From Sulfuritalea sp. (GTDB lineage: Bacteria > Pseudomonadota > Gammaproteobacteria > Burkholderiales > Rhodocyclaceae): a stretch of 45,577 nucleotides of DNA. A program made the position numbers and the translations under genes. This document shows positions 1 to 45,577 of the stretch, piece by piece; the stretch's first letter is position 1, and the number at the start of each line of letters is the position of its first letter. The notes below the pieces were generated by a model. The model was not told where the DNA came from. It did no database searches and was given only the letters and a program-made list of their open reading frames with translations. Location of the stretch: positions 1 through 45,577 of the forward strand of contig NZ_JAFLDR010000034.1 in the NCBI RefSeq assembly GCF_017302275.1, written 5' to 3'.

Positions 1-2
1 AT

Positions 3-101
3 CTGAGCGAACTGCACACGACCGCACGCAACAAACTCAAGAGCGCTCAAAAGCGCCCCTCGATCATCGCCGCTTGCTGGATGCAGGCTACCTTGTGGTG
101 A
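3..101 (+). CDS. C-terminal fragment of an unrecognised protein (possibly a transposase)
   Basis: An open frame runs in from the left edge and stops with TGA at 99-101. It gives about 32 residues ending RPSIIAACWMQATLW. The basic, Trp/Cys-containing tail reminds me of the C-terminus of some IS630-like transposases, but this is a weak impression. The frame is convergent with the dehydrogenase/hydratase gene, whose stop lies only 10 bp further on, and no terminator fits between them. Such tight abutment would suit an insertion sequence next to the catabolic block. The 5' part is outside the window. Confidence 0.35.
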   Translation: MSELHTTARNKLKSAQKRPSIIAACWMQATLW

Positions 102-110
102 TGTCATGAA

Positions 111-2291
111 TTACGGAAGTCTCAATAGGTTCGTTTGCAGCAGCGCCAAACCGGCGCGCCCGGCCACCGCGATGTTCCGGACCGGCAGCGGCGGCCGCCA
201 GGCCGAGGTGGCCAGCACCCGCGCCTGCGCCAGGGCGACGTGCAGAATCTCGTCAGCATGCGGCACGACAATGTCGGCAGCGTCGAGATAGCCGCGCTGT
301 TGTGCGTCGATGGCACTTTTGCCGATGGTCGCCATGAAGACGGTCTGAAAGGCGCTCTGGATGAACGGCAGAATATCCTTGTGCATCGCCGCTTCGGCTT
401 GGCGGCTGGCGCGCACGGCGAACTCCTTGCAACCCCCGCCGGCCGGGATCAGTCCGACGCCGACTTCGACCAAACCCGGTTGGGTTTCCATCGCCGCGAC
501 GACACGGGCGCAATGCATCACCAGTTCGCACCCGCCACCCAGTGCCATGCCGCGAATCGCCGCGACGACCGGAACCTGGGCGTACTTGATTGCCTTGGTC
601 AGTTCCTGGAAGCGGCGTAATACAGCATCGAGCGCTGCCCAGTCCTGCGCTTGCAGGGTCGGCTGAAGCGACTTGAGGTCGGCGCCATACGAGAACGGGG
701 CCTTCGGCTGCCAAATGACCAGTCCGCGATGTTCCCGTTCGGCGATGCGAAGCGCCTCCAGCGCGCCATCGACGACCTCGGGACCGAGCGTCCCGCCCTT
801 GCTCTTCAGCGAGAGGATGGGTATATCGCGGGCGTCGTCATGACACCACAGACGCACACCGGCATTCTCGAACAGCGTCGTTCCGGGCGCCTCGGCGGCT
901 TCGCCCAGCAAACGCTGCGGATAAAGCTGCCGCTGGTAGACCCCGAGCTTGCTGGTTGCCAGAGGGGACCCGCTCGCCGCCGAGTAGGAACCACTAGCGC
1001 CATGTACCCCCGTACGACCGTCGAATACCCAAGCCGGCAGGGCGACGTCGGACAATGTCCGTCCCGCCGCGATATCTTCGGCGATCGCCCCGGCCACTGC
1101 CTGCCAGCCAGCTTCCTGCCAGCTTTCGAACGGACCTTGCTGCCACCCGTAGCCCCAGCGCATCGCCAGATCTATGTCGCGGGCGCTACTCGCAACTTTC
1201 TCCAGATGCACAGCGCAATAATGGAAGAGATCGCGCTGGATCGCCCACAGGAAAGCGGCCTGCGGATGCGCGGAAGCTCGCAGCCAAAGCATTCGCTCGG
1301 CGGGATCCTTCAGCTTGAGAATGGCTTCGACTTCGGGATCAACACTCGTTGCCGCAACTGATCGATGGCTCTGCGCGGCGAGGTCGAGGACAAGAATCTC
1401 CTTGCCTTCCTTGCGGTAAATGCCGCCGCGGCTTTTCTGCCCGAACGCCCCCTTTTCGACCAGAACTTCAAGCCAGGCAGGTACCTTGAAGCAGTTCCGC
1501 CACGGATCGTCGGCTAGCAGTTCGGGCAGCTTGCGCAAGACGCTGGCAAAGGTGTCAAGTCCAATCACGTCGAGCAGGCGGTAGGTGGCGCTCTTCGGCC
1601 GCCCGATCAGCGGACCGGTCAACGCATCGACCTCGTCAAAACTCAGGCCAAGACGCTCCGTATGCTGCATGACAGCAACAAAAGCAAAGGTACCCACCCG
1701 GTTGGCGACAAAGTTTGGCGTATCGAATGCCCGGATGACCGATTTGCCGAGGCCGGTAGTCAAGAAGGCTTCCAGGTCATCGACGAGCGTCGGGCTCGTC
1801 GCCTGTGCCGGAATCAGTTCCACCAGGTGCATGTACCGCGGCGGGTTGAAGAAATGTACGCCGCAAAATCGCGAGCGCACCGCTTCCGGCAGTTCGCCAG
1901 CGAGCAGATTGATCGACAGACCCGAAGTGTTGCTGGCGAGAATCGCGTCGACACGCAAGTGCGGTGCGATCCGTGCATAGAGTTCGCGTTTCCAGTCGAT
2001 GCGCTCGGCAATCGCTTCGATGATCAAGTCACATTCGGCTAGGCGAGAAACGTCCGCGTCATAGTTCGCCGGCTCGATCCAGCCGGTAAGGTCACGCGCC
2101 GCGAGTGGCGAAGGATCGAGCTTTTTCAGCATGTCCACGGCCTTTTTGGCGGTACTGCTGGGGTCGCCCTGCTTGGCCGCCAGATCAAAAAGAATGACCG
2201 GAATGCCGCAGCCAACCAGATGCGCCGCGATCTGCGCCCCCATGACGCCGGCCCCGAGGACTGCGGCCTTGCGGATAAGAAGATTACTCAT
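111..2291 (-). CDS. 3-hydroxyacyl-CoA dehydrogenase / enoyl-CoA hydratase fusion protein
   Basis: A bifunctional beta-oxidation enzyme of about 726 residues. The N-terminal half is a 3-hydroxyacyl-CoA dehydrogenase: the Rossmann motif GAGVMG is near residue 13, followed by SNTSGLSI, the HFFNPP signature and FVANRVG. The C-terminal ~230 residues are a crotonase domain, with the oxyanion region AAIRGMALGGGCEL and VEVGVGLIPAGGG. The order (dehydrogenase first) is the reverse of classical FadB/FadJ. I chose the internal ATG at 2291 over an upstream start because AGGAG lies 7 nt before it. It is last in the long minus-strand operon and probably hydrates and oxidises CoA intermediates made by the upstream genes. 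Family call is firm; substrate is unknown. Confidence 0.93.
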   Translation of the reverse strand: MSNLLIRKAAVLGAGVMGAQIAAHLVGCGIPVILFDLAAKQGDPSSTAKKAVDMLKKLDPSPLAARDLTGWIEPANYDADVSRLAECDLIIEAIAERIDWKRELYARIAPHLRVDAILASNTSGLSINLLAGELPEAVRSRFCGVHFFNPPRYMHLVELIPAQATSPTLVDDLEAFLTTGLGKSVIRAFDTPNFVANRVGTFAFVAVMQHTERLGLSFDEVDALTGPLIGRPKSATYRLLDVIGLDTFASVLRKLPELLADDPWRNCFKVPAWLEVLVEKGAFGQKSRGGIYRKEGKEILVLDLAAQSHRSVAATSVDPEVEAILKLKDPAERMLWLRASAHPQAAFLWAIQRDLFHYCAVHLEKVASSARDIDLAMRWGYGWQQGPFESWQEAGWQAVAGAIAEDIAAGRTLSDVALPAWVFDGRTGVHGASGSYSAASGSPLATSKLGVYQRQLYPQRLLGEAAEAPGTTLFENAGVRLWCHDDARDIPILSLKSKGGTLGPEVVDGALEALRIAEREHRGLVIWQPKAPFSYGADLKSLQPTLQAQDWAALDAVLRRFQELTKAIKYAQVPVVAAIRGMALGGGCELVMHCARVVAAMETQPGLVEVGVGLIPAGGGCKEFAVRASRQAEAAMHKDILPFIQSAFQTVFMATIGKSAIDAQQRGYLDAADIVVPHADEILHVALAQARVLATSAWRPPLPVRNIAVAGRAGLALLQTNLLRLP

Positions 2292-2326
2292 GCCTGCTCC
2301 TGGTGATGAAGGAAGTCGCGCAAGGT

Positions 2327-2776
2327 TCACTGCGCGGGAATTTCGCGTTTGCAGCCACCGGCATCGATCGCGACGTAGGTCAGCACCGCTTCGGTCACCT
2401 TGACCGTGAGGACGTCATGCGCCCGGCGTTGGGCAAAGACCTCGACCGACAGCGTGATCGACGTCCTGCCGACCTTGACGATCTCGGCGTAGAAGCTGAC
2501 GACATCGCCGACCGAGATCGGCTGCTTGAAAAGAAAGGAATTGACGGCCACAGTCGCTACGGCGCCGCCGGTTCTCAGCTGCGCGGCGATGCTGCCGGCG
2601 ATATCGACCTGCGACATGACCCAGCCACCGAAGATGTCGCCGTTGGGATTGACGTCAGATGGCATCGGCATGACGCGCAGTTGCGGCTGCCGGCCCGCCG
2701 GAAGCTTCGCAGGTTGATTCACCATCAGCGATCGATCCGGCGCGAACGGTATCTGGCCACGGACGATCGCCTTCAC
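2327..2776 (-). CDS. YciA-type hotdog acyl-CoA thioesterase
   Basis: A 149-residue single-hotdog protein. The signature PNGDIFGGWVMSQVD matches the YciA/BfiT acyl-CoA thioesterase family, in which the Asp of this loop is catalytic. It would release CoA from an acyl-CoA, either as a pathway step or to prevent CoA trapping. The GTG start at 2776 overlaps the TGA of the upstream lipoamide dehydrogenase (GTGA), implying translational coupling, and GGGAGG lies about 11 nt upstream. An internal ATG at 2725 is possible but has no clear ribosome site. The downstream dehydrogenase/hydratase follows after 35 bp, so the gene belongs to the catabolic operon. Confidence 0.88.
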   Translation of the reverse strand: MKAIVRGQIPFAPDRSLMVNQPAKLPAGRQPQLRVMPMPSDVNPNGDIFGGWVMSQVDIAGSIAAQLRTGGAVATVAVNSFLFKQPISVGDVVSFYAEIVKVGRTSITLSVEVFAQRRAHDVLTVKVTEAVLTYVAIDAGGCKREIPAQ

Positions 2777-4176
2777 GCGTGGATCGGCCTCCCGTCTAGA
2801 CCACGCGCCGCTTCCATCACCGCCTCTGACAAGGTCGGATGGGCGTGGATCATGGACTGAACGTCTTCGGCCAGCAGTTCGCCATGCTTAGCCAGCAGCA
2901 GTTCGTGAATTAGTTCTGTCGCGTCGGCACCGACGATATGGGCGCCAAGCAATTCGCCAGTCTGCGGATCGGCCAAGACCTTCACCAAGCCCTCGGTGCG
3001 CCCGACGGCGACGCTCTTGCCGGCGCCGCGATAGGGAAAGACCGATTTCTTGAACTTTATCCCTTCCTTCACGGCGTGCGCCTCGCGCAGCCCGAATCCG
3101 GCCAGCTGTGGCTCGCAATAGACCGCCGAGGGCACAAGCTCCGGATCGACCCGTGGCTCGCGCGGCGAGTGACCGGCAATATGCTCGACGGCGATCTCGC
3201 CCTCCTTCGACGCGACGTGTGCCAGTTGCGGGCTACGGGTGATATCGCCGATCGCATAGATCGACTTGACGCTGGTTTCACCGTAATCGCCGGTAACGAT
3301 ATAGCCCTGATCGTCGATTTTGACGGTGAGCTTTTCCAGACCCAAATCCCGCGTATTCGGAACGCGTCCGAAGGCAGCCAGCACCTTGTCCGAAACGATT
3401 GTTTCCGACTTGCCGTTGGCGCTGACGACGACCGCGACGCCGGCAGCAGTCTTTTTGAGCGAAGCGGCGCGGCTGCCGGTACGGACATCGATTCCCGAGC
3501 GTCGGAAAGAGGCCTCGAGAACCTGCGCCGGTTCGTGATCTTCGCTCGGTAAAATATGCGCTGCCATTTCGACCAGCGTCACCTTAACCCCGAACGCATT
3601 CATGACGTAGGCAAATTCGCAGCCAATTGCGCCGGCGCCGAGGATTGTCATGCTTTTCGGCAATTCGGTCATCGCCAGCAGGCCCGATGAGGAAACGACC
3701 GACTGTTCGTCGAACTCGAAACCGGGAACGACCATCGGCCGTGAGCCGGTGGCGACGATGATGGTTTTCGCACTGAGAATTTTTCCGTCGAACTCACCGC
3801 CATGCAGGGCGATGCGGCCCGGGGCACTGATCGACGCCGTCGCCTTGAAAACCGACAACTTGTTCTTCTTCAACAGCCCGGCTACGCCGGAGGTCAAGGT
3901 TTTTGCCGCATCCCGTGACTTGGTCTGGACGGCGGCGTAACGAAAGCCAGACCGATCGATGCGGACCCCAACCGCTTCCATGTCCTTCAGCGCAAGAAAC
4001 TCATTGGCATGGTGAATCAGACTCTTTGACGGAATGCATCCCCAGTTCAGGCAGACGCCGCCGAGTTCAGCTTTCTCGACGACGGCAACCGACAAACCAA
4101 GCTGGGCAGCGCGAATGGCCGCGACGTAGCCGCCCGGGCCGCCACCAACGATAACGATGTCGTAGTTTGTGTTCAC
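2773..4176 (-). CDS. dihydrolipoamide dehydrogenase (E3)
   Basis: A 467-residue flavoprotein disulfide reductase that reoxidises lipoyl groups with NAD+. The FAD motif GGGPGG is near residue 11. The redox pair is C42/C47 in GGVCLNWGCIPSK, the NAD-binding GAGAIGCEF is mid-protein, and the C-terminal catalytic His446-Glu451 sits in HPTLSE. The start is GTG, 7 bp after the E2 stop, with only a weak ribosome site, so it is probably coupled to E2. A dedicated E3 next to E1 and E2 indicates a complex that does not rely on the housekeeping E3. Family assignment is certain. The complex substrate is discussed under E1 alpha. Confidence 0.95.
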   Translation of the reverse strand: MNTNYDIVIVGGGPGGYVAAIRAAQLGLSVAVVEKAELGGVCLNWGCIPSKSLIHHANEFLALKDMEAVGVRIDRSGFRYAAVQTKSRDAAKTLTSGVAGLLKKNKLSVFKATASISAPGRIALHGGEFDGKILSAKTIIVATGSRPMVVPGFEFDEQSVVSSSGLLAMTELPKSMTILGAGAIGCEFAYVMNAFGVKVTLVEMAAHILPSEDHEPAQVLEASFRRSGIDVRTGSRAASLKKTAAGVAVVVSANGKSETIVSDKVLAAFGRVPNTRDLGLEKLTVKIDDQGYIVTGDYGETSVKSIYAIGDITRSPQLAHVASKEGEIAVEHIAGHSPREPRVDPELVPSAVYCEPQLAGFGLREAHAVKEGIKFKKSVFPYRGAGKSVAVGRTEGLVKVLADPQTGELLGAHIVGADATELIHELLLAKHGELLAEDVQSMIHAHPTLSEAVMEAARGLDGRPIHA

Positions 4177-4183
4177 GATCGGC

Positions 4184-5440
4184 TCACAGAACCATCAGCT
4201 CAGGATGGCTGAGGAGGTCAGCGATCTTGCGGTTGAAGCTGGCCACCGGCACGCCATCCATCGCCCGATGATCAAAGCTCAGCCCGCAAGGAAGCATCGT
4301 TCGGATAACTATCGCGCCATCGATCACCACCGGTTTTTCAATCGGTGTTCCCGGCTGGAAATTGAAGACCTGCGGCTGATTGAGCAGCGGTGTTGACACG
4401 CACCATTCGCCGCCCATGAAACCGGCCGTGCTCGACAGGGTGACGGTGCCGTCGGCGGTATCCCGGGCGGTCAGGCTACCATCCCTCGCTGCCGCGACCA
4501 GCCGCCGGATTTCGCGATCGATCTCAAGCACGCCCTTGCTCCCGACGTCGCGCAGCACCGGCACCACCAGCCCCGATTCATATTCGCTCTTGCCCGGCAG
4601 AGCCGTCGCAATGCCTATGTTGACGTTCTCCCAGACGATGATTTCGTCGCCGACCAGCGTCGAGTTGATGATCGGAACCTGGCGACAGGCCAGCGCCATC
4701 GCTCGCGCATAGAATGCCGTCATCGAAACGCGGGTGCCAAGTTCCTCTTCGCGGGCCAGGATCGTCTTTCTTGCGGCGACAAGCTTGGTGACGTCGATTT
4801 CAAAGAAGACATAGGTATGGGCCGCCGTCGTCTTCGACTTGAGCATCCGCTCGGCAATCGCCTTGCGCATGCCGGCCAGTGGAACCCGGGCTTTTTCCCT
4901 CATCCCGGCCGCTTTGGCAGGCGTCCTCGGTGCCGCAACGCTCGCCGGACTGGCCAACGCTGCCAGCACGTCGCGCTTGACGATTCTGCCGCCCGGACCG
5001 GACCCGGCCAGAGAGGCCAACTCAAGTCCGTTCTGCGCCGCGATCTTCTTCGCTAATCCCGAGACCGGCTGGCGCCGGCCCGGAGCCGAAACTGCAGGCG
5101 CCGCCACCGCTGCCGGCGCCGTCACCGCCGGCGCCATCCCGGCCACCGGGGAACCCGACGCCGCGAGGGCTTTCGCCGACGCCAGCAGCTGACGGTATTC
5201 CTCCTCGGTTTCAGCAATCTGTGCGATTGGCTGCTCGACCGGAACGGTCGTCCCCACGACTGCGCAAATGTGGAGATAGCCACGATAAGGAGACGGCAGG
5301 TCCGTCACCACCTTCTCGGTCTCGATCGACAGCAGAATAACGTCTTTCTCGACGCGCCCACCTTCCGCCACCGCCCATTCGGCGATGGTCCCTTCTGACA
5401 TACCCATGGCCAGCTGGGGCATTACCATTTCGCGGATCAT
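4184..5440 (-). CDS. 2-oxoacid dehydrogenase E2 (dihydrolipoamide acyltransferase)
   Basis: A 418-residue acyltransferase with the usual three-part layout. One lipoyl domain occupies residues 1-78 (lipoyl Lys43 in ETEKVVTD). After an Ala/Pro-rich linker comes a peripheral-subunit-binding domain at about 124-162 (GLAKKIAAQ and GRIVKRDVL). The catalytic domain ends with His391 and Asp395 in HRAMDG. ATG 5440 is preceded by GAGGAG at good spacing and lies 9 bp after the E1 beta stop. It accepts the acyl group from E1 and passes it to CoA. The single lipoyl domain and compact size are closer to acetoin-dehydrogenase-type E2 than to the multi-lipoyl pyruvate E2 of many proteobacteria. Confidence 0.94.
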   Translation of the reverse strand: MIREMVMPQLAMGMSEGTIAEWAVAEGGRVEKDVILLSIETEKVVTDLPSPYRGYLHICAVVGTTVPVEQPIAQIAETEEEYRQLLASAKALAASGSPVAGMAPAVTAPAAVAAPAVSAPGRRQPVSGLAKKIAAQNGLELASLAGSGPGGRIVKRDVLAALASPASVAAPRTPAKAAGMREKARVPLAGMRKAIAERMLKSKTTAAHTYVFFEIDVTKLVAARKTILAREEELGTRVSMTAFYARAMALACRQVPIINSTLVGDEIIVWENVNIGIATALPGKSEYESGLVVPVLRDVGSKGVLEIDREIRRLVAAARDGSLTARDTADGTVTLSSTAGFMGGEWCVSTPLLNQPQVFNFQPGTPIEKPVVIDGAIVIRTMLPCGLSFDHRAMDGVPVASFNRKIADLLSHPELMVL

Positions 5441-5449
5441 CGTGGCTCC

Positions 5450-6421
5450 TCAGCGGCAGACTTCGCGGATCGCGGCTTCGATCCGATCGGGCGTTGGCAT
5501 TGAATAGGCGTCGATGTAGCCCCCGGGAATCGGCATGTTCGGATGGCATACCCGCTTGACCGGCGCGTCGAGCAGGTCGTAGCCCTTTTCCATCATCAGG
5601 GCGCAGACTTCGGCGGCGAATCCGGCGCGCTCGTAGTCTTCGTCCACGATCACCAGGCGCGAGGTCTTTTCGACCGACCTGAGCAGACAATCGAGATCGA
5701 AGGGCTCGAAACTGCGCGGATCGATGACTTCAACACTGATCTCGTCCTTCAGCGCCTCCGCCGCCTTCAGGCTGTGATGAAGTTGCAGGCCGCTGGCCAG
5801 AACCGTCACGTCGGAGCCCGCGCGCTTGACGTCGGCAACGCCGAGCGGCACGACATAGTCCTCCAAGGGAACATGTCCTTTGGTCGCCATCAGGCTGGTA
5901 TGCCAGAGGAAGAACACCGGGTTGTTGTCGCGGATGGCGGACTTGAGCAGGCCCTTCGCGTCGTACGGTGTCGACGGCAAGCACACCTTGAGGCCGGGGT
6001 GATGGATCAGCGCCCCGTAGGGCAAGGTCGCATGCTCGTTGCCGACTCGCCGGCCTACCCCGCATGTACCGATCATCGTCAGCGGCAAGGGGTGCTGACT
6101 GCCGTGGAGGAAGTGGTACTGGCCGGACTGGAGAAAGACCTCCGACCCGGCAAAATAGGAAAATCCTGCGTACATCCAGTCCAGTACCGGCCGCAGTCCT
6201 TCCTGCGCGGCGCCGTAGGCGACCCCGAAATTGCCGGGTTCGGCCAACGGCGCATCGATGACGCGTTTGCCGCCGAACTCGTCGACCAAGCCCTTGGTAT
6301 AAAGGAAAGTGCCGGCACGAATGCTGATGCCAAGGAGAAAGACATCCTCGTCGCGGCGCATTTCCTCGGCGAGCGCCTCTTTCATCGCGTCGCCCAGCGT
6401 TATTTCCCGTGTAGTGCTCAT
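5450..6421 (-). CDS. thiamine-dependent dehydrogenase E1 beta subunit
   Basis: A 323-residue transketolase-fold subunit. It begins MSTTREITLGDAMKEAL, and the first domain carries ERVIDAPLAEPGNFG-type sequence (seen as RVIDAPLAEPGNFGVAYGAA). The C-terminal domain contains LASGLQLHHSLKAAE and EVIDPRSFEPFD. I chose the ATG at 6421, with AGGACA upstream. A longer open frame extends into the E1 alpha gene but has no homology there. With E1 alpha it forms the alpha2-beta2 decarboxylase of the complex. The gene lies between E1 alpha (20 bp upstream) and E2 (9 bp downstream), the standard operon order. Confidence 0.94.
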   Translation of the reverse strand: MSTTREITLGDAMKEALAEEMRRDEDVFLLGISIRAGTFLYTKGLVDEFGGKRVIDAPLAEPGNFGVAYGAAQEGLRPVLDWMYAGFSYFAGSEVFLQSGQYHFLHGSQHPLPLTMIGTCGVGRRVGNEHATLPYGALIHHPGLKVCLPSTPYDAKGLLKSAIRDNNPVFFLWHTSLMATKGHVPLEDYVVPLGVADVKRAGSDVTVLASGLQLHHSLKAAEALKDEISVEVIDPRSFEPFDLDCLLRSVEKTSRLVIVDEDYERAGFAAEVCALMMEKGYDLLDAPVKRVCHPNMPIPGGYIDAYSMPTPDRIEAAIREVCR

Positions 6422-6441
6422 CTTGTCCTGTCCCTTCGCGT

Positions 6442-7428
6442 TCACTGTGCGTAAACGCCGTTCATGAGTTCGTCGATACTCGGGGTCGCCTTCGGGCTGG
6501 CCTCGCAGAAGAGTTCGATCTCGTCGGCCTCGCGTTCGGCGTCGGCCTTGATCTGCTCGATCTCGTCGGCCGTGTACAGCCGCTGCTTTATCAGCTTGGC
6601 CGCCGCCAGCGCGACCGGATCGAGAGTCTCCCGCCACTCCTGCATGAGCTTCGGATCGCGGGTCACGGCGCCTTCGTTGTTGAGGCCGCCGACGTTGTGT
6701 TCCTGGCTGCGATAGGTCTTCAGTTCGACAAAGAACGGGCCTTTGCCGGCGCGGGCATGGGCGATCGCCTTGAGGGCCGCTTCTCCGCACGCGAACAGGT
6801 CCTGGCCATCGACGATGAGCGCGGGAATTTCGAAGGTGGCCGCGAGGCGGGAGACGTCTTGGACCGGAAAGGTTTCGCTCGCCGCAGTGCTCTGCGATAT
6901 TCCATTATTCTCGCACCAGAAAATGTGCGGCAGCTTCCAGTTCGCCGACATCAGCATTGCTTCGTGCGCCCGCCCTTCCTGATAGGAGCCGTCACCCGAG
7001 CAGTTCATGACGACCTGATCGGTGCCGCGATAGCGCGCCGCAAACCCGTAGCCGATGCACGGCGGAAAGTTGGCGCCGATGTTTCCCGACCAGCCAAAGA
7101 TATGGTGGTCAGGAAATGACACATGGAAACTCGAGCGACCCTTGCAGCAGCCGTCGACGCGCCCCATGTGCTCGGCGACATAGGTCCGCAGATCGACGCC
7201 CTTGCCGATCATGTGGGCGAGACCGTGCGCCCGGTAGTGCGGATTCATCGCGTCGTCCTGACGCAGGAAGCTCCCGGCGGCAACCCCCGGGGCAAGCGCG
7301 ATGCCGCCCTCGTGATAGAACCCGACCATCTTTCCCGCCCGGATGATGCGCATCATCATGCGGTCGAGAGCATGCGCACGAACGAGATTCGTGAATAGCA
7401 GCTTCTTCTGTTTGCCATTAAGTGCCAT
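6442..7428 (-). CDS. thiamine-dependent dehydrogenase E1 alpha subunit (acetoin/BqdL-like complex)
   Basis: A 328-residue E1 alpha. The thiamine diphosphate motif runs from GDG (145-147) to NN (174-175) with standard spacing. HYRAHG and a GRSSFH segment replace the usual phosphorylation-loop sequences. GGGGAAAGC lies just before the ATG. Length and split alpha/beta layout are like acetoin dehydrogenase. In anaerobic resorcinol degraders a pyruvate-dehydrogenase-like complex next to the Mo hydroxylase is held to cleave 2-hydroxy-1,4-benzoquinone. Because a homologue of that hydroxylase lies in this block, I infer a similar role, cleaving a cyclic quinone or diketone. The sequence alone does not rule out acetoin, pyruvate or a branched 2-oxoacid. 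Confidence 0.9.
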   Translation of the reverse strand: MALNGKQKKLLFTNLVRAHALDRMMMRIIRAGKMVGFYHEGGIALAPGVAAGSFLRQDDAMNPHYRAHGLAHMIGKGVDLRTYVAEHMGRVDGCCKGRSSFHVSFPDHHIFGWSGNIGANFPPCIGYGFAARYRGTDQVVMNCSGDGSYQEGRAHEAMLMSANWKLPHIFWCENNGISQSTAASETFPVQDVSRLAATFEIPALIVDGQDLFACGEAALKAIAHARAGKGPFFVELKTYRSQEHNVGGLNNEGAVTRDPKLMQEWRETLDPVALAAAKLIKQRLYTADEIEQIKADAEREADEIELFCEASPKATPSIDELMNGVYAQ

Positions 7429-7453
7429 TGCTTTCCCCTTTTTCGGTCGCGAG

Positions 7454-8926
7454 TCAGCTCGCCGTCGTGACCTTGCCTTTTTTCAGATAGATCGACTTCT
7501 CTTCCTGGAAGAACTGGATACCGGTACTCCCCGCCTCGGGCAGCCCGAAGCCAGATTCCTTGACGCCGCCAAAGCACTGCTGCGGCTCCTTGTAGGCCGA
7601 ATGAACGTTGACGTGGGTCAGCCCGACTTCCGTGTGCTCGACGAAGTGCAAGGCCTTGTCGAGATCGCGCGTGTAGATCGACGACGACAGGCCGTAGGGA
7701 ACGGCATTGGCGAGTTCGAGCGCCGCACGATAATCGACGACACGGAAAACCGACAGGACGGGACCGAATATCTCGGTTCGCGCCGCATCGAGCTGCTCGG
7801 TGGCGTGATCGATCAGCGTCGGTTCGATGAAGCAGCCATGGTCCAGCGCTTCGCCGCGACAACGATTGCCGCCGGCGACGATTCGCGCCCCCTGTTCCCT
7901 GGCGCGCGCCAGGTGGTTCATAACCGACTCCAACTGCTGAGCACCGGCCACCGGGCCCATCGAGCTCGCCGTGTCATCCCACGGACCGACGCGAAGGAGC
8001 CCGATCCGCTCGATGACTCGGGCGACCAGCTCGTCGGCAACGCTCGCCTCGACGATCAGGCGACTGGTTGCCGTGCACCACTGGCCGGCACACGAGTAGG
8101 CGCCGATGACGGCGTCCTGGGCTGCGAGCTCGAGGTCGGCATCGGCGAGAACGACCATCGGGTTCTTGCCGCCCATCTCGAGCTGCGTCCGGGTGAAGTT
8201 GTCGGCGGCGCGACGGGCAATCCGGCGTCCGACCTCGGTCGAGCCGGTAAAGGTCACGGCGCGAATCCGCTGGTCGGTCACCAGGGCGTCGGAGAGTTCG
8301 CTCCCGGAACCGGTGACGAACTGGACGACGCCGTCGGGAATCCCGGCCTCAACCAGCAATTGCACGACCAGCTCGCCGACTCCGGGCGTCTGGCTGGCCG
8401 GCTTGAAGATCGCGGTGTTGCCGGCCATCAGCGCGGGGCCGATCTTGCGCCAGGGCACGTTGAAAGGAAAGTTCCACGGCACGATCACCGAAACGACGCC
8501 GAGCGGCTCCTTGCGCGAGTAGCCGAGCAGACCATCACGGTAGCAGTCGCTGGCGCGTCCGAACTGCCGCTCGCCTTCGCCGATCTGGTATTCGAGTTCG
8601 AGCGCGGCGGCATCGATCTCAGTCAGCGACTCCGCCAGGAGCTTGCCATTCTCCAGCGAAATGCACCGGGCGATTACATCGCGGCGCTCGCGCATCAGTC
8701 TCGCGGCAGCACGGAGAATTCGCGTTTTCTCGCCGAGTCCGATCTTGCGCCAGGTAGCGAAGGCCTGCTGCGCCCCGCTGATCGCCCTAGCGACGTCGGA
8801 AGCGCTGCTAAGCGGGTAATCATGGCAGCGCCGTCGCAAGTCGGCCGGATCGAAGACGGAATACGTCCGGCCCGATTCCGAATCGCACCACTGTCCGTCA
8901 ATGTAATTCTTGTACTTGAGTTGCAT
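7454..8926 (-). CDS. NAD(P)-dependent aldehyde dehydrogenase
   Basis: A 490-residue aldehyde dehydrogenase. The motifs are PWNFPFNVPWRK near 150, the nucleotide loop FTGSTEVG near 226, the general base Glu250 in QLEMGGKNP and the catalytic Cys284 in GQWCTATSR. It is full length and lies 25 bp upstream of E1 alpha in the same direction. It most likely oxidises an aldehyde produced during ring cleavage or side-chain shortening to the acid. The ribosome site before the ATG is weak. There is no CoA-acylating signature, so a free acid product is more likely than an acyl-CoA. Confidence 0.93.
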   Translation of the reverse strand: MQLKYKNYIDGQWCDSESGRTYSVFDPADLRRRCHDYPLSSASDVARAISGAQQAFATWRKIGLGEKTRILRAAARLMRERRDVIARCISLENGKLLAESLTEIDAAALELEYQIGEGERQFGRASDCYRDGLLGYSRKEPLGVVSVIVPWNFPFNVPWRKIGPALMAGNTAIFKPASQTPGVGELVVQLLVEAGIPDGVVQFVTGSGSELSDALVTDQRIRAVTFTGSTEVGRRIARRAADNFTRTQLEMGGKNPMVVLADADLELAAQDAVIGAYSCAGQWCTATSRLIVEASVADELVARVIERIGLLRVGPWDDTASSMGPVAGAQQLESVMNHLARAREQGARIVAGGNRCRGEALDHGCFIEPTLIDHATEQLDAARTEIFGPVLSVFRVVDYRAALELANAVPYGLSSSIYTRDLDKALHFVEHTEVGLTHVNVHSAYKEPQQCFGGVKESGFGLPEAGSTGIQFFQEEKSIYLKKGKVTTAS

Positions 8927-8989
8927 AGTTACAATTTCCAGGAAATTTCATCGATAAGGCTTGCGCAGATACACTCCGGCAAGCACGTG

Positions 8990-9400
8990 CTACGAAAATG
9001 CTCTGCCAAGACCGATCGCCGTCGTCGCAATTGCTACGAGAAAGCCGACGTCAGCCAGACCCATCATCGGGCGAAACCGCGCCAGCGCCGCGCTTGTCCA
9101 GATGACGGTGGACACCATCAGCCCAATCCCCACCGCATTGACGACCATGGGCGCCAGCGCAAGACGGGGCAGGACCACCGAGACGAGCACGCAGACCACG
9201 GAAAATAGGAAGCCGTGCGCATGCACCGTCACCGTCCAGCGAAATGCCGTGTGCAGGTGGTGGTACTCGGCCAGTTGGCCGGTGTTGGCCAACGCTTCCA
9301 GTCTTTCCGCGACGCCGAGGTGCTTGACTCCGAGATAGAGACCGATCAATGCAGAAACTAACATCCAGGTAAAACCGAATATTTGAAGCAGGTCGCTCAT
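8990..9400 (-). CDS. small four-helix membrane protein of unknown function
   Basis: About 136 residues with four hydrophobic stretches: residues ~5-25, ~50-75, ~77-97 and ~110-130. Between the first two lies a polar segment with HHLH and two further His (RWTVTVHAHG). I do not recognise the family. The clustered histidines could bind heme or metal, but nothing proves it. AGGA sits directly before the first ATG (9406), so the second ATG at 9400 is better spaced. It follows the 3-hydroxyisobutyrate-dehydrogenase-like gene by a few bases, which suggests a dedicated role in the pathway, for example quinone-linked electron transfer or transport. Confidence 0.7.
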   Translation of the reverse strand: MSDLLQIFGFTWMLVSALIGLYLGVKHLGVAERLEALANTGQLAEYHHLHTAFRWTVTVHAHGFLFSVVCVLVSVVLPRLALAPMVVNAVGIGLMVSTVIWTSAALARFRPMMGLADVGFLVAIATTAIGLGRAFS

Positions 9401-9408
9401 CGCCATTC

Positions 9409-10290
9409 CTAACCGAGCCCGGATTCGATCCGGGTGATTTCCGAGAAGGCGCTCCAGTCGGCCTGTTCCATTCCGGCGTCGATCGCCCGCAGCATCTTGC
9501 GTTCGACAACTCGGCCGATGTCGAAGGTAACGCCGGCGCCTTGCGATGCCGCGAGCATCATGCGGACATCCTTAAGGCCACCTTTCATGCCAAACCCGCC
9601 TTCGCTGTCGAATTTACGATCGACGAGCTTGGCGGCGTAGGTTTTGAGTGCAGGGTGAGCAAAGGCGTCGTTGAAGAAGTCATTGATGTGCTGCGCCGCG
9701 ATTCCGGATTTTTCGGCGAAGGCGTAAATCTCGCTCATCAACTCGATGCATGACACCGCCGTGTAATTGACGCAGAGTTTCATGCAGTAGGCGACGCCCG
9801 GTCGATCGCCGAGCGGCACGACCTTGCGCGCGTAGGCGGCACAAAGCTCGGTTACCGCATCCACCGCCGAGGCGTCGCCGGCAAGAAAGGTGATCAGCTT
9901 GCCGGCGGCGGCGGTGTCCGGTCGTCCGGCAACCGGGCCGGCGACGAAACGGGTTCCGTGTTGGCGATGAATTTCACCGAGGCGATCAGCGCATTCGGGA
10001 GAGATCGTCGTGAGGCAGAGATGAACAGCTCCGGGTTTCATCGCCGTCAGAAAGCCGGCTTCGCCCTGAAGGTTTTCGAGGATAGAGGCATCGTCCATCA
10101 AGCTGGTCAGCACGATGTCGGCGTCGGCCACCGCAGTACGCGCAAAATCCGCCCCACTCGCCCCGGCCGCAATCAGCGGCTGCATTTTTGCTGCCGTCCG
10201 GTTCCAGACGCTCATTGCAAAACCCGCCCGCAAAATACAGCCGGCGATCGCTGACCCCATGTTACCAAGACCAATGAATGCAACTTTCAT
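9409..10290 (-). CDS. 3-hydroxyisobutyrate dehydrogenase-family NAD(P) oxidoreductase
   Basis: A 293-residue beta-hydroxyacid dehydrogenase. The N-terminal GLGNMGSAIA binds NAD(P). The substrate loop is VAGPVAGRPDTAAAG near residue 116, and the catalytic Lys171 is in YCMKLCVNY. AAGGAACAGGA lies just before the ATG. Members reversibly oxidise 3-hydroxyacids such as 3-hydroxyisobutyrate, 3-hydroxypropionate or tartronate semialdehyde. The RutE-like reductase nearby may act on the same kind of C3 semialdehyde, which is inference. It is the second gene of the operon that starts with the Fe-S subunit. Confidence 0.9.
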   Translation of the reverse strand: MKVAFIGLGNMGSAIAGCILRAGFAMSVWNRTAAKMQPLIAAGASGADFARTAVADADIVLTSLMDDASILENLQGEAGFLTAMKPGAVHLCLTTISPECADRLGEIHRQHGTRFVAGPVAGRPDTAAAGKLITFLAGDASAVDAVTELCAAYARKVVPLGDRPGVAYCMKLCVNYTAVSCIELMSEIYAFAEKSGIAAQHINDFFNDAFAHPALKTYAAKLVDRKFDSEGGFGMKGGLKDVRMMLAASQGAGVTFDIGRVVERKMLRAIDAGMEQADWSAFSEITRIESGLG

Positions 10291-10371
10291 TCCTGTTCCT
10301 TCCGTGGCGGCCGACGCGTCGACCGTGAATCTTATTGATTGTCCCGGCGTCGCAGCGCCGCTGCGCGAGTC

Positions 10372-11274
10372 CTACAAATCTGGCTGGCGCTGGCCCGGGT
10401 TGGCTCGTTTTGTTGGTTCGAGCTGCAAGCGTCCAAGATAGGTGCTCTTGCTCAGCGTAACGTCCCGGGACTGTCCATCGAAGCCATCCTTGCTGATTTG
10501 CAAGGCATACTTCGCGCCGTCCGGCGACAAGCCATCGAACTTGAATTCGCCGAAGAGGTCAGAGGTGGTCCGCGCCTGCTCCTTGCCGCCCTTCGAGAGG
10601 ACGATCTGCGCTCCGTGCAGGCATTCGACGACACCGGAAACCTCGCCGATGACTGTGCCACCGACAAAATCCTGATCAAAGCGATACAAGTTCTTGTAGT
10701 ACACGCGGGGCGCAGTTTGCAGTTCAGGAAGCAGGACGCTGAGTTTTTCAGCGTCGGCGATCAGTTTCATGGCCTCGCCGTCAATGTTCAGCGCCCGCAT
10801 GGCGCGTGTCGGGCAAACCTGGACGCATCGGGGCTCCGTCCAGCCCTGATCGAGAAGATGCGCATCAAAAGTCCAAATCTGAGGTAGCTGCCGCTCCTCG
10901 TTCCACCAGATGGCTCCGTAGGGACAGGCCTCAACAAGGTCGCGACGCCCCTTGGCGCGTTCCGGGTCGATGATCACAATGCCGTCTTGGCGCTTGCGCA
11001 CAACCCCTTCACCTCCAGCCTTGATGCAAGGAGCGTTGTCGCAGTGGTTACAGGACGTCGGTAGATACGCAGCATCAACCATAGGGCCATCACCACGCAC
11101 ACGGCGTGAGATCTTGATCCAATGATGTCCATGCTTCGGCTGTGCCGCAGAATATCCGGGGAAATCGTTCTCGATGTACTCATCGCGTACGGCAAGTGTG
11201 CAGTTATTGCAGTTCTCGCACTTGGCAACGTCGACTATCAAGTTCCATCCTTTTGCTCCATGTCTAGTTGTCAT
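10372..11274 (-). CDS. Fe-S small subunit of a transhydroxylase/resorcinol-hydroxylase-type Mo enzyme
   Basis: About 300 residues: a ferredoxin domain (10-160) followed by a beta-sandwich domain. From memory it follows the small subunit (AthS) of Pelobacter pyrogallol-phloroglucinol transhydroxylase throughout, including the block PRVYYKNLYRF (189-199) and the C-terminal FGEFKFDGL segment. Nine of the twelve cluster cysteines remain: C19, C22, C25, C75, C78, C83, C117, C150 and C154. V29, W134 and D137 replace the other three, so one [4Fe-4S] cluster appears lost. The start at 11274 fits homology; ATG 11322, with GAGG 7 nt upstream, is an alternative. It heads an operon separate from its large subunit at 14934-17906. 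Confidence 0.9.
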   Translation of the reverse strand: MTTRHGAKGWNLIVDVAKCENCNNCTLAVRDEYIENDFPGYSAAQPKHGHHWIKISRRVRGDGPMVDAAYLPTSCNHCDNAPCIKAGGEGVVRKRQDGIVIIDPERAKGRRDLVEACPYGAIWWNEERQLPQIWTFDAHLLDQGWTEPRCVQVCPTRAMRALNIDGEAMKLIADAEKLSVLLPELQTAPRVYYKNLYRFDQDFVGGTVIGEVSGVVECLHGAQIVLSKGGKEQARTTSDLFGEFKFDGLSPDGAKYALQISKDGFDGQSRDVTLSKSTYLGRLQLEPTKRANPGQRQPDL

Positions 11275-11399
11275 TTCGTTTTCCGCCTCGCTCAATGTCG
11301 TATCGACCATTACTAGCCACATTTGATCGCCTCGCACTCCACCAACTAAGTGGGCAACAACTGCAACGCTTATCTACAAATCACTGGCAATTTACCTGT

Positions 11400-11413
11400 T
11401 GCCATTAATGTCA
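11400..11413 (-). promoter_or_regulatory. 14-bp palindromic operator, copy 1
   Basis: TGCCATTAATGTCA lies 7 bp downstream of the -10 box of the Fe-S subunit promoter, roughly at +2 to +15. It matches 12 of 14 bases with TGACATTAGTGTCA at 21363-21376, which has the same position relative to its own -10 box. The first three bases of the adjacent TGTCATTTTGACA (11409-11421) continue the dyad into the -10 region. Such a position suits a repressor. No regulator gene is visible nearby. Confidence 0.65.
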
Positions 11414-11420
11414 TTTTGAC

Positions 11421-11449
11421 ATTCTAGTATAACTCTACAATCTCATCAA
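11421..11449 (-). promoter_or_regulatory. sigma-70-like promoter for the Fe-S subunit operon
   Basis: On the minus strand, TTGATG (11449-11444) and TAGAAT (11426-11421) are separated by exactly 17 bp. This matches the consensus at five of six positions in the -10 box. The predicted transcript starts near 11414 and covers the Fe-S subunit and the ten genes down to position 111. It lies in the 222-bp gap after the nitroreductase gene. Confidence 0.6.
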
Positions 11450-11496
11450 CACGGCACCGTGTCACTGAGATACGCACGTATTTTTAGAATTTCAGA

Positions 11497-12087
11497 TTAC
11501 TCAAGACGCACTACGTCTTCGTATGGCAAACGCGGGCCGCGGGGATAATTGTGGGCATCGTCTCCGTAACCGAGATTGACGAGAAAGTTACTTGCCCATT
11601 CACCATCCGGAAAGAACGCCGCATCCACTACACTTCGATCGAATCCGCTCATCGGGCCGCAGTCCAGTCCGAGTGCGCGGGCCGCAAGCATGAGGTAGGC
11701 CCCTTGCATTGAACCGTTACGAAGACCAGTCTCCTGAGCGAGATCCGAACTAGCCTCGTAAATCGGCTTCGCGTTGAAGGCGCGGAACTGATCGGGCAAT
11801 TTGTCAAAAAATCGCCTGTCGATCGCCAAGAGGACAGTCACTGGTGCCAGTTTGGTTTTCTCGACGTTCCCGGCAATCAATGCCGGCATCAACTTCTTCT
11901 TACCTTCCTGGGATCGGATAAAGACGTACCTCGCAGGTTGCGAATTCACGGCGGTCGGCCCCCACTTAAGTAGCTCATACAATTCGCGTAACGTATCCTC
12001 CGATACTGGGCGATCTGTAAATCTATTGAATGTGCGCGCGTCAATGAACAGTTGTTCGAGCGCACTGATGTCAAGCTTATGTTTCAT
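11497..12087 (-). CDS. RutE/HadB-like nitroreductase-family protein (putative malonic semialdehyde reductase)
   Basis: A 196-residue FMN-dependent nitroreductase-fold protein. It follows RutE of the Rut pyrimidine pathway closely: LFxDARTxN near the start, LKWGPTAVNSQPARYVFI (FMN binding), RNGSMQGAYLMLAARALGLDCGPMSGFD, and a final NLGYGD. RutE reduces malonic semialdehyde to 3-hydroxypropionate. None of the other Rut genes are present, so here it probably handles a C3 semialdehyde or an enone/quinone from the aromatic pathway. AAGGAAGAA precedes the ATG. It closes the transcription unit that begins with the DUF1302 gene. Confidence 0.88.
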   Translation of the reverse strand: MKHKLDISALEQLFIDARTFNRFTDRPVSEDTLRELYELLKWGPTAVNSQPARYVFIRSQEGKKKLMPALIAGNVEKTKLAPVTVLLAIDRRFFDKLPDQFRAFNAKPIYEASSDLAQETGLRNGSMQGAYLMLAARALGLDCGPMSGFDRSVVDAAFFPDGEWASNFLVNLGYGDDAHNYPRGPRLPYEDVVRLE

Positions 12088-12129
12088 TGCAAATTCTTCC
12101 TTTGATGAATTAAGAGGGACGCGACATTC

Positions 12130-13923
12130 TCAGAACTGCGACTCGGCCAGTTCCATGACTCGTCCGGCACCCTTGGCAACTGTGTGAGCGAATCCAGGCG
12201 CCTGCGCTAGAACGTGATCGGAAAAGAAACGCGCACAGCCAATTTTGGCTTCAAGAAAACTCCTGTCTCCTTCGTCGCGGTCAATGCATTCAGCCGCCGC
12301 GAGCGCGCTCCTAGCCAATAGCCAGCCACCCGTAACTATTCCTGTCAGTTTGAGAAAGGGTACAGCCCCGACTGCGGTTGCCCGAATGTCGACTGAGTAC
12401 ATCTCAAGAACGTGCGCGACGGCGCTGTCCAATGCGTCAATGCCTGCGCGCAGCGCGCAGCAAATTGCCTCAAAGTCCTCACCACCCCGAATCGTGAGCG
12501 TCGGCAAAAGCAAGCGCATTTCGCGCATCACGCTTCTGATCGTCTTTCCGTCCTCTCGAGCAATCTTGCGGCCAATAAGATCATTCGCCTGTATCCCGGT
12601 CGTTCCTTCATAGATCGCGGTAATGCGAACGTCGCGAAGGTATTGAGCTGCTCCCGTTTCCTCGATATAGCCCATCCCGCCGTGAACCTGGATTCCGATC
12701 GTGGCTACCTCGATTCCGGTCTCTGTACACCAACCCTTTAAAACAGGAGTCATCAAATCAACGAAAGCCCGGTTATGGGCTTGTACCGCCTTATCCGGAT
12801 GAGTATCGGCGAGGTCGTAAGCTCCTGCTACCGTGTACGCCAGTGCACGCATTGCCTCGGTTAGCGATTTCATCAACATCAACATGCGCCGCACGTCAGG
12901 GTGTGCAATGATTGGCACAGACCTGCTGCCGCCAGCTATATCACGTCCCTGTACACGTTCCTTTGCAAAAGCCGCCGCCTTTTGGTAGGCGCGCTCTGCA
13001 ACTGCTAGTCCCTGCACACCACTGACCAGACGTGCGTCGTTCATCATGATGAACATGTACTCAAGACCCCGATTCTGCTCGCCGACTAAGTAGCCAATCG
13101 CCCCTTCGCTGTCACCAAAGGACATCACACAGGTCGGACTGGCATGGATGCCAAGCTTGTGTTCGATCGACACACAGCGCGCGTCGTTGCGCTCACCAAG
13201 ACTGCCGTCTGGGTTTACAAGAAACTTCGGCGCGAGAAAAAGCGATATTCCCTTGACCCCTGCAGGCGCATCCGGCAGACGCGCCAGAACCAGATGGACA
13301 ATGTTTTCCGCCATGTCGTGGTCACCGTAGGTGATGAATATCTTCTGTCCGACGATGCGAAACGTACCATCTGCCTGAGGCGTGGCTCGGGCACGCACGG
13401 CCGCAAGATCTGACCCGGCCTGTGGCTCGGTCAAATTCATTGTTCCCGTCCATTTGCCCGAAACCATCTTTTCCAAATAGATATGTTTTAGGGTATCGGT
13501 GGCGCTGAGTTCAAGCGCTTCAATCGCTCCAGCGTTCAACGCAGGACAGAGAGCGAACGCCATGTTGGCGCTGTTCCACATTTCACGTGCCGCAGTTGTG
13601 ACAAGTTTCGGCATGCCATGGCCGCCATAATTCTCATCGCAACCAATACCATTCCAACCATTGGCGACGAAGGCGGCATAGGCTTCCTTGAACCCCCTGG
13701 GCATGCTTACTTCGCCATTACGCCAGACCGCACCTTCACGATCGCCGCTCTTGTTGAGCGGCGCAAGAACTTCTGCAGCGAACTTTCCAGCCTCGTCAAG
13801 GATGACCGCAACGGTCACCGCGTCAGCCCCTTCGTTGCCGGCCAACCGACCTATTTCATCCATTTGCGCCAGATGCTTCATGACAAAGCGAATGTCATCA
13901 AGAGGCGCCGTGTAATGGCCCAT
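12130..13923 (-). CDS. acyl-CoA dehydrogenase (DmdC-like, long form)
   Basis: About 597 residues, the length of the long DmdC-type acyl-CoA dehydrogenases rather than the usual ~380. FAD-binding NLTEPQAGSDLAAV lies near residue 165 and the catalytic-base segment AIYEGTTGIQ near 438. A C-terminal extension of ~130 residues follows. Three ATGs occur in a row (13929, 13926, 13923), and AGGA sits 1, 4 and 7 nt before them, so the third is best spaced. It would introduce a double bond in an acyl-CoA before the hydratase/dehydrogenase fusion acts. DmdC members use 3-methylmercaptopropionyl-CoA, but many relatives use other short acyl-CoAs. Confidence 0.92.
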   Translation of the reverse strand: MGHYTAPLDDIRFVMKHLAQMDEIGRLAGNEGADAVTVAVILDEAGKFAAEVLAPLNKSGDREGAVWRNGEVSMPRGFKEAYAAFVANGWNGIGCDENYGGHGMPKLVTTAAREMWNSANMAFALCPALNAGAIEALELSATDTLKHIYLEKMVSGKWTGTMNLTEPQAGSDLAAVRARATPQADGTFRIVGQKIFITYGDHDMAENIVHLVLARLPDAPAGVKGISLFLAPKFLVNPDGSLGERNDARCVSIEHKLGIHASPTCVMSFGDSEGAIGYLVGEQNRGLEYMFIMMNDARLVSGVQGLAVAERAYQKAAAFAKERVQGRDIAGGSRSVPIIAHPDVRRMLMLMKSLTEAMRALAYTVAGAYDLADTHPDKAVQAHNRAFVDLMTPVLKGWCTETGIEVATIGIQVHGGMGYIEETGAAQYLRDVRITAIYEGTTGIQANDLIGRKIAREDGKTIRSVMREMRLLLPTLTIRGGEDFEAICCALRAGIDALDSAVAHVLEMYSVDIRATAVGAVPFLKLTGIVTGGWLLARSALAAAECIDRDEGDRSFLEAKIGCARFFSDHVLAQAPGFAHTVAKGAGRVMELAESQF

Positions 13924-13962
13924 CATCATTTCCTTTGTGCGTTAATAGTTGCGCTTCGCCCA

Positions 13963-14937
13963 TCAAGGCACGAGTGCGATTTTTCCGTAGGAGTGACGCT
14001 CTTCGATCCAGCGGTGCGCATCCTCCACAGCCTCAAGCGGAAAGCTGCGCGTGCAACTATCAAGCCTTTCGGTGCTTAGCCACTCTTCAAGAAAGGTAGT
14101 GGCTTTACGAAACTCCTCGTCGTTCCGAACCGTATAAACGGAAAAGATCGAAAGCGTTAGGGACTTGGGCATGATCGCGTTCGGATCGATGAGACTTCTG
14201 CCACCGGCATAACCGTTGATTAGCCAGCGGCCGCGAGGTCGGATTGCCAAAGGATCTGTTTGCAATGTCGCTCCAGCTACGCTGTTCATTGACACGTCAA
14301 CTCCCTTACCGCCAGTGATCCGTAAAACCTCAGCGACGTAATCGGTGGTCAGAGTGTTAATGCAGTGATCAGCTCCAGCAGCGCGGCAGTACTCAAGCTT
14401 CTCGTCGGAGCTGGCGAGGGCGATCACCACGTTATTGGTACCGCGACGCTTGGCTATTTGCGTAACCAGAGTCCCGATCCCACCAGCGGCAGCATGCAAG
14501 AGAATGACCTCGCCCGCCTGCACCTTGCCGAACGTGTAGTAGTACAAGTAGGCTATCCGCAGATTGACCAGATAAACGATACCTTGTAAGCAGCTTGCGG
14601 AATCCGGCAAACGAACCAGATCGCGAACTGCTGCCTTGGCATATTCTGCGTAGCCACCGGTATGCATGTCGGCCATAACCCTGCAACCTGGCTGGACTGT
14701 CGTGACCCCGGGACCAATCTTTTCGACGATGCCGGCAACCTCTCTTCCGGGCGTAAACGGAAGCGCCGGTAGATTGACGTAGTCTCCCCGTCGCATCTGC
14801 GTGTCCGCAAAAACAATTCCTGCCGCACCGACCCGAATCAAGACCTCGCCCTCGCCCGGATCCGGTAATGGCAGGTCGACAACATTAAAATTTTCGGTAG
14901 AGCCAAATGAATTGATCTGAACGGCTCTCATGTTCAT
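13963..14937 (-). CDS. zinc-independent MDR-family NADPH:quinone oxidoreductase-like protein
   Basis: About 324 residues of the medium-chain dehydrogenase/reductase superfamily, quinone-oxidoreductase branch. GREVAGIVEKIGPGV comes first, then the Rossmann motif HAAAGGIGTLVTQIAKRRG. It lacks the structural-zinc cysteines. ATG 14937 overlaps the TGA of the Mo subunit (ATGA), so translation is coupled, and GTGGAAGC precedes it. Coupling to the Mo hydroxylase suggests it acts on the hydroxylated product, for example reducing a quinone, or recycles electrons. Substrate unknown. Confidence 0.87.
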   Translation of the reverse strand: MNMRAVQINSFGSTENFNVVDLPLPDPGEGEVLIRVGAAGIVFADTQMRRGDYVNLPALPFTPGREVAGIVEKIGPGVTTVQPGCRVMADMHTGGYAEYAKAAVRDLVRLPDSASCLQGIVYLVNLRIAYLYYYTFGKVQAGEVILLHAAAGGIGTLVTQIAKRRGTNNVVIALASSDEKLEYCRAAGADHCINTLTTDYVAEVLRITGGKGVDVSMNSVAGATLQTDPLAIRPRGRWLINGYAGGRSLIDPNAIMPKSLTLSIFSVYTVRNDEEFRKATTFLEEWLSTERLDSCTRSFPLEAVEDAHRWIEERHSYGKIALVP

Positions 14938-17906
14938 GCTTCCACCATTGCGTTCCAACGATCGATTTCGATTAAGCAGGAATTAGGGGCGCTGCCCTCA
15001 GTACCCTGCATCTGCCGCCGATCAGGGGTCAGCCCGTTAACGCATCCACCACGGTCAGCGACTCTTCCTTGCGAATCCTTGACCAGGTCATACTCGGCAC
15101 TAGCCTGGAACGAGACAACCACGCCTGCAACCACCATCGGTGAAATATCGGCGGCACATAGAACCGCCCCGCGGTCGTTGAATAGCCGCACCAGATCATG
15201 TTGGTGGATACCACGTCGTCCTGCATCTTCAGGATTGATGCGCACCAACCAGTAGTAGTGTCCATCTACAGCAATACGATGGTCTTCAATATCATTGGTG
15301 ACGCTGTCCTTGCCGTCGTTATAGGTGTGGAAGCTGAAACGCGAGTGCGGCGAAATCATCTGCAACGGATATTTTTTCATCAATTCGCCGCTGTGAAGTC
15401 CTTCCCATGCCGGTATGTATCGATTGAGTGCTGGACGTTCCGGATTGTCGGGGTCGCAGCGCTTCAGCGTTTCGGACACGAACTCGATTTTCCCAGACGG
15501 AGTCTGCAATCCCTTACCGAACTCTTCCGCATATTGCGACGGCAGGGGCATAGGTTCAGGAACGTCCTTACGCCGGTCTTCGGCATACCAGCGAAAGTTA
15601 ACAGGATCGCGAGTTTTTTCAGGCTCTGCAGGAACAACGTAATACCCCTTCTTCACAAACTCAGCCCATCCGATACGCTCGGGTAAGTCCGACGAGTCGA
15701 ACACACGCTTACACCAGTCGAGCTCGCTGCCCCCTTCCGAAAACAGCGCGCCGAGTCCGAGTCGGGTGAGAATATCGAGAAAGATCTGGTAATCGGATTT
15801 CGACTCGCCAAGTGGTTCAATGCATTTGTGCTGCATGACCGCAACCCGGTGGTTGAGTTGGCCCTGAAGGTGGTGCACATAGCCAGCGCAATTTGACCAT
15901 TCGCCGATATCCCAGCGCTCCAACGCAGTACAGGCTGGCAAAATTACGTCCGCGAACTTGGCCTCGCCTTCGAACCAGATCGACTGGTTGACTACGCACT
16001 CAAGGGATGAATGCCGGTACATCTCTGCAAAACGACCAGAATTGGCCACCGTACCGAAGGATGAACCGCCATAACGGTACATCATATGAATTGGCGAATA
16101 ACCTGGCATCGGATACTCAAAGGGCGCAAACTGCGCTTCCAGCGAAGATCCGTCCCAAGCGTACCCGGTCGCTCGCCCATTAATGATCGCCTCTGGAAGA
16201 CGTTGGCGCGGCACCATCTGCTTAACCGGATTCATCGTCAGCACATGCGGCATACGTTGGTAGTTATTGACTGCGCATGCTGAGAACTGAAGCTCCCCCG
16301 ACATGCCTCCCTCCGCATAACCGGGAAAATAGAACGCAAAATCCAGAGGAGTCCCTATCTGGAGATTGCCGAAGTTCACGCCCGGTTTGCCCCAGCCCTG
16401 CATTGCCATCATCAATATCATGCAACGAGCCCACTGCCCTCCCGTTGCGTTTCGGCAAGCACCTCCAAAGCCGGTCCCGCCGCTGCCCGGTGCTAGGTAG
16501 GTTTTTTTGTTTCCCCACGCCCGCGCCAACGCACGTACATCAGCCGCCGGAATACCGGTCTCAACCTCCTGCCACTCGGGAGTTTTAGGCACGCCGTCGC
16601 TGGTGCCAAGCAGATAATCCTGCCACTCGTCAAAGCCGGTAGTTCGCTTCGACACATAGTCCATGTCGTAAAGCCCTTCCACCGCCCACACATACATTAC
16701 AGCAATAGCTAGCGCCGGATCGGTTCCGGGTCGTATCGGTAGCCATTTGCCACCGTACACCTGTGCCGTCGCCGTGTAGTTGGGAGTTATATGGACAAAT
16801 TCGATGCCCAATTCACGCGCCCAGAAGCGGCGTTCGGTTCCTTCAGCACCACCGTATGCCCCAGGCACCGACTGTGGATCGCCAGACCAGAAGACGATCA
16901 TTTCACATTCCTTGAGGCAATCCTCAACCGTGCCGTACGAGGCGGCAACACCGATGCGCATGCTGTTTCCGAAATGGTGCTGGGCGCCCCAGTACCAGCC
17001 CTCCCAACTATCGGGGTTCAAGTGAACCCGCGTGTAACCGATCAGATTGCCGAATCGCTGCATCGCGCTCAAGTAGTAGCCGACGTTGCCCCATTGATGA
17101 TGCGAACTGTGGTAGAGCGTGATCGCACCAGGACCGTGCTCCCGTTTCATTCGTTTGATCTCTCCGACAACGATATCCAGCGCCTCGTCCCAACTGATGC
17201 GCACGTAACCGGAAACTCCGCGATTTTGAGGATTGCGTTCCCCGGCCGGATCAAAGTCAACCCGCTTCATCGGATACAACACTCGCTTTTCCGAGTAAAC
17301 CAGCGACTTCAGTGACAGCGCATGCGGAGCCACCGTTGCCTGCCGCCGTGGCGAAAATGCTTTGCCCCGCGCAAGGATCGTCCAACTCGGTGCGTCGGTA
17401 TCTTCAAAATCAATGGGGGTCGTGCGGATGATCCGGCCACCCTTGACCCAAACGAATAGCGGCCCTCCATTGGTAGTGGTCGTAAAACGCGTTGTGCCGT
17501 CGGGCATCGCCGTGCCAAATGTAAGGCTTGTCATCTGAATGCGATTCAATAGCTGCATGAACCAAACTGCAAGGTCATCGGGTCCGGCGACAACAACCTT
17601 GAAATTTTTCGCCGCATGAACGATATCGAGCGGCTTTTGCATCGGTGGTGGCTTTAGAAAAACGAATGCGGTAGGCAAATCCTTGAAGACCATGGCTACA
17701 TCTGGGTTCGGGTGAATGCCGGCGACCGACCGCACTACGCCATGATTAAAAGTAAAGTAGCGCCCGATGCTATCGTCTTTGAGCTTGATCTGAACGACGC
17801 AATTGTGGCGACGCATAAACTCGAGAAACGACGAATTTTTACGTGCTGTTTTGGTTAGAACCCGAGGCAATATCGCGAGCACCGTTTTCAATAGAAATCG
17901 TTTCAT
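14934..17906 (-). CDS. Mo-bis-MGD transhydroxylase/resorcinol hydroxylase-type large subunit with N-terminal SCP2-like domain
   Basis: 990 residues, DMSO-reductase superfamily. From about residue 126 to the end it follows the large subunit (AthL) of pyrogallol-phloroglucinol transhydroxylase: FVWVKGGRIIRTTPIDF, ERNPQNRG, SSHHQWGNVGY and NPDSWEGW. With an offset of 125, the AthL active-site residues H144, Y152, D174, S175 (Mo ligand) and W176 map to H269, Y277, D299, S300 and W301. R153 is Tyr278. Y404 probably maps to Y530 in FYFPGYAEGG. There is no N-terminal Fe-S motif, as in AthL. Residues ~30-122 look like an SCP2 sterol-carrier fold. There is no Tat signal, so it is cytoplasmic. GAGGAA precedes the ATG. 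Predicted role is O2-independent hydroxylation of a phenolic ring. Confidence 0.92.
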   Translation of the reverse strand: MKRFLLKTVLAILPRVLTKTARKNSSFLEFMRRHNCVVQIKLKDDSIGRYFTFNHGVVRSVAGIHPNPDVAMVFKDLPTAFVFLKPPPMQKPLDIVHAAKNFKVVVAGPDDLAVWFMQLLNRIQMTSLTFGTAMPDGTTRFTTTTNGGPLFVWVKGGRIIRTTPIDFEDTDAPSWTILARGKAFSPRRQATVAPHALSLKSLVYSEKRVLYPMKRVDFDPAGERNPQNRGVSGYVRISWDEALDIVVGEIKRMKREHGPGAITLYHSSHHQWGNVGYYLSAMQRFGNLIGYTRVHLNPDSWEGWYWGAQHHFGNSMRIGVAASYGTVEDCLKECEMIVFWSGDPQSVPGAYGGAEGTERRFWARELGIEFVHITPNYTATAQVYGGKWLPIRPGTDPALAIAVMYVWAVEGLYDMDYVSKRTTGFDEWQDYLLGTSDGVPKTPEWQEVETGIPAADVRALARAWGNKKTYLAPGSGGTGFGGACRNATGGQWARCMILMMAMQGWGKPGVNFGNLQIGTPLDFAFYFPGYAEGGMSGELQFSACAVNNYQRMPHVLTMNPVKQMVPRQRLPEAIINGRATGYAWDGSSLEAQFAPFEYPMPGYSPIHMMYRYGGSSFGTVANSGRFAEMYRHSSLECVVNQSIWFEGEAKFADVILPACTALERWDIGEWSNCAGYVHHLQGQLNHRVAVMQHKCIEPLGESKSDYQIFLDILTRLGLGALFSEGGSELDWCKRVFDSSDLPERIGWAEFVKKGYYVVPAEPEKTRDPVNFRWYAEDRRKDVPEPMPLPSQYAEEFGKGLQTPSGKIEFVSETLKRCDPDNPERPALNRYIPAWEGLHSGELMKKYPLQMISPHSRFSFHTYNDGKDSVTNDIEDHRIAVDGHYYWLVRINPEDAGRRGIHQHDLVRLFNDRGAVLCAADISPMVVAGVVVSFQASAEYDLVKDSQGRVADRGGCVNGLTPDRRQMQGTEGSAPNSCLIEIDRWNAMVEA

Positions 17907-18147
17907 TCAGGCTTCCTCATTTCTTGTTTGACGCATTGCAGGACAATTCAATCCGGACGGATGACGTTCCAATCGGCCCCCTCGGAAGAACGGTTCGACG
18001 CAAGCGACTGCCGGAAAACAATCCACCCACGATCGGAGAAATGCGACGAGATCCCTGCGGCGCCAGTCCAGCCTCTATGGCTGGAGCCAATTCAACGTCA
18101 AGACTAAACAGGGGGGGGGTAAGATTTTGCATTTATGCTTAATCCAT
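17907..18147. other. 241-bp gap with a stem-loop and a G9 run
   Basis: Between the DUF1329 and Mo-subunit genes. It contains the hairpin TCCAGCC-tctat-GGCTGGA (18067-18085) without a T-run, and nine consecutive G at about 18110-18118. A 71-codon frame spans the gap on the minus strand, but it has no ribosome site and no recognised sequence. TTGACG occurs on the minus strand without a convincing -10 box. The hairpin may set the relative expression of upstream and downstream genes. Confidence 0.4.
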
Positions 18148-19518
18148 TCAGCGGACACCTTCGCCGACCATGCCGTCTGGGGTAAAGATCAAGTCGGAGA
18201 AGGGAGCTGTGATCTTGATTTGAGACGGACTCTCATTGAAGAGGACGTTCATGAACATGGATCCGGAGATCAGATCGTAGACACCCCAACCGGCATCGAT
18301 AGTGGCGGGGCCGTCAGGCAGGACGACGGGGATATTGAAGGGCATCCGGGACAGTTGGCCATTGGCATCCCATCGGTCAGCAAGTACGGCCAGCCACGTA
18401 TCCTCGTCGAGGTAGTAACGGCTTTTTGGCGAAGTGTGACGTTGACCTGGTTTGAGAGTGGCCTCGACAATCCAGACCCGATGCAGCTCCCAGCGCACGT
18501 GATCGGGGTTGAGGAAATGATCGCCCACCACGTCCGCATCCTTGGTCGGCACCAGGGTACGGTTGCTGTTGTAGGGGATGTAAATCTCTTTCTTACCCAC
18601 GAGTTTCCAGTCGAAACGATCCTTGCGCGCGGTGAACACCGTCACCTCGTCGAAGCTGACGATGCCTGCAGAGAAGGGCGTCGGCGTATCACAGCACGAG
18701 TTGGGCAGCTTGCGCACACGGCGCTGGCCAGTGAGATACACCCAAGCGCCAGTCTTGCTCTCATCGAGAGTGAGCCGGGCAGCGATCCCTTCGCCGGCGC
18801 GTACCGGCGGTCCTGAGTTGAAGGAACGCACCAGCCAGTATTCGCCCTGAAATTTGCTTTCGCCGTCCTTGATGTAATACGGCATCTGCTGTTCGTTGGT
18901 CGATTCAAGCACCGGCACGCGACGACCATCGGCGGTAACCATGTAGCCGTGAAATTTCTCCCACTTCTGCGACGGCGGGCGCCAACGCAACTCATGGTTC
19001 CAGAGAGCCTCGATGCCCGTCTTGGGGATCGGAAACGGAATGCCGCCGTAGGCACCGTCAGGTTGCGGGCCAGCCCCCCCCTCAGCGATCTTGGCGCGGG
19101 TCGCGTTCTTGAAGGTGTTGTCATATACCCACTGCGGTGCGGCGGCAGTGCGGTGAGTCGGATAGACGTCGATCCGGTAATTCGGATACTTCTTCATCAG
19201 GGCCTTGACACCCTCGGTAAGCTTGTCGGCGTGCTGATCCATGTTCTTGGCACTGATGGAGAACAGCGGCTTCTCGTTGGCAAAGGGATCAGGGCGGCGA
19301 TCACCGCTCTTGTAGCCGGGACTCGGCTTGGTATAACCGCCGTCCCACGCTGGAATGGTGCGATCTTTGTTACCCGCCTTCTCGGCGCCGAACGGGGTTA
19401 GGTCAGATTTCAGGCGGGCGGCTTCCTCGGCAGTAACGGCGGCACCAACTGGCATGGCAACAGCGAACGTCATCACCAAGGCTACACAGCGCAATGAAGT
19501 ATGCAAATGGAAAGTCAT
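18148..19518 (-). CDS. DUF1329-family exported protein
   Basis: 456 residues. An N-terminal signal peptide (hydrophobic ALVMTFAVAMPVGA, cleavage after AVA-like GAAVTA) is followed by the DUF1329 hallmark start (EEAARLKSDLTPFGAE, AGN, IPAWDGG). The family resembles outer-membrane-associated lipoprotein carriers and is usually paired with a DUF1302 protein in clusters for steroids, terpenes and other hydrophobic substrates. GGAGA precedes the ATG, and the gene lies 12 bp after the DUF1302 gene. Probable role: periplasmic handling of a hydrophobic substrate. Confidence 0.88.
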   Translation of the reverse strand: MTFHLHTSLRCVALVMTFAVAMPVGAAVTAEEAARLKSDLTPFGAEKAGNKDRTIPAWDGGYTKPSPGYKSGDRRPDPFANEKPLFSISAKNMDQHADKLTEGVKALMKKYPNYRIDVYPTHRTAAAPQWVYDNTFKNATRAKIAEGGAGPQPDGAYGGIPFPIPKTGIEALWNHELRWRPPSQKWEKFHGYMVTADGRRVPVLESTNEQQMPYYIKDGESKFQGEYWLVRSFNSGPPVRAGEGIAARLTLDESKTGAWVYLTGQRRVRKLPNSCCDTPTPFSAGIVSFDEVTVFTARKDRFDWKLVGKKEIYIPYNSNRTLVPTKDADVVGDHFLNPDHVRWELHRVWIVEATLKPGQRHTSPKSRYYLDEDTWLAVLADRWDANGQLSRMPFNIPVVLPDGPATIDAGWGVYDLISGSMFMNVLFNESPSQIKITAPFSDLIFTPDGMVGEGVR

Positions 19519-19530
19519 GTTCTTGTCTCC

Positions 19531-21282
19531 TCAGAACGTGCGGCGCAGCGAGAACGCGACAAAGTCGCGATCCTTCATGGTCTGGCCATAGGTATAGTTG
19601 TTTAGGGCATTGGCAAACGTCTTCTCCGGACCGAAGTAATGGGTGTAAGCCAGACTGAAGCGCCAAGCATCGAGATAGGTGCCATTGACTCCGATGCTGA
19701 CGTCGCCCCCCCCGTCGGCAGGCATCGCTCCCGGGCCAAGAACCATTGAGCGCGAACCACGCGTTCCGTATCCGAGGCCAATAGGCACGGAGAGATCGAG
19801 ACCGGAGACTACCTGCCTATACATCGGCTCGAAGATGAAGCGCAGAGCCGTGGCATCACGGGTTGCATTCGGGTCAATCGCAGCACCATTCGCCGTGATA
19901 TGCAGCACCCGGTTCCAGGCAACCTCGCCTAGAAAGGTGGCCTCGTTAAACAATCCTGACGGCGGTAAAGACCAGAGTGTCGACAGATTGATGTGGGCCG
20001 TGTTGCCCAGTGGATACGCCGGGTTGTTGCTGTTGTTGGTGGCCACTCCACCAAGAATGCTGGTATCGACCGGCGTGCTGCTGGCCAAGTCCTGGTCGCG
20101 GCGGAATGAGACTTCGCCGGCCAAGTTTACGTCGCCGAAGGTGTGACTGAAGCTGCCACCGAAGGCGGTGATGCCTTCCTGATAAACAAAGCGATAAGAC
20201 ACCGGCACGCCGGGCATTGCACAACTGGCCGGTCCCGTCGGAACTGATCCAGGAACCACACAACCCGGACCGGGAAATATTCCGATTACCGGTTGCAAGC
20301 CAATGTTGACTACCTGCTGGGGGCTCTTGCCGTGGAAGCGGATCAGATAGAGTCCGTAATCGGTACTACCGTCTCGAATACGCAACTGCAAACCTCCCTG
20401 ACCTGAATTTTTGGCCGACTGGTCGTCGACGTGGGGAATCGCATTGCCTTGGAGGAAGGGCGGATTGGGCAACCCAAGCAGCAATTGTTCGGCGCCACCC
20501 GGGCCGGTATCGGTCGCCGAGAAATAGCTGCCGGCGACCGGCAGACGGTTAGCCTTCCAGCGCAGCTGGTAGTAGCCGCCCAAGGTGACATCCGAAGTCA
20601 GTTGTATCTGGCCCGATAGCATCTGCACCGGACGAATCGCCTCCTTGAACTGCGTGTTGGGCACCGATAACAACTTGACGACGTCAACGGGCATCATGCC
20701 GCCAGCAATACCGTTGGCGCCAAAAAACAGTGACTCACCCCAGACCAGCGAATGCTTGCCCGCGCGCACTGTCGCTGCGCGCTCGCCTAAATCGAACTTG
20801 CCGAAGACGAATGCGTCGAGCAGTTCGCCACCATTGCCGTGGATCTTCCTGGCCTCACTGGTGAACTGGTTATAGGGCACCGACGCCTGGTTGGCCGTGC
20901 CGTCGTTGGGGTGATCATTATTGCGGTTGTATTGAGCGTCATACCATGCCGCACCGCTTAACCTCAGGCCGACGTTCTTGTAGCTCACATCGAACTCCGA
21001 CAGGAGATCAACCCGATTTGAGATCAGTCCCTTCTTGAAGTTGGCGTCGCCATCGTTAAAGTTGGGGTTCGCTGTCAGGGTGGTACTCGGATCTTTAACA
21101 CGCCACGCCGAGCTGTACTTGACGGTGTTGTCCCAGCGCATCTGTACATCGGAATTGCCGCTATCAATCTCAAAGGCCCACGCACCCGCACAAGCCCCGA
21201 TCGTTCCCAGTAATACCAACGCGAAATTCGCCAAAAAAACGCTAGCCGCCAGCTTGCCGCCGACGCGGATCCGCTTTGCCAT
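19531..21282 (-). CDS. DUF1302-family outer-membrane protein
   Basis: About 583 residues. After a signal peptide (hydrophobic core LAASVFLANFALVLLG, processing near AWAFEID) come alternating beta strands. The protein ends in AFSLRRTF, a terminal Phe as in outer-membrane barrels. Motifs such as QMRWDNTVKYS, GKHSLVWGES and GGYYQLRW are typical of DUF1302. I chose the ATG at 21282 because AGGAGGAG lies before it; a longer frame adds 16 residues without a ribosome site. It is first in its transcription unit, directly under the operator-bearing promoter. It probably acts as a channel or receptor for the hydrophobic substrate. Confidence 0.9.
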   Translation of the reverse strand: MAKRIRVGGKLAASVFLANFALVLLGTIGACAGAWAFEIDSGNSDVQMRWDNTVKYSSAWRVKDPSTTLTANPNFNDGDANFKKGLISNRVDLLSEFDVSYKNVGLRLSGAAWYDAQYNRNNDHPNDGTANQASVPYNQFTSEARKIHGNGGELLDAFVFGKFDLGERAATVRAGKHSLVWGESLFFGANGIAGGMMPVDVVKLLSVPNTQFKEAIRPVQMLSGQIQLTSDVTLGGYYQLRWKANRLPVAGSYFSATDTGPGGAEQLLLGLPNPPFLQGNAIPHVDDQSAKNSGQGGLQLRIRDGSTDYGLYLIRFHGKSPQQVVNIGLQPVIGIFPGPGCVVPGSVPTGPASCAMPGVPVSYRFVYQEGITAFGGSFSHTFGDVNLAGEVSFRRDQDLASSTPVDTSILGGVATNNSNNPAYPLGNTAHINLSTLWSLPPSGLFNEATFLGEVAWNRVLHITANGAAIDPNATRDATALRFIFEPMYRQVVSGLDLSVPIGLGYGTRGSRSMVLGPGAMPADGGGDVSIGVNGTYLDAWRFSLAYTHYFGPEKTFANALNNYTYGQTMKDRDFVAFSLRRTF

Positions 21283-21362
21283 TTTGTCTCCTCCTAATAA
21301 ATTTATCGGCTCGAAGCCATGGCCCAACACCCCCTAGCGCTCTTCATATCGTGGCGCCATTG

Positions 21363-21376
21363 TGACATTAGTGTCA
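21363..21376 (-). promoter_or_regulatory. 14-bp palindromic operator, copy 2
   Basis: TGACATTAGTGTCA has TGACA/TGTCA arms and a 4-bp centre. It lies 7 bp downstream of the -10 box of the DUF1302 promoter, about +2 to +15. It shares 12 of 14 bases and the exact spacing with the copy at 11400-11413. A further TGTCA-AGT-TGACT dyad at 21407-21419 overlaps the -35 box and may be an accessory site for the same regulator. Confidence 0.65.
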
Positions 21377-21383
21377 TTGCCGA

Positions 21384-21412
21384 ATTGAATCTTAAATAAA
21401 CAGTATTGTCAA
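21384..21412 (-). promoter_or_regulatory. sigma-70-like promoter for the DUF1302 transcription unit
   Basis: On the minus strand a perfect TTGACA (21412-21407) and TTCAAT (21389-21384) are separated by 17 bp. Predicted start is near 21377, which gives a leader of about 95 nt before the DUF1302 ATG. The transcript could run through DUF1329, the Mo subunit, MDR, acyl-CoA dehydrogenase and nitroreductase genes. Confidence 0.6.
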
Positions 21413-21419
21413 GTTGACT

Positions 21420-21617
21420 TGTCTTGTCATTTCTTAAAGTGGCAAGAAAATAGCTCGAACCTCGCGTCTTAAAAATGACCAGCCTGACGAGTGATCACAC
21501 GTTGGAGACTACGGAATGCAAGCACCATCGGTACAGCAACGCGAAAAGCACGGCATACCACACCTTTTTTGCGGCTCGATCACCGTCAATAGTTGCCAAC
21601 TAAAACCTGATTGATTG
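21420..21617. other. non-coding stretch upstream of the DUF1302 promoter
   Basis: Rest of the 335-bp gap between the reductase stop and the DUF1302 start. It is A+T-richer than its surroundings and holds a further TTGTCA (21424-21429). I see no clear terminator for the oxygenase/reductase pair and no coding frame. Confidence 0.4.
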
Positions 21618-22610
21618 TTAAAGATCAACCTTCAGAACGTCAGATTTCGCCCTTGATACACAGGGCAAGAATTGCCGGTTTTCTTTTTGTTCTGCCGGCG
21701 TCAAATAGTGGTCACGATGGTCTGGTTCTCCCTCCAGCACCCGAGTAAGACAGGTTCCGCATACCCCTTGCTCACACGATGCTGGAACTGTTATCCCCGC
21801 GGTCGCTAGTGCTGCAATTGCGGTTTGCCCTGGCGCCACCAGCACGAAGCTACCGTTACTGTTCAGATGTAGGGAGAAGGCCTTGTCAGCAGCCCCTGCT
21901 ACCGCAGTCGCACCAAAGTATTCGTAATGGACATTGCTGGCGAGCCATCCATGCACTTGTGCTGAACTTTTCACGGCCTCAATAAATCCCTGAGGACCGC
22001 AGACGTAAAGGTGCGTGTCTGGCGAAGGAAACGCGAGCACCTTAGATAGGTTCAGCCTCTGTTCTGGCACCCCATCATCATAATAATACTTGACGTGATC
22101 CGAGTAACGGGCGCAGCGAAGCAGGTCCGTGAAGGCCATTCGTGACGCGTTGCGACCACAATAATGCAGATCAAAGTCCTCTTCATGCATTGACAGCGAC
22201 TCAGCCATGGCAAGGATGGGAGTGATACCGATTCCCCCGGCTAATAGCAGCGATTTCCGGGATGACGCAACCAGTGGAAAGTGATTGCGCGGTTGGCTTA
22301 TAGTCAGGTCGTCCCCTTCCTGTACCTGATCATGCAAAGCGACCGAGCCGCCACGAGAGGAAGTGTCGCGCAACACGCCCAAGACATAACGATGGGTCTC
22401 CTCAGGCGAGTTGCAAAGGGAATACTGACGCACCATCCCGTTTGGCAAGTGGACATCGATATGTGCCCCGGCAGCAAAAGGCGGCAATGACTTACCTCCC
22501 CGTGCAACGAGCTCAAATCGCGCAATGTTTTGCGCAACAATTTCTTTGCGCATTATGCGGACCAGGATGTTCTTTTCTTCTGAGGTATCACCCTCATGCT
22601 GCCTGTGCAT
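21618..22610 (-). CDS. VanB-like reductase of a Rieske oxygenase (flavin + [2Fe-2S])
   Basis: About 330 residues, phthalate-dioxygenase-reductase layout. The flavin-binding RQYSL is at 61-65, the NAD-binding GGIGITPI mid-protein, and the C-terminal plant-type [2Fe-2S] domain has C279, C284, C287 and C317. It passes electrons from NAD(P)H to the adjacent oxygenase. I chose the ATG at 22610, with GGGAG 8 nt upstream; this overlaps the oxygenase gene by 17 bp. An upstream frame extension has no ribosome site. The pair resembles vanillate O-demethylase, but many related O- and N-demethylases exist. Confidence 0.92.
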   Translation of the reverse strand: MHRQHEGDTSEEKNILVRIMRKEIVAQNIARFELVARGGKSLPPFAAGAHIDVHLPNGMVRQYSLCNSPEETHRYVLGVLRDTSSRGGSVALHDQVQEGDDLTISQPRNHFPLVASSRKSLLLAGGIGITPILAMAESLSMHEEDFDLHYCGRNASRMAFTDLLRCARYSDHVKYYYDDGVPEQRLNLSKVLAFPSPDTHLYVCGPQGFIEAVKSSAQVHGWLASNVHYEYFGATAVAGAADKAFSLHLNSNGSFVLVAPGQTAIAALATAGITVPASCEQGVCGTCLTRVLEGEPDHRDHYLTPAEQKENRQFLPCVSRAKSDVLKVDL

Positions 22611-23637
22611 GTGCACACTCCCGCTGTCGCAATTGTTGCAATACACGCCTTACTCGCACAGCAGCCGCATCTCCGGCCAGAAGAACCGGGTTCAAGGAAA
22701 GGAGATCAGGAGTTCCCATGTAATCGGCCACGGCCTCGATCATGGGTTCATCCTCGGTTTCGAAAGCCTGCTTGACCTGACCTTCCATAAATTCACTCAC
22801 CGCTTCGTCACCGATTGCAAAATTGCGCGCTGAGACCCAGAAGTAATGAGTCTCGGAGTCCGAGGCAGGCGTAAGAAGGTGTGCAAAGTGCAAATCCACT
22901 CCACCTCCCGAAGAATTCCCAATTCCCGTGTAGCCGACATCCAATTGAAGATTCGAAGGCGGATTCCAGCGCATATTGGCTCGGCCATCAGCATCAAGTG
23001 TTGGAAATTTCCAGAATGGCCTGAACTGAGGGGAAACCAAAACGTTTTTGAGCCAATGGTTAGCAATGACGACATCACCTTCTTGCAGCATTTCGAAACG
23101 CAGGCCCTTGACGTCATCTCGGTTCGCAAGCGTGGTCGGATGAAGAAAAGGCGCGTGGCTCAGATCCATTAGATTGTCGAGAACCACTTCGACGTGGGCC
23201 TTGAGCTTGTAGTATCCAGCAATCAAAGACCGGTTTTCAGCATCGAAGAACGAGGTGAGATCCAACACCTTCTCGGCAGCGGCCAGTGCTGGGTTCCCGG
23301 GCCAGATCCAGATTAGGCCATCTCTTTCGACCAGAGGATAACGACGCACCTTTGCAGTACTGGGAATCTTTCCGTCTCCATGCGGACTAAGAACGCACAA
23401 GCCGCTTCGGCCATCGAATTGCAGTCCGTGGTAGGGACACTCGATATTGCTGCCTACAACCTGCCCCTTGTGCAAGGGTGCAAAGCGGTGGGGACAACGA
23501 TCGTCCAAGGCGCAGGGATATCCTTCCTCGGTTCGGTATAGAACCACGGACTGCCCAGCGATCATCTGCTTAATTGGTTTAGTGGTTACATCCTTGGCGA
23601 AGGCCGCCACATACCACTGATTCATCAGGAATTCCAT
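22594..23637 (-). CDS. Rieske non-heme iron oxygenase (VanA-like)
   Basis: About 347 residues. The Rieske ligands C48/H50 and C67/H70 are in RCPHRFAPL and ECPYHGLQ. The mononuclear iron motif is NLMDLSHAPFLH (D158, H161, H166). Size and sequence suit the vanillate O-demethylase / toluene-sulfonate monooxygenase group (single alpha subunit). ATG 23637 is preceded by GTGGAG; the GTG inside that site could be read as a start, but the spacing favours the ATG. It would use O2 to demethylate or hydroxylate an aromatic ring before the Mo enzyme acts. O2 dependence contrasts with the O2-independent hydroxylase downstream. Confidence 0.92.
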   Translation of the reverse strand: MEFLMNQWYVAAFAKDVTTKPIKQMIAGQSVVLYRTEEGYPCALDDRCPHRFAPLHKGQVVGSNIECPYHGLQFDGRSGLCVLSPHGDGKIPSTAKVRRYPLVERDGLIWIWPGNPALAAAEKVLDLTSFFDAENRSLIAGYYKLKAHVEVVLDNLMDLSHAPFLHPTTLANRDDVKGLRFEMLQEGDVVIANHWLKNVLVSPQFRPFWKFPTLDADGRANMRWNPPSNLQLDVGYTGIGNSSGGGVDLHFAHLLTPASDSETHYFWVSARNFAIGDEAVSEFMEGQVKQAFETEDEPMIEAVADYMGTPDLLSLNPVLLAGDAAAVRVRRVLQQLRQRECAHAQAA

Positions 23638-24452
23638 TTTTTTCTCCACATTTGAGGATGGTCGCCGACCCGGAGACCTAAAAAACTAGAGTTTGCTTTT
23701 AGTTATTTAAAGCAGAGTAGGCCTTAACCTTTCACCTCTCAATCGTTCAAATGCACCACATAATTGATGCGGCACAGCAGACTAAGCAAGGTGAGCCTCA
23801 TCTTTCGTCTTCTAAGAGACGAGGAATAACGCCCCGGAAAACTCGAATGAGAACGTCGTCGGAATTCTCCGCTGAGTTTCTTTGTAACTGCAATCTCCCA
23901 GCCCTGTAGACCATTGCCCCGTTTGAGCGCCACGGTGCCCCCCCTTTCGTCAGATGAAAGGGTGGCAATGTGACAAATGACGTTGTTTTGTTAGCTGAAT
24001 GGCATCGAAATAGATATATCTATTTGGCCTAGGGCATGGTCGCCGACAGTTTTGAAGGCAATTACGTATTCATGAAGGGCGGGCGACGTAAGGCTCCCGT
24101 ACAGGCATGGTTTGAACGCAATTTGCAGCCAGCCACCTCCGCCTCAGATGGAAAGGAACTCAGCAAATGCTCAACAGGAATTTCGGAATGGTCCGGACAC
24201 CTATCGTGAAAGAGCTATTTCCTGCCATGCATAGCTCTATTTCCGTTGCCATGCGTGGTAACGAAGGCCGTCGATGCAGCGCTTCGTTGGGCATTCGTTT
24301 GCCGAGTCAATGCGCTGAAATTCACAAGTACGCGCGCCGGGGGATCGCGCACAGTTGCTGTTGCGGTGACGTGAACGGAATGGAAACGTGGAAGTCGTCT
24401 ATGTCGAAACGAGGGACACGGCGAAGTGGGCTTGCTGATTGGAGGGACTCGA
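23638..24452. other. 815-bp gene-free stretch between the catabolic block and the AlpA gene
   Basis: I find no supported coding sequence. Its left part must hold the oxygenase promoter, but I see no convincing -35/-10 pair. It contains the hairpin TCGTCT-tctaag-AGACGA (23805-23822), an 18-bp palindrome (24008-24025) and an unconvincing 100-codon frame with rare-looking codon use. Base composition is more even than in the flanking genes, as expected for an element junction or decayed mobile DNA. Confidence 0.45.
24008..24025. promoter_or_regulatory. perfect 18-bp A+T-rich palindrome
   Basis: AAATAGATATATCTATTT is fully self-complementary with no spacer. It lies 430 bp before the AlpA gene and 370 bp upstream of the oxygenase gene. 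It could be an operator or a recombination/excision site. No function can be read from sequence alone. Confidence 0.35.
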
Positions 24453-24704
24453 ATGCACCAACTACCTGAGACCGGCTATTTGCGCCTGCCGCAGATCATT
24501 GGCAATCCCAAGGCCGTTCCACCAATGCCGGCACTGATTCCTGTCGGCAAGTCGACATGGTGGGCTGGCGTGAAATCGGGGCGCTACCCGCAACCGGTGA
24601 GAACGCTTGGAGTGCGCATTACGGCGTGGCGGGTTGAGGACATTCGCGACTTGATCCAGCGCTGCAACCTGACCGGAGAATGTGGAGCTGAATCTGACGC
24701 GTAG
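24453..24704 (+). CDS. AlpA-family phage-type transcriptional regulator
   Basis: 83 residues with the AlpA pattern: YLRLPQIIG (helix), PVGKSTWWAGVKSGRYPQPVRT (recognition region, seen as GKSTWWAGVKSGRYPQPV) and ITAWRVEDIRDLIQ. Such proteins activate integrase or excision genes in P4-like satellites and genomic islands. GGAGG lies 8 nt before the ATG. It is the only regulator in the window, and its partner is presumably the P4-type integrase 6 kb to the right. Confidence 0.85.
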   Translation: MHQLPETGYLRLPQIIGNPKAVPPMPALIPVGKSTWWAGVKSGRYPQPVRTLGVRITAWRVEDIRDLIQRCNLTGECGAESDA

Positions 24705-25170
24705 TCTCGGATATCCCTGAAGGGGAAAGTACCTCGCGATCCGGGTTTGATTCTGAGCGAGGAGCTTTTGACCTTGAACCCCACAAAAAAAGGATCTTGC
24801 TCTTGGGGGTCTGTGGATCTGTGGTCAGAGGGCAGTGCGGTGGATAACAGCGTTATCGTTACCCACGGCAAGCTGCCCGTTTCGCCGCCAGGCGGACTGT
24901 CCACATATCCATGGACCCTGCGCTTGTGGCTGTTGCACTAGGCGCAGTTGTCGATCATCAAACTGGCTCCGACATCTAACAAGAATATCCTCAATACCAC
25001 CAAGCAAGCCCGGCCTATAGCCGGACCCGCTCCACAGCTGCCTGCCAGGTGCCTTTAACCGGCGTGCAGATACCAGTTGCTCGTGCTGATGGTTGTCCGT
25101 TTCCATTAGAGCCTGCACTTTGCAATTGGTACCGTCCATCGCGGTACTGCGAAGTTACACGCCCGGTCCT
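24705..25170. other. 466-bp gap without a supported gene
   Basis: Between the AlpA gene and the convergent protease gene. Short open frames exist on both strands, but none has a ribosome site, length or sequence pattern that I trust. I see no terminator or repeat of note. Confidence 0.4.
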
Positions 25171-26667
25171 TCACTCGCAAAACAGTTTAGCTTCCCTGCA
25201 AATCCACGGAAGGTGTGGCAACAGCCTGGGACCCGCTCCTGCCGACGTCACCAGGCAAGAGCTCCTGTTGATCGATTGGCCGTAGGAAACGAGCCCGATG
25301 AGCCGCCGCGTCTCGTCGATGCAGCCCACGGCCGGTTGGTCAGATGCGGGCGCCGAGTCTTTGACCGGCACATAGATTGGGGCACCGGAGTCGCCAGGGC
25401 AGCTCGCGTTCGCTGCGGCACCAGTGTCGCCAGGCTGCGCCGACGCCTGCCAACTGATCAACGTGTCACCCACCGTGAGATTTAGCCAGCCCACGTCGAG
25501 CCCGGGATTCACACGGTCCGATGCAGGCCGGTCCAGCGTGGCCCCGTATCCCGCTAGAGTTCCCAACAGCGCACCGGGTGCGGCGGGTCCATCCTTGTCG
25601 GGGACCCTGGGTATGCCCAGTGGTTTCGCTAGTTCAAGCAACGCAACATCCACCTCGCCACGTTCTTGCGGCGAGCGTCCCTCGCGCAATGCAGCAGTGT
25701 AGGCGTCGGGCACACGCGCGGGGCCGGCAAGTGTTGCCCGGGTGTCCATACCTGTTCCATCTCGCAACCGTGCCACCTTCTCGTTCAGCATGACCACGGT
25801 CTTCGAGAAGTCACTCACGCGTACGCCATCGTCGACGCAGTGTGCCGCCGTTAACGCCCACTTTGGATCGATAAGCACACCTGAACAGATCCAAGTTACC
25901 GACAGAGTAGAGTTGGCAAACGCAATCGCAACGACCTCAGGAAAGCCGAGCGAGCTGTACTTGCCTGCAAGGCGCCCATTGGGCTGTAGTTTGAAGAACT
26001 CTGGAGGCTTAGGCACAGGGCTGCAGCCTTGCCCAGGTGCAGTGAACACCGAGCCATCTGCTTCAGTACCCGGATGAACTTGCAGGAGCATTCCATTCTG
26101 GCGAAATTGGGCAAGCCACGTCGGCACGAACTCGAGCCGTTCGTCTTGCCTGATGAGATAGTTGCGGAATAACAGCGAGCAATCCTTTACTGGCTTTGTC
26201 GCTCTCAGCGCTGCCCCCATGTACAACCTAGACCCTTGGTCACCACCCTGCAACGCTTGATGTAGGCTGCTAGAAAGCTGTACGGACTTGAATTCGCGCT
26301 TGAGTTCGGCAAGCTCCTTGTCGAGCGCGGCGTAGTCGACATGCCCACCGGACACGGATTCCCGGAGAAAGATTCGCTGCGTGCTTGCCGTCAGACTTCT
26401 GGATGAGGAGTTGGCGTACTCGCGCGCTTCTTTACTGACTACCGGGTCCTTGATTGCCGCTCGCGACTCCGATGGCAATGCTTGCAGCCACACGCCCAAG
26501 ATTTTGAGCGACTCGTCGTCGCTGCAACTTCGCCTTAGTTCCGCCTGTGCCGCCATCCATGTAACATCGTTCCCTTGCGCCCGAGGTTCGTTGGCGGCAC
26601 AGAATGCACCTAGCGCGAAGCAGGCCGCCCGCATCGTCAACTGGCAGTCACCTCGTGCTCCGTGCAT
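25171..26667 (-). CDS. secreted trypsin-like serine protease
   Basis: About 498 residues from ATG 26667. The C-terminal half is a chymotrypsin-fold protease with a full triad: His276 in WALTAAHC, Asp340 in EVDVALLEL and Ser427 in CPGDSGAPIY. Paired cysteines suit an exported enzyme. Residues ~12-32 (MRAACFALGAFCAANEPRAQG) look like a short signal peptide, and the ATG at 26634 that begins it is an alternative start. The N-terminal ~200 residues are charged and unrecognised. The start lies 10 bp after the stop of the upstream secreted protein, so the two form an operon. Confidence 0.85.
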   Translation of the reverse strand: MHGARGDCQLTMRAACFALGAFCAANEPRAQGNDVTWMAAQAELRRSCSDDESLKILGVWLQALPSESRAAIKDPVVSKEAREYANSSSRSLTASTQRIFLRESVSGGHVDYAALDKELAELKREFKSVQLSSSLHQALQGGDQGSRLYMGAALRATKPVKDCSLLFRNYLIRQDERLEFVPTWLAQFRQNGMLLQVHPGTEADGSVFTAPGQGCSPVPKPPEFFKLQPNGRLAGKYSSLGFPEVVAIAFANSTLSVTWICSGVLIDPKWALTAAHCVDDGVRVSDFSKTVVMLNEKVARLRDGTGMDTRATLAGPARVPDAYTAALREGRSPQERGEVDVALLELAKPLGIPRVPDKDGPAAPGALLGTLAGYGATLDRPASDRVNPGLDVGWLNLTVGDTLISWQASAQPGDTGAAANASCPGDSGAPIYVPVKDSAPASDQPAVGCIDETRRLIGLVSYGQSINRSSCLVTSAGAGPRLLPHLPWICREAKLFCE

Positions 26668-26677
26668 TGGCCAAGGC

Positions 26678-28219
26678 TCAGATATCGAAGGGCACAGGCT
26701 GGCCTGCGGCGCGGGCCGCCGAGTTGGCCACCACCTTCGCGCGCAAAACCTCTGCCTGCAGCACCAACTGCGCGGAGCGTGGCTCGCCTGCCGCTTCAAC
26801 CACCTTCGCCTCGGCCTCATCGACCTTGAGCATGGCCAGCCTGAAGGTCACAAGTGCATCGCGCTTCGCATTCTCCGCAGCCTGCCGGCCTTCCTCCTTC
26901 TTCGAGGGGAGCAATTCGTTCTGCAATTCGTTCTTGAATTTGTCTTTGTTCGACGCGAAGGCGCTCGCGACGGCTGTAGCGAACGCCGTAGGCTCGCGCG
27001 TTTCAACCACGGTCGCTTCCCATGCAAATGCGCCGAACTCTTTCTGCCTCGGCCCTGGCGGAGTGCATTTGATTTTGCCCTGAGGAGTCGTCTCGCATTT
27101 CTCCGCGGCAACCTTCACGAAATCCTCGGCCCATTTTTTTTCCAACTCAGCTTTCAATTCCGCCTTAGCGTACTCGAGGTCATTTAAGGTCTTTAGGTGG
27201 GCAATGGGACATCTCGAATCCTTAGGTAGGTTTCCTCCGTTTTCGATGAGCTTATAGAGTGAGTCGCAGTACGCCCCTAGCTTGTCCACGAAATTCTTTC
27301 TCTTGTCCGTTGTGTCCTTTCGGATGCTCTGCACGGTCCACTCTGGTTCAAGCAACACCGGCTCCGGCGAAGTGTTGTTCTTGAGTCGCGCTGCCTTGAC
27401 ATATGGAGCAGCTACGATCCTCTGGGCACTTGCGGCCGCCTCAATGTCTGGCGTGATGGGGAAGAAGGCGACCCGCTGTGAGCTAGCGACTGAATTCATA
27501 CTTGCCTCGATTGTCGGGTCGACTTCCGACAGGCCAACTGCATTCTTTCTGATCTCTTGTGAATCACCTCTTGTACCTGGCCGCACAGCACTGTAGTCGA
27601 AGCTGAGTGAGCCAAACGGCTGGCCGTCCTCACGGCTACGCAAGGTAATCGCCACGGAATAATTGCGGTCATCGCGGTAGGACCAGCCGGTTTCCTGGAA
27701 CTTGGTGATGTGTAGAAACTGGCTGCGGACCGTCAGCGTCTGTGCCGTACTAGCCGAACGCTCAAAGGCAGCCTCAAAGTAGAACTGTGGAAGGCTGACG
27801 AGGCGCGTGAGCGCTGGGGACTTGGACCGCTGCCGCGCGGCGTCAAACCATGGTCTGCTGGCCTCGTTGCCGGGAACGAACAGAACTACACAGCCACTGC
27901 CACCCCGCGCTAGGGACAGATCGCCCGTCGGCTCCATCGAATAAAAAGTGTCGTTGGCGCTACCTCTGAAGCCGACCGACTTCGTCGTCGCGACGCCGGC
28001 AAAATACGCGCCCGCCACGTCGACTACCGTACCAATCAGGCTGGAGGCTAAGCCCTCGAGAGCCATTACCCCAAGTGCAGACTGTGAATCCATCGGTGGC
28101 ACAACACTAGGGCAAGCGTCCTCGATGACTACGGTCAGGGCAAGCGGTGAATCCACCGCATGCGATGTGCAGGCAACCGATAACCCCAAAAGGCATGCAA
28201 CGCCGCGACTGATCCGCAT
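26678..28219 (-). CDS. exported protein of unknown family
   Basis: About 513 residues. A signal peptide MRISRGVACLLGLSVACTSHA is followed by a mature domain with few recognisable motifs and a C-terminal third rich in Lys/Glu/Ala that is probably helical, possibly coiled coil. I do not recognise a family. I chose the ATG at 28219, with GGGAGAA upstream, over a start nine codons earlier. It is cotranscribed with the trypsin-like protease and divergent from the phospholipase-D-fold gene across 141 bp, so the three probably form one accessory module. It could be the protease's substrate, inhibitor or surface partner. Confidence 0.75.
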   Translation of the reverse strand: MRISRGVACLLGLSVACTSHAVDSPLALTVVIEDACPSVVPPMDSQSALGVMALEGLASSLIGTVVDVAGAYFAGVATTKSVGFRGSANDTFYSMEPTGDLSLARGGSGCVVLFVPGNEASRPWFDAARQRSKSPALTRLVSLPQFYFEAAFERSASTAQTLTVRSQFLHITKFQETGWSYRDDRNYSVAITLRSREDGQPFGSLSFDYSAVRPGTRGDSQEIRKNAVGLSEVDPTIEASMNSVASSQRVAFFPITPDIEAAASAQRIVAAPYVKAARLKNNTSPEPVLLEPEWTVQSIRKDTTDKRKNFVDKLGAYCDSLYKLIENGGNLPKDSRCPIAHLKTLNDLEYAKAELKAELEKKWAEDFVKVAAEKCETTPQGKIKCTPPGPRQKEFGAFAWEATVVETREPTAFATAVASAFASNKDKFKNELQNELLPSKKEEGRQAAENAKRDALVTFRLAMLKVDEAEAKVVEAAGEPRSAQLVLQAEVLRAKVVANSAARAAGQPVPFDI

Positions 28220-28299
28220 GGTGTTCTCCCAGTCACTAATCAAGTGAATGATGCGTCATAAGGGAATGTTCGCGCAAGTCCCCTAACTATTCGGTGGGG

Positions 28300-28330
28300 T
28301 TGACAGAATATGTCATACGGAATTAATAAT
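28300..28330 (+). promoter_or_regulatory. candidate promoter of the phospholipase-D-like gene with an overlapping dyad
   Basis: TTGACA (28300-28305) is followed after 19 bp by AATAAT (28325-28330), or after 17-18 bp by weaker hexamers. TGACA-GAATA-TGTCA (28301-28315) forms an inverted repeat over the -35 box, a typical repressor position. Its spacer is 5 bp, unlike the 4-bp operators of the catabolic block, so I do not assume the same regulator. Confidence 0.45.
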
Positions 28331-28360
28331 ACAACCTCATGCTAAGCATGGAGGTGCGCA

Positions 28361-30061
28361 ATGCGAGTCAAGGAGAGAGGTACGGAACTGAAAGCCGCCG
28401 CCTACGGCGGAACCTACGTCGTGGTCCTGGCATGGGACACCTTGAACGGCAAGATGCCGACTCGCAAGGATTTGCTGGGTTATGCCATCGAGCGCGCTGA
28501 GCTCGACACGGACGGCAACGAAGTCGAGCGCTACTGGATGCGCGGCATCAAGCGCTTCAAAGACAAGGATAAGGGCCTTCCGCCCGGTACCCCAGTCTCG
28601 ACCGCTGAGCACCCGATACAGGGCTTTCTCTGGGCCGACTACACCGCCAAGTCAGGGACGAAATACCAATACCGGATAGTGCCCTTGTTCGGAAAGGTCA
28701 AGCAGCCCAAGCTAGACGATGCGGCGGGGGTGACGCTCGACGTTACTACCGAAATCGAGGGAGACAGGCCGGAGCCTAACATCGACAGCCCTCGCCACGA
28801 TGTCTTCTTCAACCGGGGCGTAATAGGATCACAAGCCTACGCCCGCGAGTTCGGCAACCGCGACCCGGATGCCGAGAATCCCCGATCGAAGGAAATGAAA
28901 TGGCTGTCGCGCGGTTTGTTTGAAGCGCTGGTGCGCTTCATCGGACTTGCGGGGGATGGCATGGGACTTCGCGCCGCGCTGTATGAGTTTCACTATCAAC
29001 CGGTAGCGAATGCCTTCGCCAAGGCCATCGAGGCCGGGGCGGACGTGAAGATCGTCTATGACGCGGAGAGCAGCTACAAGACCGAGAACGAGGCGACAAT
29101 TGCTGCCGCTGGCCTAGATGACTACGACGCGGCCATACCCCGGACGGTCAGCGAGGGCATACGGCACAACAAGTTCATCGTCTTGCTCAAGGACGATACG
29201 CCCATCGCAGTATGGACAGGATCGACCAATATCTCTGCGGGAGGTATCTTCGGCCATTCCAATGTCGGCCACGTAGTCTGGGATAAGAAGATTGCGGCCA
29301 AATACATGGACTATTGGCAACGGCTGGCCGACAACCTGACGCCGACCAAGCTGCGCGCTCCGAACAGGGCTGCTACGCCCATTCCCTCGGGGAAGCTGCC
29401 AAAGAACTCAGTCATACCGCTTTTCTCGGCGCGGGACGACAAGGACGGCAGCGAGACTCTGGATTGGTATGCCGCCAGATTCGCCGAAGCCAAGGAAGTC
29501 TCCTGCATGACCTTTGCCTTCAACATCGATACAGTGTTCCAGAACGTCCTTAACCAGGAAAACAACGTTCTCCGGTATGTCCTGAAAGATGATCCGCTGG
29601 GCGAGGAGGAGTCTATCGGCCATGATCGCGACGTGATATTCGCCTCAGGTGGCTATCTGGGAAAAGATGCGCTGGCCAATTTCCTGGCGGAACGCTCCAA
29701 TCCTCTCAACCGCAACCGCTATATCCACAACAAGTTCATGCTCGTTGATCCGCTGAGCGACGACCCGTTGATCGTCACGGGCTCGGCGAACTTCAGCAAG
29801 CCGTCTCAGCGAATCAACGATGAGAACATGCTCGTCATCCGCGGAGAAAAGCGCGTGGCAGACATCTATTTCGGCGAATTCATGCGGGTGTTTGATCACC
29901 ACTACGCCAGGTACATCGTTCGGTTGCTGCGCGATGAGGGACGCTCAGATCAAGACGCTGGGTATCTCAAGGAGGAAACGGCAAAGTGGCTGAAGCCCCA
30001 CTTTGATTCGACCAGCTACAAGTCGAAGCGGAGAAAGTATTTCGCATCGCCGAAGAAGTGA
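28361..30061 (+). CDS. phospholipase D-superfamily protein with N-terminal Fn3-like region
   Basis: 566 residues. Residues ~10-130 look like a fibronectin-III-type beta domain (VVVLAWDT, YAIERAE, YQYRIVPLFG). Two PLD half-sites follow: H269/K271 in IRHNKFIVLL, with the next Asp two residues later than the HxKx4D consensus, then GSTNIS; and H456/K458/D463 in IHNKFMLVD, then GSANFS. No signal peptide is visible, so it is probably cytoplasmic, either a nuclease or a phospholipase. GGAGGTG precedes the ATG. It is divergent from the secreted protein/protease pair. Two HKD motifs in one chain point to a monomeric active site. Confidence 0.88.
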   Translation: MRVKERGTELKAAAYGGTYVVVLAWDTLNGKMPTRKDLLGYAIERAELDTDGNEVERYWMRGIKRFKDKDKGLPPGTPVSTAEHPIQGFLWADYTAKSGTKYQYRIVPLFGKVKQPKLDDAAGVTLDVTTEIEGDRPEPNIDSPRHDVFFNRGVIGSQAYAREFGNRDPDAENPRSKEMKWLSRGLFEALVRFIGLAGDGMGLRAALYEFHYQPVANAFAKAIEAGADVKIVYDAESSYKTENEATIAAAGLDDYDAAIPRTVSEGIRHNKFIVLLKDDTPIAVWTGSTNISAGGIFGHSNVGHVVWDKKIAAKYMDYWQRLADNLTPTKLRAPNRAATPIPSGKLPKNSVIPLFSARDDKDGSETLDWYAARFAEAKEVSCMTFAFNIDTVFQNVLNQENNVLRYVLKDDPLGEEESIGHDRDVIFASGGYLGKDALANFLAERSNPLNRNRYIHNKFMLVDPLSDDPLIVTGSANFSKPSQRINDENMLVIRGEKRVADIYFGEFMRVFDHHYARYIVRLLRDEGRSDQDAGYLKEETAKWLKPHFDSTSYKSKRRKYFASPKK

Positions 30062-30448
30062 CTGCGCACCGAGAACTTCACGCCGCTATGGTAGATGCCG
30101 GCCCGCTGTGGTGGCACATTGTTTGTCCCGAGCGGCATATCCAATGGCCGGGTGCCGCCATTCCGAGGAGCGAACGGGTCCGCTCCAGCCAACCGGCTGT
30201 CGGTGAGTAATGCTGAGCGACTCATCCACTTGGATTCCTGCCGTCGAACCTTGATGGAGATGAATCACAGCAGTGGACACCTTGCGCTCAGTGCCCAAGT
30301 CAAGTTCGCCGCCGAAAAGTAGTCGCCGAGACTTGAATCGTGCGGTCCGGCGAAGACTTTCGACGAGGAGGGAATTGATTCGTTGATTGGCTCTACCTAG
30401 GTCTCGCCAGTTTTATCATTCACGCTACGTTACAAGGCGACAACTTCC
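30062..30448. other. 387-bp gap between convergent PLD-like and integrase genes
   Basis: No supported gene. A few frames of 60-75 codons occur on both strands without ribosome sites. I see no hairpin followed by a T-run, so the terminators of the two convergent genes are not evident. Confidence 0.4.
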
Positions 30449-31711
30449 TCAGCGCCGGGTTGCGCCACGAATCGGCTTGACCACCGCATCGGTCTGCACC
30501 GTGGCGCAATACACGGACCACTCCGCCATCAATGCAGCACGTTTGGCAAACTGCGAACCTCGCTGGTAGGCGCGTTCGACGGCATCCGGCAAACGGTGCG
30601 CCAGCGCGTGTTCGGCAACCTCACGCGGGTAATTGGTAGTCTCAGCCGCCCACATACGGAAGCTACTGCGGAAACCATGAACCGTGACTCCCTCACCGTT
30701 GGCATCCGCCCAGACAGGCTTGTCGTCGCCATTCATGCGTCGGATCACGGCGGTCAGCGACATATCGGACAAAAGCTGATTTTTCGTACCGGCGAACACA
30801 ATCTCGCCAACCTTCGGCATGGATTCCAGCAAGGCCAACGCCGCATCGCTCAGTGGAACCTCATGTTCACGTTTGGCCTTCATACGCTCGGCGGGTATCG
30901 TCCAGACCTTGCCAGCTGTATCGAACTCAGTCCATTTGGCGCCGCGCACCTCGCCTGACCGACAGGCTGTCAGGATAGCGAACTCCACTGCGCGGGCGGA
31001 TACACCCTCACGCGCTCTCAGGGCCGACATGAACGCGCCAATACGCTGCCACGGTAGCGATGGATGGTGCTTCGTCCTGCTGGACTTGCTGATGGTCGCC
31101 AGCAGGTTGTCCAGGTGGCCCTTCCAGCGCGCAGGATTCTCGCCGGTGCGATAACCGCTTGTCGTGGCCCACCCCAGCACTGACTCGATACGACCGCGCA
31201 GGCGACTGGCTGTTTCGGTCTTGCTCTCCCATATCGGTGAAAGACATTTCACGACCAAGCCGGTGTCGATCTCGGCCACCGGCAAGTGGCCGAACACCGG
31301 ACTGGCGTAAGTGTTGAGTGTGTTTGTCCATTGGTCGGCATGCTTGGCGTTCTTCCAGCCTGCCTTGTGCGCCAGGATATACGCCTCGGCGCACTGGTCG
31401 AACGTCATCATCTTGGCACTGGCCAGTGCGCCGGCGATACGGTCCTGCCTCTTGACCACCAAAGGGTTGATGCCATCGATAAGCAGCTTCCGCGCGTCCA
31501 GAGCCTTCTGGCGCGCCTCGGCCAGGCTCACGGTATGCGTCGGCCCCAGGCCCATGCCGAACGGCTTGCCGGCCATCATGTATCGAAGCAGCCAGGACTT
31601 TGCACCAGTAGTGGTAATCTGAAGAGTCAAACCGCCACCGTCGCCGTACAGCCCGGGCTTGCTCAGCTTGGCGACCTGAAGTGCCGAAAGACGCTGTTGT
31701 CGACGTACCAT
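30449..31711 (-). CDS. P4-type tyrosine recombinase (integrase)
   Basis: About 420 residues. The N-terminal DUF4102-type arm-binding region (LYGDGGGLTLQI, KSWLLRY) is followed by a SAM-like core-binding domain and the catalytic domain with R251 (TACRSGEVRGAKW), K280, H345/R348 (HGFRSSFR), H372 (LAH) and Tyr382 (ERAYQRG). All catalytic residues are present, so it should be active. ATG 31711 with GGAG upstream is preferred to a longer frame. It reads away from the right-hand repeats and terminator, the usual orientation of an integrase beside its attachment site. Confidence 0.92.
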   Translation of the reverse strand: MVRRQQRLSALQVAKLSKPGLYGDGGGLTLQITTTGAKSWLLRYMMAGKPFGMGLGPTHTVSLAEARQKALDARKLLIDGINPLVVKRQDRIAGALASAKMMTFDQCAEAYILAHKAGWKNAKHADQWTNTLNTYASPVFGHLPVAEIDTGLVVKCLSPIWESKTETASRLRGRIESVLGWATTSGYRTGENPARWKGHLDNLLATISKSSRTKHHPSLPWQRIGAFMSALRAREGVSARAVEFAILTACRSGEVRGAKWTEFDTAGKVWTIPAERMKAKREHEVPLSDAALALLESMPKVGEIVFAGTKNQLLSDMSLTAVIRRMNGDDKPVWADANGEGVTVHGFRSSFRMWAAETTNYPREVAEHALAHRLPDAVERAYQRGSQFAKRAALMAEWSVYCATVQTDAVVKPIRGATRR

Positions 31712-31848
31712 GAAATTTGCTCCGCCAAATAAATTGACTATCAAAATGACTATCAAATCATAGCTGGATTTGGCCGGATTGTCCAGGACGGCCTTGGACA
31801 ACGATTCAGCGTATCTTATTGTTATGTATGTAACTTCTGAACCGCGTT

Positions 31849-31883
31849 GGATTGCGTCGGACTACCCCGGAGCGGACTGCGTC
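31849..31883. repeat. phased short direct repeats beside the integrase (possible attachment-site arms)
   Basis: GGATTGCGTC (31849), GGACTACCCC (31859) and GGACTGCGTC (31874) follow the pattern GGAYTRC, with spacings of 10 and 15 bp. They lie 140 bp upstream of the integrase ATG and directly before a strong terminator. Integrase arm sites or an edge of the element are likely. No second copy was found in the window. Confidence 0.45.
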
Positions 31884-31901
31884 TCCGCCAAAAACCAAGC
31901 A

Positions 31902-31932
31902 AAGACGCCCCTTTCCGGGGCGTCTTGCTTTT
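31902..31932 (+). terminator. rho-independent terminator
   Basis: AAGACGCCCC-TTTCC-GGGGCGTCTT is a perfect 10-bp stem with a 5-nt loop, followed by GCTTTTC. No gene to its left on the plus strand ends here. It may therefore be the terminator of a chromosomal gene or tRNA separated from it by the insertion, or a shield between the element and the downstream genes. Confidence 0.8.
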
Positions 31933-31998
31933 CTGCCCATGGTTTGCTCTGATGGCGGCGACACTTCGCAGCGATGGGTTCGTTCCGGGAGTTCGTCG

Positions 31999-32106
31999 AT
32001 GCACGACATGCCGATTGACATAAAAAGTCGGCGCTGGTGGAACGGCGCGTTGATTCCGCGCACCGCGCAGCCGGGCGCCCTGGCGCCCGTCCGGTTGCCG
32101 CCGTGA
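31999..32106 (+). CDS. small ORF (35 residues) coupled to the HEAT-repeat gene
   Basis: ATG 31999 has GGGAG at suitable spacing. The frame encodes 35 residues, basic and Trp-containing (SRRWWNGALIPR). Its TGA overlaps the GTG start of the HEAT-repeat gene as GTGA. That gene has no ribosome site of its own, so this could be a leader peptide that drives coupled translation. No homology is recognised. Confidence 0.45.
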   Translation: MHDMPIDIKSRRWWNGALIPRTAQPGALAPVRLPP

Positions 32107-33095
32107 GCCGACGCGAGATTCTCGCGCATCTGCTGGCGCTGTGGCTGCTGCTGGTCGCGGCGGGCGGGTTTTATGCCTACCAGAAGAGCGCCGCGATGGT
32201 GCCGGCACTGATCGCTTATCTCGACAGCCCGAAGAAGCCCGAAGTCCGCGCGGCGCTTGGGCGCTTGCAGGAACTCGGGCCGGCAGCCGCCGCGGCAGCG
32301 CCACGCTTGCTGTCCATGGTCCGCGCGGAGGCTGCGGACGCCGAGGGAGCGATCACCGCGCTGAGTCGCATCGACCTGGCGGCCACACTGGCCGCCCGCG
32401 ATCACGTCCGCGCGGCGCTGCGCGATCGCGGCATGAACACCCGCCGCCGTGCCGCCGAACGCCTTGGCAGCCTGGGCTTGCTGGCGCGGGCGGCGAGCGG
32501 CGACCTGGCACTTGCCGCGCACGATCCCGACGCCGTGTTGCGCGACCGCGCCGTCGCATCGCTGGGGCGGATCGGCGTACCGGCCGGCACCGTGGTGCCG
32601 GCCCTGATCGCGGCTCTCGACGATCCGGCGGATCATGTGCGCCACACCGCGATCGTGGCGCTGGAATCCCTTCCTGCCGACCAGGCACGGGCGGCGCTGC
32701 CCGCCCTGCGAAGGCTCGCGGAACGAGGCAGCGGGCTGGACCGGCGCGCGCGCCATGCGCTTGCCCGCCTTGATGGGCCGCTGCCGCCGGCGGGCGAGTT
32801 GGGCGCTCTGCGCTACATGCTCGGCGGGGGGAAGCGCTTCGGTTCGCTGGATTACACCCTGCAGCAGATCGCGCGCCACGGGCCTGGCGCCGCGTCGGTG
32901 GTACCCGAACTCCTGGCGCTCCTGGCTGGCGACGATGAACTGATACGTTACACCGCCATCGAAACCCTGATTGCCATCGGCCCTGGTGCAGCCGCCGCGA
33001 GGCCGGCGCTGGAAGGCATCGCCGCGACAGGCGCGGCCCCGCTGCGCCAGGTCGCGCAGGAAGCGCTAGCCACGTTGGCGGGAGCACCACGATGA
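32103..33095 (+). CDS. membrane-anchored HEAT-repeat protein
   Basis: About 330 residues from GTG 32103. One N-terminal membrane helix (LLALWLLLVAAGGFYAY) is followed by Ala/Leu/Arg-rich HEAT-type repeats, such as VVPALIAALDDPADHVRHTAIVAL and VVPELLALLAGDDELIRYTAIETL (each shown only to mark the ~31-residue period; key residues P, L, D, R, A). Probably a periplasmic or cytosolic scaffold. The GTG is chosen for the GTGA overlap with the small upstream frame; a longer GTG start at 32037 is possible. The next gene overlaps by ATGA. Confidence 0.75.
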   Translation: MSRREILAHLLALWLLLVAAGGFYAYQKSAAMVPALIAYLDSPKKPEVRAALGRLQELGPAAAAAAPRLLSMVRAEAADAEGAITALSRIDLAATLAARDHVRAALRDRGMNTRRRAAERLGSLGLLARAASGDLALAAHDPDAVLRDRAVASLGRIGVPAGTVVPALIAALDDPADHVRHTAIVALESLPADQARAALPALRRLAERGSGLDRRARHALARLDGPLPPAGELGALRYMLGGGKRFGSLDYTLQQIARHGPGAASVVPELLALLAGDDELIRYTAIETLIAIGPGAAAARPALEGIAATGAAPLRQVAQEALATLAGAPR

Positions 33096-33568
33096 GCGGG
33101 AACACGCGGCGGCGCACGCTGCAGCTTTACTGGGGCAGCATGGCCACTGGCGCGCTGCTGCCCCTTGCCGTGGACCTCGTCGTCGCGGCGACACGGCGCG
33201 CGCAGACGCCGGCGCAGTACTTCGAAGGCTTCTACCTGCGCCTGTTCGCGCCGCAGGAGAGCGTCTTGATGCTTACGCTGTTGGGCGGTGCGCCCTTCCT
33301 GCTGTTTGGCGTTTTCGCCCTGATCCACCTGGGGATGGCGGATCGTCGCGGCGAAGCGCTTGCCTCGCGCCGCCAGTTCGCGCTGCAGTTGGCGTTTGCC
33401 ACCATGGTCGCGCTGTCCGCCTGGGGCCATTACGGCATCATGACGGCGCGCGGCTCGACGGCTGCGCTGGGTTTTCTGTTTCTGCCGTTCCATGTGCTTG
33501 CCATGGGAGTCGTGACCTATGCGTCTGGCCGCTGGTTCAAGCGCTTTCGGCACGGCCCGGCAGGCTGA
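33092..33568 (+). CDS. four-helix membrane protein of unknown function
   Basis: 158 residues with four hydrophobic segments: ~18-35, ~58-80, ~95-112 and ~122-142. The start overlaps the HEAT-repeat gene stop (ATGA), so the two are coupled and probably work together at the membrane. No family is recognised. Confidence 0.7.
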   Translation: MSGNTRRRTLQLYWGSMATGALLPLAVDLVVAATRRAQTPAQYFEGFYLRLFAPQESVLMLTLLGGAPFLLFGVFALIHLGMADRRGEALASRRQFALQLAFATMVALSAWGHYGIMTARGSTAALGFLFLPFHVLAMGVVTYASGRWFKRFRHGPAG

Positions 33569-33703
33569 GGGGGCCGGCTGTCGTCGCTGGCGGCTTGCGT
33601 CAGCGATGACCGACGACAATTTCGAGAAGACCCCGAAAGCGCGTCATGCCCCTTATGGCATCATCGGCGCGAACTGGATTCCTTCGTTACGCAAGTGGCT
33701 CCG

Positions 33704-34087
33704 ATGAAAATAGCCTCCGGCCTCATCGCCTTGTTCGCTCACGCTACCCTCCTGCACGCCGCGGAGGACTTTCCGCGATACACGCTGGAGACGGAAAACC
33801 ACGTGGTCGAAATCACCACGCGCTGCCGCGTGGGCTCCGTGGCATGCGACCGGGTGAGCTACCGGGGCGTCAACAAGAAGACCGGCGCCACCATCGCCCT
33901 GCGCGGAAAATCCTTGCATACCACCTGCGCCGACGGCGTGACGCCCTGCCGATTCCTGGGCTACCGTTTCCGCAATGGCAAGCACTACTACTACGTGTGG
34001 GAGGACGCGGATGGCGAAAAAGGCACGCTGGAAGTGATAGCGGCGGACAGCAAGGTCCTGCTGCAGGAGCGCGGCACATGGCAGTGA
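33704..34087 (+). CDS. small exported protein of unknown function
   Basis: About 127 residues. Signal peptide MKIASGLIALFAHATLLHA, then a mature domain with four cysteines (TTRCRVGSVACDR, HTTCADGVTPCRF), likely two disulfides, and a YYYVWEDADG segment. It lies 135 bp after the membrane-protein gene and overlaps the next gene by 10 bp. I do not recognise it. Confidence 0.65.
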   Translation: MKIASGLIALFAHATLLHAAEDFPRYTLETENHVVEITTRCRVGSVACDRVSYRGVNKKTGATIALRGKSLHTTCADGVTPCRFLGYRFRNGKHYYYVWEDADGEKGTLEVIAADSKVLLQERGTWQ

Positions 34088-34767
34088 ATCCGGATGCCGA
34101 GTTGACCGCGTCGCCGCCGCCGTCGGCGGATGCGCGGAAAAGCCTGGTCTGGCCGCTGAGAATCAGCGTCGCATGGCTGCTGGCGTGGGTCGGCCTTGTG
34201 CTGTGGGCGGCCCAGAGCCTTGCCACCCGCTGGCCCTATGAGCTGCATCCGCTTTTGGTCGTGTTGACCTTGGCCATACCCGGTATCGTGTTTCGGACCG
34301 CGGATCTGCTGTTCATGCGCTGGCGCCGATGCCGCCTCGCGGGCTGGCAGCGCACGGGCGGTCGTCTTGCAGCGTTACCCTTGGGCGTGTTTCTGGCCGT
34401 CAGTTTGTTTTCGGCCGTGGAACCGATGAGCATGGCCCGCTTCGAGCGCGAGATCGCTTCCCTGGTGGCCCAGGTCCAGGCCAGTACCCCGGTGACCTGT
34501 CCCGCTGACGGCAGGTATCCGGTCGATGCCGCGCTGAACGCCTATCTCGAGCAGTCAGGCGGCCTGCGCCAGGGCACGCTGCATCAGGGCAGCGGGCGCT
34601 TCATCATCGAACTCGCCGGACGCTCGATCGACATCGACGGCAGCACCCTTTATTACGACTCGGCGACACGCAAGTGGAACCGCTTCCACAATGACAATCG
34701 CGAGCGGGCAAAGGCGTTCGAAACCCTGGTCAAACCCCTGGCCCCGTGCCGGCTTACCCTGTCCTAG
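34078..34767 (+). CDS. membrane protein of unknown function
   Basis: About 229 residues from ATG 34078, with GGAG upstream. Three membrane helices in the first half (~25-45, ~55-75 and ~97-117) are followed by a soluble ~110-residue C-terminal domain with two cysteines (VTCPADG, APCRLTL). The gene overlaps the preceding exported-protein gene by 10 bp, and its 3' end overlaps the convergent acpH by 4 bp. Together with the HEAT-repeat gene set it forms an unrecognised four- to five-gene envelope module. Confidence 0.68.
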   Translation: MAVNPDAELTASPPPSADARKSLVWPLRISVAWLLAWVGLVLWAAQSLATRWPYELHPLLVVLTLAIPGIVFRTADLLFMRWRRCRLAGWQRTGGRLAALPLGVFLAVSLFSAVEPMSMARFEREIASLVAQVQASTPVTCPADGRYPVDAALNAYLEQSGGLRQGTLHQGSGRFIIELAGRSIDIDGSTLYYDSATRKWNRFHNDNRERAKAFETLVKPLAPCRLTLS

Positions 34768-35339
34768 CGCCAATCCCCGGCAAAGCGCCCGGCGTCCGCC
34801 AGCCATTCTCGGAAGTCGGCGCGAAAGCCCTCGGCGTCGGCCAGGAACTCCTCCTCGCCACCCGTCAGGGGATTGGGTCTGCGTGCACGGCGCGACATGC
34901 GCTGGAGGACGTCGGCAATGCCCTCGATCCGAGCATAGCTGTGGAACCAGTCCTGCGTCGCCATGAGTTCCAGGCCGACGTGCGCTTGCTCCGGCAAATC
35001 GGTCAAACGCGCAGAGATTGCGCGGTAAACCTCGTATCGAAACTCGGCGAAGGGCCGCTGCTGCAGCGCCTCCCAGTCGCTCGCCAGCAGGTGGTCGTAG
35101 AAGATGTCCACCAGTACGCCGGCATAGCGCCGGCGCGGGGCCGAGACGCGGGCGCGACTGCGGCGGAAGGCGGGGTGCGTCTCGGCATGGCTGTCGATGG
35201 CGCGATGCAGCGCGACGCCGCGCGCGAGATCGGCGGGCAGGCCCGCCGGCAGCGGGCCCTTGATCCAGTCGCCGACGACACCGCCGACCACCAGGGCAGG
35301 GGCGTCGCCGGCCAGCAGGGCGTGGGCGAGGAAATTCAT
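34764..35339 (-). CDS. acpH: acyl carrier protein phosphodiesterase
   Basis: 191 residues with the AcpH (DUF479) pattern: MNFLAHALLAG at the start, GDWIKGP, the metal-site block HRAIDSHAETHPAFRRS and DIFYDHLLA. It hydrolyses the phosphopantetheine arm from acyl carrier protein. Divergent from the esterase gene, with starts 20 bp apart, which leaves little room for separate promoters. The 3' end meets the convergent membrane-protein gene. Confidence 0.87.
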   Translation of the reverse strand: MNFLAHALLAGDAPALVVGGVVGDWIKGPLPAGLPADLARGVALHRAIDSHAETHPAFRRSRARVSAPRRRYAGVLVDIFYDHLLASDWEALQQRPFAEFRYEVYRAISARLTDLPEQAHVGLELMATQDWFHSYARIEGIADVLQRMSRRARRPNPLTGGEEEFLADAEGFRADFREWLADAGRFAGDWR

Positions 35340-35358
35340 GGGCGGGTATTATCGGGCC

Positions 35359-36054
35359 ATGGATGAACTGCTCAGCGCGATCGAACTGCAATCCGGCGAA
35401 ACGCCGCGGTTTTCCGTGATCTGGATGCACGGCCTCGGCGCCGACGGTTCGGATTTCGTGCCGGTGGTGCCGGAACTGGGCCTCGACGATGGGCCGGCCA
35501 TGCGCTTCGTCTTCCCCAATGCGCCGCAGATCCCGGTGACCTGCAACGGCGGCTATGTGATGCCGGCCTGGTACGACATCATCACCCTGGACAGCAACAC
35601 GCGCACCGTGGACGAAGCCGGCATCCTGCGCAGCCGGGAGGCGATCCGGCGCCTGATCGAACGCGAAAACCAGCGCGGCGTGCCCTGCGAGCGCATCTTC
35701 CTCGCCGGCTTCTCGCAGGGCGGGGCGATCGCCTACGCCACCGCGCTGACCCATCCGCAACGCCTGGCCGGCATCATCGTCCTGTCGACCTACATCCCGA
35801 ACCCGGCCCTGCTCGAAGCCGAAGCCACGGCCACCAATGCCGGGCTGCCGATCTTCGCCGCCCACGGCACGGAGGACGAGGTGGTCGCGCCGGCGCTTGG
35901 CATCCTCGCGCGAGGCCTGGTACAGCGCCTGGGCCATGCGCTGGAATGGCGCGAGTACCCAATGCCGCATTCGGTGTGCATCGAGGAGATCATCGACATC
36001 GGCGCCTGGCTGCGCGGCCGCATGGACGGCATCGGCACCGCGAAATCGCCGTAG
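35359..36054 (+). CDS. carboxylesterase/phospholipase-family alpha/beta hydrolase
   Basis: 231 residues. Serine hydrolase with S119 in GFSQGG, D173 in GTEDEVV and H204 in PMPHSV, plus the oxyanion loop MHGLGADG. This is the pattern of Pseudomonas EstB-type and YpfH-type carboxylesterases and acyl-protein thioesterases. I chose the ATG at 35359, where homology begins; a longer frame runs into acpH. There is no clear ribosome site, so translation may start near the 5' end of the mRNA. Confidence 0.88.
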   Translation: MDELLSAIELQSGETPRFSVIWMHGLGADGSDFVPVVPELGLDDGPAMRFVFPNAPQIPVTCNGGYVMPAWYDIITLDSNTRTVDEAGILRSREAIRRLIERENQRGVPCERIFLAGFSQGGAIAYATALTHPQRLAGIIVLSTYIPNPALLEAEATATNAGLPIFAAHGTEDEVVAPALGILARGLVQRLGHALEWREYPMPHSVCIEEIIDIGAWLRGRMDGIGTAKSP

Positions 36055-36131
36055 TGCCAGCGCCGACTTCCCGGGTAGGCGCAAAAAATCGCCGGTTTGA
36101 CCCTCGTCGGGCGCAATATTAGCGATTACCG

Positions 36132-36145
36132 TTGATCGCGATCAA
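36132..36145. promoter_or_regulatory. FNR/ANR/DNR-type box
   Basis: TTGATCGCGATCAA is a perfect match to the FNR-family consensus TTGAT-N4-ATCAA and fully palindromic. It lies about 90 bp before the GTG of the Tat-exported ferredoxin gene. A class II promoter would start near 36180, but the -10 candidate there is weak. It predicts anaerobic induction of the redox operon. Confidence 0.8.
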
Positions 36146-36234
36146 ACCATCGCATCTCATTCCAATGCAGGATGGTGGCCGAATTTGCCGTGAAGCCTGC
36201 CGCTTCGCAATTTACCCCCCTATTGGAGGAAGAC

Positions 36235-37326
36235 GTGGCCATCAACCAAAAGCCCTGCGCCGGCGCCGCCCAGGACCGACCATCCGACTGCCCGGTGCAG
36301 CCCGCATCCGCCGATCCCGCGGCGAACCAACTGAAGACCACGCGTCGCGACTTCCTCCGCGCCGGCGGCATGCTCAGCCTGTCCTCGCTGATGGGCACGG
36401 CGGCGCTGATGACCCAGTCGGACAACGCCAACGCGGCGGTCGAGTGGGGCGAGCATTTCCAGAAGAACTACCGGCTGATGACCACCGAAGAGAAGAACGA
36501 GGCGCGCCTGCGGCTGGAAAGGCGCTATTCGGACGAATACGGCAAGAAAGTCAGCGTCGACACCACCGAGGCGCAGCCCGGCATGCTGATGGGTTACGCG
36601 CTGAACATCCGCAAATGCATCGGCTGCCGCCGCTGCGTGCATGCCTGCGTGGCCGAGAACAACCAGTCGCGCGGCCCGCGCCCCGGCGAAAAGATCGAAT
36701 GGATCCAGGTGCTGCGCATGGAGCGCGGCAAGTTCGAGCAGGAGAAGATGAACCACGGCTACCCGGAGGGCCTCGGCATCCAGGTCGGCGGCAACGCCTA
36801 CACGCCGGCCGGCCAGGTGCTCGAAGGCCAGTACCACTACAACCCCAAGGCGGTGCCCGAAGCCGACGCCACCTACATGCCGATCGCCTGCATGCAGTGC
36901 GAGAAGCCGCCCTGCGTCAAGGTCTGCCCGGTGCGCACCACCTACCGCGAGGGCGACGGCCCGGTGGTGATCGACTACAACTGGTGCATCGGCTGCAAGA
37001 TGTGCATGAATGCCTGTCCGTACTGGGCACGCCGTTTCAACCTCACCACGCCGGTGCTGCCGAAGGAAGAGATGAACCCGGTGACCCACTATCTCGGCAA
37101 CCGGCCGCGCATGCGCGGCGTGGTCGAGAAATGCCACTGGTGCCTGCAGCGCACCCGCCACAACCGCTACCCGGCCTGCGTCGAGGTCTGCCCGGTCGGC
37201 GCGCGCAAGTTCGGCAACCTGCTCGATCCGGAAAGCGAAGTGAGCAAAATCCTCGAGCGCAAGAACGTGTTCCGCCTCAAGGCCGAGCTCAACACCTTCC
37301 CGAAATTCTTCTACTTCTACGATTGA
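36235..37326 (+). CDS. Tat-exported four-cluster ferredoxin (DsrO-like)
   Basis: About 363 residues from GTG 36235, which has GGAGGA upstream. The Tat motif TTRRDFLRAGG is near residue 35. Four cysteine groups follow: CIGCRRCVHAC, CMQCEKPPCVKVCP, CIGCKMCMNACP and CHWC...PACVEVCP, enough for four [4Fe-4S] clusters. This is the DsrO / NrfC / PsrB type of electron-transfer subunit, longer than typical DsrO. It lies first in an operon with a DsrP-like membrane protein and a tetraheme cytochrome, but no catalytic Mo subunit or DsrMK. It probably moves electrons between cytochrome and quinone on the periplasmic side. Confidence 0.9.
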   Translation: MAINQKPCAGAAQDRPSDCPVQPASADPAANQLKTTRRDFLRAGGMLSLSSLMGTAALMTQSDNANAAVEWGEHFQKNYRLMTTEEKNEARLRLERRYSDEYGKKVSVDTTEAQPGMLMGYALNIRKCIGCRRCVHACVAENNQSRGPRPGEKIEWIQVLRMERGKFEQEKMNHGYPEGLGIQVGGNAYTPAGQVLEGQYHYNPKAVPEADATYMPIACMQCEKPPCVKVCPVRTTYREGDGPVVIDYNWCIGCKMCMNACPYWARRFNLTTPVLPKEEMNPVTHYLGNRPRMRGVVEKCHWCLQRTRHNRYPACVEVCPVGARKFGNLLDPESEVSKILERKNVFRLKAELNTFPKFFYFYD

Positions 37327-37336
37327 GGAGCGGACC

Positions 37337-38554
37337 GTGCTGACCAGCTTCCTGACCGATTACACGCGCTACGTCCTCAAGGGCGGCAAGCAGTTCTACA
37401 CTTGGATGGGCGTGCTTTCCGCCTTCATCCTCGCCATGCTTTTTGTCTTCTACCTGCAGAACACCGACGGCCTGATCGTCACCGGCATGACCAGCCAGAT
37501 CAGCGACGGTCTCTACCTCGCCAACCTGGTGTTCCTGGTCGGCGTGGCGGCCGGGGCGGTGACCATCGTCTTCCCGGCCTATGTCTATCACCACGAGGGC
37601 ATGCACAAGGTGGCCGTGCTGGGCGAAATGCTGGCAATCACCGCCGTGATCATGGTGATGGTGTTCGTCTTCGCCCACATGGGCCGGCCCGACCGCCTGT
37701 GGCACATGATTCCGCCGCGCGGCATTTACAGCTTCTCGTCGATGCTGGGCTGGGACGTGATGGTGCTGAACGGCTACCTGATCCTCAACTTCGTCTGCGG
37801 CTTTTACTACCTGTGGTGCAAATACACCGGCAACCCGGTCAACCAGAAATGGTTCATCCCGCTGGTGTATGTCGCGATCGCCTGGGCGCTGTCGATCCAT
37901 ACCGTGACGGCCTTCCTGATGGCCAACAACCCGGCGCGTCCGATGTGGTTCCACAGCATGATGCCGATCCGCTTCATCGCCACGGCCTTTGCCGCCGGCC
38001 CGGCGCTGATCATCCTGATCTTCCTGATCATCCGCAAGAACACGAAGTTCTGGGTCGATGACAGCGCGATCAAGCTGCTCACCACCATCGTCCAGTTCTG
38101 CCTGGGCATCGCCATCTTCCTCACCCTGTCGGAAGTCGTGATCGAGCTCTATGCCCGCACCGAGCATGCCAACGGGCTCTACTACCTGATGTTCGGCCTG
38201 CACGGCCTCACCGCCCTGGTACCGTGGTTCTGGAGTTCGGTGGTGCTGATGATCGGCGCCTTCGTGATGTTCTTCATGCCGTCGTTCCGCAATGACTTCG
38301 ACAAGCTGCGGATCCCGTGCGCGATGGCCTTCGCCGGCATCTGGATCGAGAAGGGCATGGGCCTGATCGTCCCCGGCTACATCCCCTCGCCGATCGGCGA
38401 AGTCACCGAATACCACCCGAGCTTCGTCGAGTGGCTGATGGTGCTGGGCATCTGGGCCTTCGGCTTCTTCATCCTGACCATCCTGCTCAAGGGCGCCATC
38501 GGCATCCTGCTGGGCGAGATCAAACACGGCGGCCCGGCGGCCGCCGTCAAGTGA
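37337..38554 (+). CDS. NrfD/DsrP-type polytopic membrane subunit
   Basis: 405 residues, about ten membrane helices. Segments such as GLIVTGMTSQIS, VGVAAGAVTIVFPAYVY, GRPDRLWHMIPP and SMLGWDVMVLNGYLILN are characteristic of DsrP. This family exchanges electrons with the quinone pool. The GTG start has GAGGAG 7 nt upstream and lies 10 bp after the ferredoxin stop. With its neighbours it probably forms a quinone-linked membrane redox complex. Confidence 0.9.
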   Translation: MLTSFLTDYTRYVLKGGKQFYTWMGVLSAFILAMLFVFYLQNTDGLIVTGMTSQISDGLYLANLVFLVGVAAGAVTIVFPAYVYHHEGMHKVAVLGEMLAITAVIMVMVFVFAHMGRPDRLWHMIPPRGIYSFSSMLGWDVMVLNGYLILNFVCGFYYLWCKYTGNPVNQKWFIPLVYVAIAWALSIHTVTAFLMANNPARPMWFHSMMPIRFIATAFAAGPALIILIFLIIRKNTKFWVDDSAIKLLTTIVQFCLGIAIFLTLSEVVIELYARTEHANGLYYLMFGLHGLTALVPWFWSSVVLMIGAFVMFFMPSFRNDFDKLRIPCAMAFAGIWIEKGMGLIVPGYIPSPIGEVTEYHPSFVEWLMVLGIWAFGFFILTILLKGAIGILLGEIKHGGPAAAVK

Positions 38555-38564
38555 GGCTGCCATC

Positions 38565-39383
38565 ATGAGAAAGCTCGCATCCCTGTCCGTGATCCTGGCC
38601 CTGTGCGGCGGCGCGTTCTATGCCGTCTCCGCCGCCGAAAAGGCGGCGGAACCCGCCAAGGAAGCGGCGGCGGCAAAAACGCCGCTCGAATGTTTCGAAA
38701 GCCGCAAGGGCGCCTCCGAGCTCACCCAGCGCGACGTCCAACCCGGCTGGCCCAACGTCAAGTGTTCGCCGACCACCGGCGCCGCGCTGTGGTACGGCGA
38801 CCCCTATGACGGCACGGTGCCGATGGGCAAGATGCCGGGGCTGGACATCGCCGAGGGCAAGGCGGTGGTCAAGCCGCGCACGGAAAAGCTGGCGCTGATG
38901 CCGATGTGCGGCGTCTCTTGCCACAACGGCGTCGGCCCGGCCTTCAATCCGCCCAAGCTGCCGAAGGACAAGAAGCCGGCACCGGTACCGACCATGGAAG
39001 CAATGGTGCCCGACCTGGCGAACTTCCAGCACGGCCGCGGTCGCATCTGGTGCATGGACTGCCACCACACGACCCAGCGCAACATGCTGGTCGACCACTT
39101 CGGCGATCCGGTCAGCTTCGACCAGCCCCAGCTCCTGTGCGGCAAGTGCCACGGCGACAAGCTGCGCGACTGGCGTGACGGCATCCACGGCAAGCGCATC
39201 GGCGAATTCGTCAGCACCGGCAAGAAGCGCTGGTTCACCTGCACCGAGTGCCACAACCCGCACAACGTCCAGGACGGCGCGCGCAACAAGGGCTTCATCC
39301 AGGTGCAACCGGAGCCTTCGCCGCAGTTGCCGCGCGGCATGGCCAACGCCGACCACGAAAAGCTGCACCCCATCCCGCACTGA
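38565..39383 (+). CDS. exported tetraheme cytochrome c with one CX3CH site
   Basis: 272 residues with a signal peptide (cleavage near VSA-AEK). Three standard heme sites: CMDCH (163-167), CGKCH (192-196) and CTECH (226-230). A fourth, CGVSCH (115-120), has three residues between the cysteines instead of two, read directly as TGC GGC GTC TCT TGC CAC. If used, it would be a non-canonical heme attachment. Probably the periplasmic electron donor or acceptor of the ferredoxin/DsrP-like complex. Confidence 0.9.
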   Translation: MRKLASLSVILALCGGAFYAVSAAEKAAEPAKEAAAAKTPLECFESRKGASELTQRDVQPGWPNVKCSPTTGAALWYGDPYDGTVPMGKMPGLDIAEGKAVVKPRTEKLALMPMCGVSCHNGVGPAFNPPKLPKDKKPAPVPTMEAMVPDLANFQHGRGRIWCMDCHHTTQRNMLVDHFGDPVSFDQPQLLCGKCHGDKLRDWRDGIHGKRIGEFVSTGKKRWFTCTECHNPHNVQDGARNKGFIQVQPEPSPQLPRGMANADHEKLHPIPH

Positions 39384-39393
39384 TCCGGTGCCG

Positions 39394-39816
39394 ATGTCCG
39401 ATACACCGGAAAAGCCACTCCGCGGCGACCCGACCTGGGTCGCCCCGGCGCTGACGCGCGACGAAAAAACGCGCCACGTCGGCAAGACGCCGGTGTTCTT
39501 CGGGCCGCCGCTGGCCATTCACACCGACGGCCTGAAGAACGCGATGGAGATCAGCGGCCGTCTCAACCGCACCGCCGAGCGCTACATGGAGCTGATTGGC
39601 CGTCACGGCGTCGAGCTCACCGAGCCGGAACGCCGCTGCATCGCCCACATCTGCCACATCGGTTTCATGTCGCCGCTGGAAATCCGCGAGCTGCCCTTCG
39701 AGGTGAGCCTGACCCGCTTCGAGTGCGAGGGCCTGGACAAGGCCGCGCTGACCAAAAAGCTGGAAGCGGCGAGCTTCGCCGACCTGGTGGCGGTGGTCGA
39801 ATCCCTGGGCTTCTGA
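39394..39816 (+). CDS. unknown protein in the redox operon
   Basis: About 140 residues, no signal peptide and no membrane helix. Contains RRCIAHICHIGF, a Cys/His-rich stretch (CIAHICH) that could bind metal, then a mostly helical C-terminus. ATG 39394 is 10 bp after the cytochrome stop, and a GTG at 39388 is an alternative. The hemerythrin-like gene follows 2 bp later. I do not recognise the family. It may be a maturation or regulatory factor for the complex. Confidence 0.7.
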   Translation: MSDTPEKPLRGDPTWVAPALTRDEKTRHVGKTPVFFGPPLAIHTDGLKNAMEISGRLNRTAERYMELIGRHGVELTEPERRCIAHICHIGFMSPLEIRELPFEVSLTRFECEGLDKAALTKKLEAASFADLVAVVESLGF

Positions 39817-39818
39817 CC

Positions 39819-40241
39819 ATGGCAAACCGTGTCGACTGGAACCCGCGCCACGCCGTGGGCAATGAAATCCTTGATGCCCAGCATCGGGATCTCCTGGCGC
39901 GCTGCAATGCGCTGGGCGACTGCCTCGCGGCGGACGGTCCCGACACCGACCCCGAGGCCGACCGCCGTTTCGATCTCGCCTTCGAGGAACTGATGGCGCT
40001 CGCCCGCGCGCACTTCGCCGCCGAAGAGGCGCTGTTGGCGGCCCGGGGATTTGCCGGGCTCGATTCGCTGCGCAACGAAGTCGAGGAGTTCAACTTTCTC
40101 GCCGCCGAAATCGTCACACCCGCGAACTTCGACCGGCAGGAACTGCAAACCTTCCTCAGCCTTTGGTGGGCGGGCCATGTCGCCGGCACCGCCGGCGAGC
40201 ATCGTGCCAGTCTGGCCGGGCCACCGGCGGAATCGCCGTAG
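39819..40241 (+). CDS. degenerate hemerythrin-like protein
   Basis: 140 residues with the bacteriohemerythrin frame: VDWNPRHAVGNEILDAQHRDLL, HFAAEEALL and a C-terminal LWWAGHV (cited as short marks; key residues H22, H65, E69 and H120). The usual HxxEHxxF motif reads LRNEVEEF, so two iron-ligand His are L84 and V88, and the later Asp is Thr125. A normal O2-binding diiron site is therefore unlikely. It may sense or bind something else. It is last in the FNR-box operon. Confidence 0.8.
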   Translation: MANRVDWNPRHAVGNEILDAQHRDLLARCNALGDCLAADGPDTDPEADRRFDLAFEELMALARAHFAAEEALLAARGFAGLDSLRNEVEEFNFLAAEIVTPANFDRQELQTFLSLWWAGHVAGTAGEHRASLAGPPAESP

Positions 40242-40280
40242 TCCCGGCGCCGTCCCGCGGGATACCGCTTCGCATAACTC

Positions 40281-40490
40281 TTACAAACGCCGCAGTGCCT
40301 CGCGCACCAGCGGCTTGAGCCGCGCCTCGTCGGCGGTGCCCAGGCTGGCGAGGATCTGCTGGCGCATGCGCGGATCCCAACTGCGCTTGAGGTGGCTGGC
40401 GACGTCGGCCACCGCCTGCTCACGATCCGGCATGGCTTCGAAGAAGGCGCCAATCTGGTTGGCCATGGCGATCAGCTTTTCCAGATTCAT
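40281..40490 (-). CDS. fdsD: formate dehydrogenase delta subunit
   Basis: 69 residues beginning MNLEKLIAMANQIGAFF, with WDPRMRQQILA, the known pattern of FdsD. It is a small partner of the soluble NAD-linked formate dehydrogenase, needed for a functional enzyme in Cupriavidus-type operons. ATGA overlap with fdhD. It is the last gene of the operon and is convergent with the hemerythrin-like gene 39 bp away. Confidence 0.9.
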   Translation of the reverse strand: MNLEKLIAMANQIGAFFEAMPDREQAVADVASHLKRSWDPRMRQQILASLGTADEARLKPLVREALRRL

Positions 40491-41278
40491 GCGAGCACCT
40501 CACGGCTCGGCTGCGGCGCCGTGTAGCCGACACAACGGTCGTCGCGCAGGAAGCCGAACAAGGCCAGATTGAATTTCTCCGCAAGCCGAACTGCCGTGGC
40601 GGTCGGTGCCGACACCGCCGCCAGCGTGCCGACGCGCAGCGCGACGGCCTTCTGCACCATCTCGACGCTGGCGCGGCTGGTGATGATCAGCGCATCGCCG
40701 GAGGCATCGATGCCCTCGCGCGCCAAGGCGCCCAGGGTCTTGTCCAGCGCGTTGTGGCGGCCGACATCCTCGCGCACGTGGCTGATCGCGCCGTCGCGGC
40801 CAACGCGGCAGGCGGCGTGGGTGGCGCCGGTCGCCTGCTGCAGCCGCTGCTGCTCCGGCAGCGCGCGCATCCCGGCGTAAAGCGCGTCCAGCGGAAACGC
40901 CTCGCCGGCAGGCAGCGGCGTCAGTTCGCGCAGCACCTGGTCCAGGCTCTCGGTGCCGCACAGGCCGCAGCCGGTGCGCCCGGCGAGGCTGCGGCGACGC
41001 TCCTTGAGGCGCATGAAGTCGCCGGCGGCAATTTCGACTTTCAAGGTGATGCCGGCCACGGATTCCTCGACCTCGATGCCGAAGATGTCGCCGCGCCGCG
41101 CCACGATGCCCTCCGACAGGCTGAAGCCGACGGCGAAGTCTTCAAGGTCGGATGGAGTCGCCAGCATCACGGCATGGCTGATGCCGTTGTATTCGAAGGC
41201 GACCGGTGTCTCGACCGCCAACTGGTCGGAACGCGCAACGCCCTCGCGCCAGACGCGGCCTTGTTCGACCGGCTTCAT
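40487..41278 (-). CDS. fdhD: FdhD sulfurtransferase for formate dehydrogenase (FdsC)
   Basis: 263 residues. The sulfur-transfer cysteines lie in GCGLCGTESL near residue 101. The C-terminal GD-A-ITSRASVEMVQKA and SAPTATAV segments are typical. It delivers sulfur to the Mo-bis-MGD cofactor of formate dehydrogenase. Overlaps the upstream alpha-subunit gene and the downstream fdsD by ATGA on both sides. Confidence 0.95.
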   Translation of the reverse strand: MKPVEQGRVWREGVARSDQLAVETPVAFEYNGISHAVMLATPSDLEDFAVGFSLSEGIVARRGDIFGIEVEESVAGITLKVEIAAGDFMRLKERRRSLAGRTGCGLCGTESLDQVLRELTPLPAGEAFPLDALYAGMRALPEQQRLQQATGATHAACRVGRDGAISHVREDVGRHNALDKTLGALAREGIDASGDALIITSRASVEMVQKAVALRVGTLAAVSAPTATAVRLAEKFNLALFGFLRDDRCVGYTAPQPSREVLA

Positions 41279-44073
41279 GCGCCGCCGGACCGCGATACCT
41301 GCACCGCCGTGACTTTGTACTCGGGGCAGTTGGTGGCCCAGTCGGAGTTCTCGGTGGTGATCACGTTGGCGCCGGATTCGGGAAAGTGGAAGGTGGTGTA
41401 GACCACGCCCGGCGCCACGCGCTCGGTGACGGTGGCCGGCAACAGGGTGCGGCCGACGCGCGATTCCACGGCGACGCGGTCGCCTTCGCGGATGCCGCGC
41501 TCCTCGGCGTCATGCGGGTGGATCTCCAGCAGGTCGGCGGCATAGAAGTCGGTGTTGGCGGTACGCCGTGTCTGTGCGCCGACGTTGTACTGCGAGAGCA
41601 CGCGGCCGGTGGTCAACAGCAGGGGGAAGCGGCGCGTGACCTTCTCGTCGGTCGGCACGTACTGCGTGACCAGGAAGCGGCCCTTGCCGCGCACGAACGC
41701 ATCCACGTGCATGGTCGGCGTGCCTTCCGGCGCCGCATCATTGCAGGGCCACTGGATCGAACCCATCTGCTCCAGCCTGGCGTAGCTGACGCCGGCGAAA
41801 CTCGGCGTCAGGCGCGCGATCTCGTCCATGATCTGGCTCGGGTGTGCGTAGTGCATCTCGTAACCCAGGGCCTTGGCCAGCGCCAGCGTGGTTTCCCAGT
41901 CAGCCTTGCCGGCCAGCGGCGGCATGACGCGGCGCACGCGCGAGATGCGGCGCTCGGCGTTGGTGAAGGTTCCATCCTTTTCGAGGAAGGAAGCGCCGGG
42001 CAGGAAGACATGGGCGTACTTCGCGGTTTCGTTCACGAACAGGTCCTGCACCACCACGCACTCCATCGCGGCCAGCGCCGCCGTGACGTGCTGCGTGTTC
42101 GGGTCGGACTGCGCCGGGTCCTCGCCCTGGCAGTAGAGGCCCATGAAGGAACCGTCGAGGGCGGCATCGAGCATGTTGGGAATGCGCAGGCCGGGCTCGG
42201 ACTGGATTTGTACGCCCCAGTCGCGCTCGAAGAGTTGGCGCGTCGCCGTGTCCGACACATGGCGGTAGCCGGGCAGCTCGTGCGGGAAGCTGCCCATGTC
42301 GCAGGAACCCTGCACGTTGTTCTGTCCGCGCAGCGGATTGACGCCGACGCCCTCGCGGCCGACATTGCCGGTGGCCATGGCCAGGTTGGCGATGGCGATC
42401 ACCGCCGTCGAGCCCTGCGAATGTTCGGTGACGCCCAGGCCGTAGTAGATCGCCGCGTTTTTGCGTCCATTCACGCCGGTGGCGTACAGGCGTGCCGCGG
42501 CGCGTACTGAGGCAGCCGGCACGCCGCTGGCGGCCTCCAGCGCCTCAGGCGAATTTTCCGGCCGCGCGGCGAACTCGCGCCAGTCGGCAAACGCCTTCGC
42601 TTCGCAACGCGCGGCGACGAAAGCCTCATCGACCAGACCCTCGCTGACGATGACGTGGGCCATGGCCGAGAGCACGGCGACGTTGGTGCCGGGCCGCAGT
42701 TGCAGGTGATGGGCGGCGCGCACATGGGGCGAACTCACCAGGTCGATGGCGCGAGGATCGATCACGATCAGTTGCGCGCCCTCGCGCACGCGGCGCTTGA
42801 GGCGCGAGGCGAACACCGGATGGGCGTCACTCGGGTTGGCGCCGATCACGACGATGACATCGGCCTGCTCGACGGACTTGAAGGTCTGCGTGCCGGCCGA
42901 CTCGCCCAGGGTCTGCTTGAGGCCGTAGCCGGTCGGCGAATGGCAGACGCGGGCGCAGGTGTCGACGTTGTTGTTGCCGAAGGCGGTGCGCACCAGCTTC
43001 TGTACCAGGTAGTCCTCTTCGTTGGTGCAGCGGCTGGAGACGATGGCGCCGATCGAGTTGGTACCGTGCTTGGCCTGGATGCGGCGGAATTCCTTCGCGG
43101 TATGGCTCAGCGCTTCCTCCCACGACACCTCGCGCCAGGGATCGCTGATCTTCTCGCGGATCATGGGTTTGGTGACGCGGTCGGGGTGGGTGGCGTAGCC
43201 CCAGGCGAAGCGGCCCTTGACGCAGGCGTGGCCTTCGTTGGCACGCCCCTCGTCGGCGGGCACCATGCGCACGACCTGCGTCCCTTTGACCTCGGCACGG
43301 AAGCCGCAGCCGACGCCGCAGTAGGCGCAGGTGGTGGCGACGCTGCGCTCGGCCTGGCCCAGGTCGATCACCGTCTTCTCAACGAGCGTCGCCGTCGGGC
43401 AGGCCTTGACGCAGGCGCCGCAGGAAACGCAGTCGGAGGCCATGAAGGACTCGCCCTGCCCCGCCGTGACGCGCGAGCCGAAGCCGCGCCCGGTGATGGT
43501 CAACGCAAACGTGCCCTGGGTTTCCTCGCAGGCGCGCACGCAGCGGTTGCAGACGATGCACTTGGCCGGGTCGTAGCTGAAGTAGGGGTTGGATTCGTCT
43601 TTCGCCGTTTCGGTGAAATGGTTCTCTCCCGGGTTTGCGTCACTGGTGCCGTAGCGCACTTCGCGCAGCCCGACCACGCCGGCCATATCCTGCAACTCGC
43701 AGTCGCCGTTGGCGGCGCAGGTCAGGCAATCCAGCGGATGGTCGGAGATATAAAGCTCCATGACATTGCGCCGCAGCTTGGCCAGTTGCGGCGACTGGGT
43801 GCGCACCTTCATGCCGGCTTCGGCCGGCGTGGTGCAGGAGGACGGATAGCCTTTGCGTCCCTCGATTTCGACCAGGCACAGGCGGCAGGAGCCGAAGGGC
43901 TTGAGGCCCTCGCTGTCGCACAGTTTGGGGATCATCACGCCGGCGGCAACACCGGCGCGCAAGAGCGGGGTACCGGCCGGAACGCTGACGGCGATGCCGT
44001 CGATTTCCAGAGTCACCGTATCGCCAGCGCCGACTCTTGCGCCAGCCATGTTGAGTTCCTGCGGAGCATTCAT
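41275..44073 (-). CDS. fdsA: NAD-dependent formate dehydrogenase alpha subunit
   Basis: 932 residues. N-terminal [2Fe-2S] domain (CDSEGLKPFGSCRLC...C), NuoG-like CLTCAANGDC, two ferredoxin-type clusters (CIVCNRCVRAC, CVSCGACVKAC), then a catalytic-domain [4Fe-4S] (CAYCGVGCGF). The molybdenum ligand is Cys, not selenocysteine, in ARVCHSPTGYG. It oxidises formate to CO2 and passes electrons to FdsB. ATGA overlaps tie it to fdsB upstream and fdhD downstream. Full length and intact. Confidence 0.96.
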   Translation of the reverse strand: MNAPQELNMAGARVGAGDTVTLEIDGIAVSVPAGTPLLRAGVAAGVMIPKLCDSEGLKPFGSCRLCLVEIEGRKGYPSSCTTPAEAGMKVRTQSPQLAKLRRNVMELYISDHPLDCLTCAANGDCELQDMAGVVGLREVRYGTSDANPGENHFTETAKDESNPYFSYDPAKCIVCNRCVRACEETQGTFALTITGRGFGSRVTAGQGESFMASDCVSCGACVKACPTATLVEKTVIDLGQAERSVATTCAYCGVGCGFRAEVKGTQVVRMVPADEGRANEGHACVKGRFAWGYATHPDRVTKPMIREKISDPWREVSWEEALSHTAKEFRRIQAKHGTNSIGAIVSSRCTNEEDYLVQKLVRTAFGNNNVDTCARVCHSPTGYGLKQTLGESAGTQTFKSVEQADVIVVIGANPSDAHPVFASRLKRRVREGAQLIVIDPRAIDLVSSPHVRAAHHLQLRPGTNVAVLSAMAHVIVSEGLVDEAFVAARCEAKAFADWREFAARPENSPEALEAASGVPAASVRAAARLYATGVNGRKNAAIYYGLGVTEHSQGSTAVIAIANLAMATGNVGREGVGVNPLRGQNNVQGSCDMGSFPHELPGYRHVSDTATRQLFERDWGVQIQSEPGLRIPNMLDAALDGSFMGLYCQGEDPAQSDPNTQHVTAALAAMECVVVQDLFVNETAKYAHVFLPGASFLEKDGTFTNAERRISRVRRVMPPLAGKADWETTLALAKALGYEMHYAHPSQIMDEIARLTPSFAGVSYARLEQMGSIQWPCNDAAPEGTPTMHVDAFVRGKGRFLVTQYVPTDEKVTRRFPLLLTTGRVLSQYNVGAQTRRTANTDFYAADLLEIHPHDAEERGIREGDRVAVESRVGRTLLPATVTERVAPGVVYTTFHFPESGANVITTENSDWATNCPEYKVTAVQVSRSGGA

Positions 44074-45563
44074 GCGAAATCCTCCGGAAAGTGATTCAGG
44101 GCCGACATCACTGGAATCGGCGTCATGCTGCCCATGGCACAGGCCGAGCCCTGCACCATGGTTTCGCAGAGGTCTTCCAGCAATTCAATTTGCGCGGCAT
44201 CGCCGGCGCGGATGCGGTCGATGACTTCAACGCCGCGCGTGGAGCCGATGCGGCAGGGCGTGCATTTGCCGCAGGATTCGATGGCGCAGAACTTCATCGC
44301 GTAACGCGCCTGTTTCGCCATGTCCACCGTGTCGTCGAAGGCGACGATGCCGCCGTGACCGAGGCCGGCACCGATGGATGCAAAGGCCTCGTAGTCCAGC
44401 GGCGTGTCGAATTGCGGCTCGGCAAGATAGGCGCCCAGCGGCCCGCCCACCTGCACCGCGCGCAGCGGCCGGCCCGAACGCGAACCGCCGCCGAAGTCGT
44501 AAAGCAGTTCGCGCAAGGTCACGCCGAATGGCACTTCGACCAGGCCGCCATGGCGGATGTTGCCGGCGAGCTGGAAGGGCAAGGTGCCACGCGAGCGCCC
44601 GATGCCCAGGTCGCGATAGGCCGCCGCGCCACCGGCGAGGATGTCGGGCACGCTGGCCAGGGTGATCACGTTGTGGATCAGCGTCGGCCGCCCGAACAGG
44701 CCTTCGATCGCCGGCAGCGGCGGCTTGGAGCGAACGATGCCGCGCTTGCCCTCGATGCTTTCCAGGAGCGCGGTTTCCTCGCCGCAAACGTAGGAGCCGG
44801 CGCCCTTGCGCACCTCGATCTTGAATTGACCGAGGAAATCGCCGGCCGCCGTCAGGGCCGCCTGCAGCGCGGCGATGGCATGCGGGTATTCCGAACGCAC
44901 ATAGATATAGCCGCGATTCGCGCCCACCGCGAGTCCGGCGATGGCCATGCCTTCGAGCAGGCAGAAGGGGTCGCCCTCCATCAGCATGCGATCCGAGAAA
45001 GTGCCGGAATCGCCCTCGTCGGCATTGCACACCACGTACTTCTGCGTCCCTGCCGTGTCATGCACGGTGCGCCACTTGATGCCGGCGGGAAAGGCCGCGC
45101 CGCCGCGCCCGCGCAGGCCGGAATCGGCGATGGCCTGCACGATCGCGGCCGGCGCAACGGCAGGCGCCCGGCGCAGGCCTTCGCCGCCGCCACGCGCGAC
45201 GTAATCGGTCAGCGAGCGCGGATCGACCACGCCCAGGCGCTGGGTTACCCGCCGTTCCTGCCGCGCCAGCCAGGGAATCTGCTCGGTGGGCCCGAGCCGC
45301 AGCGGGTGGTCTCCGCCAGCGAGAAAATTCGCGGCGAACAAGCTGCCGACCATATCGACCGTCACCGGACCATAGGCGATGCGCCCCTGCGGCGTGACCA
45401 CCTCGACCAGCGGCTCCAGCCAGACCATGCCGCGTGTGCCGTTGCGCACCAGGCGCAGTTCGATGCCGCGCGCGGCGGCCGTGGCGGCGATCGCGTCGGC
45501 CACGGCATCGGCACCCAGGGCCAGGGCGGCGGCATCGCCGGGAAGGTAGATGGTGGCCCTCAT
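44070..45563 (-). CDS. fdsB: NAD-dependent formate dehydrogenase beta subunit
   Basis: 497 residues, NuoF-like. An N-terminal thioredoxin-like region is followed by GLRGRGGAAFPAGIKW (FMN/NAD), NADEGDSGTFSDR and the [4Fe-4S] motif ESCGKCTPCRIG. It reduces NAD+ with electrons from FdsA. The first codons overlap a stop codon (ATGA) of the gene to the right, expected to be fdsG. Confidence 0.96.
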   Translation of the reverse strand: MRATIYLPGDAAALALGADAVADAIAATAAARGIELRLVRNGTRGMVWLEPLVEVVTPQGRIAYGPVTVDMVGSLFAANFLAGGDHPLRLGPTEQIPWLARQERRVTQRLGVVDPRSLTDYVARGGGEGLRRAPAVAPAAIVQAIADSGLRGRGGAAFPAGIKWRTVHDTAGTQKYVVCNADEGDSGTFSDRMLMEGDPFCLLEGMAIAGLAVGANRGYIYVRSEYPHAIAALQAALTAAGDFLGQFKIEVRKGAGSYVCGEETALLESIEGKRGIVRSKPPLPAIEGLFGRPTLIHNVITLASVPDILAGGAAAYRDLGIGRSRGTLPFQLAGNIRHGGLVEVPFGVTLRELLYDFGGGSRSGRPLRAVQVGGPLGAYLAEPQFDTPLDYEAFASIGAGLGHGGIVAFDDTVDMAKQARYAMKFCAIESCGKCTPCRIGSTRGVEVIDRIRAGDAAQIELLEDLCETMVQGSACAMGSMTPIPVMSALNHFPEDFA

Positions 45564-45577
45564 CGCTCCGACTCCAG
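45560..45577 (-). CDS. 3' end of the upstream operon gene, probably fdsG
   Basis: Only five codons are visible (L-E-S-E-R, then TGA), and they overlap the fdsB start by ATGA. Identity as the gamma subunit rests on the standard fdsG-fdsB order, not on sequence. Confidence 0.4.
   Translation of the reverse strand: MESER

Follow-up and report, generated by a model that had tools for sequence, protein, structure and literature searches.

On the minus strand of the window, which is an entire contig of 45577 bases, 18 close-packed genes occupy positions 111–23649, with intergenic gaps of −53 to 287 nt when the E1 beta gene is counted from 6421. Because the window is the whole contig and ends inside this block, the block is truncated on its left. 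The genes, together with one predicted domain, are as follows:

22594–23649 (ATG start at 23637), minus: Rieske oxygenase of the VanA_C type, GdmA/DdmC-like (PF19112, E 2.9e-47)
21618–22646, minus: FAD/NAD/2Fe-2S reductase (FNR/Fer2) of the Rieske pair (PF00111, PF00175)
19531–21330, minus: DUF1302 protein, AmeA-like, predicted outer-membrane (PF06980, E 7.9e-130)
18148–19518, minus: DUF1329 protein, AmeB-like, predicted periplasmic (PF07044, E 5.6e-122)
14934–17906, minus: AthL-like molybdopterin hydroxylase large subunit (PF21423, E 1.4e-25; PF00384, PF01568)
17487–17906, minus: predicted SCP2-like domain, AthL residues 1–140
13963–14958, minus: Zn-dependent MDR, quinone-oxidoreductase-like (PF00107, PF08240), overlapping AthL by 25 nt
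12130–13929, minus: acyl-CoA dehydrogenase (ACAD), 599 aa, with a PF12806 tail
11497–12087, minus: RutE-like reductase of the nitroreductase fold (NF003768, 276.9 bits, cut-off 152)
10372–11337, minus: AthS-like Fe-S small subunit (PF13247; PDB 4v4c_B, E 8.1e-76)
9409–10290, minus: beta-hydroxyacid (HIBADH-family) dehydrogenase (PF03446, E 3e-33)
8990–9406, minus: hydrophobic protein of 138 aa, no family (no Pfam match)
7454–8926, minus: aldehyde dehydrogenase, ALDH (PF00171, E 1.1e-149)
6442–7428, minus: E1 alpha, thiamine-dependent (PF00676, E 3.4e-53; GDG...N motif)
5450–6421 (corrected start), minus: E1 beta (PF02779 and PF02780, from residue 129 of the listed ORF)
4184–5440, minus: E2 lipoyl acyltransferase (PF00198, PF02817, PF00364; ETEKV and HRAMDG motifs)
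2773–4176, minus: E3 dihydrolipoyl dehydrogenase (TIGR01350, 512.6 bits, cut-off 408.8)
2327–2776, minus: YciA-like acyl-CoA thioesterase (PF03061; NF007970, 119.6 bits, under the cut-off of 162)
111–2330, minus: 3-hydroxyacyl-CoA dehydrogenase/enoyl-CoA hydratase fusion (PF02737, PF00725, PF00378), with the contig end just beyond

The true start of E1 beta is probably 6421, the listed ORF being 5450–6790, and the MDR protein stays under the cut-off of TIGR02824 (189.2 against 296.8 bits). The thiamine motif of E1, the lipoyl and HxxxDG motifs of E2, the CxxxxC motif of E3 and the Rieske motif are all intact. The first-pass annotation had placed a molybdenum enzyme, an E1-E2-E3 complex, a Rieske pair, DUF1302/DUF1329 proteins, an acyl-CoA dehydrogenase, the fusion protein and RutE in one block, and profile or PDB matches confirm every one of these parts. 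Of its range, 2773–23637, the lower limit coincides with E3 and the upper with the ATG of the Rieske gene, and the fusion gene lies just to the left of it; the MDR, HIBADH-like, 138-aa, aldehyde dehydrogenase and thioesterase genes are additional to its list. An integrase gene is found near the block (30449–31801). Promoter and terminator counts in 9000–25200 showed no excess over shuffled sequences, and tRNA and Rfam searches gave no matches. In the host genome, cd1 nitrite-reductase-type and COX1 matches were found, as were several further MopB proteins of 914–962 aa, and no match to NarG rose over the cut-off; the host is probably a nitrite-respiring bacterium.

AthL matches pyrogallol hydroxytransferase (PDB 4v4c_A) at E 6.1e-278, and the features of the AthLS and RhLS enzymes, namely PF21423 (AhtL-like domain 1), MopB domains and an Fe-S small subunit, are all present. 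Like the pyrogallol-phloroglucinol transhydroxylase of Pelobacter acidigallici (PDB 4v4c), to which both subunits align over approximately full length, AthL has the Mo-ligand serine and keeps six of the seven residues that we take to form the phenol site of that enzyme (H144, Y152, R153, D174, S175, W176 and Y404); the seventh, R153, is replaced by Tyr. This position is Y, W or H in all 94 AthL relatives and never Arg, and the Asp174 position is Ile in 10 of the 94, though not in AthL of the window. Hydroxylation of a polyphenol is the putative activity of AthLS. A further difference is that the first 140 residues of AthL are missing from the solved transhydroxylase; they are aligned in 90 of the 94 relatives. 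A predicted model of this region gave Foldseek and VIA matches to the SCP2 fold, suggesting that the N-terminus is a lipid-carrier domain, a new feature. No AthL fragment matched PF02036 (SCP2) over the cut-off; sub-threshold matches occurred in two of nine, and the fragment from the window had no match. The SCP2 helpers UbiT and UbiJ serve ring hydroxylation of hydrophobic aromatics in ubiquinone synthesis, that of UbiT being O2-independent (PMC6747719). An SCP2 domain is likewise tied there to the hydroxylation of hydrophobic rings, whereas in the window the predicted domain forms part of a catabolic-type molybdenum enzyme. Together with DUF1302/DUF1329, the SCP2-like domain points to a hydrophobic phenol as substrate, so that the earlier guess of a hydrophobic compound gains support from the predicted fold.

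The solved structures closest to the Rieske protein are the guaiacol demethylase GdmA (PDB 7qwt, E 3.6e-67) and the dicamba O-demethylase DdmC (3gb4, E 6.9e-65), both matched over the full length of the Rieske and VanA_C regions and likewise with an adjacent reductase gene. The VanA_C domain is accompanied by CxH...CxxH and the iron motif NxxDxxHxxxxH, presumably the motifs of aryl O-demethylases. These neighbours favour the O-demethylation proposed in the first-pass annotation, with a substrate assignment that stays putative; unlike GdmA and DdmC, the Rieske gene here shares an operon with a molybdenum hydroxylase. The DUF1302/DUF1329 pair corresponds to AmeA and AmeB, which in Castellaniella have a part in monoterpene metabolism (PMC6394551). 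Of the AmeABCD set for apolar monoterpene efflux in Castellaniella defragrans, however, the block holds only this pair and neither AmeC (YCF48-like) nor AmeD (RND/MMPL); AmeC and AmeD genes were found in the Janthinobacterium and Rhodocyclales loci described below and are clustered with the DUF pair in Ramlibacter.

AthLS with E1 close by occurs in four other genomes, in two E1 architectures. In a Janthinobacterium MAG (L034) and a Rhodocyclales MAG (L037), the order AthL-AthS-HIBADH...ALDH-E1 alpha-E1 beta is that of the window, E2 and E3 following E1 in the former and the contig ending before them in the latter; identities to the window are, respectively, 69 and 71% for ALDH, 68 and 67% for E1 alpha (in the genomes of these loci) and 77 and 74% for E1 beta. 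A 41% homologue of the 138-aa protein takes the same position in L034 and none was found in L037, which also has an MDR gene between AthL and AthS; a 52% homologue of the fusion protein lies about 4 kb past E3 in the Janthinobacterium MAG. A Burkholderiaceae MAG (L136) carries AthL-AthS-HIBADH...E1-E2-E3 with a fused E1 and no recognised ALDH, HIBADH following AthS as in L034 and L037, and in Sedimenticola (L035/L135) a divergent fused E1 with E2 and E3 stands beside HIBADH and ALDH, oriented divergently from AthLS. This recurrence supports the first-pass proposal that links the molybdenum enzyme to the lipoamide complex, and argues against an unrelated role of the complex, for example in acetoin breakdown; the linkage of the two as modules is well supported. 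The tie is not strict, since either part occurs without the other, AthLS often so: Pseudomaricurvus alkylphenolicus has an E1 alpha-E1 beta-E2-ALDH set and no AthLS match within the 40 kb examined; AthLS without E1 was seen on eight plasmids and in the stretches examined of five other genomes of the order and of G763; and the genomes of L036 and L033, whose AthL are nearest in the tree to those of L037 and L034, have no E1 alpha at E ≤ 1e-40. With the host included each time, PF21423 was matched by 6 of the 399 genomes searched in the order and by 4 of 369 in the class; in the same 399, E1 alpha at E ≤ 1e-60 matched only that of the host itself. The AthL of E1-type loci do not form one clade.

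Ramlibacter has the order Rieske-reductase-DUF1302-DUF1329...AthLS-RutE and, instead of E1, an FAH hydrolase and a VOC protein of the dioxygenase superfamily; the Rieske protein and the reductase each have a 54% homologue there, the former at the same position. Rieske matches at E ≤ 1e-60 were found in 5 of the 22 genomes behind AthLS loci, adjacency to AthLS being seen only for that of Ramlibacter; at this threshold the remaining genomes of the E1 type (those of L034, L035, L037 and L103) lack the pair. Only one of 80 loci (L108, 29%) has, no more than 10 kb from AthLS, a Rieske protein that matches over half its length, and L075 has a partial match nearby (52% over 115 aa). Five of the 80 loci have RutE close to AthLS, and since these lack E1 it is not taken as proof of malonic semialdehyde. 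At the AthS/HIBADH seam near 10.3 kb, GC steps from about 0.55 on the Rieske/AthLS side to about 0.62 on the oxo-acid side, and GC3 from 0.55–0.60 to 0.70–0.80. The layouts suggest that the block is a hybrid of the Ramlibacter arrangement (Rieske-DUF part) and the Janthinobacterium/Rhodocyclales arrangement (E1 part). A single ancestral operon was rejected because GC3 differs and relatives have two separate layouts; of the idea of one pathway block, the tying together of its parts as modules stands, and the block is a mosaic.

As to the complex, E1 alpha and E1 beta miss the NCBIfam pyruvate dehydrogenase cut-offs (200.1 against 393.85 and 269.6 against 321), and E2 falls below those for oxoglutarate (240.8 against 449), acetoin (68.2 against 307) and pyruvate, the models listed including no acetoin E1 and no branched-chain model; E3 passes the general dihydrolipoyl dehydrogenase cut-off. 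Assignment to the pyruvate, oxoglutarate or acetoin dehydrogenase families was rejected because E1 and E2 miss these cut-offs. The families would fit a valine-type branched-chain oxidation (E1-E2-E3, ACAD, hydratase, HIBADH and ALDH), but the run also contains AthLS and the Rieske pair, and relatives show the same combination next to AthLS; this route is therefore not our main reading and is kept within the first alternative below. Searched at E ≤ 1e-3 with FAH, two VOC proteins and an AMP-ligase, neither the window nor the AthLS-E1 loci gave a match, which leaves E1-E2-E3 as the sole visible candidate for ring cleavage. Among 70 AthLS loci of at least 15 kb, FAH occurs in 45, E1 in three and both in none, an exclusivity that rests on the three E1 loci. 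In Sedimenticola, a 193-aa ORF between E1 and E2 is VOC-like by eye, and the L034 contig carries a BKACE gene, so that a different cleavage route is possible in those loci.

It is possible, though we consider it unlikely, that E1-E2-E3 is a 2-oxo acid dehydrogenase acting on a downstream fragment, with the ring cleaved by a gene past the contig end or elsewhere. The solved structures nearest to E1 alpha and E1 beta are E1 proteins of the PDH type, a branched-chain oxo-acid route has a similar set of HIBADH, ALDH, ACAD and hydratase, and the contig stops at position 1 while more genes follow in the L034 contig; the cut-offs missed by E1 and E2 and the absence of FAH, VOC and ligase matches from AthLS loci with E1 speak against it. 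The GC and GC3 step and the nearby integrase would also suit two unrelated systems, a Rieske/AthLS phenol module and an oxo-acid dehydrogenase module, brought onto one island by chance, but the genes flanking the step are tightly spaced and share a strand, the AthS-HIBADH neighbourhood is kept in L034 and L037, and L136 has AthLS-HIBADH-E1-E2-E3, making such a coincidence quite improbable. Very improbable, finally, is a steroid or terpene pathway in which SCP2, DUF1302/DUF1329 and the beta-oxidation enzymes serve an isoprenoid whose ring AthLS hydroxylates: the Castellaniella role of AmeA and AmeB and the other MopB proteins of the host are consistent with it, but AthL retains the six phenol-site residues and the Rieske protein matches aryl O-demethylases far better than it does 3-ketosteroid 9alpha-hydroxylase (E 3.6e-67 against 1.6e-12).

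Our overall reading, which we regard as evenly poised between right and wrong, is that of a mosaic operon, probably horizontally acquired, whose substrate would be a hydrophobic phenol, probably with methoxy groups, and whose host is capable of using O2 as well as nitrite. In its favour are the recurring linkage of AthLS with E1, the Ramlibacter layout, the likeness to GdmA and DdmC, the predicted SCP2 fold, the retained Mo-site residues and the nitrite-reductase-type and COX1 matches of the host; the scarcity of Rieske matches near AthLS, the GC3 difference, the scattered AthL of E1-type loci, the loci that have AthLS but lack E1, the sub-threshold PF02036 matches and the Ile at the Asp174 position in some relatives weigh against it. 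We infer the following substrate, step order and cleavage chemistry. An apolar compound would be handled at the envelope by DUF1302/DUF1329, and its O-methyl group would be removed by the Rieske pair when O2 is present. The greasy phenol may then be held by the SCP2 domain for the molybdenum hydroxylase, which would add a water-derived hydroxyl, and the hydroxyhydroquinone-like product would be oxidized to a hydroxyquinone; no hydroxyhydroquinone dehydrogenase was recognised in the block. E1 would add thiamine to the 1,2-dione tautomer and cleave the ring, and E2/E3 would carry the acyl group out as acyl-CoA, an unsubstituted ring giving 4-oxohex-2-enedioyl-CoA. The HIBADH-like protein, ALDH, RutE and the beta-oxidation enzymes would perform the final steps.

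In the oxidative hydroxyhydroquinone pathway of the nitrate-reducing bacteria Azoarcus anaerobius and Thauera aromatica AR-1, which involves RhLS or DbhLS, BtdLS and Bqd, a molybdenum hydroxylase is clustered with an E1-E2-E3-like complex (Bqd), and BtdLS is the hydroxyhydroquinone dehydrogenase. The window shares an AthLS-kind hydroxylase and such a complex, Bqd being likened by its composition, and the two stand in one cluster also in L034, L035/L135 and L136, and in L037 up to the contig end. The run differs in adding the Rieske demethylase, DUF1302/DUF1329, HIBADH and RutE, and perhaps in the predicted SCP2 domain of AthL; no second MopB gene was seen in the block as far as the contig end. 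The first-pass statement that no described pathway has this set holds insofar as neither the set nor an SCP2-fused AthL appears among the literature matches listed, which cover few subscription papers; the oxidative hydroxyhydroquinone pathway is a known type.

The block extends that pathway to a molybdenum hydroxylase that many proteobacteria of soil and roots possess and that carries a predicted lipid-carrier domain as a fusion; it also suggests exchange of ring-cleavage modules around the hydroxylase. We tentatively propose, with more doubt than confidence, that molybdenum phenol hydroxylases with a built-in SCP2 domain form a widespread family acting on phenolic lipids or similarly greasy phenols, often in organisms whose names suggest an aerobic life; that here a thiamine/lipoamide complex rather than a dioxygenase opens the product ring, giving acyl-CoA directly; that cleavage modules (VOC dioxygenase with FAH, E1-E2-E3, perhaps BKACE) are swapped around the hydroxylase; and that O2-dependent demethylation is joined to O2-independent hydroxylation and cleavage. 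If this is true, one molybdenum enzyme family would be an overlooked entry for hydrophobic methoxyphenols or phenolic lipids, both in the presence and in the absence of O2, and the E1-E2-E3 complexes next to AthLS would be testable ring-opening enzymes that yield acyl-CoA directly.

The window is one entire contig from a 4.41-Mb genome and carries 18 minus-strand genes, from 23649 down to 111, with intergenic gaps of -53 to 287 nt; the contig end falls inside this block. The order is as follows: Rieske oxygenase, reductase, DUF1302, DUF1329, AthL (the large subunit of a putative molybdenum phenol hydroxylase), MDR (quinone-oxidoreductase-like), a long acyl-CoA dehydrogenase (ACAD), RutE and AthS (the small subunit); then a HIBADH-like protein (β-hydroxyacid dehydrogenase family), a 138-aa hydrophobic protein, aldehyde dehydrogenase (ALDH) and E1a, E1b, E2 and E3 of a thiamine/lipoamide complex; and finally a YciA-like thioesterase and a hydroxyacyl-CoA dehydrogenase/hydratase. 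The E1b ORF as listed is over-extended: its homology begins at about residue 124-129, and thus the true start should lie near 6421. The hydrophobic protein (8990-9406) has a VHAH motif, which is kept in a homologue (41%) from a Janthinobacterium MAG (locus L034), and is a possible membrane electron-transfer partner. On its right, the block is bordered by trypsin-like and PLD-like genes together with an integrase and a set of formate dehydrogenase genes; no tRNA was found in the window.

30449-31801: tyrosine integrase close to the block, with an Arm-DNA-bind_3 domain
36172-44073: formate dehydrogenase set (MopB protein with a 2Fe-2S domain, FdhD, ferredoxin-like protein)

The formate dehydrogenase set, which has a higher GC, is a candidate that could remove C1 from demethylation, but it is positioned beyond the integrase.

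The block is read as a foreign mosaic. GC in the window is about 0.62 at 1-10 kb, falls to 0.53-0.56 at 10-25 kb and is 0.65-0.68 in the right flank from 32.5 kb. GC3 is 0.55-0.60 in the genes for Rieske oxygenase, reductase, AthL, MDR, ACAD and RutE, 0.65 in AthS, 0.68-0.71 in the DUF1302/DUF1329 pair and 0.70-0.80 from HIBADH through the hydratase fusion, compared with 0.87-0.89 in three right-flank genes. At the AthS/HIBADH seam the GC3 step is absent in L034 (0.70 and 0.70) and smaller than the window's in L037, a Rhodocyclales MAG locus (0.79 and 0.88). The first-pass annotation had treated the whole set as one catabolic unit, to be sought in the same order in other genomes. The back layout was recovered in L034 and L037 and the front in Ramlibacter sp. 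WS9. Linkage between the Rieske pair and AthLS is based on the window and this one other genome. Comparison of the layouts thus resolves the window into a Ramlibacter-type front and an L034-type back.

Genome contigs were scanned for AthLS, and window proteins were compared by tblastn with the 80 best loci out of 580 that were confirmed. Among these, L034 and L037 both show DUF1302-DUF1329...AthL-AthS-HIBADH...ALDH-E1a-E1b, with a hydratase ahead of ALDH and YCF48-like and MMPL genes; E1b identity to the window is 77% and 74%, respectively. The L037 contig stops within E1b, and L034 goes on to E2, E3 and, about 4 kb further on, the hydroxyacyl-CoA dehydrogenase/hydratase (52%), followed by an ORF judged by eye to be thiolase-like; by analogy, a thiolase-like gene would be expected beyond position 1 of the window. 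The L034 contig also carries a gene of the BKACE (beta-keto acid cleavage enzyme) family. A second, fused version of E1 (745 aa) occurs near AthLS in Sedimenticola selenatireducens together with HIBADH (27%), ALDH (35%), E2 and E3 (fused E1, 33%); this HIBADH-to-E3 set is divergent from AthLS with two ORFs in between, and a short ORF, VOC-like by eye, sits between E1 and E2. A Burkholderiaceae MAG contig (L136) has AthL-AthS-HIBADH...E1-E2-E3, and no ALDH match was found in it. Few loci use E1: the best 80 of 580 include three, to which L136 and the window are added. E1a of at least 50% identity was found in three of the 37 genomes or records from which AthLS loci came (L034, L037 and Pseudomaricurvus), and fused E1 at E <= 1e-100 in four of 45 such genomes. 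Since E1 users are not a single clade in a quick AthL tree, and AthLS often stands without E1, the association is modular. Pseudomaricurvus alkylphenolicus (L125-L126) has an E1a (52%)-E1b (61%)-E2-ALDH set; AthLS is absent from the 40 kb examined around it and is carried elsewhere in the genome.

Candidate cleavage genes of other kinds are found at many AthLS loci. Within the best 80 of 580 loci, matches were found for FAH hydrolase in 47, VOC (dioxygenase superfamily) in 34, AMP-ligase in 28 and BKACE in 14; of the 70 of these loci spanning at least 15 kb, 45 have FAH, three have E1, none has both and 22 have neither. Ramlibacter sp. WS9 has BKACE-Rieske (54%)-reductase (54%)-DUF1302 (56%)-DUF1329 (66%)-AmeC-like-AmeD-like, then VOC-FAH-AthL-AthS-RutE (54%). 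Proteobacterial loci including L022, L024, L028, L048 and L070 combine AthLS with a VOC protein and an FAH-family hydrolase, and in many cases with an AMP-ligase as well, perhaps representing an O2-dependent cleavage route downstream of the Mo hydroxylase. In Bacillota, Myxococcota and Actinomycetota (L087, L088, L092, L096, L097, L100, L112), a BKACE match is often near AthLS. In Sinorhizobium terangae (L029:16076-20514), an insert of about 1.5 kb interrupts AthL at residue 142, where the predicted SCP2 domain meets the catalytic part; the insert has a 371-aa ORF that by eye is IS110-type transposase-like.

Functional assignments throughout the block are predictions from sequence. The solved structures nearest to the window Rieske protein are 7QWT and DdmC, a Rieske O-demethylase; the name GdmA, carried by 7QWT, is associated with guaiacol O-demethylation. 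A table in PMC12445004 gives 7QWT as GdmA of Rhizorhabdus wittichii, and guaiacol O-demethylation work is cited there. The DUF1302/DUF1329 proteins correspond to AmeA/AmeB, linked with apolar compounds in Castellaniella in a passage of PMC6394551. Because neither the window nor the other loci with AthLS and E1 matched the FAH, VOC and ligase queries at E <= 1e-3, E1-E2-E3 is left as the one visible ring-opening candidate in the window. In resorcinol degraders, ring opening is assigned to the Bqd complex. Thiamine chemistry suggests that E1 would attack hydroxybenzoquinone as its 1,2-dione tautomer, and that transfer to lipoamide would yield 4-oxohex-2-enedioyl-CoA. According to PMC10470551, resorcinol breakdown in some bacteria passes through hydroxyhydroquinone and an oxidative dearomatisation. 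RhL is listed in PMC10100899 as a Ser-coordinated relative of the transhydroxylase.

In the host genome, NarG has no match above cut-off. Contigs C13, C46, C30, C58 and C12 carry more MopB proteins (914-962 aa), NarG-similar below cut-off, which may be hydrocarbon or steroid hydroxylases of the type II DMSO-reductase family. PF02239 (cd1 nitrite-reductase-type) has four matches above cut-off and COX1 has five, which indicates that this organism can combine steps that depend on O2 with steps that do not. The block, judged by its gene content, is a putative variant of the oxidative hydroxyhydroquinone pathway.
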